A DNA stretch of 64,000 nucleotides from Rhizobium leguminosarum (GTDB lineage Bacteria; Pseudomonadota; Alphaproteobacteria; Rhizobiales; Rhizobiaceae). Positions within the stretch are counted from its first letter, which is position 1. Each line of letters begins with the position of its first letter. The translations under genes were made by a program, and so were the position numbers. The stretch spans positions 4,784,501-4,848,500 of the forward strand of contig NZ_CP016286.1 of NCBI RefSeq assembly GCF_001679785.1. Direction: 5' to 3'. This document shows positions 1-64,000 of this stretch, piece by piece. The notes beneath the pieces are model-generated. The model worked only from the letters and a program-made list of their open reading frames with translations, did no database searches and had not been told where the DNA came from.

Positions 1-120
1 GCCCGTCTGATTTTCAGTTTCGATGTCGCTCTTCGACTGTCGCCGGCGGTCGACTTCTGCTACGCACTCGGCAGTCGATGGCCGGCCGTCGTCGTTCGGG
101 CAATCAGAAATATCCAGATC

Positions 121-1026
121 ATGTCGCAGACTGCTTCCACCCTCTCCAATGCCTCGCCTTCCAATCGTCTGGCCCTTGCCGCGCTCGTTCTCGGCGGGGC
201 GGCGATCGGCGGCTCGCCGATCTTCGTCCGACTGTCCGAGGCCGGGCCGATGGCCACTGCCTTCTGGCGTGTGGCGCTTGCGCTGATCCCAATATTCATC
301 GTCTCGCTCGTGAAGAAGGATGCGGGACCAAAGCCGCAAAGCATTTCCGATTGTGCCCTGCTGACTCTTCCGGGCCTCATGCTGGCGCTCGACCTGGCCG
401 CCTGGCATCTTTCGCTCACCATGACCTCGGTCGCCAACGCGACGCTGCTTGCAAATCTCGCGCCTGTTTTCGTCACGCTGATCGCCGTACTGTTTTTCAG
501 GGCGAGAACCAGCATCGTCTTCCTCTTGGGACTGGTCCTGGCACTCGCCGGAGTGGTTATTCTGAAGGGCGGACCGGCGGCCGTCGGCAATGGCGACCTT
601 AGCGGCGACGGCGCCGCGATGATCGCCGCCTTCTTCTATGCCTGCTATATCCTGGCGATCGGCAGGTTGCGCAGCCGGTTCGATACGATCCGCATCATGC
701 TGTGGAGCACGGCATCGGCAGCCGTATGCATCTTTCCGATAGCCGTCTTCTTCGAAGGCCAGATGCTGCCCGCGACCGTCTTTGGCTGGTCGATCCTCTT
801 CGGCCTCGCCTTTGTCAGCCATGCCGGCGGACAGGTGGCGATCACCTATGCGCTCGCCTATCTGCCGGCGGCCTTTTCATCGCTGACGCTGCTGCTGCAG
901 CCGGTCGTTGCGGCAATCCTTGCCTGGGCGCTGCTCAATGAGGCGATCGGGACGATGCAGGCGCTGGGCGCCGCGGTGGTGCTCGCCGGCATCATGGTTG
1001 CCCGGACGTCTCGCGCGCCGGCTTAA
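121..1026 (+). CDS. DMT-superfamily (EamA) transporter
   Basis: A 301-residue, very hydrophobic protein with about ten predicted membrane segments in two repeated halves, the layout of EamA drug/metabolite transporters. Such proteins usually export amino acids or small metabolites through the inner membrane; the substrate cannot be read from sequence. Family-like glycine- and proline-rich turns (GGAAIGGSPIFVR near residue 30) and a late 'LNEAIG' motif are visible. No good Shine-Dalgarno sequence precedes the ATG, so the start may be a little further in. The 3' end overlaps the converging neighbour by 35 bp and no terminator lies between them. Confidence 0.85.
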   Translation: MSQTASTLSNASPSNRLALAALVLGGAAIGGSPIFVRLSEAGPMATAFWRVALALIPIFIVSLVKKDAGPKPQSISDCALLTLPGLMLALDLAAWHLSLTMTSVANATLLANLAPVFVTLIAVLFFRARTSIVFLLGLVLALAGVVILKGGPAAVGNGDLSGDGAAMIAAFFYACYILAIGRLRSRFDTIRIMLWSTASAAVCIFPIAVFFEGQMLPATVFGWSILFGLAFVSHAGGQVAITYALAYLPAAFSSLTLLLQPVVAAILAWALLNEAIGTMQALGAAVVLAGIMVARTSRAPA

Positions 1027-2611
1027 CCGCTTGCTGCTCCAGCGGCTGTGGATCATCACCCATCCTCTGCAGCAGCCACTTCTGGATGATCGGTACATCG
1101 GCATCGCCGAGGTCATGACCACCGGAGATGACGTCGGAATCGACGGTGGCGCCCGAACTCTTCAGCCTTTCCTCCAGCTCGCTCGCATATTTGCCGTAGG
1201 CATCCGTCTTGCCGCTGATGACGAGCAGGTCGGTGCCCTTCAGATCGGCATGCGGATAGTCGCTGAGAACCGGCATGGAGCGCAGCAGCACCGCCTTGTG
1301 AACAAGGTTCGGGTGCAGGTAGAGCAGAGAGTTCAAGAGGTTGGCGCCGTTGGAATAGCCGACATAGACCACCTTCTTGGGATCGAGGCCGTAGGATTTG
1401 ACAGCGCCTTCGATGAAGGCCGCGAAGGCTTCGGCCTCAGTCTTGATGTCGTTCTGATCGAAGGAGAAGGGTGTAATGCGCTTGTACCAGCGCGGAAAAC
1501 CCTCTTCCGTCGCGCGCCCTCGCACGCCCATCAGGGTTGCTCGAGGCGCCGCCTTGTTCAGGAGCGGCATTAGCGTCGTCTCATTGCCGCCCGAGCCGTG
1601 GAGGAGCACGAAGACGCTGCCGTCGGGATTCGGCGGCGTATAGAAGCGATGGACGAACGGCAGTTCGCGGTAGTTGATGCGGGGCTGGCCGGGCATCGAA
1701 AACTGCGGCAGAATCACCTTCAGGTCGTCGAGATTGGTGATTGTTTCCGGCGGCGCGAAGAGCTTGGTGCCGAGGGATGCATGCTCTTCGTCAACAGTCA
1801 TGCCGGGCTTGTCGGTTGCAAGCTCCACCAACGTGCCGCCAGGCTCGCGGGCATAGAGCGAGCGAAAATACTTGCGGTCGTGCATGTTGGTCGGCGACGC
1901 ATCGGTCGTCTCCAGCGCCTTGGATACCGAACGCAGCGCGTCCTCATCAGGGGCCCGGAAGGCGACGTGATCGACCGTGCCGGTGCCTGGCGCGCCGGAC
2001 CAGAAGCCGCGTGCATCGCGCACGTCGATGACGTCGCCCGATTCCGAAACCAGCCTGTCGATCGTGCCTCGGTTGGTCTGGAAGCGGTAGCCGAAATGGC
2101 TCTCGAGGAAGTTGCGGCTTTCGGCGGGTTTTTCCGTCAGCATGGTGGCGCCGCGCACACGCTGTATGGTGTGCTCGGCCGGGATCGAAGCGTCGTCCCA
2201 GGCGGACGGCGATGTCAGGTTCTTTGCACCTGCGAGCTTGAGGATGATGTTGTCAGGGTCTTTCAGCCGCAGGACGGGCTCGCCGAATTCGTCGGCCGGT
2301 CCCTCGGATCTCAGACCGAAGCTCATGGCCCGCGTCAGCCAGTAGCCGATGCTGGCGGGGTCGATCGCCAACGAAATTTCGCTGATCTGGCCATAGCCGG
2401 CCCGGCCGGGCGCGCCATCTTCCCAAGCGAGGAAAGTGAGGAGGGATCCCGGCGTTCCCGCCGCATCGCCGTAGAATAGATGAAGTTGCGTCGCGTCCTC
2501 GTAACCGGCGGTCTGCTTGACGAGCCGCATGCCGAGAAACCCAGTGTAAAAATCCACATTTGCCTGCACCTTTCGGGTGATGGCCGTAATGTGATGTATG
2601 CCTGATACCAT
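992..2611 (-). CDS. Ring-cleaving dioxygenase (glyoxalase fold) fused to alpha/beta hydrolase
   Basis: A 539-residue two-part protein. Residues ~1-310 are a two-module vicinal-oxygen-chelate (glyoxalase/extradiol dioxygenase) protein opening with GIHHITAIT. A second module has DHVAFRAPDED, and GGTLVELATD near residue 270 holds a probable metal Glu. Residues ~330-539 are a carboxylesterase/phospholipase-type alpha/beta hydrolase with nucleophile motif GYSNG, an Asp in SGKTDAY and a His in SGGHDLG. I chose the ATG at 2611 because AGGA lies 9 nt upstream and the dioxygenase begins there; the open frame runs on to 2692 with no family match. In Bacillus the separate proteins MhqO (dioxygenase) and MhqD (hydrolase) are neighbours in quinone-stress operons, so a role in quinone or aromatic detoxification is inferred. 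Confidence 0.85.
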   Translation of the reverse strand: MVSGIHHITAITRKVQANVDFYTGFLGMRLVKQTAGYEDATQLHLFYGDAAGTPGSLLTFLAWEDGAPGRAGYGQISEISLAIDPASIGYWLTRAMSFGLRSEGPADEFGEPVLRLKDPDNIILKLAGAKNLTSPSAWDDASIPAEHTIQRVRGATMLTEKPAESRNFLESHFGYRFQTNRGTIDRLVSESGDVIDVRDARGFWSGAPGTGTVDHVAFRAPDEDALRSVSKALETTDASPTNMHDRKYFRSLYAREPGGTLVELATDKPGMTVDEEHASLGTKLFAPPETITNLDDLKVILPQFSMPGQPRINYRELPFVHRFYTPPNPDGSVFVLLHGSGGNETTLMPLLNKAAPRATLMGVRGRATEEGFPRWYKRITPFSFDQNDIKTEAEAFAAFIEGAVKSYGLDPKKVVYVGYSNGANLLNSLLYLHPNLVHKAVLLRSMPVLSDYPHADLKGTDLLVISGKTDAYGKYASELEERLKSSGATVDSDVISGGHDLGDADVPIIQKWLLQRMGDDPQPLEQQAVKPARETSGQP

Positions 2612-2695
2612 CGAGAGCAGTCCTGATTGAAGCGGCGTCGTCAGGAGCGCGAGTATGAGAGCTGCGAAGGTCATACCGTTGCCAATGACCATTGC

Positions 2696-4291
2696 TTAAT
2701 TTTGTTCCGCACAAAGCGCAAGCGAATCGCCGCGCTGCAATAACTCCAAATGTTCGACATCTTCGAGCGCCTCTTCCAATTGCTGCAGGGTCGGCGGCTT
2801 GACCATATAGGCGCGTGCGCCGAGATTTTTGGCCCGGCGCATGTCGGTCTCGTCGCTCGATGTGCTGAGGATGCAGACGGGAATTCGCTTGAGGCGGGCA
2901 TCGACGGAAAGCGCATGCAGCACCTCGAAGCCGTCCATGATCGGCATGTTGATGTCGAGCAGCATCAGATCGATCTGTGGCACATCGGCGATGCCGGCGC
3001 GTTCTTCGAGCAGCCGCATCGCCTCGCGTCCGTTGGTGGCGACATGCAGGTTGAAACTCACCTTCTCCCGCCGCATCAGCTTGATCTTCAGAAGTTGGAT
3101 GTCGGCCGGGCTGTCTTCCACCAGCAGTACTTCGGCGAGCCTGCCCGGACCTTCGCCTGGCTGCTCCGCCGGCCTGACGCTGTGCGGGACGGGCGATGCG
3201 GCCGGCGGCGCGGGCCGCGCCTCGGCGAGCGGCACTTCCAGAATGAAGGTGGCGCCGGGTCCATTTTCCGCCTCGCACCAGATCGAGCCGCCATGCATCT
3301 GCGCGATGCGGCGGCAGATGGCAAGGCCGAGCCCGGTGCCTTCGATGCCGCGCCCGACGAGACGCTTGAACGGCTGGAAGATCAGCTCGCGGTGCTCGGG
3401 GTCGATGCCGGGCCCGTTGTCACGCACGGTGAGGCGGCAGGTATCGCCCTGCGCTTCGCCTGTGATGCTGATCTCCGGAACCTTCTGCTCGCAATAGCGA
3501 ATGGCATTCGACACCAGGTTCTGCAGGAGCTGGGTCAGCAGCGTCGCGTCGCCCATGACCTCCGGCAGCGCCCCGCGGATGATGACGGCGCCGCGGCTTT
3601 CGGTCTGCTGGCGCAGATTGTCCTCCACCTGGCCGAGCACATCAGAGAGCGAGACCGGCTTGAGCTCCAGCCCGCCGGAGGCCTCAAGCTTGGTGAAGCC
3701 CGAGACCTTGACGATCAGGTCTTCCATATGGTCGGCGGCGCTGAGCACGTAATCGAGCAATTCCCGGTCTTCGGCCGGAAGCGCTGCAGAACCGTGCAGG
3801 ATGCGGCTGAAAGATTTGATCGTCCGGAGCGGCTCCTTCAAATCATGGGCCATGGCGCGGGTGAAAATCTCAAGCGATTGCCGTTTCTGCTCCAGCTTTG
3901 CTTCCAGCATGCCGTGCATGATGGCGTTCTGAATGCAGCGATGCAGTGTCTCGGGCGAAAGCGAATCCTTCGTCAGATAGTCGCGTGCCCCGCTCTTCAT
4001 CACCTCGACGGCCACGGTTTCGTTGCCCTGGCCGGTCAGCATGATGACGTTGGCGGCGGGATTATCCTCCAGGATATCGGCAAGAACGCCGAGCCCGTCG
4101 CGCCCCGGCAGCGAATAGTCGAGCAGGATGCAGTCCGGCCGTTTCCGGCCGTTCAGCGCACGACCCTCTTCGCCGGTCTCCGCCTCCACGACGGTATAGG
4201 CAGTGCTGGAAACGCGCCCCAATATGCGGCGATAGACCTCGAGATCGTCGATGTTGTCGTCGATGATGAGAATAGAGCAGTGTTCCGCCAA
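2696..4291 (-). CDS. Hybrid sensor kinase, REC-HisKA-HATPase-REC
   Basis: A 531-residue soluble signalling protein with no membrane segment. Residues 1-120 are a receiver with phosphoacceptor Asp58 (ILLDYSLPG) and late Lys. HisKA follows at ~135-200 with His149 in AMAHDLKEPLR, then HATPase_c with N-box (LLQNLVSNAIRY), DNGPGID and GTGLGLA. A proline-rich linker (~358-385) leads to a second receiver with Asp446 (LMLLDINMP) at ~386-515. The kinase core is of the bacteriophytochrome-like HDLKEPLR type. It lies 4 bp downstream of the single-receiver gene on the same strand, so the three genes from 6849 down to 2696 look like one operon. The input signal is unknown and probably reaches it through receiver 1. 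Confidence 0.9.
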   Translation of the reverse strand: MAEHCSILIIDDNIDDLEVYRRILGRVSSTAYTVVEAETGEEGRALNGRKRPDCILLDYSLPGRDGLGVLADILEDNPAANVIMLTGQGNETVAVEVMKSGARDYLTKDSLSPETLHRCIQNAIMHGMLEAKLEQKRQSLEIFTRAMAHDLKEPLRTIKSFSRILHGSAALPAEDRELLDYVLSAADHMEDLIVKVSGFTKLEASGGLELKPVSLSDVLGQVEDNLRQQTESRGAVIIRGALPEVMGDATLLTQLLQNLVSNAIRYCEQKVPEISITGEAQGDTCRLTVRDNGPGIDPEHRELIFQPFKRLVGRGIEGTGLGLAICRRIAQMHGGSIWCEAENGPGATFILEVPLAEARPAPPAASPVPHSVRPAEQPGEGPGRLAEVLLVEDSPADIQLLKIKLMRREKVSFNLHVATNGREAMRLLEERAGIADVPQIDLMLLDINMPIMDGFEVLHALSVDARLKRIPVCILSTSSDETDMRRAKNLGARAYMVKPPTLQQLEEALEDVEHLELLQRGDSLALCAEQN

Positions 4292-4295
4292 TCTG

Positions 4296-4721
4296 TCAGT
4301 CCTCGAGCGGCAGGATCGCGATTTCGAACCAGTATTCCTTCAGCCGCTGGATCGCCGCGAAGAGCCCGTCGAGATCCACCGGCTTCTGCACATAGGTATT
4401 GGCGCCGAGCGCATAGCAGCCTTCGATGTCACGTTCGTCGTCGGAGGTCGTGAGGATCACCACCGGGATCTTGCGCAAGCCGGCGTTCGACTTGATCGCC
4501 TCCAGCGTCTTGCGGCCGTCAAGGCCAGGCATATTGAGGTCGAGCAGGATCAGCCCGGGTTTCGGCACCATCTCGGCGAGCATGTCGAGCGCTTCCTGAC
4601 CGGAGGCTGCCCAGCGGATCGAATTGCGCAGATTGGTGCGTTTGAAGGCGCGCATCGTCGCTTCGAAATCGTCTTCGCTGTCCTCGACGATCAGGATCGG
4701 TTGCGTATCACGCTGCTGCAT
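4296..4721 (-). CDS. Single-domain response regulator (Rcp1-like)
   Basis: A 141-residue stand-alone receiver: acidic pair in ILIVEDSEDD, phosphoacceptor Asp61 (LILLDLNMPG), switch Thr in VVILTTSDDE and conserved Lys in TYVQKPVD. The ATG at 4721 overlaps the end of the upstream kinase by 14 bp, so the two are translationally coupled. It is the likely phosphoryl target of that kinase, as in phytochrome kinase/Rcp1 pairs. It has no output domain, so it probably acts by protein contact or by relay to the hybrid kinase downstream. Confidence 0.9.
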   Translation of the reverse strand: MQQRDTQPILIVEDSEDDFEATMRAFKRTNLRNSIRWAASGQEALDMLAEMVPKPGLILLDLNMPGLDGRKTLEAIKSNAGLRKIPVVILTTSDDERDIEGCYALGANTYVQKPVDLDGLFAAIQRLKEYWFEIAILPLED

Positions 4722-6849
4722 TCTGCCCCTCGCGCTTTTTTCCCAGAGTGAAGTAGAATGTCGTGCCGGTGCCGACCTCGGATTCCAGCCAGATATCGCC
4801 ATTGTGCCGCGCGATGATCTTGCGAACGAAGGTGAGGCCTGCTCCGGTCCCGTCGTCGGAATCCTGCGACTTTTCCAGCCGTTTGAAAATGCGGAAAATA
4901 TCCTCGTGGAATTCCTGCGGAATGCCCTTGCCGTTATCCTTAACGAAAAACACGTTGCGGGCAACCGTGCCGTCCTTGCCGACGAACCGGTCAAGATAAC
5001 CGATCGAGACGAGTGGCGCCGGTTTGTCGTTGTATTTGATCGCATTGGTGATGAGATTGCGGAAGACTTCGGTCAACCGCGGCGCGTCGCAAACCACCTC
5101 CGGCAGCCGGCCGTCGATGATGACCTTGGCATGCCGCTCCTCCAGCAGCAGCTCCATCGTCGCGACGACATCCTTGACGATCAGGCCAATGTCGGTGCGT
5201 TTGACCGCCAGCTGCTGGCGCCCGAGCCGGGAGAAATAAAGAAGCTCGTTGACGAGCTTCTCCATGCGCTGGCTGAGACGCACGAGCCGGTTCAGCCGGC
5301 GCACGCCGTCCGCATCGAGCTTGTCTTCATAATCTTCCAACAGGAAGCGGGAGTGGTTGTGCAGGCCGCGCAGCGGTTCCTTGAGATCATGCGAGGCGAT
5401 ATAGGCGAATTCATCGAGGTCGTGGTTGCTGCGCTCGAGCTCGGCTGTATAGGCCTCGAGCTGGGAAAGCGTCGTTTTCATCCGTTCTTCCTGCCGGACG
5501 CGCTCGCTGATGTCGCGCACGATACCGACGAAGGTTTTGGTATGGCCGGCGACGACGGCGCTGATGGAAACATCGATCGGAAAGACGATGCCGTTCTTGC
5601 GTCGTCCGGAGACCATGCGCGTCGTGCCGATGATGCGCTCCTCGCCGGTCTGCCGGTAATGGGCGAGATAGCCGTCATGCTCGGAATGGTAGGGTTCGGG
5701 CATCAGCATCTTGATGTTTTTGCCGATTGTCTCCTGCAGGGAGTAACCGAACATGGCTTCAGCCGCCGGATTGAAATTCTTGATCGTTCCACGCTCGTCG
5801 ATGACGACGACGGCATCAGGCGTGCCGCGCACCAACGCGCCGAAGCGGACGCGCTCGCTTTCGAGGTGATGGGTGTTGCGCATGAAATAGAAGACGAGGA
5901 GCGCGATCAGCCAAAGCGTGGCAGCCGTAATGGTGCGGTTGGCGATCTCCTGCCAGAACCCCGCCTCGTCGTGCTTGACGGCGAAGAAGCCGAGCATCAG
6001 CAGCACGGTGCAGGCAAAGGCGAAGAAAAGCGGCGCATTTCTGTTGCCGAACCAGAGCGCCGTCAGCACCAGCGGTACATAGAGAATGCCGTTGGCGACA
6101 CCCAGCGGTGTATAGAGATCGACGAGAAGGCCGGTGAAGCAGACCGCAGCCGGGATCCAGAGTGGGATCTGCGCCCGGTTTGCCGGCTGCATCCACCAGG
6201 AGCGGGCGAGAAGCCCGGAACCGAAGATCACCATGCCGACCGCCGTATGCAGCGCCATCGCCGCATAGGGCCCCCAGCGGTAGCCCTGTTCGGCATCGGT
6301 GACATAGCCGGCTAGTGCGATCATGCCGAGCGTGATAACGACATAGCTCGTCAATTCCTGCACCACCTGGCTTCTCGACCTCTCCACCTGGAGCGAGAGC
6401 AGCAGCGAAAGATTGGCGATCAGGAAGACCAGCGCCGTGTTCGGCCCCATGCCGCCGCCGATCTCGGCGATGAAATCCGGCGAAACCAGGAAGCGCGAGA
6501 TCAACAGGTCGACATTGTGAAAAGTCCGCCCGATCATGACGATTTCCACGAGCCGGGCCGCGGCGATCGCCGCCGCAAGCCCTGCCGTGATCGTCGCCGT
6601 TGCTCGAAAGCGGCGGGCGGCGAGTGTCGAAGCGGCAAGCCCCACGCCGGAAAGCACGAAGCAGAGCGCGGTATTGAAGGCCATCGACGGAAAGCCGGGA
6701 ACCAGCGAAATGACAATCTCGGCCTGCAGCAGCCAGCCGGCAACCGCCGTCACGCCGAGAAGGAACATCAGGCAGCCGACGGCAATCGCAAAGGCTCGGT
6801 AGTGTCGCCTTGGCTGGTCCTGCAGGTCCACGTTGCCCTGATCCTGCAC
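4708..6849 (-). CDS. Membrane sensor histidine kinase with FixL-like PAS domain
   Basis: A 713-residue kinase. Residues ~15-325 hold about eight membrane helices. A PAS domain (~335-445) follows, then a coiled linker, HisKA with His487 (ASHDLKEPLR), and HATPase with FRNLITNAIKYN, VKDNGKGI and GTGAGLTF. The PAS is strikingly FixL-like: MPEPYHSEHDGY is followed 20 residues later by the Arg of IIGTTRMVSG. That matches the spacing of the haem ligand His200 and oxygen-sensing Arg220 of Bradyrhizobium FixL (here His391 and Arg411). I chose the GTG at 6849 because GGAGGA lies 7 nt upstream and the membrane region starts soon after; the open frame continues to 7029. It heads a three-gene operon with the receiver and the hybrid kinase. 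Confidence 0.88.
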   Translation of the reverse strand: MQDQGNVDLQDQPRRHYRAFAIAVGCLMFLLGVTAVAGWLLQAEIVISLVPGFPSMAFNTALCFVLSGVGLAASTLAARRFRATATITAGLAAAIAAARLVEIVMIGRTFHNVDLLISRFLVSPDFIAEIGGGMGPNTALVFLIANLSLLLSLQVERSRSQVVQELTSYVVITLGMIALAGYVTDAEQGYRWGPYAAMALHTAVGMVIFGSGLLARSWWMQPANRAQIPLWIPAAVCFTGLLVDLYTPLGVANGILYVPLVLTALWFGNRNAPLFFAFACTVLLMLGFFAVKHDEAGFWQEIANRTITAATLWLIALLVFYFMRNTHHLESERVRFGALVRGTPDAVVVIDERGTIKNFNPAAEAMFGYSLQETIGKNIKMLMPEPYHSEHDGYLAHYRQTGEERIIGTTRMVSGRRKNGIVFPIDVSISAVVAGHTKTFVGIVRDISERVRQEERMKTTLSQLEAYTAELERSNHDLDEFAYIASHDLKEPLRGLHNHSRFLLEDYEDKLDADGVRRLNRLVRLSQRMEKLVNELLYFSRLGRQQLAVKRTDIGLIVKDVVATMELLLEERHAKVIIDGRLPEVVCDAPRLTEVFRNLITNAIKYNDKPAPLVSIGYLDRFVGKDGTVARNVFFVKDNGKGIPQEFHEDIFRIFKRLEKSQDSDDGTGAGLTFVRKIIARHNGDIWLESEVGTGTTFYFTLGKKREGQNAAA

Positions 6850-7042
6850 CCGTGCGTCCTCCTTCGGTTTGCGCGGCCATCTTTTCCGAAATCGAGGAAT
6901 ACTCAATAGGCAAGGCAGGGGGGTGCCGCGCTTTTTGCGAAATGATCTGCGATGAGGTATATCGAATTTTAGTGGAACCGCGGTATGGTGATGTCGAAGG
7001 ACAGCGAGGTTCATTCGAACAATATCCAAATCACGGTGCTAG

Positions 7043-7420
7043 ATGACCACCCTATTTTATGTCGACGACAGCAAGGATGACCTCTTCTATGTCGACTATA
7101 TGAGCAAAAAGCAGCAGATAGACGTCGATCTATTCTGTTTTTCGACCGCCGAAATGGCGCTGGAGGCACTGGAGACGCGCGCGGCGGAAGGCAAGATCTT
7201 GCCCGATCTGCTGGTCGCCGATCTTTACATGCCGCTCGATAGCGGCATCGGCCTGATCACTCGGTTGCGCCTGGATGATCGTTTCAAGGCGATGCGGCTT
7301 GCTATCTGCAGCGGATCGGATGCTGCCGAGGACCGCGCGCGCTCACTCGATGCCGGCGCCGATGTCTATCTGGAAAAGCCACTTGACCTTGCCACGGTCA
7401 TTCTCAATCTTGAGATGTAG
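7043..7420 (+). CDS. Single-domain response regulator
   Basis: A 125-residue receiver with no output domain: acidic residues in FYVDDSKDD, phosphoacceptor Asp60 (LLVADLYMPL), switch Ser in AICSGSDA and conserved Lys in DVYLEKPLD. It is transcribed divergently from the PAS kinase at 6849, with about 190 bp between the chosen starts. It may belong to the same signalling group. The partner kinase is unknown. Confidence 0.85.
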   Translation: MTTLFYVDDSKDDLFYVDYMSKKQQIDVDLFCFSTAEMALEALETRAAEGKILPDLLVADLYMPLDSGIGLITRLRLDDRFKAMRLAICSGSDAAEDRARSLDAGADVYLEKPLDLATVILNLEM

Positions 7421-7544
7421 AAAACGGCGAAAGCCGCATGACCTGTTCCTCCTCATTCGTCCCAACCATATGACAAACCGCAATTGACAAGGGCGAGGAC
7501 GCATCACAAGATGCAACCGAAGCGAAGAATATGGAACGCAAAAT

Positions 7545-7634
7545 AAGCGCTGAGAGAACCGATCAACCCGCGTTCGCCGCCACGAACATCAGCCAACCCC
7601 TTAGCTGAATGGGTCTATCGGCTCTCTCGCGCTT
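7545..7634. ncRNA. Candidate structured RNA or palindromic element: stem with two inner hairpins
   Basis: The outer arms at 7545-7569 and 7611-7634 pair over about 24 positions with three mismatches and one bulge (AAGCGC with GCGCTT, then GAGAGA with TCTCTC, CCGAT with ATCGG, ACCC with GGGT). Inside are hairpin 1 (GTTCG/CGAAC, 7572-7587) and hairpin 2 (TCAGCCAA, loop CCCC, TTAGCTGA with one mismatch, 7589-7608). Together they make a three-way junction. A TTGACA hexamer lies 56 nt upstream on the plus strand. There is no obvious U-run terminator after it, so a MITE-like palindrome is an alternative. Strand is undecided. Confidence 0.45.
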
Positions 7635-7771
7635 ACGTCTGGCACTGCCTTCTCGCATTCATGGATGTTGAATGCAGGAAGAATACGATACCCAGGTAAG
7701 AGCTACTGCCCCTCAGTAAAATCTGCCCGTGCATCACCTTTAGCTGAGATAATTGATGATTTCCGCCTTAC

Positions 7772-7797
7772 ATATCGAAAGTCCCCGTTTTCGATAT
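7772..7797. promoter_or_regulatory. 9-bp dyad upstream of LuxR-type gene
   Basis: A perfect inverted repeat ATATCGAAA / TTTCGATAT separated by 8 nt (GTCCCCGT). It lies about 100 bp upstream of the LuxR-type gene. The symmetry fits a dimeric regulator site, perhaps autoregulatory, or a leader hairpin. No U-run follows, so it is not an ordinary terminator. Confidence 0.4.
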
Positions 7798-7900
7798 CTC
7801 TCATCAATCGTCTCGCAATTTTTGTAGCTCTTCGCGTTTAAGACGTATATCCCAAGATTTCGGGATTAGAGGCATTGGCGGGAGGAGAGGAAGAGTGGGA

Positions 7901-8605
7901 ATGAACAATGCCCAGGCAATTCCCTTTCATGCCGGACCGGAGTTGAGCCGGGCGATCAACCGCACCGATTTTTTCCGTCTGCTGAAATCCGCGGCGCAGC
8001 ATTACAACTTCGACAATTTCGCGCTTGCCCGCATTTCCGAGGCTTCGGCCCCTTTCGGTGAACGCGATATCGTCATCACCAATGTTGCCGAGCGGCGTGT
8101 CGGTCTTTTCATCACGACGTTGAAGGAAGCGCTGGGCACCGTCCGGGCGAAGACCGCCCAGTTCCTGGCAACGCCGGTCCATGGCCGGAACGTACAGCCG
8201 GCAGATTATCCGTCCGATCTTGTTTTCAACGAGTTCCTGAGCGGCGTCTTTCTCTTCATCCCGCTGTTCACGCCGGAAGGGCGGCGATATTGCCTCGTCC
8301 TCAGCGGCGAGCGTCAGGAGCCGGATCAGAGTGAGATCGCCGACATGCTTCTCGACGCCATGCGTATTTTCGACAAGCTCTACGAGGAAATCCTGACGCC
8401 GGAAATGTCCGGACGGCTGACCCAGCGCGAATCGGAAATCGTCAAATGGACGAGCGAAGGCAAGACGTCGGCGGAAATCGCGATCATTCTCGGTCTTTCC
8501 GAACATACGGTCAATTCGCACATCACCGCGGCCGCGCGCAAACTTGACGCTGTGAACCGCGTTCATATGGTGGCGATCGCCTTGAGGAATGGTTTGGTTT
8601 CGTGA
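7901..8605 (+). CDS. LuxR-family transcriptional regulator (VisR-like)
   Basis: A 234-residue protein with an N-terminal ~160-residue domain of the autoinducer-binding-like type and a C-terminal GerE helix-turn-helix (~170-230: LTQRESEIVKW, SAEIAIILGLSEHTVNSHI, KLDAVNRVHMVAIAL). The C-terminus closely resembles that of VisR encoded at 28.9 kb. GTG at 7895 is an alternative start with GGAGGA 8 nt upstream; the ATG at 7901 is in the same frame. The receiver gene begins ~30 bp downstream in the same direction, so the two probably form an operon. The target genes and ligand are unknown. Confidence 0.85.
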   Translation: MNNAQAIPFHAGPELSRAINRTDFFRLLKSAAQHYNFDNFALARISEASAPFGERDIVITNVAERRVGLFITTLKEALGTVRAKTAQFLATPVHGRNVQPADYPSDLVFNEFLSGVFLFIPLFTPEGRRYCLVLSGERQEPDQSEIADMLLDAMRIFDKLYEEILTPEMSGRLTQRESEIVKWTSEGKTSAEIAIILGLSEHTVNSHITAAARKLDAVNRVHMVAIALRNGLVS

Positions 8606-8634
8606 AGTTGGTTTCGGATTGGGGAAATGAGACG

Positions 8635-9072
8635 ATGATCACCGAAACGAGCCGAAGGAATGCCGTAAAGGTCCTCTTTGTCGACGACGAATTCATCGAA
8701 TTCCGCGCGCTCAAGAAGAAGATCGCCGATCTCTCCGAGCCGACCGTCGAGGTTGAATATTCGCAATCGATCGGTGACGCGCTGGAAAAGATCCGCGCGG
8801 CGCGCTTCGATCTCATCCTGCTCGACAATCGCCTTTTGCCCAATGCCGATTTCCGCGACACGGTGCCGGAGCTGCGCGGCATCGGTTACACTGGTCCCAT
8901 CGGCGTGGTCTCGACCGATATATCGGGCGGCTATTTCCAGGAATTCCCGGATTATGGCGTCGATTTCCGCATCGGCAAGGACGAAATCGATGCCCAGACG
9001 CTGCAGCACATCATCCGCGAATATGTAACCTATGACGTCCCGGAATTCTGGAAGGACGATTACAGTATCTAA
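8635..9072 (+). CDS. Single-domain receiver protein
   Basis: A 145-residue receiver-like protein: VLFVDDEF acidic pair and Asp64 in LILLDNRLLP at the phosphoacceptor position; GKDE near the end may supply the conserved Lys. The usual small residue and proline after the Asp are shifted, so it is a divergent receiver. I chose ATG 8635 (GGGGA 9 nt upstream) over GTG 8602, which would overlap the LuxR stop codon. It follows the LuxR-type gene closely and converges on the kinase at 9884. The stop codon lies in the edge of a RIME-like repeat. Confidence 0.8.
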   Translation: MITETSRRNAVKVLFVDDEFIEFRALKKKIADLSEPTVEVEYSQSIGDALEKIRAARFDLILLDNRLLPNADFRDTVPELRGIGYTGPIGVVSTDISGGYFQEFPDYGVDFRIGKDEIDAQTLQHIIREYVTYDVPEFWKDDYSI

Positions 9073-9172
9073 AGCACGTCGCGATCTTTCGGATTCGCTT
9101 GTCGCGCTTTAGTCTTTGTACTTTCGCAATTCCGGACGCAAAACCGCTGCACACTTTTGCTGGAATTGCTCT
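9070..9172 (-). repeat. RIME-like intergenic mosaic element
   Basis: Read on the minus strand it has two imperfect palindromes. One is built on GCAATTCC...GGAATTGC with core CAAAAGTG...GCGGTTTTG. The second is built on TAAAGCGCGAC...CGTGCTTTA. The architecture and core match the other RIME-like copies in this window and the known ~106-108 bp two-palindrome RIME1 element of rhizobia. It fills the gap between two converging genes and its left edge contains the stop codon of the receiver gene. Confidence 0.75.
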
Positions 9173-9176
9173 AATC

Positions 9177-9884
9177 TCAGGCAATCGGAAGGCGGATGAC
9201 GAAGCGACTGCCGCTTTCATCCGAATGTTCGAGGCTGATATCGCCGCCGAGCGCCGTCAGAAACTCCCGCGCCGTGGTCAATCCGAGACCGGCGCCCTGG
9301 ACCGTTCCCGGCTTCGGCAATTTCCAGAAAGGCTCGAATATCCGCTCCCGATAGGCGGGATCGATGCCCGCCCCATTGTCGGAAATCCGGATGAACCAGT
9401 CCGTTCCCTCGCGCTCCGCGGCAATGGCCACATGCGCCGCCGCTTCGCTGCGATAAATGAGGGCATTGGTCAGCAAGTGCCGCAGCACCAGACCGAAGAG
9501 GGCAGGATCGGTCCGGATGGAGGGCAGGCCGTTGCTTTCGAGCGTCGCTTCGCCGACCGCCGTCTCGTCGGTCAGTTCGCCCCAGACATTTTCGGCGAGC
9601 GCCTGCAGATCGACCTCTTCAGGCGTCACCTGGGGTGTGCCACCGGCAAGGCTCATCAATGCCTTGGTGAGGCGCTGCGCCGTCTGCGCCTTTTCCATAA
9701 TCATCCGCAGGCTCTGAAGCTGTTCGCCGTCGAGCGTCTCCTCGAGATCGTCGAGCAGTAGCTCGGCATACATGGCGATATGGCGGAGCGGCGATTGCAG
9801 GTCGTGCGAAGCGGTCGCGAGAAAACGCTTGATGCGCTCCTCGCTGTCTCCGGCAAAAGTGGGTTTCGTCGGGTAAGATGACAT
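9177..9884 (-). CDS. Soluble histidine kinase without sensor domain
   Basis: A 235-residue kinase made only of HisKA (His27 in LATASHDLQSPLR) and HATPase_c (LLTNALIYRS, ISDNGAGIDP, QGAGLGLTTA). There is no membrane helix and no input domain, so it must sense through a partner. It belongs to the phytochrome-like HDLxxPLR class, as do the two kinases upstream. It converges on the LuxR/receiver pair and may phosphorylate that receiver; this is inference from position. Confidence 0.85.
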   Translation of the reverse strand: MSSYPTKPTFAGDSEERIKRFLATASHDLQSPLRHIAMYAELLLDDLEETLDGEQLQSLRMIMEKAQTAQRLTKALMSLAGGTPQVTPEEVDLQALAENVWGELTDETAVGEATLESNGLPSIRTDPALFGLVLRHLLTNALIYRSEAAAHVAIAAEREGTDWFIRISDNGAGIDPAYRERIFEPFWKLPKPGTVQGAGLGLTTAREFLTALGGDISLEHSDESGSRFVIRLPIA

Positions 9885-9904
9885 CTGGCGGTTTCCCCGA
9901 TCTT

Positions 9905-9960
9905 TTTACAGCGCCGCGCATCTTTTCGGACGCGCGAAGGACGCTGTAACTCCTTGAAAT
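9905..9960 (-). repeat. Second intergenic palindromic repeat family, copy 1
   Basis: Read on the minus strand: ATTTCAAGGAGTTACAGCG, then TCC-TTCGCGCGTCCG, then AAAAGATGCGCGGCGCTGTAA. The copies at 15.26, 38.31 and 44.63 kb (plus) and a partial one at 29.66 kb (minus) share the pattern ATTCAA-rGnGTTACAGCG...AAAGACGCGCGGCGCTGT. It lies between the kinase gene and the secDF terminator. Confidence 0.65.
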
Positions 9961-9984
9961 GGCAAATAATGCAGTAGCCGACAA

Positions 9985-10019
9985 TAGAAAGAGGGCGCCG
10001 GCTCTGCAACCGGCGCCCT
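9985..10019 (-). terminator. Rho-independent terminator of secDF
   Basis: A perfect 10-bp stem (AGGGCGCCGG / CCGGCGCCCT, loop 8 nt) lies 24 bp beyond the secDF stop. On the minus strand it is followed by a T-rich tract (TCTTTCTA). Confidence 0.8.
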
Positions 10020-10042
10020 ATCAAGGATGCGTTAATGGGATT

Positions 10043-12592
10043 TTAGCTCGCGGATTTGCGCGGGCGACCCTGTTCCGGCGGAATGATCTCGACTGCCTCA
10101 TCGGTTGCCGGTGCGGCCTTGGCATGGCGGCGGCGCCAGTCGCCGAGGAAGAGTAGGATGGGTGCCGCGATGAAGATCGACGAGGCGCCGGCCACCAGAA
10201 TGCCGAAGACCATCGGGATCGCGAAGCTCGAGACAGCACTACCGCCCCAGATCGCCATCGGCACCAGCGCAAGGAAGGCCGTCGCATTGGTGTAAAGGCT
10301 TCGCGCCAAGGTCTCGTTGATCGACTTGTCGATGATCTCGCGCAGCGGCATCGACTTGTAGAGCCGCATGTTTTCGCGCATGCGGTCATAGACGACGACC
10401 TTGTCGTTCACCGAATAACCGACAAGCGTCAGGATGGCGGCGATCGCTGTCAGGTTGAAGTCGAGGCCGGTGATTGCGAAGAAGCCGATCGCCTTCGTGA
10501 CGTCGAGCACCAGCGTGACGATGGCGCCGACGGCAAATGGCCATTCGAACCGCACCCAGATATAGAGGAGCATCGCGAAGCTTGCGATCACCACCGACAG
10601 GATACCGGCCCAGGCAAGCTCGCCGCTGACCTTCGGACCGATGACGTCCGTGCCTTCGACGGTGGCGGTCGGATCGATCTTGGCGACTTCGGCCTTCAGC
10701 TTGGTCACTGCTGCCGTCTGCGCCTCTTCGCCGCCTTCCTGCCGTTGGGCACGAACGAGAATGCTGCTTTTGTCGCCGAAGGACTGTAGGGTGATTTCGC
10801 CGAGGCCGAGACTATCAAGACCTTCGCGGAACTTCGCTAGATCGGCCGCACCCTGGGTCTTGACGGCCATCTGGATGCCGCCGCGGAAATCGACGCCGTA
10901 GTTGAGACCGGGATAAATGAAGAGCACGACGGAGGCGATCGAAAGCAGCGCCGAGACGGTGACGCCGAAGAAGCGGGCCTTCATGAACTCGATGTGCTTG
11001 TCATAGGGGCTGAACGGGATCAACGGCCGGATGTTCAGCACCTTGAGCTTGCGGCGGCGGGTGATCTCGATCATCGCTACACGCACGAAGGCAACCGATG
11101 TGAACATCGAGATGATCAGGCCGAGCGCCATGGTCACGGCAAAGCCGCGAACCGGTCCGGAGCCGAAAAAGAACAGGATGGCCGCAGCGATCAGGGCCGT
11201 CATGTTGCCGTCGATAATGGTCGAATAGGCACGGCGGAAGCCGGTGTCGATGGCGGCGAAGGCGCTCTTGCCCTTGCGCGTTTCTTCGCGGATGCGCTCG
11301 TTGATGAGAACGTTGGCGTCGACCGCAAGGCCGATACCGAGAACGACACCGGCAATGCCCGGCAGCGTCAGCGTCGCACCAACCAGCGTTAGCGCCGATA
11401 AGGTCAGGATCGTGTGGATCAACAGCGCGATATTCGCCAGAAAGCCCCAGGAGCCATAGAGAACGAAGATGAAGGCGGCGACGAGGGCAAAACCGACTAT
11501 GCCGGAATAAATGCCCATCTTGATGGCGTCGGCGCCAAGATCGGCTCCGACGGTGCGCTCTTCGATGACCGTCAGCTTGGCGGGCAGGGCGCCGGCGCGC
11601 AGCATGGCGGCCAGCGTTGTGGCGCTGTCGGCCGAGAAACTGCCGGAGATCTGGCCGGAACCGCCGGTGATCGGCTCGCGGATGACGGGCGCGCTCAGCA
11701 CCTTGTTGTCGAGGACGATGGCGAAGGGATTGCCGACGTTCTGGCGGGTGATCTCGGCAAAGCGGGTGGCGCCGGCGCTGTCGAAGCGGAAGCTGACGAT
11801 CGGCTCACGCGTATTCGGATCGAAGCTGACGCGGGCATCCGAAAGGCGGTCGCCGGAGATTTCGACGCGGTCGAGAACCGGATAGGACCTGCCCTCATCG
11901 TCGTTCAGCATGGTCACGCCGGGTCCGGGCGCATTGTTCGGCGCCAGCATATGGAACGACATCTTGGCGGTGGAGCCGAGAAGTTCGCGCAGGCGCGACG
12001 GATCCTGCGCGCCCGGAAGCTGGACGAGCACGCGGTTGGCGCCGATGCGCTGAATGGTCGGCTCGGAGACGCCGACCTGGTCGACGCGCTGGCGGATGAC
12101 CTCGAGGCTCTGCTGGACGGCGTTGTCGACATTGGCGGCGATGCCGGCCCGCGAGAAGCCGACGGTGATGGTGGCGCCGTTCGCCGTGACATCAAGATCC
12201 GCCTGGCCGGCGCTGAGGCCGGTGCTGATCGGGTTGGCAAGCGTCTTGAGTTCGGTGACGGCAGCATCGCTCTGCGCGGCATCGGCGAGCGTCACGACGA
12301 TCTGGTTCTGGCTGCGGACCACGGCTTTCGGCTGGATGCCCTTTTCGCGCAGCACGCGGCGCGCGTCCTGAAGCAGCGATTGCAGCCGCTCCTTGGTAAG
12401 GTCAGCTTCATCGACTTCCAGAACGAGGTGCGAACCGCCGCGAAGGTCGAGGCCGAGCGACACCTGCTCATGCGGCAGCCAGGCCGGCACGCGCTGGAGG
12501 ACGGATTGCGGCAGGACGTTCGGCAGGGCGATCAATAGGCCGAGTAGGATGATCACCGTATAGGTGACCACCAGCCATCGTGAAGTACGCAT
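10043..12592 (-). CDS. secDF: Protein translocase SecD-SecF fusion
   Basis: An 849-residue membrane protein joining SecD (residues ~1-500) and SecF (~530-825), which use the proton gradient to help pull exported proteins across the inner membrane. An N-terminal membrane segment precedes SLGLDLRGGSHL (SecD P1 region). Six membrane helices form the SecD C-terminal half, with GLAVDANVLINERIREE. SecF begins with another helix and YGVDFRGG and ends with VGYSVNDKVVVYDRMREN. Fused SecDF proteins are common in alphaproteobacteria. A small membrane-protein gene lies just upstream on the same strand. Confidence 0.97.
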   Translation of the reverse strand: MRTSRWLVVTYTVIILLGLLIALPNVLPQSVLQRVPAWLPHEQVSLGLDLRGGSHLVLEVDEADLTKERLQSLLQDARRVLREKGIQPKAVVRSQNQIVVTLADAAQSDAAVTELKTLANPISTGLSAGQADLDVTANGATITVGFSRAGIAANVDNAVQQSLEVIRQRVDQVGVSEPTIQRIGANRVLVQLPGAQDPSRLRELLGSTAKMSFHMLAPNNAPGPGVTMLNDDEGRSYPVLDRVEISGDRLSDARVSFDPNTREPIVSFRFDSAGATRFAEITRQNVGNPFAIVLDNKVLSAPVIREPITGGSGQISGSFSADSATTLAAMLRAGALPAKLTVIEERTVGADLGADAIKMGIYSGIVGFALVAAFIFVLYGSWGFLANIALLIHTILTLSALTLVGATLTLPGIAGVVLGIGLAVDANVLINERIREETRKGKSAFAAIDTGFRRAYSTIIDGNMTALIAAAILFFFGSGPVRGFAVTMALGLIISMFTSVAFVRVAMIEITRRRKLKVLNIRPLIPFSPYDKHIEFMKARFFGVTVSALLSIASVVLFIYPGLNYGVDFRGGIQMAVKTQGAADLAKFREGLDSLGLGEITLQSFGDKSSILVRAQRQEGGEEAQTAAVTKLKAEVAKIDPTATVEGTDVIGPKVSGELAWAGILSVVIASFAMLLYIWVRFEWPFAVGAIVTLVLDVTKAIGFFAITGLDFNLTAIAAILTLVGYSVNDKVVVYDRMRENMRLYKSMPLREIIDKSINETLARSLYTNATAFLALVPMAIWGGSAVSSFAIPMVFGILVAGASSIFIAAPILLFLGDWRRRHAKAAPATDEAVEIIPPEQGRPRKSAS

Positions 12593-12675
12593 GTTGTATT
12601 CCTTGATATCGAGGGCCGGCGCTCGGGCGCTGGCGGCATGTCGTCAATGGTCGGGAGCGCCGATCGGCGCGAGCG

Positions 12676-13056
12676 TCAGGCAGCGACCGGCGGTGCGCGC
12701 GGCTGATGGGTCCTGGAGACTGCGGCATGAAGCGAAGCTTCAAATGCCGGAAAAGGCGCGGCCATGGTCCAGCCGGAAAAATCGGCAGCCGGGGCGGCGG
12801 CAAGGGCAAGCGGTCCGGCGTCATGCGCCGCCTGCTTCGGTGCAAGCTTGCGTTCAGTGGCAAGCAACCCGCGCACGGCGTCGCGCGCAGTCAACTGCGG
12901 CGGCTGCGAATCCCGATCGGAAGAGGAAAGCGTATTGGCGGCGGCGACCGGCGAGATCACCAGATTGCCGCCGAAAAGCAGCCCGAGATAGGCAAGTACG
13001 GCGACGAGGAGGGAGGCGGCGATACGGCTCGTCAGACGGCGCTGGTCCAGCTCCAT
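12676..13056 (-). CDS. Hypothetical protein with one N-terminal membrane segment
   Basis: A 126-residue protein with one hydrophobic stretch at residues ~12-35 (IAASLLVAVLAYLGLLFGG) and an alanine- and proline-rich, low-complexity remainder, probably periplasmic. I do not recognise the family. The ATG at 13056 was chosen because the hydrophobic segment follows it and GGAG lies close upstream; a TTG at 13095 is in frame. It sits 83 bp upstream of secDF and 54 bp downstream of the antiporter gene on the same strand, so all three may be co-transcribed. Confidence 0.6.
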   Translation of the reverse strand: MELDQRRLTSRIAASLLVAVLAYLGLLFGGNLVISPVAAANTLSSSDRDSQPPQLTARDAVRGLLATERKLAPKQAAHDAGPLALAAAPAADFSGWTMAAPFPAFEASLHAAVSRTHQPRAPPVAA

Positions 13057-13110
13057 CTTCTCCGTCCCGGTTATGTCACTCCCGTATCGGCTCAAAAGCG
13101 CGCCAATCTC

Positions 13111-14931
13111 TCATTCTCTTCCCGGCGGAGGGTCATCCGTCGGCATAATTGTATCAGGCCCATGCCCGTCTTCATAGGGCACACTCTCATGATGCACTTG
13201 CGCGAGCCGGTCAACCATGCCCAGCGCGATTTCACGCTCGCCCATGATGACGGTGTCGGCGCCATATTGCTTCAGCTCATCGACCTCCGCGTCGGAATGG
13301 GCGCGGGCGACGATGAGGATGGATGGATTGACGCTGCGCGCCTGCTCGGCGATACGGCAGGCTTCGAAGGCGTTCGGGATGGCGATGGCAATGCTGCGGG
13401 CGCCGGAGAGATTGGCAAGGTCGAGCGTTTCCCGCATCACCGCATTGCCCGACAGAGTTTCGATACCCTGCGCCTTCAGCTCGCCGATGCGCTTGTCGGA
13501 GTCCTCGATGACGAGAAAAGGTGTGGCTGACGACTTGAGATTCTGTCCGACGATGCTGCCAACCCGCCCGTAGCCGACGAGAATGGCGTGGCCGCTGAGA
13601 GCGGTCGGGTGCACCTCGTCGTCTTCGGGCAGCATCTCCTCCTGCGCTGCTATCGCATCCGCAGCGGGAGCAGGGTCTGCCACGACGTCTTCGCGCTTTG
13701 CACCATCCAGCAGCGGCCGCATGCGGTCGCAGAGGAAGAAGAGCAGCGGATTGAGGATGATCGAGATGATGGCGCCGGCAAGGATCAGATCGCGGCCCTC
13801 CTCCGGCAGCAGCCCGAGTTCGACGCCGAGGGCGGCGAGGATGAAGGAGAATTCGCCGATCTGGCCGAGGCTTGCCGAAATCGTCAGCGCCGTGCCGAGC
13901 GGCTTCTTGAAGGCGAGCACGATCAGGAAGGCGGCGACGGACTTGCCGATGACGATGATGAAGATGGTGGCGAGGATCGGCAGCGGCTTGTCGATCAGGA
14001 CGTTCGGATCGAACAGCATGCCGACCGAGACGAAGAACAGCACGGCAAAGGCGTCGCGCAACGGCAGGCTTTCCTGCGCGGCGCGATGGCTGAGCTCGCT
14101 TTCGGCAAGCACCATGCCGGCAAAGAAGGCGCCGAGCGCCAGCGACACGCCGAAGAGCTTCGCCGCTCCGAAGGCGACGCCGAGCGCGATCGCCAGCACG
14201 CCGAGCCGGAAGAGTTCGCGCGAACCGGTATGGGCGATGCGGTGCATCGTCCAGGGAATGAGCTTGCGGCCGAAAACCAGCATCAGCGCCACGAACAATG
14301 CCACCTTCACCAGCGTCATGGCGATCATGCCGCCGATGCCGAGATCGAGGTCGAACAGGCTGCTCAGCGCGGCCGAGAGCGGCTCGACGGGAGCGTGACC
14401 CTCACCGCCGATGCTGGCGGCGGCCGGGATCAGAACCAGCGCCAGCACCATGGCGAGATCCTCGACGATCAGCCAGCCGACGGCGATCCTGCCGCGCTCG
14501 GTTTCGACCAGGCGCCGCTCCTGCAGCGCCTTCAAGAGCACGACGGTGGAGGCGACTGAAAGCGCCAGGCCGAAGACCAGGCTGCCGCCGGTCGACCAGC
14601 CCATGAAGGCGCCGAGCCCCCAGCCGAGCAATGTCGCGAAAGCGATCTGCACGATCGCCCCGGGCACGGCGATGCCGCGCACCGACAGCAGGTCTTTTAG
14701 GGAGAAATGCAGCCCGACGCCGAACATCAGCAGGATGACGCCGATTTCGGCAAGCTCCGGGGCAAGGCTCTGATCCGCCACATAACCCGGCGTATGTGGC
14801 CCCACGAGCACGCCGGCGATCAGATAACCGACGAGCGGCGGCATCCGCAGCCGATGGGCGAAGGCCCCAAAGATGAAAGCCAGCACGATGCCGCCGACGA
14901 TTGTCGAAATCAAGGGCGTATCGTGTGGCAT
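13111..14931 (-). CDS. CPA2 cation:proton antiporter with TrkA-N domain (YbaL/Kef type)
   Basis: A 606-residue protein. Residues ~1-385 hold about twelve membrane helices of a Na+/H+ exchanger fold (GYLIAGVLVGPHTPGYV; GAFFAGMVLAES; LGQIGEFSFILA). Residues ~425-570 are a TrkA-N/RCK domain with the nucleotide-binding glycines of HAILVGYGRVGSIVG. The layout matches E. coli YbaL/Kef potassium efflux systems, which protect against pH change and electrophiles. No separate KefF/G-type partner gene is visible. Confidence 0.92.
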   Translation of the reverse strand: MPHDTPLISTIVGGIVLAFIFGAFAHRLRMPPLVGYLIAGVLVGPHTPGYVADQSLAPELAEIGVILLMFGVGLHFSLKDLLSVRGIAVPGAIVQIAFATLLGWGLGAFMGWSTGGSLVFGLALSVASTVVLLKALQERRLVETERGRIAVGWLIVEDLAMVLALVLIPAAASIGGEGHAPVEPLSAALSSLFDLDLGIGGMIAMTLVKVALFVALMLVFGRKLIPWTMHRIAHTGSRELFRLGVLAIALGVAFGAAKLFGVSLALGAFFAGMVLAESELSHRAAQESLPLRDAFAVLFFVSVGMLFDPNVLIDKPLPILATIFIIVIGKSVAAFLIVLAFKKPLGTALTISASLGQIGEFSFILAALGVELGLLPEEGRDLILAGAIISIILNPLLFFLCDRMRPLLDGAKREDVVADPAPAADAIAAQEEMLPEDDEVHPTALSGHAILVGYGRVGSIVGQNLKSSATPFLVIEDSDKRIGELKAQGIETLSGNAVMRETLDLANLSGARSIAIAIPNAFEACRIAEQARSVNPSILIVARAHSDAEVDELKQYGADTVIMGEREIALGMVDRLAQVHHESVPYEDGHGPDTIMPTDDPPPGRE

Positions 14932-14975
14932 CCTTGTCTCCCGATCTGGAAATCCCGTCAGTAATATGACATATA

Positions 14976-14991
14976 TGGTCTATATCGACCA
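14976..14991. promoter_or_regulatory. Operator-like palindrome before XRE gene
   Basis: TGGTC-TATATC-GACCA is a perfect 5-bp dyad with a 6-bp AT-rich centre, lying 20-35 bp upstream of the chosen XRE start and 45 bp upstream of the divergent antiporter gene. The position suits an autoregulatory operator over both promoters. Confidence 0.45.
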
Positions 14992-15010
14992 ATATGGGCA
15001 ACTTGAAATC

Positions 15011-15265
15011 ATGGGTCAAGGCGCAAGGGAAACAATTCTCACCCCCGCTCTCTGCCGCGCGGCGCGGGGCCTGCTGGACTGGACCCAGACGGATCTTGCC
15101 GAGAGGGCCGCCGTCTCGCGCAGCACCATCCGCGATTACGAGGGCCGGCACCACGACATCCATCGGGCGACGGAGGCGCAGCTGCGCTTCGCCTTCGAGG
15201 AAGGCGGCGTCAAATTCGTGGAGATCGAAGGGACGGGCACCGGTCTCTGCCTGCCCGCTGCATAA
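15011..15265 (+). CDS. Small XRE-family DNA-binding protein
   Basis: An 84-residue protein with a Cro/C1-type helix-turn-helix: LTPALCRAARGLLDWTQTDL, then AERAAVSRSTIRDYE. It ends with a short strand-like tail (GGVKFVEIEGTGTGLCL) found in many small rhizobial XRE proteins. The ATG at 15011 was preferred over in-frame ATGs at 14966 and 14975 because a palindrome that looks like its operator covers those. It is divergent from the antiporter gene. The stop codon is inside the edge of an intergenic repeat. Confidence 0.75.
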   Translation: MGQGARETILTPALCRAARGLLDWTQTDLAERAAVSRSTIRDYEGRHHDIHRATEAQLRFAFEEGGVKFVEIEGTGTGLCLPAA

Positions 15266-15310
15266 TTCAAAGTGTTACAGCCCTTGCGCCTCGAGACGCG
15301 CGGCGCTGTC
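15263..15310 (+). repeat. Second intergenic palindromic repeat family, copy 2
   Basis: It reads TAATTCAAAGTGTTACAG, then CCCTTGCGCCTCG, then AGACGCGCGGCGCTGTC. It matches the copies at 9.9, 38.3 and 44.6 kb. It lies between the converging XRE and GT39 genes, and its first bases are the XRE stop codon. Confidence 0.65.
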
Positions 15311-15330
15311 ATCGGGCAGGCTGAACCGGC

Positions 15331-16752
15331 TCAGGGCGCCAGGCAGGCGGCGGAGACTTTGTAGATGTGGAGCGCCTTGCCCTTGTAGTTGCCCTCCGTC
15401 GGCTGCCAGTTCTTCAGCACCTCGGGCGTCTCGGTGGCGCAGGTGAAAGCCCCTTCCGTCAGGAACAGCACCTTGCTGGTGATGTCGGCAGGCAGAGCGA
15501 ATTCCTGCTCGTAATAGCTTTCCGGAAGGCCGGCGGGCGCCCGCGCATAGATCCTGTAGGATGCATCGCGGAGCGTATAGAAAAGATCGGCGACTATATC
15601 GCGATTGTCGGTGACGATGATATCGGTGCCGGCTTGCGCTGCGAGTGCGGCGGTCTCGCGGCTGACCTCGGCGCGGCCGAGATAGCGCTTCATCAGCGCG
15701 TCGCCGTTCGGCAGCAGCAACTGATGCGGAAAGATCGTCGCCAGCGGAAAGAGCAGGCTGGCGATGCCGTTGATGGTCAGCGACAGCCTGAGCCCCTTCG
15801 GCCACTTCAGGTAAAGCAGCCAGACGGCAAGGATGGTGCCTGCGACATAGGCGGTCACCGCCCAATTGGCATAGGCCTTGGCGACCGTTGCCTGCAGCGT
15901 GATGAGCACGACCACCGGCATCGACAGCCAGACCAGCATCTTTTCCCGGTCATCGCTCCTGCCCTTGGCCATTCGGTAGACCGCCCAGAGCATTGCAAAG
16001 AAGATGATCGGCCCGACGACGCCGAATTGGGCGGAGAAGAATTCAAGCCCGCGACGGAGATTGATGCCGAGTTCGCTCCAATGGGCAATGTCCTGCGTAT
16101 GCCGCACCGTCGTGTTGTCGTGCTGCAGGTTCCACCAGAGGTTCGGCAGCGCGACGACTGCCGCGACCGCGACCGCGATGATGAAATCGCGAATGGCGAT
16201 GCGCGCCGCCGGAATGAGGAGGAGGGCAATCGCGCCGCCCGGAACGACGAACAGCACGGCATATTTCGTCAGGAAGGCGAGGCCGACGCCAAGGCCCATG
16301 ATCAGCGCCAGCCCGACCGAGCGCCGCTGCGTCAAGCCAAAGTAGGCAAGCAAGGCGATCGCGATGAAGAACAGCAAGATCACATCGGTCGAGAAGAACA
16401 CCGAAGAAAGCGCCACACCGGGGAGCGTGATGTAGGTGGCGCCCGTCCAGCCTTCGATCTCCGGCCCGACGAAACGTTTTGCCGTCTTCATCAGCACCAG
16501 TGCCGCTGCCATGTGGATCAGCGGTCCGAGCAGCCTGATCCAATAGATGGCGTTGGAGCCGGAAAGCTCGGTCATTGCCCGGATCACCCACGCAATCATC
16601 GGCGGCTTGGAATAATAGCCGAGATCGAGATTCCGTGACCAGAACCAGTACTGCGCCTCGTCGACGAAAAGGTCCGTCACATCGAAATTGAGCATGACGA
16701 CGCGCCAGAGCGTGAAGCCAAGAACGATGAGGAGACCAGATCTGGGGGACAT
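15331..16752 (-). CDS. GT39-family membrane glycosyltransferase (ArnT/PMT-like)
   Basis: A 473-residue protein with about ten membrane helices. The first loop holds the acidic pair Asp31-Glu32 in DLFVDEAQYWFW, the catalytic motif of dolichyl/undecaprenyl-phosphate-sugar transferases. GYYSKPPMIAW follows, also typical. The ~100-residue C-terminal region is soluble and periplasmic. Related proteins add a sugar from a lipid carrier to lipid A or to proteins; the acceptor here is unknown. A 37-residue membrane-protein gene lies 81 bp upstream on the same strand. Confidence 0.85.
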   Translation of the reverse strand: MSPRSGLLIVLGFTLWRVVMLNFDVTDLFVDEAQYWFWSRNLDLGYYSKPPMIAWVIRAMTELSGSNAIYWIRLLGPLIHMAAALVLMKTAKRFVGPEIEGWTGATYITLPGVALSSVFFSTDVILLFFIAIALLAYFGLTQRRSVGLALIMGLGVGLAFLTKYAVLFVVPGGAIALLLIPAARIAIRDFIIAVAVAAVVALPNLWWNLQHDNTTVRHTQDIAHWSELGINLRRGLEFFSAQFGVVGPIIFFAMLWAVYRMAKGRSDDREKMLVWLSMPVVVLITLQATVAKAYANWAVTAYVAGTILAVWLLYLKWPKGLRLSLTINGIASLLFPLATIFPHQLLLPNGDALMKRYLGRAEVSRETAALAAQAGTDIIVTDNRDIVADLFYTLRDASYRIYARAPAGLPESYYEQEFALPADITSKVLFLTEGAFTCATETPEVLKNWQPTEGNYKGKALHIYKVSAACLAP

Positions 16753-16833
16753 GAACCGATAGTTCCGCTGACATGAAAGGCGCGAGTGCGATACACCAAA
16801 GGTGCCGGACTGCCAACGGGGAAGGATGGGTTT

Positions 16834-16947
16834 TTAGAACACCCGAAGGGCGCGCATATCGCGGTTTGCGGCGAGGGAATCGAGGCGGGCGACGGCTGCA
16901 AGCAGCGTCATTGCAATCAAGCAGGCACCCAATCCGAGAACAATCAT
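16834..16947 (-). CDS. 37-residue single-helix membrane protein
   Basis: A small frame starting with ATG at 16947. It encodes a hydrophobic segment (MIVLGLGACLIAMTLLAAVA) followed by a short polar tail ending DMRALRVF. A strong Shine-Dalgarno sequence, AAGGA, lies 7 nt before the ATG. It precedes the GT39 transferase gene on the same strand. I do not recognise a family; small one-helix proteins of this kind often go unannotated. Confidence 0.5.
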   Translation of the reverse strand: MIVLGLGACLIAMTLLAAVARLDSLAANRDMRALRVF

Positions 16948-17378
16948 TGCTCTGTCCTTGTCGACGTCATGTCTTGGTTATCGACCGGCATATAACACGG
17001 AGCTTGCGTGTGCCTTGTAGCAGCCATGCAACTCCGCAACAGTATTTGCTGCGAACGGCCTTGAATTGCTTCAAAAGCCTGCACGGCGAAAGGCTTATTA
17101 ACCTTCGGGCAAGGAATTAACCATAAACGTTGATGTACACGTCGGAATGGGAAGATGCACTCGTTCCCACCAGGCATGACGCCGTCCCGCCGTACCGGGT
17201 TGATCCGGTATCCATCTCTTCAGACAGCTCCGAAACATAGCTGATCAGGGGGTTTCGATCCGCCGGTTGTAACCGGTGGTGAGGACCGTCTCCACGCTTC
17301 GCGTTCAACGGATGCTGCGCAAGTTTTTGGCCGGGCCTTCGCCCGGAAAGTGGTTGGGGACAGGCGTTGAGGCAGGAC
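16948..17378. other. Non-coding region upstream of the che operon
   Basis: No credible gene. The region has two TTAACC boxes (near 17096 and 17127), a CTGCGCAAG box at 17315-17323 related to the flagellar promoter box, and a GC-rich hairpin CCGGGC-CTTC-GCCCGG (17331-17346) 32 nt before the receptor start. That hairpin has no T-run and probably lies in the leader. The promoter of the che operon must be here. Confidence 0.6.
17318..17334 (+). promoter_or_regulatory. Partial flagellar promoter box before the che operon
   Basis: CGCAAG preceded by CTG and followed by TTTTTGGCC. It matches the left half of the box found before fliF, flgB, flgE, motA, flhA and the FliH-like gene, but the TA normally 16 nt after the start of the hexamer is GG here. 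It lies 55 bp upstream of the receptor start. Confidence 0.4.
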
Positions 17379-19013
17379 ATGCCATCAGATCAGGCTCGTG
17401 GAGCGCAGGCAGGCAGCTTGCGCGACCGCCTGCGCTTTGCCGGTCTCGATGCCGACCAGTGCGAACTGGTGCGCCGTAACCGGCCGGCGCTCGAAGCGCA
17501 TCTGAAGGCAGGCCTAAGGGATCTCTTCCACAGGTTCCAGTCATTCCCCGACGCCTCACGCAATTTCGAGAGCGAGCGCCAGGTCGAGCGCCTGCACGAT
17601 CTGCAGTCCTCGCATTGGGACGTGCTGACGGATGCGCGGTTCGACAGCCTCTATGCCGAGCGCGTCAAGGTTCTCTCCGATACCGAAAGCAAGATGGGCC
17701 TCGACCCGCGCTGGCACGTGGCTGGCCATGGCGTCATGCTGGAGCATGTCGTTTCCGGCCTCGCCGAAGAGATCGCCGGCCGTCCGCTGCTGCCGTCGGC
17801 CAAGCGCCGCACCCGCGAAATCTCCGATCTGATGACGGCGATCATCCGCATCGTCATGGTCGATGTGGAAATCGCCATCTCGCTCCGCTTCAATGCGCTG
17901 CGCGCCGCCCAGAGCCGCGCGCTCGCCGATCAGCGCGCCGACAACGAGGCCGAAATTGCCCGGATCTTCGGCGATGTCATCGAAGGTCTTTCCGCACGCG
18001 ACCTGACGCGGCGAGCCCCCGTCGACGGTGACGGCGCTCATGCCGGGATCGCCGCCGCGCTGAACGGCGCGTTGGACGGCCTGCAGGCCGAGTTCACCGC
18101 TATTACCGAGCGCACGGTCAAGGCCGAAGCGGCGACGGGCTCGCTTGCTGGCCTGTCGCGGCAGTTCGCCGGCACGGCTTCCGGCCAGGCCGACCGGCTG
18201 CAGCTTTCCGCCGCTGCCCTTGCCGGCATCGCCGGCAGTGTCCGCGATGGTGCTGCCGACAGCCGCGTTGCCGAACAGGCGGCCGCCACGACGCGCGCCG
18301 CCGTCGAGGAAAGCGGCGAGGTCGTCGGCCGCGCGATCAGCGCCATGGCCGATATCGAGCAGTCGGCCGAAAAGATCGGCCAGATCATCGGTGCGATCGA
18401 CGAGATTGCCTTCCAGACCAATCTTCTGGCGCTGAATGCCGGCATCGAGGCCGCTCGCGCCGGCGATTCCGGCCGCGGCTTTGCCGTCGTCGCCCAGGAA
18501 GTCCGCGCCCTTGCCCAGCGTTCGGCCGAAGCCGCCCGCGAGATCAAGACCCTGGTGACGACGACCAAGGCGCAGGTCAACGCCGGCGTGCAGATGGTCG
18601 GCCGCACACAGGATTCGATCGGCAGCATCGTGCGTCAGGTCACCGACATCAACGCCGCCATATCAGGCATCGCCACCCGAACCGGCGAACATGCCGCAAG
18701 CCTCGACAGCGTGACAGCCGACGTCAAGGGCCTGGGTGGCGAGGTGGCCGACAGCGCCGGCCTTGCGGAGCGCTCGGCCGAAGGCGCCGACCACCTCCAC
18801 ACCGTCATTCTCGAGCTCGGCCAGACGATTCGCGAATTCCGCATCGCCCGGGAAAACGCCACTGCCGGGCGCTCGGCGCCGGTGCGCGTGACACCGCCGC
18901 GCGCCCTTGAGGGCGCTACCCGCCCGGCACCGGTCGTGGACGAATACGAAAATGACGATTTTGGCCTTCCGCAAGCGTTCGCAAACGTCGGAGGTGGGCG
19001 GAATGTTTACTAA
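17379..19013 (+). CDS. icpA: Soluble globin-domain chemoreceptor (IcpA-like), first che gene
   Basis: A 544-residue methyl-accepting chemotaxis protein with no membrane segment. Residues ~10-175 are a protoglobin/globin-coupled sensor domain ([25 protein letters not shown]). A short HAMP-like linker leads to the signalling domain, whose hairpin tip reads [27 protein letters not shown] in parts (~355-385). The haem proximal His expected just before the KMGL motif appears to be Glu103, so haem binding is doubtful. ATG 17379 was chosen (GAGG 6 nt upstream); TTG 17367 is an in-frame alternative. Rhizobial che operons start with such an internal receptor. Confidence 0.85.
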
Positions 19014-19074
19014 CCTATCGGATGATTGCCTGAGCTCGTCTTCGGGCCGGGGATAAGGGGACAAGGAAAAGCTG

Positions 19075-19371
19075 ATGGCAGCAAAGAAGAGTGGCAAGAC
19101 GCTGGACTTGACGGCGGTGCTCGACCTCAACGAGGCTTCCGCCTTGCGCGATAAACTCCTCTCTCTCCGGGGCAGCGGTCTTTCGATAGACGCTTCCGGC
19201 GTCGAACGGATCGGTGCTCTTTGCGCCCAGGTTCTGATGTCCGCCGAGAAGACCTGGGAGCAGGACAAGCAGCCGTTCACCTTCTCCAAGGTGTCCGACG
19301 CATTTCAGAAAACCATGCAGCTGGTTGGCGTCAATATTGACCACCTGCTTGCCAAGGAGATTCGGCAATGA
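19075..19371 (+). CDS. cheS: CheS, STAS-domain chemotaxis protein
   Basis: A 98-residue protein with the STAS fold pattern (LDLTAVLDLNEASALRDKLL; IDASGVERIGALCAQVL). In Sinorhizobium CheS binds the CheA P2 region and helps drain phosphoryl groups from CheY1, the sink regulator. It is second in the operon and its stop overlaps the cheY1 ATG (ATGA), which supports coupled synthesis with CheY1. In R. leguminosarum the same gene is sometimes called cheX, but it is not the CheX phosphatase. Confidence 0.88.
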   Translation: MAAKKSGKTLDLTAVLDLNEASALRDKLLSLRGSGLSIDASGVERIGALCAQVLMSAEKTWEQDKQPFTFSKVSDAFQKTMQLVGVNIDHLLAKEIRQ

Positions 19372-19733
19372 AGAAAAAAGTGCTGACCGTGGATGATTCC
19401 CGCACCATCCGAAACATGCTTCTCGTGACGCTGAACAATGCCGGCTTCGAGACCATCCAGGCGGAAGACGGCATCGAGGGCCTCGAGATCCTCGAAGAGT
19501 CCAATCCTGACGTCATCGTGACCGACATCAACATGCCGCGCCTCGACGGTTTCGGCTTCATCGAAGGTGTCCGCCGCAACGAGAAATATCGGGCGATCCC
19601 GATCCTGGTTCTGACCACCGAAAGCGACGCGGAAAAGAAGAACCGTGCCCGCCAGGCTGGTGCCACGGGCTGGATCGTCAAGCCTTTCGACCCGGCCAAG
19701 CTGATCGATGCCATTGAGCGTGTAACCGCTTAA
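19368..19733 (+). CDS. cheY1: Chemotaxis response regulator CheY1 (phosphate sink)
   Basis: A 121-residue receiver: VLTVDDSRT, phosphoacceptor Asp53 (VIVTDINMPRLDG), switch Thr in LVLTTESD and Lys in GWIVKPFDP. By position and by the Sinorhizobium model it is the sink that takes phosphate back from the motor-binding CheY2 through CheA. That role comes from family knowledge; sequence alone would only give CheY. Confidence 0.93.
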   Translation: MKKKVLTVDDSRTIRNMLLVTLNNAGFETIQAEDGIEGLEILEESNPDVIVTDINMPRLDGFGFIEGVRRNEKYRAIPILVLTTESDAEKKNRARQAGATGWIVKPFDPAKLIDAIERVTA

Positions 19734-19750
19734 ACCCAGGATTTGCTCCT

Positions 19751-22030
19751 ATGGATATGAACGAAATCAAAGAGATCTTTTTCCAGGAGTGCGAGGAACA
19801 GCTCGCCGAGTTGGAATCCGGTCTTCTGAAATTGAATGATGGCGATCGCGATCCGGAAACCGTCAATGCGGTGTTCCGTGCCGTGCATTCGATCAAGGGT
19901 GGCGCCGGCGCCTTCGGCCTTGACGATCTGGTCGCCTTCGCCCATGTCTTCGAGACCACTCTCGATTGCGTTCGATCCAACAAGCTTGAGCCGAATCAGG
20001 ACGTCCTGAAGGTGATGCTGAAGTCGGCCGACGTGCTCGCCGACCTGACGAATGCTGCGCGCGACGGCGGCAGCGTCGATGAAAGCCGCAGCCGCGGCCT
20101 CGTCAAGGAGCTCGAGGCGCTGGCCAACGGCGAACTGCCGTCTCCCTCGGCGTCAGCCGAGGCGCCTGCGCCGAAGGCCGCCGCAAAGGTTGCTCCGGCC
20201 GCTCCGGCGCCGACCTCCAAGCCGACTGACGACAGCGGCTTCCAGCCGGTCCCCTTTTCCTTCGACGATTTTGGCGGCGAAGACGATGCAGGCGGCATGC
20301 CGACCTATGAAGTCATCTTCAAGCCGCGCTACGAACTCTATTCCAAGGGCAATGACGCCACCCTGCTGCTGCGTGATCTCTCGCGCCTGGGTGAAATGAC
20401 GATCTATTGCAATACGGATGACTTGCCGGGCCTCGAGGAACTCGACCCGGAAGGCGCTTATTTCTTCTGGAACGTCACGATCAAGACGGACAAGGGCGAG
20501 GACGCCATCCGCACCGTCTTCGAATTCGCCGAGTGGGATTGCGAACTGACGGTCAAGCCGGTCGAAGAAGCAAGGGCCGACGCCACCAGCAACGACGAAC
20601 TGCCGATGGTGCCGGTTCCCTTCGATCTGTCGATCCTGGACGAAACGGGCGCAATGGAAGAGGTTTCCGCCTCGGACGCGCGGGAGACGGCCGCAGCCGT
20701 TGCTGCCGCCGAGACTGCCTCCAACGTCACGCAGATTGTCGCCGCCCGCGTCGAGAAGAAGGAATCGGCAGCCGCCGCAGCGGCCGCAGCAAGTGCCGCC
20801 GCCCAGAACAATGCCGCCGGTGCCGGCCAGACGATCCGCGTCGATCTCGACCGTGTCGACCGCCTCATCAACCTCGTCGGCGAATTGGTCATCAACCAGG
20901 CGATGCTGTCGCAGAGCGTCATCGAGAACGACACGACCGGCACCTCCTCGATCAATATGGGCCTCGAGGAGCTGCAGCAGCTCACCCGCGAGATCCAGGA
21001 CTCGGTCATGGCGATCCGCGCGCAGCCGGTGAAGCCGGTCTTCCAGCGCATGTCGCGTATCGTTCGCGAAATCGCCGACATGACCGGCAAATCGATCCGC
21101 CTGATCACCGAAGGTGAAAACACCGAAGTCGACAAAACAGTCATCGACAAGCTCGCCGAACCGCTGACCCACATGATCCGCAATGCCGTCGACCACGGCA
21201 TCGAAACGCCCGAAAAGCGTGCAGCCGCCGGCAAGAACACCGAAGGCACGGTCCGCCTGACCGCCAAGCATCGTTCGGGACGCATCCTGATCGAGCTTGC
21301 CGACGACGGCGCCGGCATCAACCGCGAGAAGGTCCGCCAGAAGGCGATCGACAACGACCTCATCCCGGCCGATTCCAACCTGTCGGACGAGGAAATCGAC
21401 AACCTGATCTTCCTGCCGGGCTTCTCGACGGCCGACAAGATCTCCGACATCTCCGGCCGCGGCGTCGGCATGGACGTCGTCAAGCGCTCGATCCAGGCGC
21501 TCGGCGGCCGCATCAACATCACCTCGAAGCCGGGTCACGGCTCGGTCTTCACCATGAGCCTGCCGCTGACGCTCGCCGTCCTCGACGGCATGGTGGTCAC
21601 CGTCGCCGGTCAGACACTGGTCGTGCCGTTGACGGCGATCGTCGAAACCCTGCAGCCGGAAGCGGCCGCGATCCACTCCTTCGGTGCGAACCACCGGCTG
21701 ATCTCGATCCGCAACAGCTTCTGCCCGCTGGTCGATGTCGGCCGCATCCTGAACTTCCGCGCCACCCAGGCCAATCCGGTCGAGGGCGTGGCGCTTCTGG
21801 TGGAATCCGAAGGCGGCGGCCAGCGCGCCCTGATGGTCGATGCCATCCAGGGTCAGCGCCAGGTGGTCATCAAGAGCCTGGAAGCGAACTACACCCATGT
21901 GCCGGGCATTGCCGCCGCCACCATCCTCGGTGACGGGCGCGTCGCTCTCATCCTCGATGTCGACGCGGTCGTCGGCGCCTCGCGCGGCCAGTCGCTCAAA
22001 GCGGAAATGTCGTTAGCAGCGGTGGGATAA
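19751..22030 (+). CDS. cheA: Chemotaxis histidine kinase CheA
   Basis: A 759-residue CheA. P1 Hpt has His46 in [13 protein letters not shown]. An Ala/Pro linker, P2 (~180-290) and an alanine-rich linker (~330-365) follow, then P3 dimerisation ([23 protein letters not shown]). P4 kinase has [21 protein letters not shown] and [10 protein letters not shown], and P5 is CheW-like ([13 protein letters not shown]). It phosphorylates CheY1, CheY2 and CheB at receptor arrays. Confidence 0.98.
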
Positions 22031-22034
22031 GGGA

Positions 22035-22502
22035 ATGTCGTACACTGTAAAAAATCTGAACGAGGGGGATCGCGAGCTGATCGCGTTCCGCATCGGGGAT
22101 CAGGAATTTTGCGTGAACATCATGTCGGTTCGCGAAATCCGCGGCTGGACCCCGGCAACCGCGATGCCGCATTCGCCTGGCTATATGCTGGGTGTCATCA
22201 ACCTGCGCGGCGCGGTGCTGCCGATCATCGATCTTGCGGCCCGGCTCGGCATGAAGCCGGCCGATCCGACTGCCCGTCATGTCATCATCGTCGCCCAGGT
22301 CCGACGCAAGGTCGTCGGCCTGCTGGTCGATGCCGTTTCCGATATCCTGACGGTGACCGAAGAAACCATTCAGCCGACGCCCGAGATCACCTCCGAGCTC
22401 GAGCGTCAATTTGCTCGCGGCGTTCTCGCCATCGAGAAGCGCCTGATCTGCCTGATCGAACTCGAATCCCTCTTTCCAGAGACCGAAAGCGAAGCCGCAT
22501 GA
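22035..22502 (+). CDS. cheW: Chemotaxis coupling protein CheW
   Basis: A 155-residue single CheW domain ([40 protein letters not shown]). It bridges receptors and CheA. It starts 4 bp after cheA, and its stop codon overlaps the cheR start (ATGA at 22499). Confidence 0.97.
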
Positions 22503-23407
22503 GTGTAATGGGCGCAAAAGATCAGAGGCAGGGATCCGACGAGGTCCTGGCGAGCGGAGAATATCCGCTGACGCGCCGCGACCTCACCGAGATCGCCGCG
22601 ATGATCTATTCGGATGCCGGCATCTTCCTCAACGAGACCAAGGCGTCGCTCGTCTATTCGCGCCTGTCGAAGCATATCCGCAATCTCGGCCTGTCCGGCT
22701 TCCGCGAATATTGCGACCTCGTCGCTTCGCCGGCGGGTGCTGCGCCGCGCCGCGAGATGCTCTCGCATCTAACGACCAATTTTACCCGCTTCTTCCGCGA
22801 AAACCACCATTTCGACCATCTGCGCGACCATGTCCTGCCGGAGCTTCTGCAGCGGGCGAGATCGGGCGGCAGGGTGCGCATCTGGTCGGCCGCCTCCTCC
22901 GACGGGCAGGAACCCTATTCGATCGCGCTGACGGTGCTGTCGCTGATGCCGAATGTCGCGGATTACGACTTCAAGATCCTGGCAACAGACATCGATCCGA
23001 AGATCCTCGCGATCGCCCGCGCCGGCGCCTATGACGAGGGCGCGCTCGAAACCGTGTCGCCTGCCATGCGCAAGCAATGGTTCAGCGAAGTTGAGATACA
23101 GGGCCGCCGGAAGTTCCAGGTCGACGACCGCGTGAAGCGGCTGATCACCTACAACGAGCTGAACCTGATGGCGCAATGGCCGTTCAAGGGCAAGTTCGAC
23201 GTCATCTTCTGCCGCAACGTCGTCATCTATTTCGACGAGCCGACGCAGATGAAGATCTGGCAGCGTTTCGCTGGTCTGCTTCCGGAGGGCGGTCATCTCT
23301 ATATCGGCCATTCCGAGCGTGTCTCCGGCGAGGCAAAACACGTCTTCGACAATATCGGCATCACGACCTATCGCTACACGGCCAAAGGTCTCGGGAGGAA
23401 GGCATGA
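22499..23407 (+). CDS. cheR: Chemoreceptor methyltransferase CheR
   Basis: A 302-residue S-adenosylmethionine-dependent methyltransferase with an all-alpha N-domain (~20-90) and a Rossmann domain. The SAM loop is in [17 protein letters not shown], with [11 protein letters not shown] and [13 protein letters not shown] further on. It methylates receptor glutamates for adaptation. The ATG overlaps the cheW stop, although a longer open frame exists upstream; ATG 22508 is a near alternative. Confidence 0.97.
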
Positions 23408-24447
23408 GCGCTCCGGCAAGAGTTCTCGTTGTTGACGACTCGCCGACGATGCGGGGCCTGATCACCGCCGTCTTGAGTTCCGACCCCGAGGTCAACGTCA
23501 TCGGCCAGGCCGGCGACGCTCTGGAAGCGCGCGAGGCGATCAAGCGGCTGAACCCCGACGTCCTGACGCTCGACATCGAGATGCCGAACATGAACGGCCT
23601 CGATTTCCTCGAAAAGATCATGACGCTGCGTCCGATGCCGGTGATCATGGTATCCACGATGACCCATCGCGGCGCCGAGGCGACGCTTGCGGCGCTGGAG
23701 ATCGGCGCGTTCGACTGCGTCGGCAAGCCGGCACCGGGCGAACTCAGGCCTTTCGGCGACCTCGCCGAGAAGGTCAAGGCCGCCGCGCGCACGCAACGCC
23801 AGTATTCTCAGTCCGTCGCCGCCGTTGCGCCACCACCGTCGGTCGCAGATTTCCGCGTCGGCCGCAAGATCGTTGCGATCGGCTCGTCGACCGGCGGCGT
23901 CGAGGCACTTATTGCCGTGCTGCAGAAATTTCCGGCGAATTGCCCGCCGACCGTCATCACCCAGCATATGCCGCCGACCTTCACCAAAAGCTTCGCCGAA
24001 CGGCTGAACCGCCTCTGTGCGCCGGTGGTGCAGGAAGCGACCGACGGTGCCCGGCTCGAAATCGGCAAGATCTATCTGGCGCCGGGCGGCGAGCGTCACC
24101 TCCAGGTCAGCGGTGCCTCGGCGCCGTGCTGCCGTCTCATTGACCGCGCGCCGGTCAACGGTCACCGCCCCTCGGTGGATGTGCTGTTCGATTCGGTCGC
24201 AGAACTGGCGGGCCGCAATGCCGTCGGCGTGATTTTGACCGGAATGGGCCGCGATGGCGCCGCCGGATTGTTGAAAATGCGCCACGCCGGCGCCAGAACG
24301 CTCGGCCAGAACGAAAAAACCTGTGTCGTTTACGGAATGCCAAGGGTTGCTCATGAACTTGGCGCCGTTGAGCAGCAGCTGCCGCTGTCTGCCATCGGTG
24401 AAGAAATATTGAAAATGACAGCCGCCCGAAAGGAAGGGACCGAATAA
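23404..24447 (+). CDS. cheB: Chemoreceptor methylesterase CheB
   Basis: A 347-residue protein with an N-terminal receiver (Asp57 in [12 protein letters not shown]), a linker and a methylesterase domain. The catalytic residues are visible: Ser in [11 protein letters not shown], His in ITQHMPPTF and Asp in [11 protein letters not shown]. It removes methyl groups from receptors and may deamidate Gln. The start overlaps the cheR stop (ATGA) and cheY2 follows with no gap. Confidence 0.97.
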
Positions 24448-24837
24448 ATGTCGCTCGCGGAGAAAATCAAAGTTCTGATCGTCGACGATCAGGTAACGAG
24501 CCGGTTGCTGCTCAGCGATGCGCTGACCCAGCTCGGTTTCAAGCAGATCACGTCGGCTGGTGACGGTGAGCAGGGCATGAAGATCATGGCCGAGCAGCCG
24601 CACCACCTGGTGATCTCGGACTTCAACATGCCGAAGATGGATGGCATCGGCTTCCTTCAGGCAGTGCGCACCAACCCCAACACCAAGAAGGCGGCCTTCA
24701 TCATCCTGACCGCGCAGGGTGACCGCGCACTGGTGCAGAAGGCGGCCCAGCTCGGCGCCAACAACGTGCTCGCCAAGCCGTTCACGATCGAGAAGATGAA
24801 AGCGGCCATCGAAGCCGTGTTTGGAGCCCTGAAATGA
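24448..24837 (+). CDS. cheY2: Chemotaxis response regulator CheY2 (motor regulator)
   Basis: A 129-residue receiver with [11 protein letters not shown], phosphoacceptor Asp58 ([13 protein letters not shown]), Thr in IILTAQGD and Lys in NVLAKPFTI. In Sinorhizobium the CheY2 at this position slows the unidirectional motor. The stop overlaps the start of cheD. Confidence 0.93.
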
Positions 24838-25388
24838 TCACTGAGGGGGCAGCCCGCCGCGTGCACATCATTCAGGGCGAGTACAAGGTTCTGAACGATC
24901 CGAATGCGGTCCTCTCGACCATTCTCGGTTCGTGCGTGGCTGCGTGCCTCAGAGATCCTGTCGCCGGTGTCGGCGGCATGAACCACTTTCTGCTGCCCGG
25001 TTCGGCGACGTCGCCGACATCAGGCGGCGATGCCACGCGATACGGTGTGCATCTGATGGAACTGCTGATCAATGGTCTCCTGAAGCAGGGCGCCCGGCGC
25101 GACCGGCTGGAGGCAAAGATCTTCGGCGGCGCGAAGACGATCTCGACATTCTCCAATGTCGGTGAGCAGAACGCGGCCTTCGCCGTGCAGTTCCTGAGGG
25201 ATGAAGGCATTCCTGTGGTCGGTTCCTCGACCGGCGGAGAGCATGGACGCAAGCTTGAATATTGGCCGGTCTCCGGTCGTGCCCGGCAATACCCCCTGAC
25301 CGGCGCCGAAACGCAGAGAACCGTCGCTCTCGAGCAGCGCCCCGCCGCTCCGCAGAAACCCGTCGAAACCAGTATCGAATTTTTTTGA
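24834..25388 (+). CDS. cheD: Receptor glutamine deamidase CheD
   Basis: A 184-residue CheD with catalytic Cys in [14 protein letters not shown], His in [10 protein letters not shown] and a Thr/Arg segment ([15 protein letters not shown]). It deamidates receptor glutamines. The C-terminus ends in an acidic-aromatic tail (SIEFF) resembling that of CheT (DFDFF). Confidence 0.95.
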
Positions 25389-25404
25389 TGGCGAGGATTT
25401 TCAT

Positions 25405-25794
25405 ATGACATTTACCCAGATGATGGAGCCGCCTGCGCCTGTCGAAGCGCTGAGCGACATCCTGATGCGCATCGTGTCCGAACTGCACGATGTCGCCTAC
25501 CTCATCGAGCGCATCGAGCCGCAGCTTCTCGAAATCGGCGGCGCCGAAATCCTGAATTCGCCGGATGCCATGAAGGTCATGCAGGGAATCGATCTGGCCG
25601 TGCAGAAATCGCGCGGCCTTGCCGAATTCATTGACACCATCACCGGCGAAATCCCGCACGGCTGGGCAGTCGACGTCGCAACCGCGCTCAGCCTCGTCAA
25701 GCTGGCAGAGATGCAGAAGGCATTGGGCGGCGCCACACGCCACGGCCATTCCCAGCCATTGAGCAAGGCAGCCGGCGACTTCGATTTCTTCTAG
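25405..25794 (+). CDS. cheT: CheT, small chemotaxis protein with CheZ-like DxxxQ motif
   Basis: A 129-residue, mostly helical protein with no membrane segment, last gene of the che operon as in Sinorhizobium. GIDLAVQKSRG contains DLAVQ at about residues 68-72, which fits the DxxxQ signature of CheZ-type CheY phosphatases. It ends in GDFDFF. There is no cheZ in the window, so a role in dephosphorylating a CheY is plausible; published work on the Sinorhizobium protein points the same way. Confidence 0.75.
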   Translation: MTFTQMMEPPAPVEALSDILMRIVSELHDVAYLIERIEPQLLEIGGAEILNSPDAMKVMQGIDLAVQKSRGLAEFIDTITGEIPHGWAVDVATALSLVKLAEMQKALGGATRHGHSQPLSKAAGDFDFF

Positions 25795-25841
25795 AACTCT
25801 CCGTTTTTCTCCGGGACACGGGAACGCTCTCTCCCTGCGCT

Positions 25842-25892
25842 TGCGCAATTCCGGTCGCAAAACCGCCGCGCCTTTTTGCTGAAATTACTTGA
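25842..25892 (-). repeat. RIME-like element, partial
   Basis: On the minus strand it has the palindrome built on AATTTCAGCAAAAA...GCGGTTTTGCGACCGGAATT. The second palindrome, between here and the cheT stop (25795-25841), is weak but still visible as AACG/CGTT and CGGG/CCCG pairing. It is a degenerate copy of the family seen at 9.1, 31.3, 31.5, 36.1 and 63.6 kb. Confidence 0.6.
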
Positions 25893-25929
25893 GGCCTCTT
25901 CGCTCCCGCACACTCTCACGAAACGCTCG

Positions 25930-25947
25930 CACAAGTTTCGCCGACTA
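25930..25947 (+). promoter_or_regulatory. Flagellar promoter box before fliF
   Basis: CGCACAAG (hexamer CACAAG at 25930-25935), then 10 nt, then TATTC at 25946. It lies 57-74 bp before fliF and matches five other operon-leading boxes in spacing. It also sits in a CGAAAC/GTTTCG dyad (25919-25940). Confidence 0.6.
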
Positions 25948-26003
25948 TTCGTCTGATGAGGCAATAAGCCTGCTTTGTCTTTGACGGATCGTGCGAGAAC
26001 AGA

Positions 26004-27695
26004 ATGAATCTGTTAAATCAATTAGTTCAGATCTTTAAGAACTTCGGTTCCCTTGGCCGAACACGCCTGATGATTCTTGGAGGCGTCGGTGCCGTTTCCA
26101 TTGCAATCGTCCTTGCGGCCGCCCTTTTCGTCAACAAGCCGGCACAGGAAACCCTCTATGTCGGTCTGGACTCGCCGGATCTCAACCAGATCAGCATGGC
26201 GCTTGCCGAAGCCAACGTCGATTTCCAGGTCGGTACGGATGGCTCCAGCATCAGCGTTCCCGCGGGGATGACGGGCAAGGCCCGCCTGATGCTTGCCGAG
26301 CGCGGCCTGCCGAACAGCGCCAATGCCGGTTATGAACTCTTCGATAATGTCGGCTCCCTCGGCCTGACCTCCTTCATGCAGGAGGTGACGCGGGTTCGAG
26401 CGCTGGAAGGTGAAATCGCCCGCACCATCCAGTCGATCTCGGGTATCACCGCCGCGCGCGTCCATATCGTTATGCCGGAGGTTGGAAACTTCCGGAAAGC
26501 GGAGCAGAAGCCGACCGCATCCGTTATGATTCGCGCAAGCGCCACCACCGGGCGCAGCGCGGCGACCTCGATCCGCCATCTCGTCGCCTCGGCCGTGCCG
26601 GGGCTTGACGTCGATGACGTGACCATCCTCGATTCCGCCGGCCAGCTGCTCGCTTCCGGCGACGAGGCGAGCAACAGCTCGCTGAACCGCTCGCTCAACA
26701 TCGTCCAGAACGTTCAGCAGGAAGTCGAATCCAACATCGACAAGGCGCTGGCACCCTTCCTCGGCATGGACAACTTCCGCTCCAGCGTCACCGCCGATCT
26801 CAACACCGACGCCCAGCAGATCCAGGAAACGGTTTTCGATCCTGAATCCAAGGTCGAACGCTCGGTCCGCTCGACGAAGGAAGCCCAGCAGTCGCAGCAG
26901 AAGCAGTCCGATAGCGCGACGACGGTCGAGCAGAACATTCCGCAGGCGGCTCCCGAGGCTGGCGGCTCCGCCGGGCCTGAATCGCAAGACAAGTCCGACA
27001 AGCGCGAAGAGCAGACCAACTACGAAATCAACAGCAAGACGACGGCGACGACCCGTAGCAGCTATAAGGTCGAAAAGCTTTCGATCGCCGTGGTGGTCAA
27101 CAAGGGCCGCATCGCCAAGATGGTCGGTGAGCCAGCCGATCAGACCAAGGTCGACGCCTATCTTGCCGAAATGCAGAAGATCGTCTCTTCGGCGGCCGGC
27201 ATCGACGCCAAGCGCGGCGACGTCGTCACCGTGACGGCCATGGACTTCCTCGAGAACCAGTTGCTCGAAGACGCCACCGGCGGCGTCCGCGTCATGGACA
27301 TGCTGAGCCGCAACCTTGCCGGCATCATCAACTCGCTCGCCTTTGTCGCGGTCGCCTTCGTGGTGGTCTGGATGGGCCTGCGGCCTCTGGTGCGCAGCAT
27401 CAACGGCAACGGCAGCTCAGCGGCTTTCGGCGACGCGACGCCGGAAGCGGCCGGCCTCGAGCTTCCGGACTTCGCGCCTGCATCGGGAGCACCCGGCGGC
27501 GCTCTCATGGACGGCTTCGGGTCCGACTTCGGCTTCGACAGCACCGAGGACCTGCTCAGCCTAGGCGACGACGATGGAAACTTCAATCGCCGCGTCAAGG
27601 AAGGCCCGGAACGCAAGCTTTCCCGTATGGTCGAGATCAACGAGGAACGCGCCGCGAAAATCCTCAGGAAATGGGCGATCGACGAAGCAGCGTAA
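26004..27695 (+). CDS. fliF: Flagellar MS-ring protein FliF
   Basis: A 563-residue protein with membrane segments at ~24-43 and ~440-460, separated by periplasmic ring-building domains (LAERGLPNSANAGYELFD; TRVRALEGEIARTI; ARVHIVMPE). The C-terminal cytoplasmic tail ends EERAAKILRKWAIDEAA, the FliG-binding segment. It is followed by a strong terminator and has its own promoter box, so it is probably a single-gene unit. Confidence 0.97.
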   Translation: MNLLNQLVQIFKNFGSLGRTRLMILGGVGAVSIAIVLAAALFVNKPAQETLYVGLDSPDLNQISMALAEANVDFQVGTDGSSISVPAGMTGKARLMLAERGLPNSANAGYELFDNVGSLGLTSFMQEVTRVRALEGEIARTIQSISGITAARVHIVMPEVGNFRKAEQKPTASVMIRASATTGRSAATSIRHLVASAVPGLDVDDVTILDSAGQLLASGDEASNSSLNRSLNIVQNVQQEVESNIDKALAPFLGMDNFRSSVTADLNTDAQQIQETVFDPESKVERSVRSTKEAQQSQQKQSDSATTVEQNIPQAAPEAGGSAGPESQDKSDKREEQTNYEINSKTTATTRSSYKVEKLSIAVVVNKGRIAKMVGEPADQTKVDAYLAEMQKIVSSAAGIDAKRGDVVTVTAMDFLENQLLEDATGGVRVMDMLSRNLAGIINSLAFVAVAFVVVWMGLRPLVRSINGNGSSAAFGDATPEAAGLELPDFAPASGAPGGALMDGFGSDFGFDSTEDLLSLGDDDGNFNRRVKEGPERKLSRMVEINEERAAKILRKWAIDEAA

Positions 27696-27698
27696 AGG

Positions 27699-27724
27699 AA
27701 AGGCCGGGCAACCGGCCTTTTTTC
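27699..27724 (+). terminator. Rho-independent terminator of fliF
   Basis: AAGGCCGG-GCAA-CCGGCCTT followed by a T run, starting 4 bp after the fliF stop. Confidence 0.88.
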
Positions 27725-28142
27725 ATGTCGGTACCAAAGCTGGATTTGCTGACCGCTGTTGCTGAAAACCATGACCGGCTCTGTGAGAGACTTGGGGCAT
27801 GACAATCAGGGTTGGGAATTCGAACAACACTATAGACCCGACTACTTAAATGCGGCTGTAACGCGACATGATGAGAGGGATTCGCGTAAAACGCGAAGCT
27901 GGTTGCGATGCCGCCAGAATCACCTTAGCCTCCTTAGATCTTGAAGGCTGGAACGAGTGGTCGAATCAGTGCATTGGCGACAGCGAAAGTAAATCCCTAG
28001 AAGTCGGAGATGGTGATTTGCATCGGCTGGCTTACCCTTAGGTGATTCGAAGTGGGATTCGAGCGGGACTTGACCTGAATCCTTTACAGAAAAATTGCTG
28101 TTGCACCGAGTTCGATCGTTTCTCAGCCGCAGGACATTGCCA
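27725..28142. other. Non-coding region upstream of visN
   Basis: No gene supported. It contains a palindrome TTCGCG-TAAAA-CGCGAA (27881-27897), paired GATTCGA boxes at 28044 and 28056, and a TTGACC hexamer at about 28070 that could be a -35 element. This must hold the promoter of the visNR master operon. Confidence 0.55.
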
Positions 28143-28889
28143 ATGGATATGAATGTAATTCAGGCGAGCAAAGGCGAGAGGCATATGGCGAATTTCGCGA
28201 GTGCGGTGGTGCCGGATCTGCTGCCGCGCGATGAGCTGCTCCAGCGCCTCCACGGCGTTGCCAGCACCGGCAGGTTGCAGTCTGGTCTGCGCGCTCTGAC
28301 GGACTACGTGGGTGCTTCGCACTACCTTCTGGCGCGCTGCGATCTCCTTCAGGAAAGTGGCCTCGATTTCATCGTTTCGTCGGACTGGCCTTTCGATCTG
28401 GTCAGGGACATCGCCAATGATCTGGTCCGCGGCTATGCCCGCTCGACAGAGCTGGAAAAATGCATGCAGGTCTTCCAGCCGAATTTTGCTCTTCTGCCTG
28501 ACAGTGCCGAGATTCCGGATGGCGCCAGCCGCCAATATTGTTCGGTGACCTTCAATGTCGGCCGGTCGCGGCTGGCCTTGATGTTCCTGTTCGGCGAGGG
28601 GTTCATCCTTTCGCCAGAGCGCCTGCGGGACGTAGGCCTGCTTGCAGGTTATGTCGCGAGCTTCCTGCGCTGCGGTGGTACGAAGGTCGATCGCGATTTC
28701 GAATTGACCGACCGCGAGCTGGAATGCCTGTTCTGGATCGCCGAAGGCAAGACCAGCGACGAGATCGCGATGATCCTCGGAATCTCCCGCAATACCATCA
28801 ACAACTACATCACCAGCGTGATGCGCAAGACGGCGACCAAGACCCGGTCCGAGGCCATTGCCTTCGCCGTCCGCAATAATCTCGTATAG
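28143..28889 (+). CDS. visN: LuxR-type master motility regulator VisN
   Basis: A 248-residue protein with an N-terminal ligand-binding-like domain (~20-165) and a C-terminal GerE helix-turn-helix (LTDRELECLFWIAEGKTSDEIAMI, GISRNTINNYI). With VisR it is the class I activator of motility in rhizobia. ATG 28143 was chosen because AGGA precedes it by 9 nt and the length then matches the family; the open frame extends to 28095. visR follows 8 bp later. Confidence 0.92.
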   Translation: MDMNVIQASKGERHMANFASAVVPDLLPRDELLQRLHGVASTGRLQSGLRALTDYVGASHYLLARCDLLQESGLDFIVSSDWPFDLVRDIANDLVRGYARSTELEKCMQVFQPNFALLPDSAEIPDGASRQYCSVTFNVGRSRLALMFLFGEGFILSPERLRDVGLLAGYVASFLRCGGTKVDRDFELTDRELECLFWIAEGKTSDEIAMILGISRNTINNYITSVMRKTATKTRSEAIAFAVRNNLV

Positions 28890-28897
28890 GGGGATCT

Positions 28898-29644
28898 ATG
28901 GGCTATCCAGCAGGCAGGACGATGAGCAGCGCCGAGCAGCTGCGCACGGTGCGTGTGAACAGGATTTCCAGCCGGTCCGACCTTTTTCCGCGGCTGATCG
29001 CGATGCAGAAGCTCGCCGATGCGCAAGGCTTCGCGATCTTCCGCGTCAGCGGCTCGGGCCTTCCGGCAAAGCAGAGGCTTGTTTGCGAGCTTGAGAACTG
29101 GGGGTCTTCCAATGCCGGTTTCGGCAAGGCCTTCACGGATGCCTACGGCGATATTCTTCTCGATCATATCGACAAGTCGCTGCTGCCGCTCTCATGGGCC
29201 GGCGGTTACGACCGTGCTGCACCCGGTCCGGCAGACTTCTCGCCGTTCATGACGCGACTGCAGGACGGTATTCTGCCCTTCTCCGGACTTGCCTTTCCGG
29301 TGCGGCTCGGCGCCGTCGGCAATGGTTTCATCCTTTTCACCGGCGATGAGATCGATCCTTCGAGCGATACCATCGTCGAGCTGCACGGTCGCTGCTGCCA
29401 CATCATGATGGACCTGCTCTCGCTCGACGAACGCCGCACGGCTGCCGCCGAGGCGCTCAGCGAACGCGAGATCGCCTGTCTGCAGCTTGCTGGCGACGGC
29501 CGCATCAGCGAAGAGATTGCCGACAAGCTCGGCCTGTCCGTGCACACCGTGAACGCCTATCTCGGCTCGGCGACCATCAAGCTCGATTCCGTCAATCGCA
29601 TCCAGGCGATCGCTAAGGCGATCCGGCTCGGTTATATCAGCTGA
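28898..29644 (+). CDS. visR: LuxR-type master motility regulator VisR
   Basis: A 248-residue partner of VisN with the same plan: sensor-like N-terminal domain and C-terminal GerE domain (LSEREIACLQLAGDGRISEEIA, GLSVHTVNAYL, SVNRIQAIAKAI). GGGGG lies just before its ATG. The heterodimer is known to activate rem in Sinorhizobium. The C-terminus resembles the LuxR-type protein at 7.9 kb. Confidence 0.92.
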   Translation: MGYPAGRTMSSAEQLRTVRVNRISSRSDLFPRLIAMQKLADAQGFAIFRVSGSGLPAKQRLVCELENWGSSNAGFGKAFTDAYGDILLDHIDKSLLPLSWAGGYDRAAPGPADFSPFMTRLQDGILPFSGLAFPVRLGAVGNGFILFTGDEIDPSSDTIVELHGRCCHIMMDLLSLDERRTAAAEALSEREIACLQLAGDGRISEEIADKLGLSVHTVNAYLGSATIKLDSVNRIQAIAKAIRLGYIS

Positions 29645-29659
29645 ACCCGCCCAGTCCTT

Positions 29660-29696
29660 TACCGCAACGGACGCTGTAAAGCTTTGAATTGTTGTC
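29660..29696 (-). repeat. Second intergenic palindromic repeat family, partial copy
   Basis: On the minus strand: ACAATTCAAAGCTTTACAG, then CGTCCGTTGCGG. It matches the left half of the family at 9.9, 15.3, 38.3 and 44.6 kb. It lies between the converging visR and the flhB-operon tail gene. Confidence 0.5.
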
Positions 29697-29733
29697 CAAG
29701 TCGAAATGAAAGCGCGATTGTCTCGAAAGAAAG

Positions 29734-30177
29734 TCAGCCGGCCAGCGCCTGCGGCGGCTGGTTGACGCTGTAACGCGCTTCCCGAAGGCTCTTTTTGAGG
29801 AAGATGGTATTTTCGTCCGGATCGGCCGAGGGCTCCTGGAAAGCGATATGGCTGATCTCGATGCCGGCGTGATCTTCGGCAAGCGTGAGCTGCGCGTAAA
29901 CGGTGACGCCGCGCGGCTTGATTTCCAGATCGAGAACGACTTCGGGCTTGCCGCCCCACTCCAGAGTATAGTTGCCGCCCAGGCCGAAATTCACCGTGCC
30001 CGGATGAAAGAAAAGCTCCGCCGCCGAAGCGACGAGATCGGAAAGATTGCCGTAATACTCGAAGCGCAGCAGTGAGATAAGGTCAGAAGCATCCAGAAGG
30101 CGCAGTTCAGTAGCGACCGGGCTGATCGCGTCTGCGAGGATCTTTTCACGCTGGGTAGAGTGGGGGCATTTTTTCAT
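29734..30177 (-). CDS. Conserved-looking protein of unknown function in the flhB operon
   Basis: A 147-residue soluble protein (LRFEYYGNLSDLVASAAELFF; LDLEIKPRGVTVYAQLTLAEDHAGIEISHIAF). It has no signal peptide or membrane helix. It begins 5 bp after flhB on the same strand and is the last gene of the motA-fliM-fliN-fliG-flhB unit, so a role in motility is suggested by position only. I do not recognise the family. Confidence 0.75.
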   Translation of the reverse strand: MKKCPHSTQREKILADAISPVATELRLLDASDLISLLRFEYYGNLSDLVASAAELFFHPGTVNFGLGGNYTLEWGGKPEVVLDLEIKPRGVTVYAQLTLAEDHAGIEISHIAFQEPSADPDENTIFLKKSLREARYSVNQPPQALAG

Positions 30178-30182
30178 TCGGC

Positions 30183-31262
30183 TTATCTTACCCGTTTGTT
30201 CTTGGCGTCCGCAGCGTAGACCCGGTGGATGAGCTCCGCTACCGCCTTGTAGAAGACTGACGGGATGACACTATCGATCGAGACTTGCGCAAACATGGAG
30301 CGTGCAAGTGGCGGATCTTCGAACACCGGTATGCCGTTCTTCTCGGCGATCTCCCTGATTTTGAGCGCAATCAGGTCCTGACCCTTGGCCAGCACCACCG
30401 GCGCGTCGTTCTCTTCGCGCGCGTAACGCAGCGCCACCGCATAGTGCGTCGGGTTTGCAATCACCAGCGTCGCGCGGTCCACGTTGGCGATCATGCGCCG
30501 GCGCGCCCGGTCGCGCATCAGCGAGCGCTGCCGGCTCTTGACCAAGGGATCGCCCTGCGCCTGCTTGTTTTCTTCCTTCACCTCGTGCCGCGTCATCTTC
30601 AATTCGGTGAACCAGTGATGGCGCGTCCAGAATAGATCGGCGATCGCCACGATCGCGGTGGCGATCAGCATGACGATGATGATCTTGCGCATCGCCGCCA
30701 TAATCCGCACCAGGATCGTCTGCGGATCGGAGAACATCGCGTCGATCGAGCCGAAATATTCGCTCCTGAGCACGAAGAACAGGATCACCCCGACGACGAC
30801 CACCTTGAACAGCGACTTTCCGAATTCGACCAGGCCGGGCAGGCTGAAGAGCCGTGACCAGCCTTTGATCGGCGAGATACGCGAGGCCTGCGGGCGGATG
30901 CGTTCGAGCACCGGCGTCGGCAGGTTCTGAAAGACGGAGGAGGCGACGCCGAACACCATGAACAGGATGAAGGCGGGCGCCACCAGCGCCGCACTTGCCC
31001 AGCCGATCCGGACGAACAGCGCCAGGACATCCGGTCCCGTCTCGATCTTCCACTGGTCGGGCTGCTCGAAGATGTCGCGCAGCATTTCAGTCATGCGCCC
31101 GACACTTTCTGGAAGGAAGAACACCAGATAGATGAAGGTGGCGAGGATGGTCGCAAAGATCGACAGTTCGCGCGAAGACGGCACGTTGCCCTTTTCCGCG
31201 GCATCGCTTTGCTTTTTCGCGGTTGGGGCTTCTGTTTTGCTGTCCTTGTCATCGTCTGCCAA
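30183..31262 (-). CDS. flhB: Flagellar export apparatus protein FlhB
   Basis: A 359-residue protein with a polar N-terminus ([16 protein letters not shown]), four membrane helices and a cytoplasmic C-domain with the autocleavage site NPTH in [14 protein letters not shown]. It switches export from hook to filament substrates. The start is taken as TTG 31262, with GGAGGG 7 nt upstream and the family's usual N-terminus following; an upstream in-frame extension reads through a RIME element and is not credible. Confidence 0.93.
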
Positions 31263-31298
31263 GTTGCGGCCCTCCGTCAAAGAAACAGGCCGCAGCCA

Positions 31299-31404
31299 AT
31301 GCATGTCGGCCAAAAACGTTCAGCGCTTTTGGGATGACGACATGCATCAGAACAAAGACCCAAAGCGCGTCGCAAGAACCGAGTTCTATGCGACGCGCTT
31401 TAGA
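31299..31404 (+). repeat. RIME1-like intergenic mosaic element
   Basis: About 106 bp with two imperfect palindromes: ATGCATGTCGGCCAAAA...TTTTGGGATGACGACATGCAT, then AAAGCGCGTCGCA...TGCGACGCGCTTTA. It lies 37 bp upstream of the flhB start in the 335-bp fliG-flhB gap, antisense to the operon. A second copy sits 95 bp away. The rest of the gap (31405-31498) shows nothing recognisable. Confidence 0.8.
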
Positions 31405-31498
31405 GCACGGTCTATTGTTGGAAAGGTAGTCGTCTGTGACACGGCGATCAACAGCCGCCTTTCGGCATGCCGGATTTGTCAACAGTCTCGACGTGCCG

Positions 31499-31601
31499 AT
31501 GCATGTCGCCCGGAAGTGTGCAGCGGTTCCGGGATAACGACGTGCATAAAACAAGGAGCTAAAACGAGTCGCATGAATCAGTTCACTGCGACGCGTTTTA
31601 G
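31499..31601 (+). repeat. RIME1-like intergenic mosaic element, overlapping the fliG stop
   Basis: ATGCATGTCGCCCGGAAGTG...GGTTCCGGGATAACGACGTGCAT, followed by AAACGAGTCGCA...TGCGACGCGTTTTAG. It has the same orientation as the copy at 31299. Its right edge, TTTTAG, contains the fliG stop codon on the minus strand. Confidence 0.8.
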
Positions 31602-32638
31602 GCGGCCGCCGAAGCGTTGCCTTCCTTTTCCTTGAGCTCGATCTGGCCGGAATTGGCCAGGCGAATCGCTTCCTGCGCCACGGCGCGGCGGGCAATCGCG
31701 ATCTCGCGCGGATTGACGCCGCCCATGCCGCTCTGCAGATCCGATTCGATCATGCGGCGCTGGCGTGGGCTGATGGCGGAGAGAACCGATTCGCGGATCT
31801 CGGGCGGCGACCCGCGCAGCGCGACGGTGAGCACGTCCGCCGAGATGTCGTTGAGCAGCATGACGCGGCTGCGCTGCGGCATGTACATGAGGTCCTCGAA
31901 CAGGAAGATCTTCGGGCGAACCTTGTTGACCGACTCGCGGCTGATCGATTCGAGCGAGCTGAGCAGCGTGTCGACCTGCGGCTTGTCGAGCTCGTTCATG
32001 AGATCGGCGACCTTCGTCGAGCCGGCTGCATTGCGCTCTGCCTCGACCTCGGCAAGCAGCGTCATGACCTGGTTCTCGATGATCTGCGCAGCCTTCGGGC
32101 TGACCGCCTTCATGTTGACCGTCCTGTTCATGATGTCGGCACGGCGGTTGTCGGGAAGCTGCAGCAGCACCTTGGCGCCGAAGGCGGAGGGCATCATCGA
32201 AAGAATATAGGCGACGGTCTGCGGATGTTCGCGCAGCAGGAACTGTGCGACGAATGTCGGCTCCGCTTCGCTGAGGCGATCCCAGATCGAGGTTTCATAG
32301 GCCTGGAATGCGGTGCGGCGGCCGAGCAGGCTGTCGACCTCGTCGGGTGTCAGGCCTTCTTCAAGAATGGCCTCGATCGCCTTGGCGTTGTCCATCAGCC
32401 CGGCGCCCTCGGTGAAGAGGTCTTCGAACTCGGAGACGAGCAACAGCAGCTCGTCCGGCGGGATAGCGCGCAGCGACTGGGCGGATGAGATAATGGTCTG
32501 CAGTTCGGCCTGGGTGAAATATTTCAACAGCCGGCCGGCGACACCCTTTCCCATAGCGAGAAGAACAGCCGCCGCCTTTTCAGCCTGGGTCAACGGTTTC
32601 CCGGCTAGTGCGCCGCCGAAATCGTCAAAGTCCATCAT
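31598..32638 (-). CDS. fliG: Flagellar switch protein FliG
   Basis: A 346-residue FliG: N-domain that binds FliF (LTQAEKAAAVLLAMGKGVAGRLLKYF), middle domain with EHPQTVAYILS, and C-terminal torque domain (LFEDLMYMPQRSRVMLLNDI; MSPR-like ISPRQRRMIESDL) that contacts MotA. It may start one codon later at the second ATG. The stop codon comes from a RIME element. Confidence 0.97.
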   Translation of the reverse strand: MMDFDDFGGALAGKPLTQAEKAAAVLLAMGKGVAGRLLKYFTQAELQTIISSAQSLRAIPPDELLLLVSEFEDLFTEGAGLMDNAKAIEAILEEGLTPDEVDSLLGRRTAFQAYETSIWDRLSEAEPTFVAQFLLREHPQTVAYILSMMPSAFGAKVLLQLPDNRRADIMNRTVNMKAVSPKAAQIIENQVMTLLAEVEAERNAAGSTKVADLMNELDKPQVDTLLSSLESISRESVNKVRPKIFLFEDLMYMPQRSRVMLLNDISADVLTVALRGSPPEIRESVLSAISPRQRRMIESDLQSGMGGVNPREIAIARRAVAQEAIRLANSGQIELKEKEGNASAAA

Positions 32639-32666
32639 GGTCTAACCTCTCCGTCCCACACAGGGA

Positions 32667-33254
32667 TCAGGCTTTTTTCGTACTCAAAACTTCAATCAGC
32701 TTCACACCGAATCGAGTGTCGTCGTTATCAAGCACCGTAATTTCGCCGCGGGCAATCCTGCGGCCATTCACCATGATCTCGACCGGTTCACCGATCTTCT
32801 TGTCGAGGGCGATCGTCGCCCCTTCATTGAGGTTCATCAGGCCGGAGACCTGCATGCGGCTGGTGCCGAGCATGATCTGGACGTCGATCGGGATGTCCAT
32901 GATCAGGTCGAAGTTGGAATTCAAAGCGCTGCCGAGCGGGGCCGGCGACGCCTCGAAGGAGGGGCTGCTCCCGAAATCCATGCCGGCCGCCGGGCTGGCA
33001 TCGCCGCCGCCGAAGTCGCCGCCGAAATCGTCGCTGCCAAACGGGGTTTCCGAAGTCTCGCCGCCAAAGGCCGCCAAGTCCGTTCCTGCTGCGAAGGGGT
33101 CGCTCTGCAGGTCGTCGCCAAACTGCGACAGGTCGCCATCGGCATCCTGCTTCAGCACGCCGCGCAGATCGTCGATCGCCTGGTCGAGATCGGCTTCGCT
33201 GCCCGGAAGATCCAGGGAGAGGTCGCTGTTCTGCTGTGTTTTCTTCGTAGCCAT
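32667..33254 (-). CDS. fliN: Flagellar switch protein FliN
   Basis: A 195-residue FliN whose last ~80 residues are the SpoA domain ([39 protein letters not shown]). The ~110-residue N-terminal extension is acidic and glycine-rich ([15 protein letters not shown]), much longer than in E. coli (137 residues in all) and typical of rhizobia. It forms the lower part of the C-ring with FliM. Confidence 0.95.
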
Positions 33255-33319
33255 GAAATCACTATTCCAGTTGAAACTTGCCTCAAACTGCCTTTGCAGC
33301 CCAAAAGCCAGAGAACCGA

Positions 33320-34270
33320 TTAATTCATTAAATGACGGATGAGTTCGTCATCCGAGTTCATCGTATCCTTGACGCGGACCATGTAGTTTTCGCCTGAACG
33401 CCCGAACTCGCACACATACAATTCCTTGCTGTTGGCGCTGACCTCGACGCGCACGTCGCCGTGGTCGCGGAACGGAATGACGTCGCCGACCATCAGCTTC
33501 GAAATCGTGCGCAGCGTCAGGTCCTGCAGCCTGATCTTAGCCTCGAGCGTGACATGTGAGCGGCGGACCTGGTCGCCAAGCTGTTCGGTCCATTCCGCTG
33601 AGTTGCTGCTGGCTTGGCGTTTCGGCTTCGGCGGCGTTACCTTGGTCTTGAGCAGTGCCGTCTGCGGAACGATCAACGAAAATTCCGAAACGATGCCGGC
33701 AAGCGTGATCGACATGTTGATGGCGGCCGCGAATTCATCCGGACGATCCTCCTGCGGCCGGGCGCGCATGTCATGGGCGTACGGGGCCGAAAGGCTCGGT
33801 TCGAAACCGCCCGGCGCGTTGACGGCCGAACGCAGCACCTTGGCGATCTTGTCGAAGACCATGACCGCCAGATCGAGCTCGATGATCGACAGCAGCCGGT
33901 CGGCCGGTTCCTCGATCGTATCGGCTGTGGCGCCGAGCAGATGCTCCATCAGCGTGATGACGAAGCCGTTGCCGCAGGCAAGCGTAATGTTCTGCGACCA
34001 GTTGCGCAGCGTTGCGTCGACGAGTGTGACGTTCGCGCTCAGGTCTTCGATGAGGTGGTTCTTGTAGCCGATCTCGCAGCCGAGATAGTTGACCGTCACG
34101 TCGAGGCCGGTCTCGCTTTTGATGACGTCGGGAAAGAATTCGCTGTAGATTTCCCCGAAGGAGCTGCAGATCTTGGCGACCCTGCCTCTGTCGCCAAGCC
34201 CGCCTGTCAGCTTGGCGAGGAGGGCAGGATCCATTGCCGGTTTGTCGTGCGAAGCATTGCTCATAGTCAT
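33320..34270 (-). CDS. fliM: Flagellar switch protein FliM
   Basis: A 316-residue FliM with the middle CheC-like domain and C-terminal SpoA domain ([24 protein letters not shown]). The usual N-terminal CheY-docking peptide (E-I-D-A-L-L type) is not visible; the protein opens with [12 protein letters not shown], which may replace it. The ATG abuts the motA stop; ATG 34264 is an alternative. Known rhizobial FliMs are similarly divergent. Confidence 0.93.
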
Positions 34271-35143
34271 TTAAGCCGCCTTGTTTTCGCCGCCTGGGTT
34301 CATCATTTCCTGCTCGACCGCATCGATGGACGGACGCTCGTAAGCCGAGATAGTCTTGCGACCGTATTCGAGAGCGACCTGCGGTACCGAGCCGTTCATA
34401 TAGGCAAGCAGCGTCTGCTTGACGATGACGTAGAGGCGGTGCTGCTTGTTGCGCACGACCTTGATCTGGGAGACCAGCGGCGAGCAGACGCAGTAGGACA
34501 AGAGAATGCCGAGGAAGGTGCCGACGAGCGCCGAGCCGATCAGGTGACCGAGCACTTCAGGCGAATCGTTGATGTGGGCCATCGCCTTGATGACGCCGAG
34601 AACGGCCGCGACGATACCGATCGCCGGGAAGGAATCGCCCATGATCTGGATCGCGTGGTAGGGCTTCATCTTGTCGTGCATGATGGTGTTGAGCTCTTCA
34701 TCCATCAGCGCCTCGATCTCGTGGCTGCGGGCGTTGCCGATGATGATCAGGCGCACGTAGTCGCAGATGAACGCCGTCAGTTCCTTGTTCTTCAGAACGG
34801 TCGGAGCCGATTGAAAGATCGTCGATTCGGCCGGATTGTCGATATGGGCTTCGATTTCGTTTCGCGACTTGGTGCGCAGGTCGCGCATCAGCGAATAGAG
34901 CACGCCGAGCGTATCGAGATAGTTACGTTCCTTCGGCACGGCATGCTTGAAGGCTTCGCCGAGCGCCTTGCCGGAATCCTTCACCACCTTCATCGGGTTC
35001 GCCATGATGAAGCTGCCGAGACCGGCGCCGCCGATGATGACGAATTCGAAGGGCTGGAACAGAGCGTTCACGTCACCGCCCATCGCCATGAAGCTGCCGA
35101 TGACACAGCCGCAAGTCACTATAAATCCGATAATGATGTTCAT
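34271..35143 (-). CDS. motA: Motor stator protein MotA
   Basis: A 290-residue stator protein with four membrane helices: [48 protein letters not shown] and [18 protein letters not shown] cytoplasmic loop carries charged residues ([15 protein letters not shown]) that meet FliG. The start was placed at ATG 35143, where the first helix begins; ATG 35173 in the same frame adds ten residues. It conducts protons with MotB and leads the minus-strand operon. Confidence 0.95.
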
Positions 35144-35181
35144 CGTCAGCCCAATCTGAACGTTGCTTTTCATTGAGACCG

Positions 35182-35200
35182 ATAGGGTTTCTGCCTTGCG
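35182..35200 (-). promoter_or_regulatory. Flagellar promoter box before motA
   Basis: On the minus strand CACGCAAG (hexamer 35200-35195), then 10 nt, then TATCGG at 35184-35179. The box shares CACGCAAG and the exact spacing with those before flgB and flgE. Confidence 0.65.
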
Positions 35201-35250
35201 TGAGGCTGATGAAAGGCCCGCTCGCGAGGCATTTCCGCGTGCCAGCTTCG

Positions 35251-35273
35251 CGCAAGCATCTGCCGTCAGTCTA
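35251..35273 (+). promoter_or_regulatory. Looser flagellar promoter box before flgF
   Basis: TTCGCGCAAGCATCTGCCG (hexamer 35251-35256) matches the left part of the box. The TA comes later (CTAAAGG at 35271) than the standard 16 nt. It lies about 145 bp upstream of flgF and 50 bp from the divergent motA box. Confidence 0.45.
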
Positions 35274-35397
35274 AAGGGGACGAATGGGTGCCCGCGCCCG
35301 TTTCTGAGATGCCGCCTCAGCGAAATCCCGGCCGAACCACATAAGACGACGCCCGGCTTTTCGTTCCGTTCATCGCCAATGCTTGGAGCTTACCGAC

Positions 35398-36132
35398 ATG
35401 CAATCCGGTCTTTATGTTTCTCTGTCGTCGCAGATGGCCCTCGAAAAGCGCCTGACCACTATCGCAGACAACATGGCGAACGTGAACACGACCGGTTTTC
35501 GCGCCACCGAGGTGAAGTTCGACGAGATGGTGGCAGCCACCAAGAACAAGCTGAACACCAAGGTCGCCTTCGTTTCCCAGGGCAACGACTACCTGAACGA
35601 GGGAAATGGCGAGTTGCAACACACCGGCAACATGCTCGATTTCGCCATCAAGGGTGATGCCTGGTTTTCGCTCGATACGCCGGCCGGCCGCGTCCTGACG
35701 CGGGACGGCCGCTTTACGATCAAGGATACCGGCGAACTCGTCTCGATCCGCGGATACCCGGTTCTTGACGCAGGCGGCGCGCCGATCCAGCTCAACACGA
35801 CAGGCGGCGAGCCGGCCGTCGGCACTGACGGCATCATCTATCAGGGCGGCCGCCAGATCGGCTCGCTCGGCCTGTTCGAGGCCGATGTCAGCAAGGGTTA
35901 CCTGCGCTACGAGAACAGCGGCATCATGACCACCGACCAGCCGCGCGCCGTCGTCGACCGCTTCAATGTCGGTGTCGAGCAGGGTTATCTCGAAAACTCC
36001 AACGTCAACGCCATGCGCGAGATCACCCAGCTGATCGAAGTCAACCGCGCCTTCGAAAGCGTCTCGTCGCTGATGCGCGACAGCGAGGATTCCTTCAAGG
36101 AAGCGGTTCAGACGCTTGGGGGCAGCCGCTAA
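35398..36132 (+). CDS. flgF: Flagellar basal-body rod protein FlgF
   Basis: A 244-residue proximal-rod protein with the N-terminal rod motif (ADNMANVNTTGFRATEV) and C-terminal motif (LENSNVNAMREITQLIEVNRAFES). ATG 35398 has GGAG 9 nt upstream; an in-frame TTG at 35383 is less likely. A RIME1 element starts within the stop codon. It is divergent from motA and leads the flgF-fliI-orf unit. Confidence 0.95.
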   Translation: MQSGLYVSLSSQMALEKRLTTIADNMANVNTTGFRATEVKFDEMVAATKNKLNTKVAFVSQGNDYLNEGNGELQHTGNMLDFAIKGDAWFSLDTPAGRVLTRDGRFTIKDTGELVSIRGYPVLDAGGAPIQLNTTGGEPAVGTDGIIYQGGRQIGSLGLFEADVSKGYLRYENSGIMTTDQPRAVVDRFNVGVEQGYLENSNVNAMREITQLIEVNRAFESVSSLMRDSEDSFKEAVQTLGGSR

Positions 36133-36234
36133 TGCATGTCGCCCAAAAGTGTCCGGCGGTTTTGGGAGAACGACATGAAGAACAAAGATCCAGAATACGT
36201 TGCATGCAGCAAGCTGCACGCGACGTATTTTAGG
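36131..36234 (+). repeat. RIME1-like intergenic mosaic element between flgF and fliI
   Basis: AATGCATGTCGCCCAAAAGTG...GCGGTTTTGGGAGAACGACATG, then AATACGTTGCATG...CACGCGACGTATTTTAG. It starts in the flgF stop codon and ends 15 bp before the fliI ATG, so it fills the whole intergenic gap of an apparent operon. Confidence 0.82.
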
Positions 36235-36248
36235 GTGGGATTTGAAGC

Positions 36249-37649
36249 ATGAGCACCACGCTACCATCAGTGGACGGTCTTTCTCCGAAGCTGGCGCATC
36301 TGGCGGACCTCGTCGACCGATACGCATCGCCGGAGTTCGCGGTTGCCCATGGCGGCCGCGTGCAGACCATCGCTGCCGGCCACTACACGGTTCACGGTCT
36401 CTCCCGCCATGTTCGCCTCGGCGAGTTCGTGGCCCATAAATCGGCCACCGGCATCCATCTGGGCGAGGTCGTGCGCGTCGAGCCGGAATTGATCTATGTC
36501 TGCCCGATCGAACCCGGCGAACCGATCGGTATCCATGATACCGTCATCCGCAAGGGCGCCTTCCGGATTTCACCGACGGACAGCTGGTGCGGGCGCACCG
36601 TCAACTCGCTCTGCGAGCCGATCGACGGGCTGGGCCCGATCACCGAGGGCCTCGATCGCCGCTCGATCTCCAATACCGCGCCGCCCTCGATGACCCGCAA
36701 GCGTGTCGAGACCGGCTTCAAGACCGGCGTGCGCGCGATCGACATCTTCTCGCCGCTCTGCCTCGGCCAGCGCCTCGGCATCTTCGCCGGTTCCGGCGTC
36801 GGCAAGTCGACGCTTCTGTCCATGCTCGCCCGCGCCGATGCCTTCGACAAGGTGGTCATTGCGCTCGTCGGCGAACGCGGCCGTGAAGTGCGCGAATTCA
36901 TTGAGGATACGCTCGGCAGCAATATGAAGAAGGCGATCGCCGTCGTCGCCACCAGCGACGAGAGCCCGATGCTGCGCAAGATGGCGCCGCTGACGGCGGT
37001 CACCATCGCCGAGCATTTCCGCGACAAGGGCGAGAACGTCCTCTTCATCGTCGATAGCGTCACGCGTTTCGCCCATGCGATCCGCGAGGTGGCGACCGCC
37101 TCCGGCGAACCGCCGATCGCGCGCGGTTATCCCGCCTCCGTTTTCACCGAGCTGCCTCGCCTCCTGGAGCGCGCCGGTCCCGGTCCCGAGGGCGCCGGCA
37201 CCATCACGGCGATCATCTCGATCCTCGTCGACGGCGACAATCACAATGACCCGATCGCCGATTCGACCCGCGGCATCCTCGACGGACATATCGTCCTGCA
37301 GCGCAGTCTCGCCGAAGAAGGGCGGTATCCCCCGATCGATCCGCTCGCCTCGATCTCGCGTCTTGCCCGCAAGGCCTGGACGCCGGATCAGGAAAAGCTG
37401 GTATCGCGGCTGAAGGTGCTGATCCATCGTTTCGAAGAGACACGCGACCTGCGCATGATCGGCGGTTACCGCCAGGGTGCTGATCCCGATCTCGACATGG
37501 CGATCAAGCAGGTGCCGATTATTTACGACGTCCTGAAGCAGTCTCCGGGCGATCGCGACTCGCTCGACGCTTTCACCGATCTCGCCGGCGCGCTCAAGGC
37601 TGCAGCCGGCATGGGCAATCAGGGCGCACCTATTCAGAGGAGAGCCTAG
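36249..37649 (+). CDS. fliI: Flagellar export ATPase FliI
   Basis: A 466-residue ATPase with Walker A GSGVGKST (~residue 178) and Walker B-like ENVLFIVDSVTRFAHA. SEDRPxx-type segments VGERGREVREFIE and GRYPPIDPLASISRL follow. It drives substrate unfolding at the export gate. No fliH lies next to it; the FliH-like gene at 51.8 kb may supply the regulator. Its ribosome site falls at the end of a RIME1 repeat. Confidence 0.97.
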   Translation: MSTTLPSVDGLSPKLAHLADLVDRYASPEFAVAHGGRVQTIAAGHYTVHGLSRHVRLGEFVAHKSATGIHLGEVVRVEPELIYVCPIEPGEPIGIHDTVIRKGAFRISPTDSWCGRTVNSLCEPIDGLGPITEGLDRRSISNTAPPSMTRKRVETGFKTGVRAIDIFSPLCLGQRLGIFAGSGVGKSTLLSMLARADAFDKVVIALVGERGREVREFIEDTLGSNMKKAIAVVATSDESPMLRKMAPLTAVTIAEHFRDKGENVLFIVDSVTRFAHAIREVATASGEPPIARGYPASVFTELPRLLERAGPGPEGAGTITAIISILVDGDNHNDPIADSTRGILDGHIVLQRSLAEEGRYPPIDPLASISRLARKAWTPDQEKLVSRLKVLIHRFEETRDLRMIGGYRQGADPDLDMAIKQVPIIYDVLKQSPGDRDSLDAFTDLAGALKAAAGMGNQGAPIQRRA

Positions 37650-37651
37650 AC

Positions 37652-38194
37652 GTGGCTGATTTCGACGACGAACGTATCGCTTCCCTGAAGCAGCGCAGGA
37701 AAGCCGCCATCCTGGATCGGTTTCTGACCTTCACCGGCCTGGCGCTTGCCGGCGCCGCCGCCTTCTTCCCCTGGTACGTCTTCTTCAACGCGGACAAGTT
37801 CGGCATTAATGTCGCAACCAGCGGCAATTCCCGCGAACTGCCGGATTGGCCGGCCCGCAACGTCTTCAGCGTCTCGCCGCTTGCCATGGTCAACAAGAAC
37901 GAGGCGGACAAGAAGGCCCCGCCGATCGATCCGCTGACGACGGCGACGGTCTCCGATCTCGGCAAGGAGCGCGATGGCCGCGCCATACAGGAAGATCAGC
38001 CTTTCCCCGGCAAATCTTCCTTCCGCCTGCTGCATGTTTCCAACGGCCGGGCGCTGATCGAGGATCCCTCGGGCATGTATGTGGTGCGCATCGGCTCGAT
38101 CCTGCCCGACGAAAGCCGTCTTGCGACACTCGAGCAGCGCGACGGCAAATGGGTGATCGTCACCTCCAAGGGCGAGATCTACCAGAACAATTGA
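37652..38194 (+). CDS. Membrane-anchored protein of unknown function, fliI operon
   Basis: A 180-residue protein with a GTG start and GAGGAG upstream. It has a short charged N-terminus, one membrane helix (~residues 23-45) and a mainly periplasmic remainder. The last ~50 residues (ALIEDPSGMYVVRIGSILPD...DGKWVIVTSKGEIY) look like the short beta domain of GspC/PilP-type secretion pilotins; this is my own comparison and unproven. It starts 3 bp after fliI and is followed by a terminator. Confidence 0.8.
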   Translation: MADFDDERIASLKQRRKAAILDRFLTFTGLALAGAAAFFPWYVFFNADKFGINVATSGNSRELPDWPARNVFSVSPLAMVNKNEADKKAPPIDPLTTATVSDLGKERDGRAIQEDQPFPGKSSFRLLHVSNGRALIEDPSGMYVVRIGSILPDESRLATLEQRDGKWVIVTSKGEIYQNN

Positions 38195-38219
38195 ACCTGT
38201 CCGCAAACGCCGAAGGCAA

Positions 38220-38259
38220 CAGGGGCTCCGCCGCGAACTGGCCGGAGCCCCTGTTTTTT
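38220..38259 (+). terminator. Terminator of the flgF-fliI operon
   Basis: CAGGGGCTCCG / CGGAGCCCCTG (11 bp, 12-nt loop) followed by TTTTTT. Confidence 0.9.
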
Positions 38260-38304
38260 ATTCCGTCATTTCCCAGATCGATTCCGATTTAGGGAATGAC
38301 GCAG

Positions 38305-38356
38305 AAATTCAAAGAGTTACAACGTCATTGCGCATCCGAAAGACGCGCGGCGTTAT
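38305..38356 (+). repeat. Second intergenic palindromic repeat family, copy 4
   Basis: AAATTCAAAGAGTTACAACG, then TCATTGCGCATCCG, then AAAGACGCGCGGCGTTATC. It matches the copies at 9.9, 15.3 and 44.6 kb and lies between the fliI-operon terminator and the flgB promoter. Confidence 0.65.
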
Positions 38357-38413
38357 CATCGCGGCGGCGTTCGCCGAAAACCGCGTCGACGCCTGAATTC
38401 CCCGTAAGTCCCA

Positions 38414-38431
38414 CGCAAGATTACCGCACTA
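38414..38431 (+). promoter_or_regulatory. Flagellar promoter box before flgB
   Basis: CACGCAAG (hexamer 38414-38419), then 10 nt, then TAGG at 38430, 31-48 bp before the flgB ATG. Confidence 0.65.
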
Positions 38432-38461
38432 GGTTCGGGACAGTAAAAACGGAGAGTTCTC

Positions 38462-38854
38462 ATGCAACCGATCCAACTTTTCGACTTGGCTTCGCGGCAG
38501 GCGGAATGGCTGACGATCCGTCAGCAGGTTGTTGCCGGCAACATCGCGAATGCCAATACCCCGAAGTTCCGCGCCAAGGACGTTACGCCCTTTGATGCGG
38601 TGCTCGACAATTCCAATATCAACATGGCGCGCACCAATCCGGCGCATCTCAGCGGCAACGATTTCAGCGACAGCGGCGATATCGACGTCAAGGACGCCGC
38701 GCTCGACCAGGAAATCGGTGTCCAGGAATCCGGCAATACGGTCGGTTTGGCCGAGGAGCTCTCCAAGTCGGGCGATATCAAGCGCCAGTACGATCTGAAC
38801 ACCTCGTTGGTCAGTTCCTTCAACCGCATGATGTTGATGACGGTCAGGAGGTAA
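38462..38854 (+). CDS. flgB: Flagellar basal-body rod protein FlgB
   Basis: A 130-residue proximal-rod protein with [19 protein letters not shown] near the N-terminus. It leads a ten-gene operon (flgB to fliP) with very short gaps or overlaps throughout. GGAG lies 9 nt upstream of the ATG. Confidence 0.95.
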
Positions 38855-38858
38855 AGTC

Positions 38859-39275
38859 ATGGATCCGCTTTCAGCAGCAATGAAAATTGCCGGTTCCGGG
38901 CTCGAGGCGCAATCGACGCGCCTGCGCATCGTTTCGGAAAATATCGCCAATGCCCGCTCGACCGGCGACACGCCCGGCGCTGACCCCTATCGTCGCAAGA
39001 CGATCACCTTCGGCCAGCAGATGGATCGCAGCAACGGCGTCGAGACTGTCGGCGTCAAGAAGGTCGGCGTCGACGAAGGCGACTTCAGCACTGAATTTGA
39101 CCCCAGCAATCCGGCTGCGGATCAGAAGGGCGTCGTCAAACTGCCGAACGTCAATATCCTGGTCGAGATGGCCGACATGCGCGAAGCCAACCGCTCGTAT
39201 GACGCCAATCTGCAGACCATCAAACAGACCCGCGATCTCATCTCCTCCACGATCGACCTCCTGAAGAGCCAATAA
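38859..39275 (+). CDS. flgC: Flagellar basal-body rod protein FlgC
   Basis: A 138-residue rod protein: [12 protein letters not shown] at the N-terminal rod motif and [17 protein letters not shown] at the C-terminal motif. It starts 4 bp after flgB. Confidence 0.95.
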
Positions 39276-39277
39276 TA

Positions 39278-39619
39278 ATGATCAGCAGCGTCCAGAATGT
39301 CAGCAACCTTTCGATGACCCGTGCGCTCGGCGCCGTCGATACCGAAAATTCCGCCTCGTCGTCTGCCGCCACCATGCCGGGCGCCGCCGGTGCGGCCAAT
39401 GGCATGAGCTTCGCCTCTGTCATGGGCAACATGGCGAGCGACGCGGTCAGCAGCCTGAAGGGTGCGGAAAGCATGTCCTTTGCCGGTATCAAGGGCACGG
39501 CGACGACGCGCGAAGTCGTCGATTCCATGCTCCAGGCCGAGCAAACGCTGCAGACCGCGATTGCCATCCGCGACAAGGTCGTCTCGGCCTTTCTCGAAGT
39601 CACCAAGATGCAGATGTAA
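39278..39619 (+). CDS. fliE: Flagellar hook-basal body protein FliE
   Basis: A 113-residue FliE, the adaptor between MS-ring and rod, with its conserved C-terminus (VVDSMLQAEQTLQTAIAIRDKVVSAF). The N-terminal third is Ser/Ala-rich and variable. It starts 2 bp after flgC. Confidence 0.95.
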   Translation: MISSVQNVSNLSMTRALGAVDTENSASSSAATMPGAAGAANGMSFASVMGNMASDAVSSLKGAESMSFAGIKGTATTREVVDSMLQAEQTLQTAIAIRDKVVSAFLEVTKMQM

Positions 39620-39638
39620 CTGATTTGAGGACGAACAC

Positions 39639-40427
39639 ATGAGAGCGCTCGCCATCGCAGCAACGGGCATGGATGCCCAGCAGACCAATCTGGAAGTCAT
39701 CGCGAACAACATCGCGAATATCAATACGACCGGTTTCAAGCGCGCCCGCGCCGAATTCTCGGATCTTCTCTACCAGACCGAACGTGCCAAGGGTGTCGCC
39801 AACCGCGCCAACCAGGCCGTCGTTCCGGAAGGTGCCAATATCGGCCTCGGCGTCCAGACCTCGGCGGTCCGCAACCTGCATCTCCAGGGCGAATTGACCC
39901 AGACCGGCAACGATCTCGACGTGGCGCTGATCGGCAAGGGCTTCTTCCAGATCCAGTCGACCGACGGTACGACGCTTTACAGCCGCGCCGGCGCCTTCAA
40001 CAAGAACGACCAGGGCCAGCTCGTCACCATCGACGGCTACGAGGTCCTTCCCGGCATCACCATTCCGACGGGCTCGACCGAGCTGACGATCAGCCGCTCC
40101 GGCCAGGTTTCGGCCAAGCTGCCGGGTGCGACGGATGCGACCGTGCTCGGTCAATTGACGCTTGCCGACTTCGTCAACGAGGCGGGTCTCCAGCCGCTCG
40201 GCGACAATCTCTTCCAGGAAACGCCGGCCTCCGGCGAAGCCGTCATCGGCAATCCTGACGAGGAAGGGTTCGCCTACATGAAGCAGGGTTATCTGGAATC
40301 TTCCAACGTCGACCCGGTGAAGGAAATCACCGAGCTGATCTCGGCCCAGCGCGCTTACGAAATGAATTCCAAGGTGATCACCACCGCTGACGAAATGGCC
40401 TCCATCGTCAGCAAGAACCTGAAGTAA
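39639..40427 (+). CDS. flgG: Flagellar distal-rod protein FlgG
   Basis: A 262-residue distal-rod protein of normal length with [19 protein letters not shown] and the C-terminal [19 protein letters not shown] motif. Confidence 0.97.
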
Positions 40428-40443
40428 AGGGAAGGGCCGAAAC

Positions 40444-40926
40444 ATGATGTTTTGCCGGGCAGGACACATCTCAGGATGGGTGGCGGCAGCCACGATCGCA
40501 GTCGCGGGCATTTTCTTGCCCGCGGACGTGGATGCCGGCATGGGTTATGCCGTCGTCCCGACGACGATCATCTACCCCGGCGACACATTGTCGTCGAGCC
40601 AGCTTCAGGAGGTCGAGGTCACCAACCCCAACCTCGCCGGCGACTATGCCAAATCCATTTCCCAGGTCGAAGGCATGGTCTCCAAGCGCACGCTGTTGCC
40701 GGGCCGCACGATTTCGGTTTCGGGTCTGCGCGAGGCCTATACGGTGACGCGCGGTTCTTCGATCCGCCTGGTCTTATCGCTCGGCGCGATGACGATCTCC
40801 GCCGCCGGCACGCCGCTCGAAGACGGCACGATCGGGCAGGTCGTTCGCGCGCGCAATATGGACTCCGGCGTCATCGTCAGCGGCACGGTGCTTGCGGACG
40901 GCACGGTCCATGTGAGGGCAAAATGA
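40444..40926 (+). CDS. flgA: P-ring chaperone FlgA
   Basis: A 160-residue secreted protein with a signal peptide (hydrophobic core ~10-25, probable cleavage near VDA-G). The SAF-type domain has LLPGRTISVSGLREAYTVTRG and ends GTVLADGTVHVRAK. It assists P-ring assembly in the periplasm. The stop overlaps the flgI ATG. Confidence 0.93.
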   Translation: MMFCRAGHISGWVAAATIAVAGIFLPADVDAGMGYAVVPTTIIYPGDTLSSSQLQEVEVTNPNLAGDYAKSISQVEGMVSKRTLLPGRTISVSGLREAYTVTRGSSIRLVLSLGAMTISAAGTPLEDGTIGQVVRARNMDSGVIVSGTVLADGTVHVRAK

Positions 40927-42044
40927 AATTGTTCTTCCGTTTCGTCACCCTTGTCGCGGTTCTCGCCATGAGTTTGGCCGATGTCGCGCCCGCCTGGGCG
41001 CTGACCTCCCGCATCAAGGATATTGCCTCCCTTCAGGCCGGGCGCGATAACCAGCTGATCGGTTATGGCCTCATCGTCGGCCTGCAGGGAACCGGCGACG
41101 GCTTCCGTGCCTCGCCGTTCACCGAGCAGTCGATGCGGGCAATGCTGCAGAATCTCGGCATCTCGACGCAGGGCGGTCAGTCCAACGCCAAGAATACCGC
41201 GGCCGTGATGGTCACCGCCAACCTGCCGCCCTTCGCAAGTCCCGGCAGTCGTATCGACGTGACGGTGAGCTCGCTCGGCGACGCGACGTCGCTGCGCGGC
41301 GGCACGCTCGTCATGACCTCGCTTTCCGGCGCCGACGGCCAGATCTATGCCGTCGCGCAGGGCGCTGTCATCGTCTCCGGTTTCCAGGCGCAGGGCCAGG
41401 CGGCGACCGTGACCGAAGGCGTCACCACCGCAGGCCGCGTGCCCGGCGGCGCGATCATCGAACGTGAACTGCCGTCCCGCTTCAAGGACTCGGTCAATCT
41501 CGTCCTGCAATTGCGCAACCCAGACTTCTCGACGGCGATCCGTATCGCCGACATCGTCAACGGTTATGCCTCGGCGCGCTTCGGCGGCCCGGTCGCCGAA
41601 GCCAAGGATTCGCAGGAAGTCGTGATCCAGAAGCCGCGCGCGGCCGATCTCACCCGGCTGATGGCCGACGTCGAAAACCTCATCGTCGAAACCGATACGC
41701 CGGCCAAGGTGGTCATCAACGAGCGCACCGGAACGATCGTTATCGGCTCCGACGTCCGCGTCTCGCCGGTCGCCGTCAGCTACGGCACCTTGACTGTCCA
41801 GGTCACCGAGACGCCGCAGATCATCCAGCCCGAACCCTTCTCGCGCGGCCGGACCGCCGTCCAGCCGCAGACCGATATCGCGGCCGAGCAGACTGGCGGG
41901 CGCGTCGCCATCATCGACGGTCCAGATCTCAGGACGCTTGTCGCCGGCCTCAACAATATCGGTGTGAAACCGGATGGCATCATCGCCATTCTCCAGGGCA
42001 TCAAGTCGGCAGGCGCTCTGCAGGCGGAGCTTGTGCTGCAATGA
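40923..42044 (+). CDS. flgI: Flagellar P-ring protein FlgI
   Basis: A 373-residue P-ring protein. A signal peptide (to ~AWA-L, residue 26) is followed by SRIKDIASLQAGRDNQLIGYGLIVGLQGTGD in sections and ends VKPDGIIAILQGIKSAGALQAELVLQ. The start overlaps flgA (ATGA); the frame is open far upstream but only as a shadow of flgA. Confidence 0.97.
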   Translation: MKLFFRFVTLVAVLAMSLADVAPAWALTSRIKDIASLQAGRDNQLIGYGLIVGLQGTGDGFRASPFTEQSMRAMLQNLGISTQGGQSNAKNTAAVMVTANLPPFASPGSRIDVTVSSLGDATSLRGGTLVMTSLSGADGQIYAVAQGAVIVSGFQAQGQAATVTEGVTTAGRVPGGAIIERELPSRFKDSVNLVLQLRNPDFSTAIRIADIVNGYASARFGGPVAEAKDSQEVVIQKPRAADLTRLMADVENLIVETDTPAKVVINERTGTIVIGSDVRVSPVAVSYGTLTVQVTETPQIIQPEPFSRGRTAVQPQTDIAAEQTGGRVAIIDGPDLRTLVAGLNNIGVKPDGIIAILQGIKSAGALQAELVLQ

Positions 42045-42583
42045 TTGATATCATCAACCCTGACATGACGGTTCTGCAATTGCTGCGCCGGCTGGCGCTG
42101 CCGGCCGCAGGCCTCGTCCTTCTGTCGATCCCCAGCGCCTTCGCGCAGGAACATGCGCCGGCAGGCGACTTCACCTCCCAGGACGAGATCAAGCAGTTCT
42201 GCACCAACATTGCAGAGCCTGCCCGCGACCAGCGTTACCTCCTGCAGAAGCAGGAGCTGGAAAAGCTTCGCGCCGACATCGACGCCCGCATGGCGGAAAT
42301 GGACAAGCGCAAGGCCGAATACCAGGACTGGCTGAAACGGCGGGACGATTTCCTGAAGCAGGCGGAAGCCGGCCTCACTGAAATCTACAGGAAGATGAAG
42401 CCGGATGCGGCCGCACTCCAGTTGCAGGACATGAAGATCGAGGTGGCCTCCGCCGTGATCATGCGGCTCGGCCCGCGTCAGTCGAGCCTCATCCTCAACG
42501 AGATGGACCCTGAGAAAGCCGCGGTCATCGCCAGCGTTATTGCCAGTGCGTCCGATCCCAATACGTCGAAGGATCCTTCATGA
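42041..42583 (+). CDS. motE: MotE, periplasmic chaperone for MotC
   Basis: A 180-residue secreted protein: signal peptide ending near AFA-Q (residue 35), then a long charged coiled coil (LQKQELEKLRADIDARMAEMDKRKAEYQDW) and a MgtE-N-like end (MKPDAAALQLQDM; LGPRQSSLILNEMDPEKAAVI). In Sinorhizobium this gene (orf38) encodes MotE, needed to fold and stabilise MotC. It overlaps flgI and flgH by 4 bp each. Confidence 0.88.
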   Translation: MIDIINPDMTVLQLLRRLALPAAGLVLLSIPSAFAQEHAPAGDFTSQDEIKQFCTNIAEPARDQRYLLQKQELEKLRADIDARMAEMDKRKAEYQDWLKRRDDFLKQAEAGLTEIYRKMKPDAAALQLQDMKIEVASAVIMRLGPRQSSLILNEMDPEKAAVIASVIASASDPNTSKDPS

Positions 42584-43296
42584 ATATGCGTTTCCCGGCC
42601 GCGATCGCCGCCCTCGCACTCCTTGCAGGTTGCCAGTCTCCGACGGCGGTCAGCGAGATCGGCCGTGCGCCTGCCATGAGCCCGATCGGCAGCGGCCTCG
42701 CCTACGGCCAGACACCACAGATGGCGCTTTATCCGAAGCAGCCGCGTGCTGTGGCGCAGGGCTATTCGCTGTGGAGCGATTCTCAGGCCGCCCTCTTCAA
42801 GGATGCGCGCGCGCTCAACGTCGGCGACATCCTGACCGTCGACATCCAGATCAACGACAAGGCCTCCTTCGACAATGAGACCAACCGCAGCCGCACGAAT
42901 TCGAGCGGCATGAACTGGGACGTCAACGCCCAGATCTTCGGCTGGACGCCCGAGTCGAAGACCGACCTGACTTATGGCTCCGACACCAGCACCGACGGCA
43001 AGGGCAAGATCGAGCGCACCGACAAGCTCACCCTTCTGGTCGCCGCCGTCGTCACCGGCATTCTCGAAAACGGCAACCTCGTCATATCAGGCTCGCAGGA
43101 AGTCCGCCTGAACCAGGAGCTGCGCATCCTGAATGTCGCCGGTATCGTTCGCCCGCAGGACGTCAATGCCGACAACCAGATCTCCTACGACAAGATCGCC
43201 GAAGCCCGCATCTCCTACGGTGGCCGCGGCCGTCTGATGGAAGTGCAGCAGCCTCCGCGCGGCCAGCAGGCCGTCGATCTTTTCTCGCCGCTTTGA
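42580..43296 (+). CDS. flgH: Flagellar L-ring lipoprotein FlgH
   Basis: A 238-residue outer-membrane ring lipoprotein with lipobox LLAGC (Cys18) and the conserved SLWSDSQAALFKDARALNVGDILTV and GSQEVRLNQELRILNVAGIVRP segments. Confidence 0.97.
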   Translation: MNMRFPAAIAALALLAGCQSPTAVSEIGRAPAMSPIGSGLAYGQTPQMALYPKQPRAVAQGYSLWSDSQAALFKDARALNVGDILTVDIQINDKASFDNETNRSRTNSSGMNWDVNAQIFGWTPESKTDLTYGSDTSTDGKGKIERTDKLTLLVAAVVTGILENGNLVISGSQEVRLNQELRILNVAGIVRPQDVNADNQISYDKIAEARISYGGRGRLMEVQQPPRGQQAVDLFSPL

Positions 43297-43308
43297 GGCT
43301 GAACGACG

Positions 43309-43815
43309 ATGGCAGAACCAGACGCAAGCGCAGGTCAATCGCAGAAGAAATCCGGCTCGCTGATGACGATCATCGGCATCGCCGTCCTGACTCTGCTCGG
43401 CGCCGGCGGCGGCTGGGCGGTCGGCACGATCGTCGCGCCCAACATCAAAGGGGCCAAGGAGGTCGAGCAGGCCAAGGATGCGGAGGCGAAGAAGAAGGCC
43501 GAGGAAGGCCTGGCGCGCATCTCGACCGAGGCCAACAACGTCGTCCAGCTCGAGCCGATCACCTCGAACCTCGCCTACCCTTCAGAAAACTGGGTGCGAC
43601 TCGAAGTCGCGCTGCTGTTCAACGGGCCGCCGGATGTCAAGGTTTCCGAGGATATTCACCAGGATATCCTCGCCTATATCAGGACCGTTTCCCTCCAGCA
43701 GATCGAGGGACCGCGGGGCTTTCAATATCTCAAGGATGACATCCAGGAACGTGTTGACCTTCGCTCGCAAGGGCGGGTATCGAAGGTCATGTTCAGGACA
43801 TTTGTCATCGAATGA
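43309..43815 (+). CDS. fliL: Flagellar basal-body-associated protein FliL
   Basis: A 168-residue protein with one membrane helix (~18-40) and a periplasmic domain (NLAYPSENWVRLEVALLF...RVSKVMFRTFVIE) that surrounds stators. The stop overlaps the fliP start. Confidence 0.93.
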   Translation: MAEPDASAGQSQKKSGSLMTIIGIAVLTLLGAGGGWAVGTIVAPNIKGAKEVEQAKDAEAKKKAEEGLARISTEANNVVQLEPITSNLAYPSENWVRLEVALLFNGPPDVKVSEDIHQDILAYIRTVSLQQIEGPRGFQYLKDDIQERVDLRSQGRVSKVMFRTFVIE

Positions 43816-44549
43816 TTCGTCTCATAGTTTTCCTTGCCGCCATGATGGCGGTACCGGAACTGGCGGTGGCACAGCAGCTGCCGACTGACTTGTTGAACCT
43901 GCCGGTCGATGGTTCCGTCGCCGCCTGGATCATCCGCACATTCGGCCTACTGACCATTCTTTCGGTCGCGCCGGGTATCCTGATCATGGTGACGAGCTTT
44001 CCGCGCTTCATCATCGCTTTTTCGATCCTGCGTTCAGGGATGGGTCTCTCCTCGACGCCCTCCAACATGATCCTCCTGTCGCTGTCGTTGTTCATGACCT
44101 TCTACGTCATGTCGCCGACCTTCGATCAGGCCTGGCAGAGCGGCGTGCAACCGCTGCTTGCCAATCAGATCAACGAGACCGAGGCGGTCCAGCGTATCGG
44201 CGAACCCTTCCGCACCTTCATGGCGGCCAATACCCGCGACAAGGATCTGGCGCTCTTCGTCGACCTGGCGCGCGAACGCGGACAGAATATCCAGACGACC
44301 GATCCGATCGACTACCGCGTGCTGATCCCGGCGTTCATGATTTCCGAGATTCGCCGCGGCTTCGAAATCGGCTTCCTCGTCGTGCTGCCGTTCCTCGTCA
44401 TCGACCTCATCGTCGCGACCATTACCATGGCGATGGGCATGATGATGCTGCCGCCGACCTCGATCTCGCTGCCTTTCAAGATTCTCTTCTTCGTGCTGAT
44501 CGACGGCTGGAACCTGCTCGTCGGCAGCCTGGTGCGCTCGTTCAGCTGA
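43812..44549 (+). CDS. fliP: Flagellar export gate protein FliP
   Basis: A 245-residue export-gate subunit with a cleavable N-terminal segment and four membrane helices (GILIMVTSFPRFIIAFSILR; SEIRRGFEIGFLVVLPFLVIDLIVATITMAMGMMM in parts). It is the last gene of the flgB operon and is followed by a strong terminator. Confidence 0.97.
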   Translation: MIRLIVFLAAMMAVPELAVAQQLPTDLLNLPVDGSVAAWIIRTFGLLTILSVAPGILIMVTSFPRFIIAFSILRSGMGLSSTPSNMILLSLSLFMTFYVMSPTFDQAWQSGVQPLLANQINETEAVQRIGEPFRTFMAANTRDKDLALFVDLARERGQNIQTTDPIDYRVLIPAFMISEIRRGFEIGFLVVLPFLVIDLIVATITMAMGMMMLPPTSISLPFKILFFVLIDGWNLLVGSLVRSFS

Positions 44550-44577
44550 CCGGCTGCTGCCGCTTGGATTTTTCGCC

Positions 44578-44619
44578 AATGAAAGAACCCGTCGGATTGC
44601 TCCGGCGGGTTCTTTCATT
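44578..44619. terminator. Bidirectional terminator between fliP and the GT41 gene
   Basis: A 19-bp nearly perfect stem (AATGAAAGAACCCGTCGGA / TCCGGCGGGTTCTTTCATT) with a 4-nt loop TTGC and a T-rich right arm. It lies between converging genes. Confidence 0.85.
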
Positions 44620-44624
44620 ATGCA

Positions 44625-44678
44625 GCAATTCAAGGTGCCAAGCGTCCTTTACGTCTCTGAAAGACGCGCGGCGCAGTC
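44625..44678 (+). repeat. Second intergenic palindromic repeat family, copy 5
   Basis: CAATTCAAGGTGCCAAGCG, then TCCTTTACGTCTCTG, then AAAGACGCGCGGCGCAGTCG. It lies between the terminator and the GT41 stop codon. Confidence 0.65.
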
Positions 44679-44692
44679 GTGGTCGAAAAGTC

Positions 44693-46609
44693 TCACTCGG
44701 CCGCGAACGGTGCCGTGCGCGGCGGCAGCGCCGGAATATCCATGTGATCGGGTGCAAGACCCCGCTTGGCACGCTCGGCCATGATTTCATAGGCCTTCTC
44801 CAGATGGTCACAGAACCGTTCGGCATCGAAGAGCGGCGCGATATAACGCTTCTCCCTGAGATGCGCCTTGTATTCGGCGATCCGCCCGGGATTCTCAGCC
44901 AGTTCGACAGCCATATCCTCATAGGCCTGCAGGTCGGCTGCGACGAGATCGGGCAGATCGATGGCCCTGAGCAGGCTCTCGCTGACGCGTGAAGCAAAGT
45001 TCGTGCCCTTGACGGTCAGGACCGGCAGGCCGCCCCAGAGCTGCTCCGAGGTGGTCGTATGGCCGTTGACGGGGAAGGTATCGATGCCGAGGTCGGCTGC
45101 CTGCTGACGGTCGATATGTTCTTCGTAAGGGGCGCGCGGGCAGAAGATGATCCGCTTGGGCGAAATGCCCGCCGTCTGGAACTGCTTCAAGAGGTTTGCC
45201 TGGTTGCGCGGCGTATTCGCCATCAGCCAGAGCACGCTGTTCGGCGCGCGCTTGAGAATGCGGCACCAGCTGTCGATCGTCTCCGGCGTGATTTTGCGGT
45301 TGCCGTTGAAGGACGCGAAGATGAACGCATCTTCCGGCAGACCGAGCTGCTCGCGGGGGACAGGACGCGGCTTCGGACGATGCATCGGGTCGTTCGGCTG
45401 GTAGCTCTCCGGCAGCCGGCAGAATTTCTCGTGATAGAAGGGCTTTGCCGCCTCGGGCAATACCGAATGGTCGCCGATGACGTAATCGAGGTCGATATTG
45501 ACCGTGCTGCCGGGAAAACCGAGCCAGCCGACATGCACCGGTGCCAGCGGCAGGTTGAAGGCCGTGGCGCGGCTGCCTGATGTATGGCCCTTCAGGTCGA
45601 CCATGATGTCGATATTGTGCTCGCGCACCACTTCCAGCACGGCCTGATCGGAGAAGCCGTGAACGGTGACGATCCGGCCCCAGCGGCTGCGGTCGGTAGT
45701 ATTGTGCTCGAGGTACTCCGGGCCCGTATGGCAGAAGAGCGTCACATCGAACCGGTCCTTGTCGTGCAGTTCAAGGATGCGCTGCAAGAGCTTCATCGTC
45801 GCGTGGCTATCCCAGAAGTCCGATGACATGTAGCCGATCCGGATCTTGTCCGACCAGCTGTGCGGCTGGCTGCGGCGGAAGGACACCCGTTCCGGGTTGA
45901 GGGGTGCGAAGCCGATCGTCGCATACCGGTTGAAGTCCTCGTTGCCGCACCAGTGCAGGTGATAGAACGGGTTGTCCTTGCGCAGGATCTCGACATCGCC
46001 CTTTGCGAGTGCAGCGTTGATCACCGCCTGATGTTTGCTAGCCTCTTCGAACTCATTGAATTCGCGGGCGAAAACCAGATGCAGGAAGCGGAATGCGAGA
46101 TTGCCGGGAAACCGCTTGAAGAGGTTGCGCGAGAGGCTCTGGTTGGTTGGGTCGTTCAGATCGTCGCTGAGAAGCAAGGCCGCCAGGCGCATATGATCGG
46201 GATTTTGGCTTTGCGACAGCACCGTTTTGAACGGCCGGATGATATCCCGCTGCTGGCGCTTCAGATAGATCGCGGTGATGATGAAGGCAAGCTCCGGGTC
46301 TTCCTGGGCCTTGGCGAGGTTTCGCATGGCGATCAGCAGAGCATCGTCCTCGTTGCCGGTCTCGTAATGCAGTTTGGCAGCCTGTTTCTGATATTCGTAG
46401 GAATTCGGTCCTTCACAGTTGCCGGCCAGGCCATAGGCTTTCGCGGCATCGGCCTTGAAGCCGAGCTGCAGGAGGTTCTTGGCCAGCAGCGCATAGGTCT
46501 TGGCGTCCTGCTGGATATCCATCAGCTGATTGAGCGTCGCCAAGGACTGTGTGTAGCGGCCCATCTGGTAATCCTTGGATGCCGCAGAGAACGAAACTTT
46601 GCTGTTCAA
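44693..46609 (-). CDS. TPR-GT41 glycosyltransferase (OGT/FlmG-like), candidate flagellin glycosyltransferase
   Basis: A 638-residue protein with N-terminal TPR-like helices (~1-200: YQMGRYTQSLATLNQLM; LGFKADAAKAYGLAG) and a C-terminal O-GlcNAc-transferase-type catalytic region (IRIGYMSSDFWDSHATMKLL; DIMVDLKGHTSGSRATAF; PVHVGWLGFPGSTV; RIIFCPRAPYEEH; DTFPVNGHTTTSEQLWGGLPV). The TTG at 46609 is the likely start (GGAG 7 nt upstream); an in-frame start at 46666 is possible. It is soluble. Lying directly upstream of, and divergent from, the flagellin array, it probably glycosylates flagellin, as FlmG does in Caulobacter. That role is inferred. Confidence 0.85.
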   Translation of the reverse strand: MNSKVSFSAASKDYQMGRYTQSLATLNQLMDIQQDAKTYALLAKNLLQLGFKADAAKAYGLAGNCEGPNSYEYQKQAAKLHYETGNEDDALLIAMRNLAKAQEDPELAFIITAIYLKRQQRDIIRPFKTVLSQSQNPDHMRLAALLLSDDLNDPTNQSLSRNLFKRFPGNLAFRFLHLVFAREFNEFEEASKHQAVINAALAKGDVEILRKDNPFYHLHWCGNEDFNRYATIGFAPLNPERVSFRRSQPHSWSDKIRIGYMSSDFWDSHATMKLLQRILELHDKDRFDVTLFCHTGPEYLEHNTTDRSRWGRIVTVHGFSDQAVLEVVREHNIDIMVDLKGHTSGSRATAFNLPLAPVHVGWLGFPGSTVNIDLDYVIGDHSVLPEAAKPFYHEKFCRLPESYQPNDPMHRPKPRPVPREQLGLPEDAFIFASFNGNRKITPETIDSWCRILKRAPNSVLWLMANTPRNQANLLKQFQTAGISPKRIIFCPRAPYEEHIDRQQAADLGIDTFPVNGHTTTSEQLWGGLPVLTVKGTNFASRVSESLLRAIDLPDLVAADLQAYEDMAVELAENPGRIAEYKAHLREKRYIAPLFDAERFCDHLEKAYEIMAERAKRGLAPDHMDIPALPPRTAPFAAE

Positions 46610-46868
46610 AACCCAACTCCGTGAAGGAAATGTTCTGGCATGGCTGTCGATCGCCGAAGCGCGCATGCACCGTCGTCCCCAAAATGGGGTCAGTCCGATG
46701 ATGCTATCCCGGCATCTACCATACTGTCATTCGAAGCTTGCTTGAAACCGGTGGCGCGATGAGCGCCTGCTTTGTTCGGAAAGCCTCGACTATCCCAGGA
46801 AAGCGCTCCTTTCGCCGGTAAAGTTCTCTTTTGCCGCTTGAATTCGGATGCCAAAAATTATCTTCAAC

Positions 46869-46908
46869 AGGCATTAACTAAGCCTTGTGAGAAGGCATTA
46901 ACTATGCC
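46869..46908. promoter_or_regulatory. Tandem TTAACTA direct repeats upstream of flaA
   Basis: AGGCATTAACTAaGCC and AGGCATTAACTAtGCC, 24 bp start to start, a little over two helical turns, so a regulator dimer could bind one face. They share AACAGGCAT with the flaB and flaC upstream elements. Confidence 0.5.
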
Positions 46909-47057
46909 CCGCAAGGAGCCGGCCGAGGGTCTGTATTTTTAAGAAGTTGGCAAGCATTGGCTGCGAAATTGCCCTGGACATGACGGGTTTGGGCCAAACA
47001 AAAAGGCGCCGAGTAGCATGAAGCTGGTCCGTCATCGCCGGTACTATAGTCCGGTAT

Positions 47058-47089
47058 GTCCTCCTTTTGTATCTAGTTTTCCAGGGGAC
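47058..47089 (+). promoter_or_regulatory. flaA: flaA leader hairpin over the Shine-Dalgarno sequence
   Basis: GTCC-T-CC (47058-47064) can pair with GGGGAC (47084-47089), which contains the ribosome-binding site 7-12 nt before the ATG. One T bulges. Equivalent and stronger stems lie before flaB and flaC. Confidence 0.5.
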
Positions 47090-47095
47090 AGACTT

Positions 47096-48001
47096 ATGAC
47101 AAGCATTAACACCAATTCTTCCGCACAGGCCGCTCTCCAGACGCTGCGTAGCGTAAACCAGGGCCTCAACCAGACGCAGAACCACGTTTCGTCGGGCTAT
47201 CGCGTCGAAAAGGCATCCGACAACGCCGCCTACTGGTCGATCGCGACGACCATGCGTTCGGACAACAAGGCTCTCGGGGCTGTTTCCGACGCTCTCGGCG
47301 TAGGCGCCGCCAAGGTCGACACCGCTTACACCGCAATGGACAGCGCCATCGACGTCGTCACCGACATTAAGGCCAAGCTCGTTGCCGCCACCGAAAGCGG
47401 CGTTGACAAGGCCAAGGTCCAGGAAGAAATCGGTCAGCTGCAGCAGCAGCTCCTGAGCATCGCTCAATCGGCTTCCTTCAACGGCGAAAACTGGGTGGCT
47501 GGTGCAGCCGGCACCAAGAGCGTCGTATCCTCCTTCGTCCGCGACGGTTCCAACGCCGTTTCGATCAAGACGACCGATTACGTTCTCTCGAACACCTCCA
47601 CCGGCAACGTCCTGTTCGGCATGAGCGGCGGCTCGGTCGAAACCTCCACGGGTATCCTTGGCACCTCGTCGGGCGCGACCGGCTCGATCTACGCGATGAG
47701 CATCACCACCTTCACCTCCGGCCAGATCCAGACGGCTTTGACCAACGTTGAAGCGGCTCTGAAGGCCATGACCAGCGCCGGTGCAGCTCTCGGATCGCTC
47801 TCCAAGCGTATCGACAGTCAGGACGACTTCGTCAACGCGCTCAGCGACTCGATCGACTCCGGTGTCGGCCGCCTCGTCGACGCCAACATGGAAGAAGAAT
47901 CCTCCAAGCTCAGCGCCCTGCAGACCCAGCAGCAGCTGGCAATTCAGTCGCTGTCGATTGCGAACTCCTCTTCGCAGAACATCCTGTCGCTCTTCCGCTA
48001 A
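47096..48001 (+). CDS. flaA: Flagellin FlaA
   Basis: A 301-residue short flagellin: conserved N-terminal D0/D1 (MTSINTNSSAQAALQTLRSVN; HVSSGYRVEKASDNAAYWSIA), a small variable centre and conserved C-terminus (GRLVDANMEEESSKLSALQTQQQL; SSSQNILSLFR). ATG 47096 is preceded by AGGGGAC; the frame is open to 47018. By position it is the main flagellin. A strong terminator follows. Confidence 0.97.
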   Translation: MTSINTNSSAQAALQTLRSVNQGLNQTQNHVSSGYRVEKASDNAAYWSIATTMRSDNKALGAVSDALGVGAAKVDTAYTAMDSAIDVVTDIKAKLVAATESGVDKAKVQEEIGQLQQQLLSIAQSASFNGENWVAGAAGTKSVVSSFVRDGSNAVSIKTTDYVLSNTSTGNVLFGMSGGSVETSTGILGTSSGATGSIYAMSITTFTSGQIQTALTNVEAALKAMTSAGAALGSLSKRIDSQDDFVNALSDSIDSGVGRLVDANMEEESSKLSALQTQQQLAIQSLSIANSSSQNILSLFR

Positions 48002-48026
48002 GACCGGTCGGCACAAGGCTTCCAAG

Positions 48027-48064
48027 TTTCGCGGCCGGGTCATCCCCGGCCGCGAAATGTTTTA
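48027..48064 (+). terminator. Terminator of flaA
   Basis: A perfect 13-bp stem TTTCGCGGCCGGG / CCCGGCCGCGAAA with a 5-nt loop, then TGTTTT. Confidence 0.88.
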
Positions 48065-48136
48065 ACATAAGGTTAATGAAAATCCTTCTAAGCCTCAGAT
48101 ATTTTTACGCTATTTCCAATTCGAATTTAGCTTTCC

Positions 48137-48201
48137 TTAACCATCTTGCTGTCATCTAGGCCCATCGAAACGGCGAGTTAACCCTAACAGGAATGGTTAA
48201 C
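48137..48201 (+). promoter_or_regulatory. flaB: flaB upstream control element
   Basis: TTAACCAT (48137), TGCTGTC, then GTTAACC (48177-48183) and GGTTAAC (48195-48201), followed by AGGCATGATGCTG. The same ordered pieces occur before flaC, with the identical 40-bp distance between TTAACCAT and GTTAACC. Confidence 0.6.
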
Positions 48202-48244
48202 AGGCATGATGCTGATCGCTGTGGGCCGGCCGAAAATCCGGAAT

Positions 48245-48274
48245 GTCCCTTCTTAAAATCTGCCAACAAGGGGC
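48245..48274 (+). promoter_or_regulatory. flaB: flaB leader hairpin over the Shine-Dalgarno sequence
   Basis: GTCCCTT (48245-48251) pairs with AAGGGGC (48268-48274, one G-U), which is the ribosome-binding site ending 9 nt before the ATG. It is preceded by CGGAAT as in flaC. Confidence 0.55.
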
Positions 48275-48283
48275 AAGCAAACT

Positions 48284-49192
48284 ATGACGAGCATCAACAC
48301 CAATAACGCTGCAATGGCAGCCCTCCAGACTCTCCGTGGCATCAACCAGGGCCTCCAGGAAACCCAGGCTCACGTTTCGTCCGGCTATCGCGTCGGCAAG
48401 GCTTCCGACAACGCCGCTTACTGGTCGATCGCCACGACCATGCGTTCGGACAACAAGGCTCTCTCGGCTGTCTCCGACGCTCTCGGACTCGGCGCCGCCA
48501 AGGTCGACACCGCTTACTCCGCCATGGACAGCGCCATCGACGTCGTCGGCAACATCAAGGCTAAGCTCGTTGCCGCCACTGAAAACGGCGTCGACAAGGC
48601 CAAGGTCCAGGAAGAAATCACCCAGCTGCAGCAGCAGCTCCTGAGCATTGCTCAGTCAGCCTCCTTCTCGGGCGAAAACTGGGTTGCCGGCGCAAACGGC
48701 ACCAAGAGCGTCGTTTCCACCTTCGTCCGCGACGCCTCCAACGCCGTTTCGGTCAAGACGACCGACTACGTTCTCTCGAACACCTCCACCGGCAACGTCC
48801 TGTTCGGCATGAGCGGCGGCTCGGTCGAAACCTCCACCGGTATCCTCGGCACCTCGTCGGGCGCTACCGGCTCGGTCTACTCGATGAGCATCACCACCTT
48901 CACGCTCGGCCAGATCCAGACGGCTCTGACCAACGTTGAATCGGCTCTGAAGGCCATGACCAGCGCCGGCGCTGCTCTCGGCTCGATCTCCACCCGCATC
49001 GGCCTGCAGGAAGACTTCGTCAACGCGCTCAGCGACTCGATCGACTCCGGTGTCGGCCGCCTCGTCGACGCCAACATGGAAGAAGAATCTTCCAAGCTCA
49101 GCGCCCTGCAGACCCAGCAGCAGCTGGCAATCCAGTCGCTGTCGATCGCGAATTCCTCTTCGCAGAACATCCTCACGCTGTTCCGCGGCTAA
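48284..49192 (+). CDS. flaB: Flagellin FlaB
   Basis: A 302-residue flagellin highly similar to FlaA over its whole length, with patches of near-identical DNA (for example 48771-48840 against 47584-47653). It differs at the N-terminus (NTNNAAMAALQTLRGINQGLQETQ) and at scattered sites. It has its own promoter region, leader hairpin and terminator. Confidence 0.97.
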   Translation: MTSINTNNAAMAALQTLRGINQGLQETQAHVSSGYRVGKASDNAAYWSIATTMRSDNKALSAVSDALGLGAAKVDTAYSAMDSAIDVVGNIKAKLVAATENGVDKAKVQEEITQLQQQLLSIAQSASFSGENWVAGANGTKSVVSTFVRDASNAVSVKTTDYVLSNTSTGNVLFGMSGGSVETSTGILGTSSGATGSVYSMSITTFTLGQIQTALTNVESALKAMTSAGAALGSISTRIGLQEDFVNALSDSIDSGVGRLVDANMEEESSKLSALQTQQQLAIQSLSIANSSSQNILTLFRG

Positions 49193-49243
49193 TAACCCGC
49201 AGAAACATCGGCCCGCCGGTCTTCGGCGGACATCACGGAATAG

Positions 49244-49273
49244 AGCCGCGCTCCGATGGAGCGCGGCTTTTTA
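49244..49273 (+). terminator. Terminator of flaB
   Basis: An 11-bp perfect stem AGCCGCGCTCC-GAT-GGAGCGCGGCT, then TTTT. Confidence 0.9.
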
Positions 49274-49291
49274 ATTTCCGTTAACCAATGA

Positions 49292-49358
49292 TTAACCATA
49301 ATGCTGTCTTCTGCGGCCAACGAGACGGAGAGTTAACCAAATTTAAGAACCGGTTAAC
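49292..49358 (+). promoter_or_regulatory. flaC: flaC upstream control element
   Basis: TTAACCAT (49292), TGCTGTC, CGAGACGGAGA, GTTAACC (49332-49338) and GGTTAAC (49352-49358), then AGGCATGAGGCTG. It parallels the flaB element. A further TTAACC lies at 49281. Confidence 0.6.
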
Positions 49359-49399
49359 AGGCATGAGGCTGCTTCCCGTTCCCGGTACCTTTCCGGAAT

Positions 49400-49429
49400 G
49401 TCCCTTTTTTCCACATGCCGACAAGGGGC
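49400..49429 (+). promoter_or_regulatory. flaC: flaC leader hairpin over the Shine-Dalgarno sequence
   Basis: GTCCCTT (49400-49406) pairs with AAGGGGC (49423-49429), with the same loop length class and the same distance to the ATG as flaB. Confidence 0.55.
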
Positions 49430-49438
49430 AATCATTTC

Positions 49439-50350
49439 ATGACCAGCATTTTGACGAACGTCGCGGCGATGGCCGCTCTTCAGACACTCCGTGGTATCAA
49501 CGACAGCCTGGAGACGACGCAGAACCACGTATCGTCGGGTTACCGCGTCGAAAAGGCAGCCGATAACGCCGCCTATTGGTCGATCGCAACGACCATGCGT
49601 TCGGACAACAAGGCTCTCGGAGCTGTTTCCGACGCTCTCGGCCTCGGCGCCGCCAAGGTCGACACCGCTTACTCTGCCATGGACAGCGCCATCGACGTCA
49701 TCAGCGAAATCAAGGCGAAAATCGTCGCCGCGACCGAAAAGGGCGTCGACAAGACCAAGGTCCAGGAAGAAATCAGCCAGCTGCAGCAGCAGCTCCTGAG
49801 CATCGCGCAATCGGCTTCCTTCTCCGGTGAAAACTGGGTTGCCGGCGCCGACGGCACCAGGAGCGTCGTTTCCACCTTCGTGCGTGATGGCAATGGCAAT
49901 GTCTCCGTCAAGACGACGGACTACATCCTGAACTCGAGCTCCACAGGCAACGTCCTCTTCGGCATGACCTCGGCCGGCGTGATCGACACGAGTTCCGGCA
50001 TCATCGGCACATCATACGGTACGATCGGCTCGATCTACTCGATGGACATCAGCACTTTCGGCTCGGCTGAGATCTCCATGGCCCTGACGTCGATCGAGGC
50101 CGGCCTGGAGGCGATGACCAAGGCTGCATCGCAGCTCGGCTCGATTTCCACGCGCATCGATCTGCAGGAAAACTTCGTCGGCGCGCTCAGCGACTCGATC
50201 GAATCGGGCGTCGGCCGCCTCGTCGATGCCGACATGGAAGAGGAATCGAGCAAGCTGACGGCGCTGCAAACGCAGCAGCAGCTCGCCATCCAGTCACTGT
50301 CGATTGCCAACTCCAGCGCTCAGAACATCCTCACGCTGTTCCGCAGCTAA
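49439..50350 (+). CDS. flaC: Flagellin FlaC
   Basis: A 303-residue flagellin of the same short class (MTSILTNVAAMAALQTLRGIN; ending SSAQNILTLFRS), more divergent in the central part (residues ~160-240) than FlaA and FlaB are from each other. The open frame starts at 49415, but the AAGGGG site and homology fix ATG 49439. Confidence 0.97.
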   Translation: MTSILTNVAAMAALQTLRGINDSLETTQNHVSSGYRVEKAADNAAYWSIATTMRSDNKALGAVSDALGLGAAKVDTAYSAMDSAIDVISEIKAKIVAATEKGVDKTKVQEEISQLQQQLLSIAQSASFSGENWVAGADGTRSVVSTFVRDGNGNVSVKTTDYILNSSSTGNVLFGMTSAGVIDTSSGIIGTSYGTIGSIYSMDISTFGSAEISMALTSIEAGLEAMTKAASQLGSISTRIDLQENFVGALSDSIESGVGRLVDADMEEESSKLTALQTQQQLAIQSLSIANSSAQNILTLFRS

Positions 50351-50650
50351 ATCAGGCGCTGAAGCTGGACCCAATCTTGCGCCGTCGTCTGGCAGGAAGC
50401 GCAAAGTATCCCGGACCGCGCCCGAAATGGCGCGGTTCTTTCTTTTATATCAACGGCTTGATCGAAATGGCGATCGCCACGCCGCGCTCAGTGCCGCGCA
50501 CTTGCCCAACAGGTTGGTATCGAGTTAACTTTGCCTCGAGTTGATTTGCTTTTGCGACACACCGGCGGAAACCCTGCCGGAGGCATGATGCCACCTCAGT
50601 CGCCGCCGGCAATCCGGCCTGCCCTTTCACCCCGATTCCGAGACCTGTCG
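50351..50650. other. Intergenic region flaC-flaD
   Basis: Apart from the flaC terminator it has one GTTAAC near 50523, but neither the paired TTAACC array nor the leader hairpin of flaA, flaB and flaC. The ribosome site before flaD is weak (CCGAGACC). Confidence 0.55.
50411..50446 (+). terminator. Terminator of flaC
   Basis: ACCGCGCC-CGAAAT-GGCGCGGT followed by TCTTTCTTTT. Confidence 0.88.
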
Positions 50651-51613
50651 ATGACCGTTAAGATTACCAACGCGGCCGCGGTGAATGCGCTTGCGGTGCT
50701 GCGCAGCATCAACAAAGAAGCCAACCAGACCCAACAGCAAGTGTCCTCGGGATATCGTATCGAGACGGCCGCCGACGATGCGTCCTATTGGTCGGTCGCG
50801 ACCGTCATGCGCTCGGACAGCACCAATCTCGGAACGATCGGCGATGCGCTCGGTCTCGGTGCCGCCAAGGTGGATGCGACCTACACGGCGATGAACTCGG
50901 CGATCGATCTCATAGGCGATATTCGCGCCAAGCTGGTTTCGGCAAGAGAGCCCGGCGCCGACAAGGACAAGATCAACGCCGAGATCAGCGAATACAAAGA
51001 GCAGTTGCAGACGATCGTTGAATCGACGTCGTTTGCGGGTGAAAACTGGCTGTTGAACGGCGACTCCGCTGCGCCGCCGACATGGCAGGTCATCTCTGGT
51101 TTCGTGCGCGCTCCGACCGGCGAATATCAGGCCCAGACCATCGATTTCCCATCGTCGCAGACCATCCTCATCGACAAGAACAATGCGGGCGGCGGCCTGC
51201 TGACCAAGTCGGTCGATGCCAATGCGATCAACAACAGTGGCGCGACGTCGCGCAACTACTACCTTTTGAACGCCAACTCGACCACGCCGGCGACGGGTAC
51301 GGAAATTGCGATCGACAACAACACGACCGATGCGCAACTCACCGACATGCTTGACGTCACCGACGCGCTTCTCTCCTCGCTGACGACGACGGCCGCGTCC
51401 ATCGGCGTGATGAAGACGCGCATCGACGATCAGATCGACTATACCGCCGATCTAGCCGATTCGATCGACAAGAGCGTCGGCGCGCTCGTCGATACCGACA
51501 TGGACGAGGCTTCGATCCGGCAGAAGGCGATCGAGACCCAGAAGCAGATGGCCGTCGAAGCGATCTCGATCCTCAACACGGCCGCAAGCAAGATCCTGAT
51601 CCTGCTGGAATAG
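50651..51613 (+). CDS. flaD: Divergent flagellin FlaD
   Basis: A 320-residue flagellin with recognisable ends (QQVSSGYRIETAADDASYWSVATVMRSD; LADSIDKSVGALVDTDMDEASIRQKAIETQ; ILNTAASKILILLE) but a different centre and C-terminus. It starts MTVKITNAAAVNALAVLRSIN rather than MTSI. It has weaker expression signals than the other three and is probably a minor filament component. The frame is open to 50531 without homology. Confidence 0.93.
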   Translation: MTVKITNAAAVNALAVLRSINKEANQTQQQVSSGYRIETAADDASYWSVATVMRSDSTNLGTIGDALGLGAAKVDATYTAMNSAIDLIGDIRAKLVSAREPGADKDKINAEISEYKEQLQTIVESTSFAGENWLLNGDSAAPPTWQVISGFVRAPTGEYQAQTIDFPSSQTILIDKNNAGGGLLTKSVDANAINNSGATSRNYYLLNANSTTPATGTEIAIDNNTTDAQLTDMLDVTDALLSSLTTTAASIGVMKTRIDDQIDYTADLADSIDKSVGALVDTDMDEASIRQKAIETQKQMAVEAISILNTAASKILILLE

Positions 51614-51655
51614 GGTGGGCGCGATCACGGGTGGCGGCGGCGCCATTCATCCTCG

Positions 51656-51673
51656 CGCAAGTTTGACTGCCTA
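51656..51673 (+). promoter_or_regulatory. Flagellar promoter box before the FliH-like/motB operon
   Basis: CGCGCAAG (hexamer 51656-51661), then 10 nt, then TAGTTTCC at 51672. It lies 140-160 bp upstream of the FliH-like gene. Confidence 0.6.
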
Positions 51674-51814
51674 GTTTCCGGCATGAAGGCATCGTCCGAA
51701 TCCGTGCCGGTGCAAGGTCAGGCCCTTGCCCGTTTCGAAGGGGATGCCGGCGCGCAAGGTCACTTTGAGCGGGGGCGGGCATGCTGCATGCCTCCCGAAT
51801 GCTGGATGGTTTTT

Positions 51815-52444
51815 ATGAGCATTACGCTTTCCCGGTATTTGAAGGATTTCGGTGAACCGGAATCGTCAGCGCCGATCCTCGACATCAACGATTTCGGCGG
51901 CGACGATTTCCCCGAAATGCCGAGCGAACCGGCGATCGACGTCGAGGCGGAGCGCCGCGAAGCCTATGCGGAAGGTCATGCCTCAGCGACCGTGGAATTG
52001 ACCGAGAAATACGAACGCGAGGCGCGGACGCTGGCGGAGGTCCATGCGCGAGAACTCGAGGAACTGAAGCTGCGTTACGAAGTCGAGGCTGCGGCGGTCA
52101 TTGCATCCCGCATCCGCGATATTGCCGAAGAGGTCGCTCAGCTGGTCAGCGCCGGCGCTGCCCAGGTCATCGCGCCTGTGATGACGGAAGCGCTCGCCGC
52201 CAAGGCTGCCGAAAGCCTCGCCGCGCTGTTGCGTGATGCGATCCTCGAAGGCGCGGCCGGAGCGATCGTCGTCAGGGGCCCGACCCGGCTTTTCGACATA
52301 TTGAAGGCCGAGCTCGGCGAACATGCAGGCGCGGTTCGCCACTTTGAGACCGACGATATCGATCTTGCCATAGAAATCGGTGATTCCGTCATCGTCACCC
52401 GTATGTCCGCCTGGGCGGCCAGCTTGAAGAAAGTTCTGGAATGA
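51815..52444 (+). CDS. FliH-like protein upstream of motB
   Basis: A 209-residue soluble protein: an acidic N-terminus ([19 protein letters not shown]), a long charged coiled coil (~45-95: [24 protein letters not shown] and so on) and a C-terminal alpha/beta region ending [30 protein letters not shown]. This layout and the ending are those of FliH, the FliI ATPase regulator, for which no other candidate exists in the cluster. The start is uncertain (ATG 51806 and 51815). It overlaps motB by 4 bp. Confidence 0.75.
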
Positions 52445-53772
52445 GCGAAGGCGAAAACCACCACCACGGCAAGAACGAGATCATCATCGTCAAGAGACAT
52501 GGCGGCGGTGATCACGATGGCGCCCATGGCGGTGCGTGGAAAATTGCCTATGCCGACTTCATGACGGCGATGATGGCATTCTTCCTGGTCATGTGGCTGG
52601 TCAATGCCGCCAACGAGGAGACCAAGGCCTCGGTCGCGACCTATTTCAATCCGATCAAACTTTCCGACGAAAAGCCGACCGAGAAGGGCCTGAAGAAGCC
52701 CGTCGACAACGCCGAGGGCGAGGAGAAGCAGGAGAAGTCGAAACAGAAGGAAGAAGATCCGAACGACGGCAAGGCCGCGGCGGATGGTGACGACCAGACA
52801 TCGACCTCCGGCGACCAAACCAATTATTCCGAGGCCGATTTCTTCGAAAACCCTTATTCGGTTCTCGCCGAGATCGCCCAGGAAGTCGGTCAGCAGGCCA
52901 ATGTCAGCGCCAAGGGTGATGGCGGTGCCGCCGATTCCGGCCCGGCCACCGGCGCCGATGGCGGCGAGGCCTATCGTGATCCCTTCGATCCGGATTTCTG
53001 GACGAAGCAGATCGAGGTCTCGACGGCCGGCAAGCCGTTGCCGCCCGGCAAGAGCGACGACCAGGCGGTCGAGAGCGAGACGACCGAGATCGCCAAGCTT
53101 GAGGACGCCAAGCCGATACCGCTGACCACCGATCAGAAGGCCGCCCAGGAAACCGAGGAAACGAAGGAAACCAAGGGCGCGGCCGAAGCCAAGGACGGCA
53201 AGACGCCGGGTGGCAAGTCGCCCGAAGACAAGAAGGCCGAAGCTCAAAAGGACGCCGATCATCAGAAGGATGCGGACAAGAGTGCCGCCGAGACCGAGCA
53301 GCAGCAGAAGAAGGAAGCCGAGCAACTGCAGGCGCAGATCGCCCAGCAGATCGGCGGCGTGGCCGGCAAGCTTGCCGAAGGCCTGACCGTGACGGCGTCC
53401 GAAGGCGGATTGCTGGTCAGCATCTCCGACCAGGCCGACGATTCGATGTTCAATATTGGTTCTGCGGTTCCGCGGCAGGAAATGGTGCTCGCCATGGAAA
53501 AGATCGGCGCGATCCTGAAGGAGAGGGGTGGTGCGGTTGCCATCCGCGGCCACACGGACGGTCGCCAGTATAAGGGCACGCAGAACGAGAACTGGCGGCT
53601 TTCGATGGACCGCGCCCAGAGCGCCTACTACATGCTCGTGCGCGGCGGGCTCGACGAGAAACGCATCTCCCAGGTCTCCGGCTTTGCCGACCGTCGGCTG
53701 AAACTGCCGTCTGACCCGTTCAACGCCACCAACCGCCGGATCGAGATTCTGGTGCAGGCGGATCAAGGATAG
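52441..53772 (+). CDS. motB: Motor stator protein MotB
   Basis: A 443-residue MotB: one membrane helix with proton-carrying Asp39 in [20 protein letters not shown], a very long charged Lys/Glu-rich periplasmic linker (~80-290), and an OmpA-like peptidoglycan-binding domain ([30 protein letters not shown] in parts). The long linker is a rhizobial feature and fits MotB's interaction with MotC. Confidence 0.96.
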
Positions 53773-53776
53773 TCGA

Positions 53777-55072
53777 ATGGCGCGTCGGCAGCATCGCTAC
53801 GTCGGATTTGTGGCTCTCGGCCTGGCGATGCTTTCGCCGGCCGCAGCCAAAGCGCAGGATCCGGACGATCTCGCGCCGTATAAGATGCTGCGGTCGCTGC
53901 AATTCGTGCAGGATTCCGTCGTTACCGGCGATCATTCGGCCGGTGAGATGCAGCGCTTCATGCTGGGCACGATCGACACGCGGCTGCGCACCGTTGAACC
54001 GTCGATCTTCGACGACGACCGCAATGTCGACGCAGCGTTGATCTACACGATGAGCGGCGGCAATCCGCAGACGCTCGAATATCTGATCGCCCACGACGTC
54101 AACGGCTATTTCGACAACCGTGTCACCGACGTGCTGCGCAAATATCTGAGCGGCAAGGGCCTCCTCGTCGCCAAGACGCTGCAGGAGACGGCCAGGGAAT
54201 ATCGCGACAAGAAGATCGGCCCCTACCTTGCGCTGATCGGCGGCAACGTGCTGATCGCGACGAAACCGACAGACGCGCTGGATCTCTACGACCAGGCGCG
54301 TCTTGCCGCCCCGGGCACGATCGTCGAGGAGGCGGCGTTGCGCCGCTCACTCGCCATTTGCGTCGACAAGGGGATGCTCGACAAGGGAATGGCCTATTCG
54401 CAGCGCTATGTCAGACGCTTCCTGCATTCGCCCTATGCCAGCCAGTTCGCCGATCTTTTCGTCACCCTCGTCGTCGGCCACGATCACGACGTAAAGCCGC
54501 AGGATGTCATCGACATCCTGTCCTTCATGGACGCACCGCGCCAACGCGAGGTTTATCTGCGCATTGCCCGCGCCGCCGCTATATCAGGCAAGCCGGAGCT
54601 GGCGCGCATGGCGGTCGGACGCGTGCAGTCGCTTGGCGGCAGCACCGACAATGCTTTCGGTCCGCTCGCGGATTTCTATGGCGGCATGGCCGGCCTTCCC
54701 ACGGAGGATATCGATCAGGCAGCAAAGAATGTCAGCGGCATCGACGGCAATGCGCTTTCGCGGCGGGATCAGGCGCTGCAGGAGGCGGCGCGATCCGTTG
54801 CCGAGCAGATCCTGCGCGCTCCCGACCCGGCAAGCTTGACGCAAGCCTCCAATCCTAACACTGATCATCAAGAAATCACTTCTGAAAAGGCTGCGGCGAT
54901 AGCCATGAAAACGGGAGCGCCAGGCGCGCTTCCCGAGCCTGTTCCGGGAGGTGTGGTATCGACTGGCCAAAGCCAGGATACCGACCCCTCATTCAACGCA
55001 TTTGTGACGACCAGTCGATCCAAGCTCGATGAGATCGATGGTCTTCTGGCGCAAGAAGGCAACGAACCATGA
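53777..55072 (+). CDS. motC: Periplasmic motor protein MotC
   Basis: A 431-residue secreted protein, signal peptide ending near AKA-Q (residue 27), then a helical domain (FMLGTIDTRLRTVEPSIFDDDRNVDAALIYTMSGGNP in parts) with TPR-like repeats. In Sinorhizobium MotC binds MotB and is needed for stator function; MotE is its chaperone. It starts 4 bp after motB and overlaps fliK by 4 bp. Confidence 0.93.
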   Translation: MARRQHRYVGFVALGLAMLSPAAAKAQDPDDLAPYKMLRSLQFVQDSVVTGDHSAGEMQRFMLGTIDTRLRTVEPSIFDDDRNVDAALIYTMSGGNPQTLEYLIAHDVNGYFDNRVTDVLRKYLSGKGLLVAKTLQETAREYRDKKIGPYLALIGGNVLIATKPTDALDLYDQARLAAPGTIVEEAALRRSLAICVDKGMLDKGMAYSQRYVRRFLHSPYASQFADLFVTLVVGHDHDVKPQDVIDILSFMDAPRQREVYLRIARAAAISGKPELARMAVGRVQSLGGSTDNAFGPLADFYGGMAGLPTEDIDQAAKNVSGIDGNALSRRDQALQEAARSVAEQILRAPDPASLTQASNPNTDHQEITSEKAAAIAMKTGAPGALPEPVPGGVVSTGQSQDTDPSFNAFVTTSRSKLDEIDGLLAQEGNEP

Positions 55073-56505
55073 TGGATATAAGCGTCTCGGGCGGAGCCTC
55101 CGGTACGGAGACGACCGCGGTTGCGAAATCCGCGCGACTGGCCGGAAAAGGTGATGCTGACGGCCAAAAGAACGGCTTCTTCGACGCGCTTGCCAAGGCT
55201 GGCAGCGATGCCGTCAACGGCGAGCCCGACGATGCGCAGCCGGATCAGGGCGTGGCTGCCGATGCCGGCGCCGAGAAAGCGGCGCGGACGAACCGCGGCC
55301 GCAGCAGTGCAAAGCCGTTGATCGACCTCGGCGACGCCGCGCTGAAGGCACAGGCCGAGGTGCAGCCGGAAACGATTGCCAGTGTTGAAAATGCCACGAC
55401 AAAGCCCGTAAAGGCTGAGGTCAAAATGCCGGCCGATCTCGCCTTCGGCAAGCTCGATCCGAAGGACAGCCCCGCAGACGAGGTCGCTCCGGCAGCCAAG
55501 GGTGGCAAACACACCAAGGCCGACGCGTTGGAAATCTATACGGATAAGGCGAGTGACGATGATGACGGCGGCATTTCGGATGTTCTGGGTCTGCTGAAGC
55601 AGGAGCCCGCCGAGGGTGCCGTGACTTTGCCGACGGCGGTAGCCGCGCATCACGTCTCCGCCAAAGCCGATGAGGCTGAGACGGCCGACAAGAAACTCAA
55701 TGGTATCGAAGCCAAGACGGGCGGCCATGCGTCGGACGCTCTTGCTGCCGTCAGCAGCAACGTCGAGAGCGGCAAAGCGGATGATCTCAGGGTTCCCGGA
55801 TCGGAGAATCCCGAAGCCGCCGATGGCAAGACATTCAGGATCAGCCGCGCCGATGGCCGCGGCGTGTCGATGGATGTCCACATCGGCACCGATCAGGCCG
55901 GGCCGAAAGATGGTTCGAAGAAGGCCGATGTCGAAAACGTTTCGGTGCTCGAATCCCGCCGCTATATCGGCCTGATGCAGAATACGAATTCCGCCGCCGT
56001 CACCGCTGCTCTCTCCGGCGATTCCGAATGGGCGCGCGCCATGGAGCCGAGCTCGGCGCTCTCCAACGCGGCGGAATGGACGAGCACCGGCAAGGTGGTC
56101 AATACGCTGAAGATCCAGATGAACCCGCTCGATCTCGGCCTGGTGACGGCGACCATGCGCCTGTCCGGCGACGCTCTGAACATCGACCTCAAGGTCGAAA
56201 CCGGGGCGGCCTATCGTCAAATGAAGGAAGATCACGGCAAGATTCTCGAAGCACTGCGCAGCCAGGGTTACGCGGTCGAAAACGTCACCATCAGCATGGC
56301 GCCGGTCGAGCGTCCCGACGCCGGCAATCAGGGCCAGGCCTCTCAGCAGCAGTCGCTTCCTCAGCAGGGGCAGGGCGGCGAGGCGCGCGAGCGCCAAAAT
56401 CAGACGGCACAGCGGACGGACGGAGGCTTCAATGGCGCAGGCGATACCAGTATTGAAGACACTCGTTCTGGCGGCAGCAGCGGCACTGGTGGCGTTTACC
56501 TCTGA
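55069..56505 (+). CDS. fliK: Hook-length control protein FliK (formerly MotD)
   Basis: A 478-residue protein with a low-complexity, Ala/Asp/Lys-rich N-terminal two thirds and a C-terminal Flg_hook domain (NTLKIQMNPLDLGLVTATMRLSGDALNIDLKV in parts; ALRSQGYAVENVTISM). Rhizobial motD was renamed fliK after hook-length studies. Its 3' end overlaps the next gene by 74 bp in another frame. Confidence 0.92.
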   Translation: MMDISVSGGASGTETTAVAKSARLAGKGDADGQKNGFFDALAKAGSDAVNGEPDDAQPDQGVAADAGAEKAARTNRGRSSAKPLIDLGDAALKAQAEVQPETIASVENATTKPVKAEVKMPADLAFGKLDPKDSPADEVAPAAKGGKHTKADALEIYTDKASDDDDGGISDVLGLLKQEPAEGAVTLPTAVAAHHVSAKADEAETADKKLNGIEAKTGGHASDALAAVSSNVESGKADDLRVPGSENPEAADGKTFRISRADGRGVSMDVHIGTDQAGPKDGSKKADVENVSVLESRRYIGLMQNTNSAAVTAALSGDSEWARAMEPSSALSNAAEWTSTGKVVNTLKIQMNPLDLGLVTATMRLSGDALNIDLKVETGAAYRQMKEDHGKILEALRSQGYAVENVTISMAPVERPDAGNQGQASQQQSLPQQGQGGEARERQNQTAQRTDGGFNGAGDTSIEDTRSGGSSGTGGVYL

Positions 56506-57010
56506 GGCGATCGCCTCCACCGGCGCCTGCGAACGCGAGATCCAGTCGGCAGCGGCCAAATACGGCATCCCGGAAGGCATCCTCTATTCGGTTGGGCTGA
56601 CGGAGACCGGCCGCAAGGGCTCGCTCTATCCCTACGCCATGAACGTCGAAGGCAAGGCGATCTTTCCGCCCTCGGAGCAGGACGCGATGCGGCAGTTCGA
56701 TGTCGCCCGCAGCGGCGGCGCGAAGCTCATCGACATCGGCTGCATGCAGATCAACCATTATTTTCACGGCGAGAATTTCCGCTCCGCCGAGGAGATGTTC
56801 GACCCGCATCGCAACGTGGAGTATGCAGCAAAATTCCTCCGCAATCTGCATGACCGTCACGAGACATGGACGATGGCGGTAGCCAGATACCATGCCGGAC
56901 CCAACAACAATCCGGCGCAGAAGCAATATGTCTGCCGCGTCATCTCCAATCTCGTCGCCACGGGCTACGGCAAGTGGACTCTCAATGCGAGTAACTTTTG
57001 TCGAAATTGA
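56432..57010 (+). CDS. Lytic transglycosylase-like secreted protein
   Basis: A 192-residue SLT-type muramidase: signal peptide (~1-28, LVLAAAAALVAFTSEAIAS), catalytic Glu58 in LYSVGLTETGRKG, IGCMQINHYFH and VARYHAGPNN. It probably opens peptidoglycan for the rod, like FlgJ in enterics. The start overlaps fliK by 74 bp, but GGAGG lies 6 nt before the ATG and the signal peptide needs this start. Rhizobial clusters have this gene between fliK and rem. Confidence 0.9.
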   Translation: MAQAIPVLKTLVLAAAAALVAFTSEAIASTGACEREIQSAAAKYGIPEGILYSVGLTETGRKGSLYPYAMNVEGKAIFPPSEQDAMRQFDVARSGGAKLIDIGCMQINHYFHGENFRSAEEMFDPHRNVEYAAKFLRNLHDRHETWTMAVARYHAGPNNNPAQKQYVCRVISNLVATGYGKWTLNASNFCRN

Positions 57011-57290
57011 TTCAACCAAAGATGGAAGAGGCGTATTGTGACGAAACTGTGTCACAATGTGGCAGGAATCCGGCGTGAATCTCCCGTGCAAGTCATATTT
57101 AACCGACTGTTAACTTTTCCACGAAATTTTGGTGTGCATAATCAGGCGTACCCACTAGATATAGATCAAATCGCTACCCAGATCTTAATCAATTATTAGT
57201 TTCTGCCATTAACTTTAACGAGTTGTCGCCGATTCGTGCGATTCGTACCCATAGATCATCGAAGTGCCACACTGATTCGGAGGCGGACGA
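57011..57290. other. Regulatory region upstream of rem
   Basis: 280 bp, AT-rich, no gene. It contains TTTAACCGACTGTTAAC (57098-57114), tandem GATTCGT boxes at 57231 and 57240, a third GATTCGG near the ribosome site, and GGAGG before the rem ATG. VisN/VisR are expected to bind here; which box they use is unknown. Confidence 0.5.
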
Positions 57291-57962
57291 ATGATCGTAG
57301 TGGTTGATGAGCGTGAGCTCGTGAAAGATGGATACACATCTCTGTTCGGTCGTGAGGGCATTCCCTCCACCGGCTTTGATCCAGCGGAATTTGGCGAGTG
57401 GGTACAGACCGCCGCCGATTCCGATATAGCTGCAGTCGAGGCCTTTCTGATCGGTCAGGGCCAGCGCAACTTCGAACTGCCCCGGGCGATCCGGGATCGG
57501 TCGATGGCGCCGGTGATTGCAGTCAGCGACCAGCACTCGCTCGAAAACACTCTTGCGCTTTTCGATTGCGGCGTCGACGACGTGGTGCGCAAACCGGTGC
57601 ATCCCCGCGAGATCCTCGCAAGGGCGGCTGCGATCCGGCGCCGGCTGAAGGCGATCACCAACTACACCGAGATCGGCGGGATCCGCGTCTTCTCGGATGG
57701 TCGTGACCCCGAGATCAACGGCGAAGTCTTCGCACTTCCCCGGCGCGAGCGCCGCATCCTCGAATATTTGATCGCCAATCGCGGTCGCCGGGTCACCAAG
57801 ACCCAGATCTTCAACGCCATCTACGGCATCTTCGATGAAGAAGTCGAGGAGAACGTCGTCGAAAGCCACATCTCGAAGCTGCGCAAGAAGCTGCGCAAAA
57901 AGCTCGGCGTCGATCCGGTCGATTCCAAGCGCTTCCTTGGTTACTGCATCGATTGGGCCTGA
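57291..57962 (+). CDS. rem: OmpR-like motility activator Rem
   Basis: A 223-residue regulator: receiver-like N-domain (~1-115) and winged-helix C-domain (~125-223: [33 protein letters not shown] in parts; [13 protein letters not shown]). The phosphoacceptor position in [13 protein letters not shown] appears to be Glu50, not Asp, so it probably works without phosphorylation. In Sinorhizobium Rem is the class II activator between VisNR and the structural operons and acts during exponential growth. Confidence 0.93.
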
Positions 57963-58033
57963 TTTCTCGGCCGGGCGGCGGCGCCCGGCTGAACCTCAAG
58001 TTAGCCTCGCAGCTCGCATGACAGACAGCTTCA

Positions 58034-58051
58034 CGCAAGGCCCGACAAATA
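58034..58051 (+). promoter_or_regulatory. Flagellar promoter box before flgE
   Basis: CACGCAAG (hexamer 58034-58039), then 10 nt, then TACTCTCG at 58050, 35-52 bp before the flgE ATG. Confidence 0.65.
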
Positions 58052-58085
58052 CTCTCGTGCATAACAGGTAAAACGAGGTTTTCAG

Positions 58086-59390
58086 ATGAGCATTTTCGGC
58101 AGCATGAAGACGGCAGTATCGGGGATGAACGCGCAGGCCAACCGCCTCAGCACCGTCGCCGACAACATCGCCAACGTTAACACCACCGGTTACAAGGCTG
58201 TGTCGACGAGCTTCTCGTCGCTGGTTCTGCCCTCCTCGGGTGGCAATTACAATTCCGGCGGCGTTCAGACCTCTGTCCGCCAGGCCGTCTCCGACCAGGG
58301 CGATATTTCCTACACCACGTCGAGCACCGACCTTGCAATCTCAGGCGACGGCTTCTTCATCGTCCAGGGTGCAGATGGTACGCCGGTTCTGACCCGCGCC
58401 GGCGACTTCACCAAGGACGACGAAGGCAACCTCGTCAACGCCGCCGGCTTTCAGCTGATGGGCTATTCCTACGACTCCGGCGCTCCGGCTGTCGTCGTCA
58501 ACGGCTTCGACGGCCTCGTTCCCGTCAATGTCAACCAGGATGGCCTGACCGCCATTGCCTCGACATCCGGTGTCTTCAAGGGCAACCTCGATTCCAACGC
58601 CAAGGTCGCTCCGGTCGCTCCTGCGACGCTGCCGAGCGCCAATGCCGCCACCACGACAACCGACACGAAGAAGGTCTCGATGGTCGCCTATGACCGTCTC
58701 GGCAACAAGGTGATGTACGACTTCTACTTCACGAAGCAATCGGTCGTGACGCCGCCGCCGGCACCCCCCGCTACGGCTGCCACCTGGGAAGTGGCAATGT
58801 TCCGCAACGCCGATGCTGCGGTCGGCGGCACAACCTCCTTCCCCTACTCCACCGCCGGGGGCGATGTCGGCACCGGAACGATCACCTTCGACGCCAACGG
58901 CAAGTTGACCACGGGCGGCGCCATTAACATTGTCGATCCGGTGACTGGCCAGACGATTGCCATGGATTTCTCGGCCTTCACACAGCTCGGTGCCGACTTC
59001 TCCGGCACCGGTACGCCGAACGGCCAGGCAGCGACCCCGGTCAAGGACGTCACGGTTGATGGGGACGGCATCGTCTACGCGAAATACGAAGACGGCAGCA
59101 CCAAGCCGCTCTATCGTATTCCGCTGGCCAATGTCGCCAGCCCCGACAAGCTGACGCTGATGAGCGGCAACGTCTACAGCGCCAACGGCCAGTCGGGCGT
59201 CACCGTCACCGGCTTCCCGCAGACCAACGGTCTCGGCACGATCAAATCAGGCGCTCTCGAAGGCTCGAACGTCGACCTCGCCGGCGAGCTGACCGAGATG
59301 ATCGAATCGCAGCGCAGCTATACCGCCAATTCCAAGGTGTTCCAGACGGGATCCGACATTATGGACGTTCTCGTCAACCTCAAGAGATAA
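58086..59390 (+). CDS. flgE: Flagellar hook protein FlgE
   Basis: A 434-residue hook protein with ADNIANVNTTGYKAVSTSFSS at the N-terminus, ISGDGFFIVQGADG, and the C-terminal LEGSNVDLAGELTEMIESQRSYTANSKVFQ motif in parts. It leads the operon to fliQ and perhaps beyond. Confidence 0.97.
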   Translation: MSIFGSMKTAVSGMNAQANRLSTVADNIANVNTTGYKAVSTSFSSLVLPSSGGNYNSGGVQTSVRQAVSDQGDISYTTSSTDLAISGDGFFIVQGADGTPVLTRAGDFTKDDEGNLVNAAGFQLMGYSYDSGAPAVVVNGFDGLVPVNVNQDGLTAIASTSGVFKGNLDSNAKVAPVAPATLPSANAATTTTDTKKVSMVAYDRLGNKVMYDFYFTKQSVVTPPPAPPATAATWEVAMFRNADAAVGGTTSFPYSTAGGDVGTGTITFDANGKLTTGGAINIVDPVTGQTIAMDFSAFTQLGADFSGTGTPNGQAATPVKDVTVDGDGIVYAKYEDGSTKPLYRIPLANVASPDKLTLMSGNVYSANGQSGVTVTGFPQTNGLGTIKSGALEGSNVDLAGELTEMIESQRSYTANSKVFQTGSDIMDVLVNLKR

Positions 59391-59409
59391 GCAAGGTACC
59401 GGGTAAGCC

Positions 59410-60897
59410 ATGTCGCTCACGTCAGCACTTAATACCGCGCAGAACATATTCAACAATACGGGCACTCAGAGCAGTGTCGTATCGAACAATATCTCGAATG
59501 CGGGCAACAAAGATTACGTGCGCCGGCAGGCGATGCTCACCACGTCCTTGAACGGCGCGCAGGTCGTCAAGATCGACCGGGCGCAGGAAGAGGCGCTGCT
59601 GCGCCAATACCTGAAGACATCCTCTCAGGACAGTGCCCAGCAGGCATTGCTCGGCGGTCTTGAGGACCTCAAGTCGATCGTGGGTGGCAACGACTACGAA
59701 ACGTCGCCATCCACCTATCTCGGTGTTTTCCAGCAAAAGCTTCAGGCCTTCCGCACGACGCCGGGCAGCACCGTCGCCGCTCAGGGCGCCATCACCGCCG
59801 CGCAGGACGTCGCGAACTCGCTGAACAATGCCTCGCAATCTGTTCAGAACGTCCGCGCCACCGCCGACAAGCAGATCGCCACCGACGTCGATAAGCTGAA
59901 TACGCTTCTCAGCGACTTCGAGAAGGCCAACAATGCGGTGAAGACCGCCACGGCCTCGGGTGCGGATGCATCCGGCGCCCTCGACGAACGTGAGAAGGCT
60001 CTCAAGCAGATTTCGCAGATCGTCGGCGTCAACACGACGACGCGCGACAATAACGACATGGTGCTGAGCACGTCTGACGGGACGATCCTCTTCGAGACAA
60101 TCCCGCGCAAGGTGACGTTCAAGTCTCAGGATGTCTATACCGCGACCATCACCGGCAATTCGGTCTATATCGACGGTGTGGCACTTCCGCGCGGCAGCGG
60201 ATCGACGACGACGGCACAGGGAAGCCTTCAGTCTCTCCTCCAGGTGCGCGACGAAATCGCCCCGAACTTCCAGAAGCAGCTCGACGAAGTCGCCCGCGGC
60301 CTGGTCTCGCTCTTCAAGGAGCAGAACACGGTGGCCGGTCCCGCCTATGTGCCAGGCCTCTTCAACTGGAGCGGCGGTACGGTCGATACCGGCGCCACCG
60401 CGGTTGCCGGCATGGCGGCGACTATCACGGTCAGCAGCAGAGTCATTACCTCGCAAGGCGGCGATCCGATGCGCCTGCGCGATGGTGGCGTCAACGCCAC
60501 TGGCCTCGTCCTGAACACGTCAGGCGCCAGCGGTTATACGACTGAACTCGATCGTCTCTATACTGCATTGGGCTCCGACATCGATTTCGATCCAGCGGCG
60601 GGGACGCCGGTCGGGTTCGACGCCACGACCGGCATCGATTCAAACGTCAGCATCATGGAATTCGCCACAAATTCCCTCGGCTGGCTCGAACAGTACCGCA
60701 GCAACGCCACGACGGCGGCGGAAAACACCTCGGCGGCGCTGTCACGCTCCGACGAAGCCTATTCCAACGAGACGGGCGTCAACCTGGACGAGGAACTGAC
60801 GCTGCTCCTCGACATAGAGCAGTCCTACAAGGCGGCGACCAAGATCCTGAACGCCGTTGACGAAATGTTGAAGTCATTGCTGGATATTGCGAGTTAA
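59410..60897 (+). CDS. flgK: Hook-filament junction protein FlgK
   Basis: A 495-residue HAP1 with NNISNAGNKDYVRRQAM at the N-terminus and GVNLDEELTLLLDIEQSYKAATKIL near the C-terminus. It is slightly shorter than the enteric protein. Confidence 0.95.
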   Translation: MSLTSALNTAQNIFNNTGTQSSVVSNNISNAGNKDYVRRQAMLTTSLNGAQVVKIDRAQEEALLRQYLKTSSQDSAQQALLGGLEDLKSIVGGNDYETSPSTYLGVFQQKLQAFRTTPGSTVAAQGAITAAQDVANSLNNASQSVQNVRATADKQIATDVDKLNTLLSDFEKANNAVKTATASGADASGALDEREKALKQISQIVGVNTTTRDNNDMVLSTSDGTILFETIPRKVTFKSQDVYTATITGNSVYIDGVALPRGSGSTTTAQGSLQSLLQVRDEIAPNFQKQLDEVARGLVSLFKEQNTVAGPAYVPGLFNWSGGTVDTGATAVAGMAATITVSSRVITSQGGDPMRLRDGGVNATGLVLNTSGASGYTTELDRLYTALGSDIDFDPAAGTPVGFDATTGIDSNVSIMEFATNSLGWLEQYRSNATTAAENTSAALSRSDEAYSNETGVNLDEELTLLLDIEQSYKAATKILNAVDEMLKSLLDIAS

Positions 60898-60900
60898 GCC

Positions 60901-61953
60901 ATGAAGAGCTCATTTATTTCAAGTTCGGCCATTCAGAATGCGATGCGGTTGACGATCCGTCAGGCGCAGAACCAGATGACGAAGGCGACGATGGAAGCGA
61001 CGACGGGAGTCTATGCCGATATCGGCGTCTCGCTCGGCGGCAACGCCGCCAGGAGCGTCGACTTCAGCCGCGAGGTCGACCGGATAGCCTCGATCAAATC
61101 AAGCAATTCGCTTGTCACCGCGCGCATGGAATCCTCGCAGCTCGGCCTTTCCAAGATGAAGGATGTCGGCGACGGCCTCGTTTCGAAGCTGACGGCGCTC
61201 CAGGGCAGCCACGACCCAGGCAGCATCACCGTCGCCATCCAATCGGCGACCAGCGCCCTGTCCACGATGATGGATACGGCCAATACCATGGTAAACGGCG
61301 AATATCTGTTCTCGGGCATCAACACCGATGTGCAGCCGCTGACAGACAAGACGGCCGCGACGAGTGCTGCCATCGTCACGCAGTTGAATGCATACGCCGC
61401 CGCTCTTGTCCCCCCGAAGGCAGTCAAGGATCTGACCGGCGCCGAAATGAGCACCTTCATCACCACGACGGTGGAGCCGATGTTCAGCCAGGCTGCCTGG
61501 ACCGACCCGACGACCGGTTGGTCGCAGGCGTCGAACCAGAACATGACGAGCCGCATCAGCAACTCCGAAGTGATCGAATCCTCGACCAATGCCAATTCCG
61601 AGGGCATGCGCTACTTCGCGCTCGCCTCGGTGATGGCCTCGGCACTGTTAGGACAGGGCCTCAGCAGCGATGCGATGAGCACGGTGTCCAAGCAGGCGAT
61701 CAGTTACACAGCAAAGGCGACCAGCGGCCTCGTGACACAGGCAAGCCAGCTCGGTCTTTCCCAGGAGCGCGTCAAGAAGTCCAACGACGCTCTCGACGCT
61801 CAATCGAACATCATCAAGAACAAGCTCGTCGATCTCCAGGGCGTCGATCCTTACGAGGCGTCGACCCTCGTCAAGACTTTGGAAACGCAGCTTGAAACGG
61901 CTTACACGATCGTCTCGAAGATCCAGCAGTTGAGTCTAGTAAACTACCTTTGA
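60901..61953 (+). CDS. flgL: Hook-filament junction protein FlgL
   Basis: A 350-residue flagellin-like HAP3, weakly conserved (DVGDGLVSKLTALQG; NGEYLFSGINTDVQPLTD; ETQLETAYTIVSKIQQLSLVNYL). It starts 3 bp after flgK, which supports the call. Confidence 0.92.
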   Translation: MKSSFISSSAIQNAMRLTIRQAQNQMTKATMEATTGVYADIGVSLGGNAARSVDFSREVDRIASIKSSNSLVTARMESSQLGLSKMKDVGDGLVSKLTALQGSHDPGSITVAIQSATSALSTMMDTANTMVNGEYLFSGINTDVQPLTDKTAATSAAIVTQLNAYAAALVPPKAVKDLTGAEMSTFITTTVEPMFSQAAWTDPTTGWSQASNQNMTSRISNSEVIESSTNANSEGMRYFALASVMASALLGQGLSSDAMSTVSKQAISYTAKATSGLVTQASQLGLSQERVKKSNDALDAQSNIIKNKLVDLQGVDPYEASTLVKTLETQLETAYTIVSKIQQLSLVNYL

Positions 61954-61987
61954 TGATCAAAGGCGCGCAATAAAGAAGGATGCATGA

Positions 61988-62335
61988 ATGTATCAGTTCT
62001 CATATGCCGAAGTCATGCAGGACTCGGTGGCCGACGCGAAAGAGCGGGAATGGCAGGTTCTTGACCGGTCCATAGACCTGCTGGCGGCGGCGCGCGAAAA
62101 GGAAAAATACGGCCGGGAAGCCATTGAAGCCCTGTTTTATACCCGCCGGGTGTGGATCAGCTTCATCGAGGATCTCAAACATCCCGACAACCAGCTGGAG
62201 ATCGGGCTCAGGGCCAACCTCATCTCGATCGCGATCTGGATATTGAAGGAATGCGACAGGATCAGAAAACGTCAGTCTAATAACTACCAGGGCATCATCG
62301 ACGTTACCACCATCATCAGGGATGGACTTAAATGA
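61988..62335 (+). CDS. flaF: Flagellin synthesis regulator FlaF
   Basis: A 115-residue FlaF ([44 protein letters not shown]). In Caulobacter FlaF promotes flagellin synthesis and secretion, opposed by FlbT. AAGGA precedes the ATG, and its stop overlaps the flbT start. Confidence 0.95.
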
Positions 62336-62781
62336 AAAGCACACTTCGCATTTCTCTGAAAGCCGGAGAAAGAATCTTCATCAACGGCGCCGTCCTGCGC
62401 GTCGACCGTAAGGTCGCGCTGGAATTCCTGAATGATGTGACGTTCCTTCTCGAAAACCACGTCCTCCAGCCGGAGGGCGCCACGACGCCGCTGCGTCAGC
62501 TCTATTTCATCGCGCAGATGATCCTCATCAACCCTGAGGGCAAGGACCAGTCGACGGCTTTGTTCCGCAAGTCGATCACCATGCTGCTCTCCTGCTTCAA
62601 GAACGAGGAAATCCTCGCCGAACTGAAGCGCATCGATGCGCTCGTCTCGACAGGCCGTGCCTTCGACGCACTCAAGGCGATCCGCGGCCTTTACGCCATC
62701 GAAGACAATATCCTCAACAACCACGAAATGCCGCCGACGATGGTCGAGCAGATTCGCAGGGAGATTGCACCATGGCGGTAG
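62332..62781 (+). CDS. flbT: Flagellin mRNA regulator FlbT
   Basis: A 149-residue FlbT ([37 protein letters not shown] in parts; [13 protein letters not shown]). FlbT proteins bind flagellin mRNA leaders and control their translation and decay. The conserved SD-pairing hairpins before flaA, flaB and flaC are plausible targets. The 3' end overlaps flgD by 10 bp. Confidence 0.95.
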
Positions 62782-63215
62782 ATGCAACATCGAACGTGGC
62801 CAAAACGAGTTCGACGACCACAACGAACACGGCCCAGACGAAGGCGACGCTGAACTACGACAATTTCCTTCAACTGCTCATCGCGCAGATGAAGAACCAG
62901 GATCCGACCGATCCGATGGATGCCAGCGAGCAGATGTCGCAGCTGGCAAGCTTCTCGCAGGTCGAACAGACGATCCAGACCAACACCAAGCTGGACACAC
63001 TTCTGGCAAGCTCCAGCCTCACCCAAGCGAGCAGCTACGTCGGCAAATACATGGAAAGCGCCGACGGTAAGGTTAAGGGCACCATCGAATCCGTCAAGGT
63101 TTATTCGGACGGAATCATTGCGACAACCACGGCTGGCGGGAATATACTCGTGCAGGCGGGAATCACTATTGCCGACAAGGCGCCGACCACGTCGACCGAC
63201 ACCAGCGATACCTGA
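62772..63215 (+). CDS. flgD: Hook cap/scaffold protein FlgD
   Basis: A 147-residue FlgD limited to the conserved N-terminal part ([40 protein letters not shown] in parts) and one short beta region. It is much shorter than the E. coli protein (231), as usual in rhizobia. Confidence 0.95.
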
Positions 63216-63314
63216 TACCCACGGCGCCGGTGCGCCGCATAAGTCGGGTGATACCAATCAATGGCGGTCCGGCCACGGCGGGGCCGCTTCAGGGCGATAT
63301 GAGGTTGCCTTCGG

Positions 63315-63581
63315 ATGAATGAAGCTGATGCATTGGATCTGTTTCAGGCGGCGATCTGGACCGTCCTGATTGCCGCCGGTCCCGCCGTCATTGCGGCAAT
63401 GGTGGTGGGTCTCGTCATTGCCTTGATCCAGGCGCTGACTCAGGTGCAGGAAGCGACACTGACCTTCGTGCCGAAGATCGTAGCGGTGCTGATCACCGTC
63501 GGGGTCACAGCACCCTTCGTCGGCTCGCAGATCTCGATTTTCACCAATCTGGTCTTCTCTCGCATCCAGTCCGGTTTCTAG
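63315..63581 (+). CDS. fliQ: Flagellar export gate protein FliQ
   Basis: An 88-residue protein with two membrane helices (AAIWTVLIAAGPAVIAAMVVGLVIALIQALTQVQEATLTFVPK in parts), normal for FliQ. The stop TAG is also the first bases of a RIME-like element. Confidence 0.96.
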   Translation: MNEADALDLFQAAIWTVLIAAGPAVIAAMVVGLVIALIQALTQVQEATLTFVPKIVAVLITVGVTAPFVGSQISIFTNLVFSRIQSGF

Positions 63582-63684
63582 GGCAATTCCAGCAAAAGTG
63601 CGCAGCGGTTTTGCGTCGGGGATTGCGTAGAAACAAAAGGTTAGAGCGGTTCTACGCTTCCATGAGAAGCTGAACCGCTCTGAG
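63579..63684 (+). repeat. RIME-like element between fliQ and flhA
   Basis: TAGGGCAATTCCAGCAAAAGTG, then GCGGTTTTGCG near 63605, then a second palindrome with AGAGCGGTTC...GAACCGCTCT (63643-63682). It belongs to the same family as the copies at 9.1 and 25.8 kb (opposite orientation). It separates fliQ from the flhA promoter box. Confidence 0.75.
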
Positions 63685-63693
63685 CCACCTTCG

Positions 63694-63711
63694 CGCAAGC
63701 TTCGCCATTTA
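63694..63711 (+). promoter_or_regulatory. Flagellar promoter box before flhA
   Basis: CGCGCAAG (hexamer 63694-63699), then 10 nt, then TAATTCTCG at 63710. It lies 63-80 bp upstream of the flhA ATG. Confidence 0.6.
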
Positions 63712-63773
63712 ATTCTCGATCCGAATTGGGCGGACTGCATGTCCGCCTCCTCTCATGAAGAGACGGAATCGTC

Positions 63774-64000
63774 ATGGCGCAACCACCTGCACTCCCCCTT
63801 CCAAAAGTCGCCCCCAACCTGCGCGATGTCGGATTTGCCCTCGGCATCATCGGCATTATCTGCATTCTCTTCCTGCCGATCCCGCCGTTCCTGATCGATA
63901 TGGGACTGGCCTTCTCGATCGCCTTCTCGGTGCTGATCCTGATGGTCGCGCTGTGGATCCAGAAGCCGCTCGATTTCTCGTCTTTCCCAACCATTCTGCT
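63774..64000 (+). CDS. flhA: Flagellar export protein FlhA (partial, runs off the window)
   Basis: The first 75 residues of FlhA: a short proline-rich start ([20 protein letters not shown]) and the first membrane helices ([41 protein letters not shown]), then the conserved [12 protein letters not shown]. The remainder lies beyond the end of the window. Confidence 0.93.

Follow-up and report, generated by a model that had tools for sequence, protein, structure and literature searches.

A tandem-repeat box shared by six flagellar operons of Rhizobium leguminosarum and its probable reading by Rem

Six operons in the flagellar cluster of Rhizobium leguminosarum share a short upstream box, which raises the questions of how far it exceeds chance, how it is built and which protein would read it. 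The original prediction, drawn from the 64-kb stretch of DNA analysed here (the window), placed the hexamer CRCAAG, followed after ten bases by TA, before motA, fliF, flgB, the motB operon, flgE and flhA; all six boxes lie at the positions and with the spacing that it gave. The box is real and far above chance. CRCAAG-N10-TA has 11 matches in the window where 1.21 are expected, and the octamer form, CRCRCAAG-N10-TA, is enriched there, with seven matches versus 0.26 expected and none of 100 shuffles reaching seven. The seventh, absent from the original list of six, lies at 16991-17010 on the minus strand, upstream of a conserved 37-aa ORF. The whole genome (8.57 Mb) holds 30 octamer matches, seven of them in the window, where their density elsewhere would give 0.17 (P ~8e-10). 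Since the pattern was picked after inspection of the window, relatives provide the fair test, and in relatives it holds.

Rhizobia and some of their relatives carry the box before the same set of flagellum-building operons. In the window and 36 other genomes, it precedes 89 of 143 orthologs of the six operons (fliF 17/25, motA 16/24, flgB 16/25, orf38 8/14, flgE 17/29, flhA 15/26), versus 6 of 531 copies of 22 other flagellar or che genes, a control count that includes two cheA matches which may be slicing artefacts. Only tblastn matches above 50 bits and upstream regions of at least 200 bases were counted. In two rows (motA of G198, mcp of G108) slicing at the edge of a region produced impossible distances; the 89 include neither. 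Three further genes were scanned but enter neither sum: motB (0/27), mcp (1/10) and flgF (1/28), for which the start given by tblastn often lies too late to be covered by the 350-base upstream reach and whose row in genome G106 is that genome's flgE site. On the other side of the account stand the 54 target promoters that the octamer misses, 34 outside Rhizobiaceae and 20 inside. The weight matrix finds a match in the public-record loci before orf38 in 80/80, flgE in 80/80 and flhA in 78/78.

Alignment extends the pattern: an 11-bp tandem repeat (ideally CAAG-N7-CAAG) is followed by a -10 sequence, TAGnnT, which begins ten bases after the end of the conserved CAAG. Here the repeat reads MAnnYTCRC-RCAAGnYTSR and spans -36 to -18; CRCAAG is mainly its second half, and the original prediction had caught only this core. 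Autocorrelation within sites peaks at lag 11, with 4.13 of 8 positions identical compared with 0.94-3.13 at the remaining lags between 6 and 16, so that the sites consist of two half-sites repeated directly at 11 bp, as in an OmpR/PhoB-family operator. When CRCRCAAG copies were collected from the compared genomes and the window without requiring TA, 89 of the 109 were followed by TA at a spacing of exactly 10 nt, and no other spacing is found in more than 5. While the search itself imposed T-12, A-11 and CRCRCAAG on the logo, the positions free of such demands give A-35 in 98%, T-31 in 80%, T-20 in 67% and T-7 in 74%. TA is probably the start of a TAnnnT -10 element, and the layout, judged from the letters, is that of an OmpR/PhoB/CtrA-type operator in place of a -35, as in pho-box-like promoters, where the operator ends ~10 bp before a sigma-70 -10 that has no -35. 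A simple scan of 35000-38500 and 56900-58100 revealed no canonical sigma-70 promoter. Could the box instead be a promoter read by an alternative sigma factor, either FliA-like or ECF, with CRCAAG as -35 and CTA as -10? Such a promoter would account for the fixed spacing to the conserved TA, but sigma-70-family spacers are longer than ten bases, and canonical sigma-70 and FliA promoters have ~15-19 bp between the two elements; the earlier remark that the spacing is too short for an ordinary -35/-10 pair is correct. Moreover, the first element is a tandem repeat and the second, with its T-7, is of the housekeeping kind. To our knowledge, rhizobia have no FliA, and the sigma-factor explanation is very improbable.

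The predicted promoters and related features are collected in Table 1. Genes were named by Pfam (fliF, flgB, flgE, flgF, motA, motB, fliI, fliK, fliG, flhB, fliP, cheA, three flagellins and two LuxR-type proteins), flhA by PF00771 and flhB by PF01312 (377.9 bits); motC, orf38, visN/visR, rem and the remaining genes carry the names that we take to be theirs from gene order. Neither motC nor orf38 has a Pfam match, and 'FliH-like' was the original label for orf38. When 150 of 2,327 first-look candidates were scored in a model search of the genome, the six operons took ranks 1-5 and 7, with the orf38-motB-motC site first, and the flgF and flhB sites were among 15 matches. The flgF site, formerly described as a left half without the TA spacing, is more than a half: it scores as a member in which the T at -12 is replaced by C (CAGTCT). 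Its counterpart adjoins motA in 17 of 20 Rhizobiaceae clusters (window included), and TA is present in some relatives. The flgF and motA promoters are divergent. A second proposed left half, upstream of the che operon at 17318, falls below a matrix score of 7 and an operator-only score of 8 and is dropped. Two extra hexamer matches, at 30289 (minus, inside flhB) and 54840 (plus, inside motC), score as members; those at 15621 (minus) and 31371 (plus, within CGCGTCGCA...TGCGACGCG) score below 7 and are taken as chance. The predicted +1 of motA, near 35172, makes ATG 35173 an unlikely start and ATG 35143 a likelier one; orf38 likely starts at ATG 51815.

Table 1. Predicted promoters, boxes and associated genes in the window
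Feature	Position	Strand	Operator or repeat	-10 element	Matrix score	Remark
37-aa membrane-like ORF	16947-16837	-				conserved; codons
37-aa ORF promoter candidate	16987..17016	-	exact CAAG-N7-CAAG from 17017	TATATG	19.0	
fliF promoter (predicted)	25922..25951	+	25922-25940	TATTCG 25946-25951, last base weak	28.5	
fliF start	26004	+				ATG
Intragenic promoter candidate, flhB 3' end	30268..30297	-	30297-30279	TAGTGT 30273-30268	25.4	
motA promoter (predicted)	35179..35208	-	35208-35190	TATCGG 35184-35179	26.0	
flgF promoter (predicted)	35243..35272	+	35243-35261	CAGTCT 35267-35272, degenerate	16.9	operator-only score 18.6
flgB promoter (predicted)	38406..38435	+	38406-38424 (AAGTCCCACGCAAG)	TAGGTT 38430-38435	26.7	
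CtrA-type TTAA-N7-TTAA box	48062..48076	+				upstream of first flagellin gene (Pfam)
CtrA-type TTAA-N7-TTAA box	49281..49295	+				upstream of second flagellin gene (Pfam)
CtrA-type TTAA-N7-TTAA box	49343..49357	+				second box upstream of second flagellin gene
orf38-motB-motC promoter (predicted)	51648..51677	+	51648-51666	TAGTTT 51672-51677	37.8	
Intragenic promoter candidate, motC 3' end	54832..54861	+	exact CAAG-N7-CAAG from 54831	TAACAC 54856-54861, poor	18.1	upstream of fliK (ATG 55069)
CtrA-type TTAA-N7-TTAA box	57099..57113	+				upstream of rem; no Rem box found there
rem	57291..57962	+				OmpR-type response regulator, winged-helix C-domain (Trans_reg_C 57.3 bits); proposed box reader
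flgE promoter (predicted)	58026..58055	+	58026-58044	TACTCT 58050-58055	28.0	
flhA promoter (predicted)	63686..63715	+	63686-63704	TAATTC 63710-63715	30.3	
flhA start	63774	+				ATG

Two candidates lie inside genes and one before a small ORF. The site in flhB faces a 147-aa ORF (30177-29734). A matrix match occurs at the same place in 14 of the 18 Rhizobiaceae clusters that have flhB, and the Gln codon within it is CAA in all 14, where CAA makes up 12% of the Gln codons in flagellar genes; two other clusters that retain the Gln use CAG and lack the site. This codon choice bears on the idea that the box is a shared non-regulatory remnant of duplication, of common ancestry of the upstream DNA or of base composition. 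Spacers are indeed common to close relatives, but box and spacing stay constant although spacers differ between operons and genera, and shuffles and reversed patterns yield few matches; together with the flhB codon, this leaves a remnant the least probable of the alternatives weighed here, close to negligible. For the site in motC, 77 of 80 public-record loci have a matrix match at most 330 bp upstream of fliK, and the site of the 37-aa ORF scores at least 8.4 in 15 fetched genus relatives (40 searched). A site before a gene for a 53-aa Rhizobium protein, outside the cluster (G000:C1:2580951, minus, matrix 25.6), was found by a strict pattern only in the genome of the window and is therefore not claimed as a target; the same pattern recovers the flgB site in 30 of 40 genus genomes, and a diverged copy would escape it.

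Rem directly activates class II genes, according to the accessible text of one study (PMC9812332), and the class II promoter with a Rem signature put forward at the outset remains the best-supported reading; the box follows rem across genomes. In the 47 rem-bearing genomes among 199 of the order, a 26-base pattern has 88 matches versus 7 for its reversed control, compared with 38 versus 35 in the 152 genomes lacking rem; a strict match is absent from 14 of the 47, which counts against the association. Around flhA genes of the Rem type, the matrix detects 51 sites over 391 kb, in 18 of 20 regions (one of the 20, G153, from Rhizobiaceae), the two empty regions again counting against, and none in 136 kb around other-type flhA genes; as the regions are unequal (~20 kb for the Rem type, 4 kb for the other with three at 16-20 kb), these are to be compared as rates per base. 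The 136 kb are made up of 28 kb at the second, other-type flhA of seven rem-bearing genomes, 52 kb of 13 genomes without rem and 56 kb of three Rhizobiaceae without rem. The tie between Rem and FlhA class is imperfect: G301 has rem, yet its sole FlhA is of the other class. Genomes in which the box is enriched encode a winged-helix response regulator, Rem, and the box is very probably a Rem operator fused to a housekeeping -10, marking Rem-dependent class II promoters. The weak -10 elements at the fliF, motA, flgF and flhA sites count against this assignment.

Since Rem-type flagella and rem are inherited together (FlhA occurs in only 3 of 20 Rhizobiaceae searched that lack rem), another co-inherited regulator, OmpR-type or unrelated, could read the box while Rem acts elsewhere. 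VisNR is unlikely to be that reader, as boxes occur in non-Rhizobiaceae clusters (e.g., G304, G364, G262) for which the 60 kb fetched gave no VisN or VisR match scoring over 50 bits; within that range the box tracks rem and not visNR. The Brucella regulator FtcR is the ortholog of Rem. Its ChIP-seq motif, TGTGGGCA, reported in 118 of 363 peaks in the portion of the article available, is an 8-mer unlike the box, which counts against a Rem operator and in favor of a different reader, while FtcR is also reported there to bind upstream of fliF (PMC9456535); the box makes the reported motif worth re-checking. The 11-bp repeat, on the other hand, suits an OmpR/CtrA-like reader, and Rem is an OmpR-type gene within the cluster, so a different reader is improbable.

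As a Rem operator, the box would hold two Rem protomers head-to-tail, one on each 11-bp half-site. We infer both Rem binding and the role of TA as -10; with no usable -35, Rem would take over the recruitment of RNA polymerase, like PhoB at pho boxes, and transcription would start about 10-12 nt downstream of TA. The receiver domain of Rem scores 26 bits, below the Pfam cut-off of 30.2, and its phospho-acceptor Asp is replaced by Glu50 (Asp is found at position 50 in one of 37 orthologs), so that output would follow the amount of Rem and not a kinase signal. Rem is said to regulate its own gene, yet the octamer is found upstream of rem in 0/37 compared genomes and an operator-only score of at least 9 in 2 of 37, both outside Rhizobiaceae; this, too, counts against the Rem-operator reading. 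Read-through into rem from the orf38 or fliK promoter is possible, and a simple scan of 56900-58100 detected no terminator-like site.

The box was also described as missing before the flagellins, visN and rem. This stands for the window, but outside Rhizobiaceae four flaA genes have an upstream matrix match. The octamer is absent upstream of visN (0/16) and flaA (0/27) in the compared genomes, and the matrix upstream of rem (0/80) and flaA (0/76) in the public-record loci. CtrA control in Sinorhizobium meliloti is described, in the text available, as direct for flaA/B/C and only indirect for flg/fli genes (PMC4433202), which matches the split between flagellins and other operons in the window, where CtrA-type and Rem-type codes precede different operons. 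The full CtrA site of Rhodobacter sphaeroides fla2 and Caulobacter, TTAA-N7-TTAA, has the same 11-bp period, a conserved A at -11 and flagellar genes in common with the box. In R. sphaeroides, 23-24 nt separate the end of the operator from the start (PMC6180460), and the last G of the box falls at -23 if TA is -12/-11. The box differs in its half-sites (CAAG/CA at the Rem-type sites, none of which is TTAA-N7-TTAA) and in its proposed reader, Rem instead of CtrA. Similarly, the Pho box is built of tandem 11-bp units, each a 7-bp repeat with 4 further bp, and in Escherichia coli it stands where the -35 would be, close to a sigma-70 -10 (PMC4971064, in part). Its half-site is a different one, however, and phosphorylation activates PhoB, while Rem has no acceptor Asp. 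Work on Rem in S. meliloti and R. leguminosarum concerns the same regulator and the same kind of operons, and the available portions of these articles print no operator sequence (PMC8429497, PMC9812332, PMC7617929); the motif may already be printed in Rotter 2006 or Tambalo 2010.

The box would provide a sequence definition of class II flagellar promoters for Rhizobiaceae and for some further families in the order, making the Rem-type regulon predictable from the genome; it predicts promoters within flhB and motC as well as a gene for a small protein, and offers a reason for flagellins and rem behaving unlike basal-body genes. A wider proposal, which we put forward tentatively and rate at somewhat under even chances, is that the cluster is split between two orthogonal codes of four letters each, both on one promoter chassis, with CAAG-N7-CAAG (Rem) serving basal body, hook, motor and export and TTAA-N7-TTAA (CtrA) serving flagellins and rem. 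Rem-type flagella may then have left direct CtrA control by a swap of half-sites that kept the geometry, under a regulator no longer needing phosphorylation, and the intragenic flhB and motC promoters and a Rem-driven 37-aa protein would enlarge the regulon. In non-Rem flagella, 80 kb contain four TTAA-N7-TTAA sites, where other spacings average 0.25; this is no more than suggestive of CtrA-type boxes as a general mark of these flagella.

The six boxes that the original prediction proposed as a signature of Rem, an OmpR-type flagellar response regulator, were all confirmed at their positions, upstream of motA, fliF, flgB, orf38 (the FliH-like/motB operon), flgE and flhA. The hexamer form CRCAAG-N10-TA matches 11 times in the window, against 1.21 expected, and the octamer form CRCRCAAG-N10-TA 7 times, against 0.26. 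Seven of the 30 octamer matches in the genome (8.57 Mb, 8 contigs) fall in these 64 kb, where the density elsewhere predicts 0.17. The reversed octamer pattern matches 89 times genome-wide, and the octamer pattern is therefore not common by composition; a pattern with the TA shifted one base further from the box has no match in the genome. A sequence-only model built from 89 sites, used to score 150 of 2,327 first-look candidates in this genome, ranks orf38, flhA, fliF, motA and flgE first to fifth and flgB seventh, with the flgF site and a site inside flhB also among its 15 matches. The sixth rank lies distant from the flagellar cluster, upstream of a 53-aa Rhizobium protein; the protein itself is conserved, and by a strict pattern its box is seen in one of 40 genomes, the window's own.

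With the TA set as -12/-11, alignment of the 89 sites gives the consensus M-36 A-35 n n Y-32 T-31 C R C R C A A G-23 n Y-21 T-20 S R-18, followed downstream of the operator by C-13 TAG n n T-7. Several positions beyond the search pattern are conserved (A-35, 98%; T-31, 80%; T-20, 67%; T-7, 74%), and the alignment columns show a periodicity of 11. The exact repeat CAAG-N7-CAAG occurs in the window at 17017 (minus strand), where it is common in the versions of genus relatives, and at 54831; a third copy, at 59381, is below matrix detection. When CRCRCAAG is sought upstream of the six genes irrespective of the TA, 89 of 109 copies carry a TA at spacing 10, and any other single spacing accounts for at most 5. 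Given this period and the fixed spacing, the predicted box reads in sequence as the central part of a tandem-repeat operator, joined to the beginning of a -10 element.

The predicted enrichment in related rhizobial genomes is borne out. In 37 genomes (the window and 60 kb around rem from 36 others), flagellar genes were located by tblastn and the box was sought from -350 to +60 of each. The octamer box precedes fliF in 17/25, motA in 16/24, flgB in 16/25, orf38 in 8/14, flgE in 17/29 and flhA in 15/26, or 89/143 for the six operons vs. 6/531 for 22 other genes; none was found before fliP (0/26) or fliI (0/25). Its absence before rem, visN and flaA likewise holds in the compared genomes under the octamer scan (0/37, 0/16 and 0/27). 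The 54 target promoters lacking the octamer box divide by hand tally into 34 outside Rhizobiaceae and 20 inside, and further, diverged sites were recovered there by a matrix for which 85 Rhizobiaceae sites served as training set (threshold 11, at which Markov sequence gives 0.66 hits per 100 kb). Among 80 public-record loci (Rhizobium, Sinorhizobium/Ensifer, Xaviernesmea and Rhizobiales isolates), many of them close relatives and thus not 80 independent events, a matrix site accompanies orf38 (80/80), fliK (77/80), flgE (80/80) and flhA (78/78), and none accompanies rem (0/80) or flaA (0/76); the 334 matrix matches in these 1.63 Mb include 19 unassigned. Four genomes outside Rhizobiaceae (G364, G304, G262 and G231) have a Rem-type matrix match 150-200 bp upstream of flaA, and no flaA gene inspected within Rhizobiaceae has one.

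That Rem controls class II genes is already known. No Rem operator sequence was found in the literature examined, its supplements being out of reach, and one may already have been described. The DNA-binding domain of Rem is clear (57.3 bits, Pfam), and the receiver domain scores under the Pfam cut-off. Position 50, where the phosphorylated Asp is expected, is Glu in 23/37 orthologs and Asp in 1/37, in agreement with the 'aspartate-less' Rem of the accessible part of PMC9812332. At 100% identity, Rem from the window matches the proteins of Rhizobium johnstonii 3841 and of several R. leguminosarum strains, which makes the R. leguminosarum group the window's probable source. Across 199 genomes of the order, hand tallies of MANNYTCRCRCAAG-N10-TA gave 88 matches vs. 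7 of the reversed pattern in 47 genomes with a Rem ortholog (rem+), and 38 vs. 35 in 152 without (rem-). The matrix finds 51 sites in 391 kb surrounding Rem-type flhA (20 genes), and four further rem+ regions totalling 79 kb yield 10. The same matrix finds none around the other flhA of seven rem+ genomes with two flagellar sets (28 kb), in 13 rem- genomes (52 kb) or in three Rhizobiaceae with FlhA but without rem (56 kb); FlhA was present in 3 of 20 rem- Rhizobiaceae searched, from 24 such genomes found. Boxes are also present in non-Rhizobiaceae clusters without a visN/visR match (60 kb fetched). As seen in these sequences, the link between box and rem amounts to co-occurrence, short of proof of binding. 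FlhA proteins from 155 genomes of the order form two score classes against PF00771: among the matches listed, 38 full-length proteins at 770-807 bits all come from rem+ genomes, and the remaining full-length proteins score 843-882 bits.

From the operator we infer that a head-to-tail Rem dimer most likely occupies the two half-sites, adjoining the polymerase. It would there stand in for the missing -35, and activation would then proceed from TAGnnT. In E. coli, the pho box acts from the same position relative to the promoter (PMC4971064, available portion); the ChIP motif of Brucella FtcR, TGTGGGCA, disagrees with the present box (PMC9456535, available portion). The R. sphaeroides CtrA site, in the accessible text of PMC6180460, ends 23-24 nt upstream of the start, and the last CAAG of the Rem-type operator ends at -23 when the TA is numbered -12/-11, so that the two look alike in geometry and differ in half-site. 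The window contains four copies of CtrA-type TTAA-N7-TTAA, all preceding operons that lack a Rem box; upstream of the third flagellin there is neither type of box. The consulted part of PMC4433202 reports that S. meliloti CtrA targets flaA/B/C directly and flgBCDH and fliEFIL indirectly, and that the rem promoter carries a CtrA motif unbound in ChIP-seq, with no response of rem to CtrA depletion. By analogy, the CtrA-type box before rem may be non-functional.

Positions of CtrA-type sites, of one Rem-type box outside the six operons and of one ORF with such a box (window coordinates unless stated)
Feature	Position	Strand	Remarks
TTAA-N7-TTAA, CtrA full site	48062		upstream of first flagellin
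TTAA-N7-TTAA, CtrA full site	49281 and 49343		upstream of second flagellin, two copies
TTAA-N7-TTAA, CtrA full site	57099		upstream of rem
Box before 53-aa protein	site 1382 of L188, a region of the window's own genome (G000:C1:2579600-2582400)	minus	strong box, matrix 25.6
37-aa membrane-like ORF (MIVLGLGACLIAMTLLAAVARLDSLAANRDMRALRVF)	16837-16947	minus	Rem-type box; divergent from che operon

The flgF site, originally described as a left half without the TA spacing, does contain the operator but was undervalued, its -10 being CAGTCT instead of TAGTCT. In all, 17/20 Rhizobiaceae clusters have a counterpart next to motA (tally), and in some relatives the TA is present. The motA ORF start at 35173 (minus strand) coincides with the predicted transcription start, and the ATG at 35143 is the likelier start (window 35143-35173). 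Further candidate sites, absent from the original prediction, lie inside motC, upstream of fliK (by the matrix), and inside the 3' end of flhB, the latter oriented toward a 147-aa ORF that has no Pfam match. The flhB site is found in 14 of 18 Rhizobiaceae clusters with flhB, and its Gln codon is CAA in all 14, vs. a CAA share of 12% among Gln codons in the flagellar genes of these genomes. Two clusters that keep this Gln as CAG are without the site, and the last two have another residue. The Asp codon is GAT in 13/14, vs. 35% in general. The simplest reading of this codon bias, in 14 genomes that are related, would be selection on the DNA. In the seven non-Rhizobiaceae clusters with flhB the site was not found; six were aligned, and the seventh (G304) has an alignment gap at this place and no matrix match there.

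The site before the 37-aa ORF, likewise absent from the original prediction, scores 8.4 to 23.3 with the matrix in 15 genus relatives fetched (40 searched), where the ORF is also conserved; tblastn gave no convincing match to it in 36 other clusters, some of which end short of it. An intergenic stretch of ~140 bp upstream of the che operon (window 17093-17235) is 82-86% identical in distant genus members in which the flanks have diverged; at gathering thresholds, the window has no match to any Rfam family. First in the che operon is a protoglobin-coupled chemoreceptor (Protoglobin + MCPsignal; 17367-19013, plus strand). Between fliP and the flagellins lies a 657-aa family 41 glycosyltransferase (PF13844; 44693-46666, minus strand), possibly for flagellin glycosylation, and upstream of it a weak operator at 46751 (minus strand) scores 12.6 for the tandem repeat alone and 8.8 with the -10 included.
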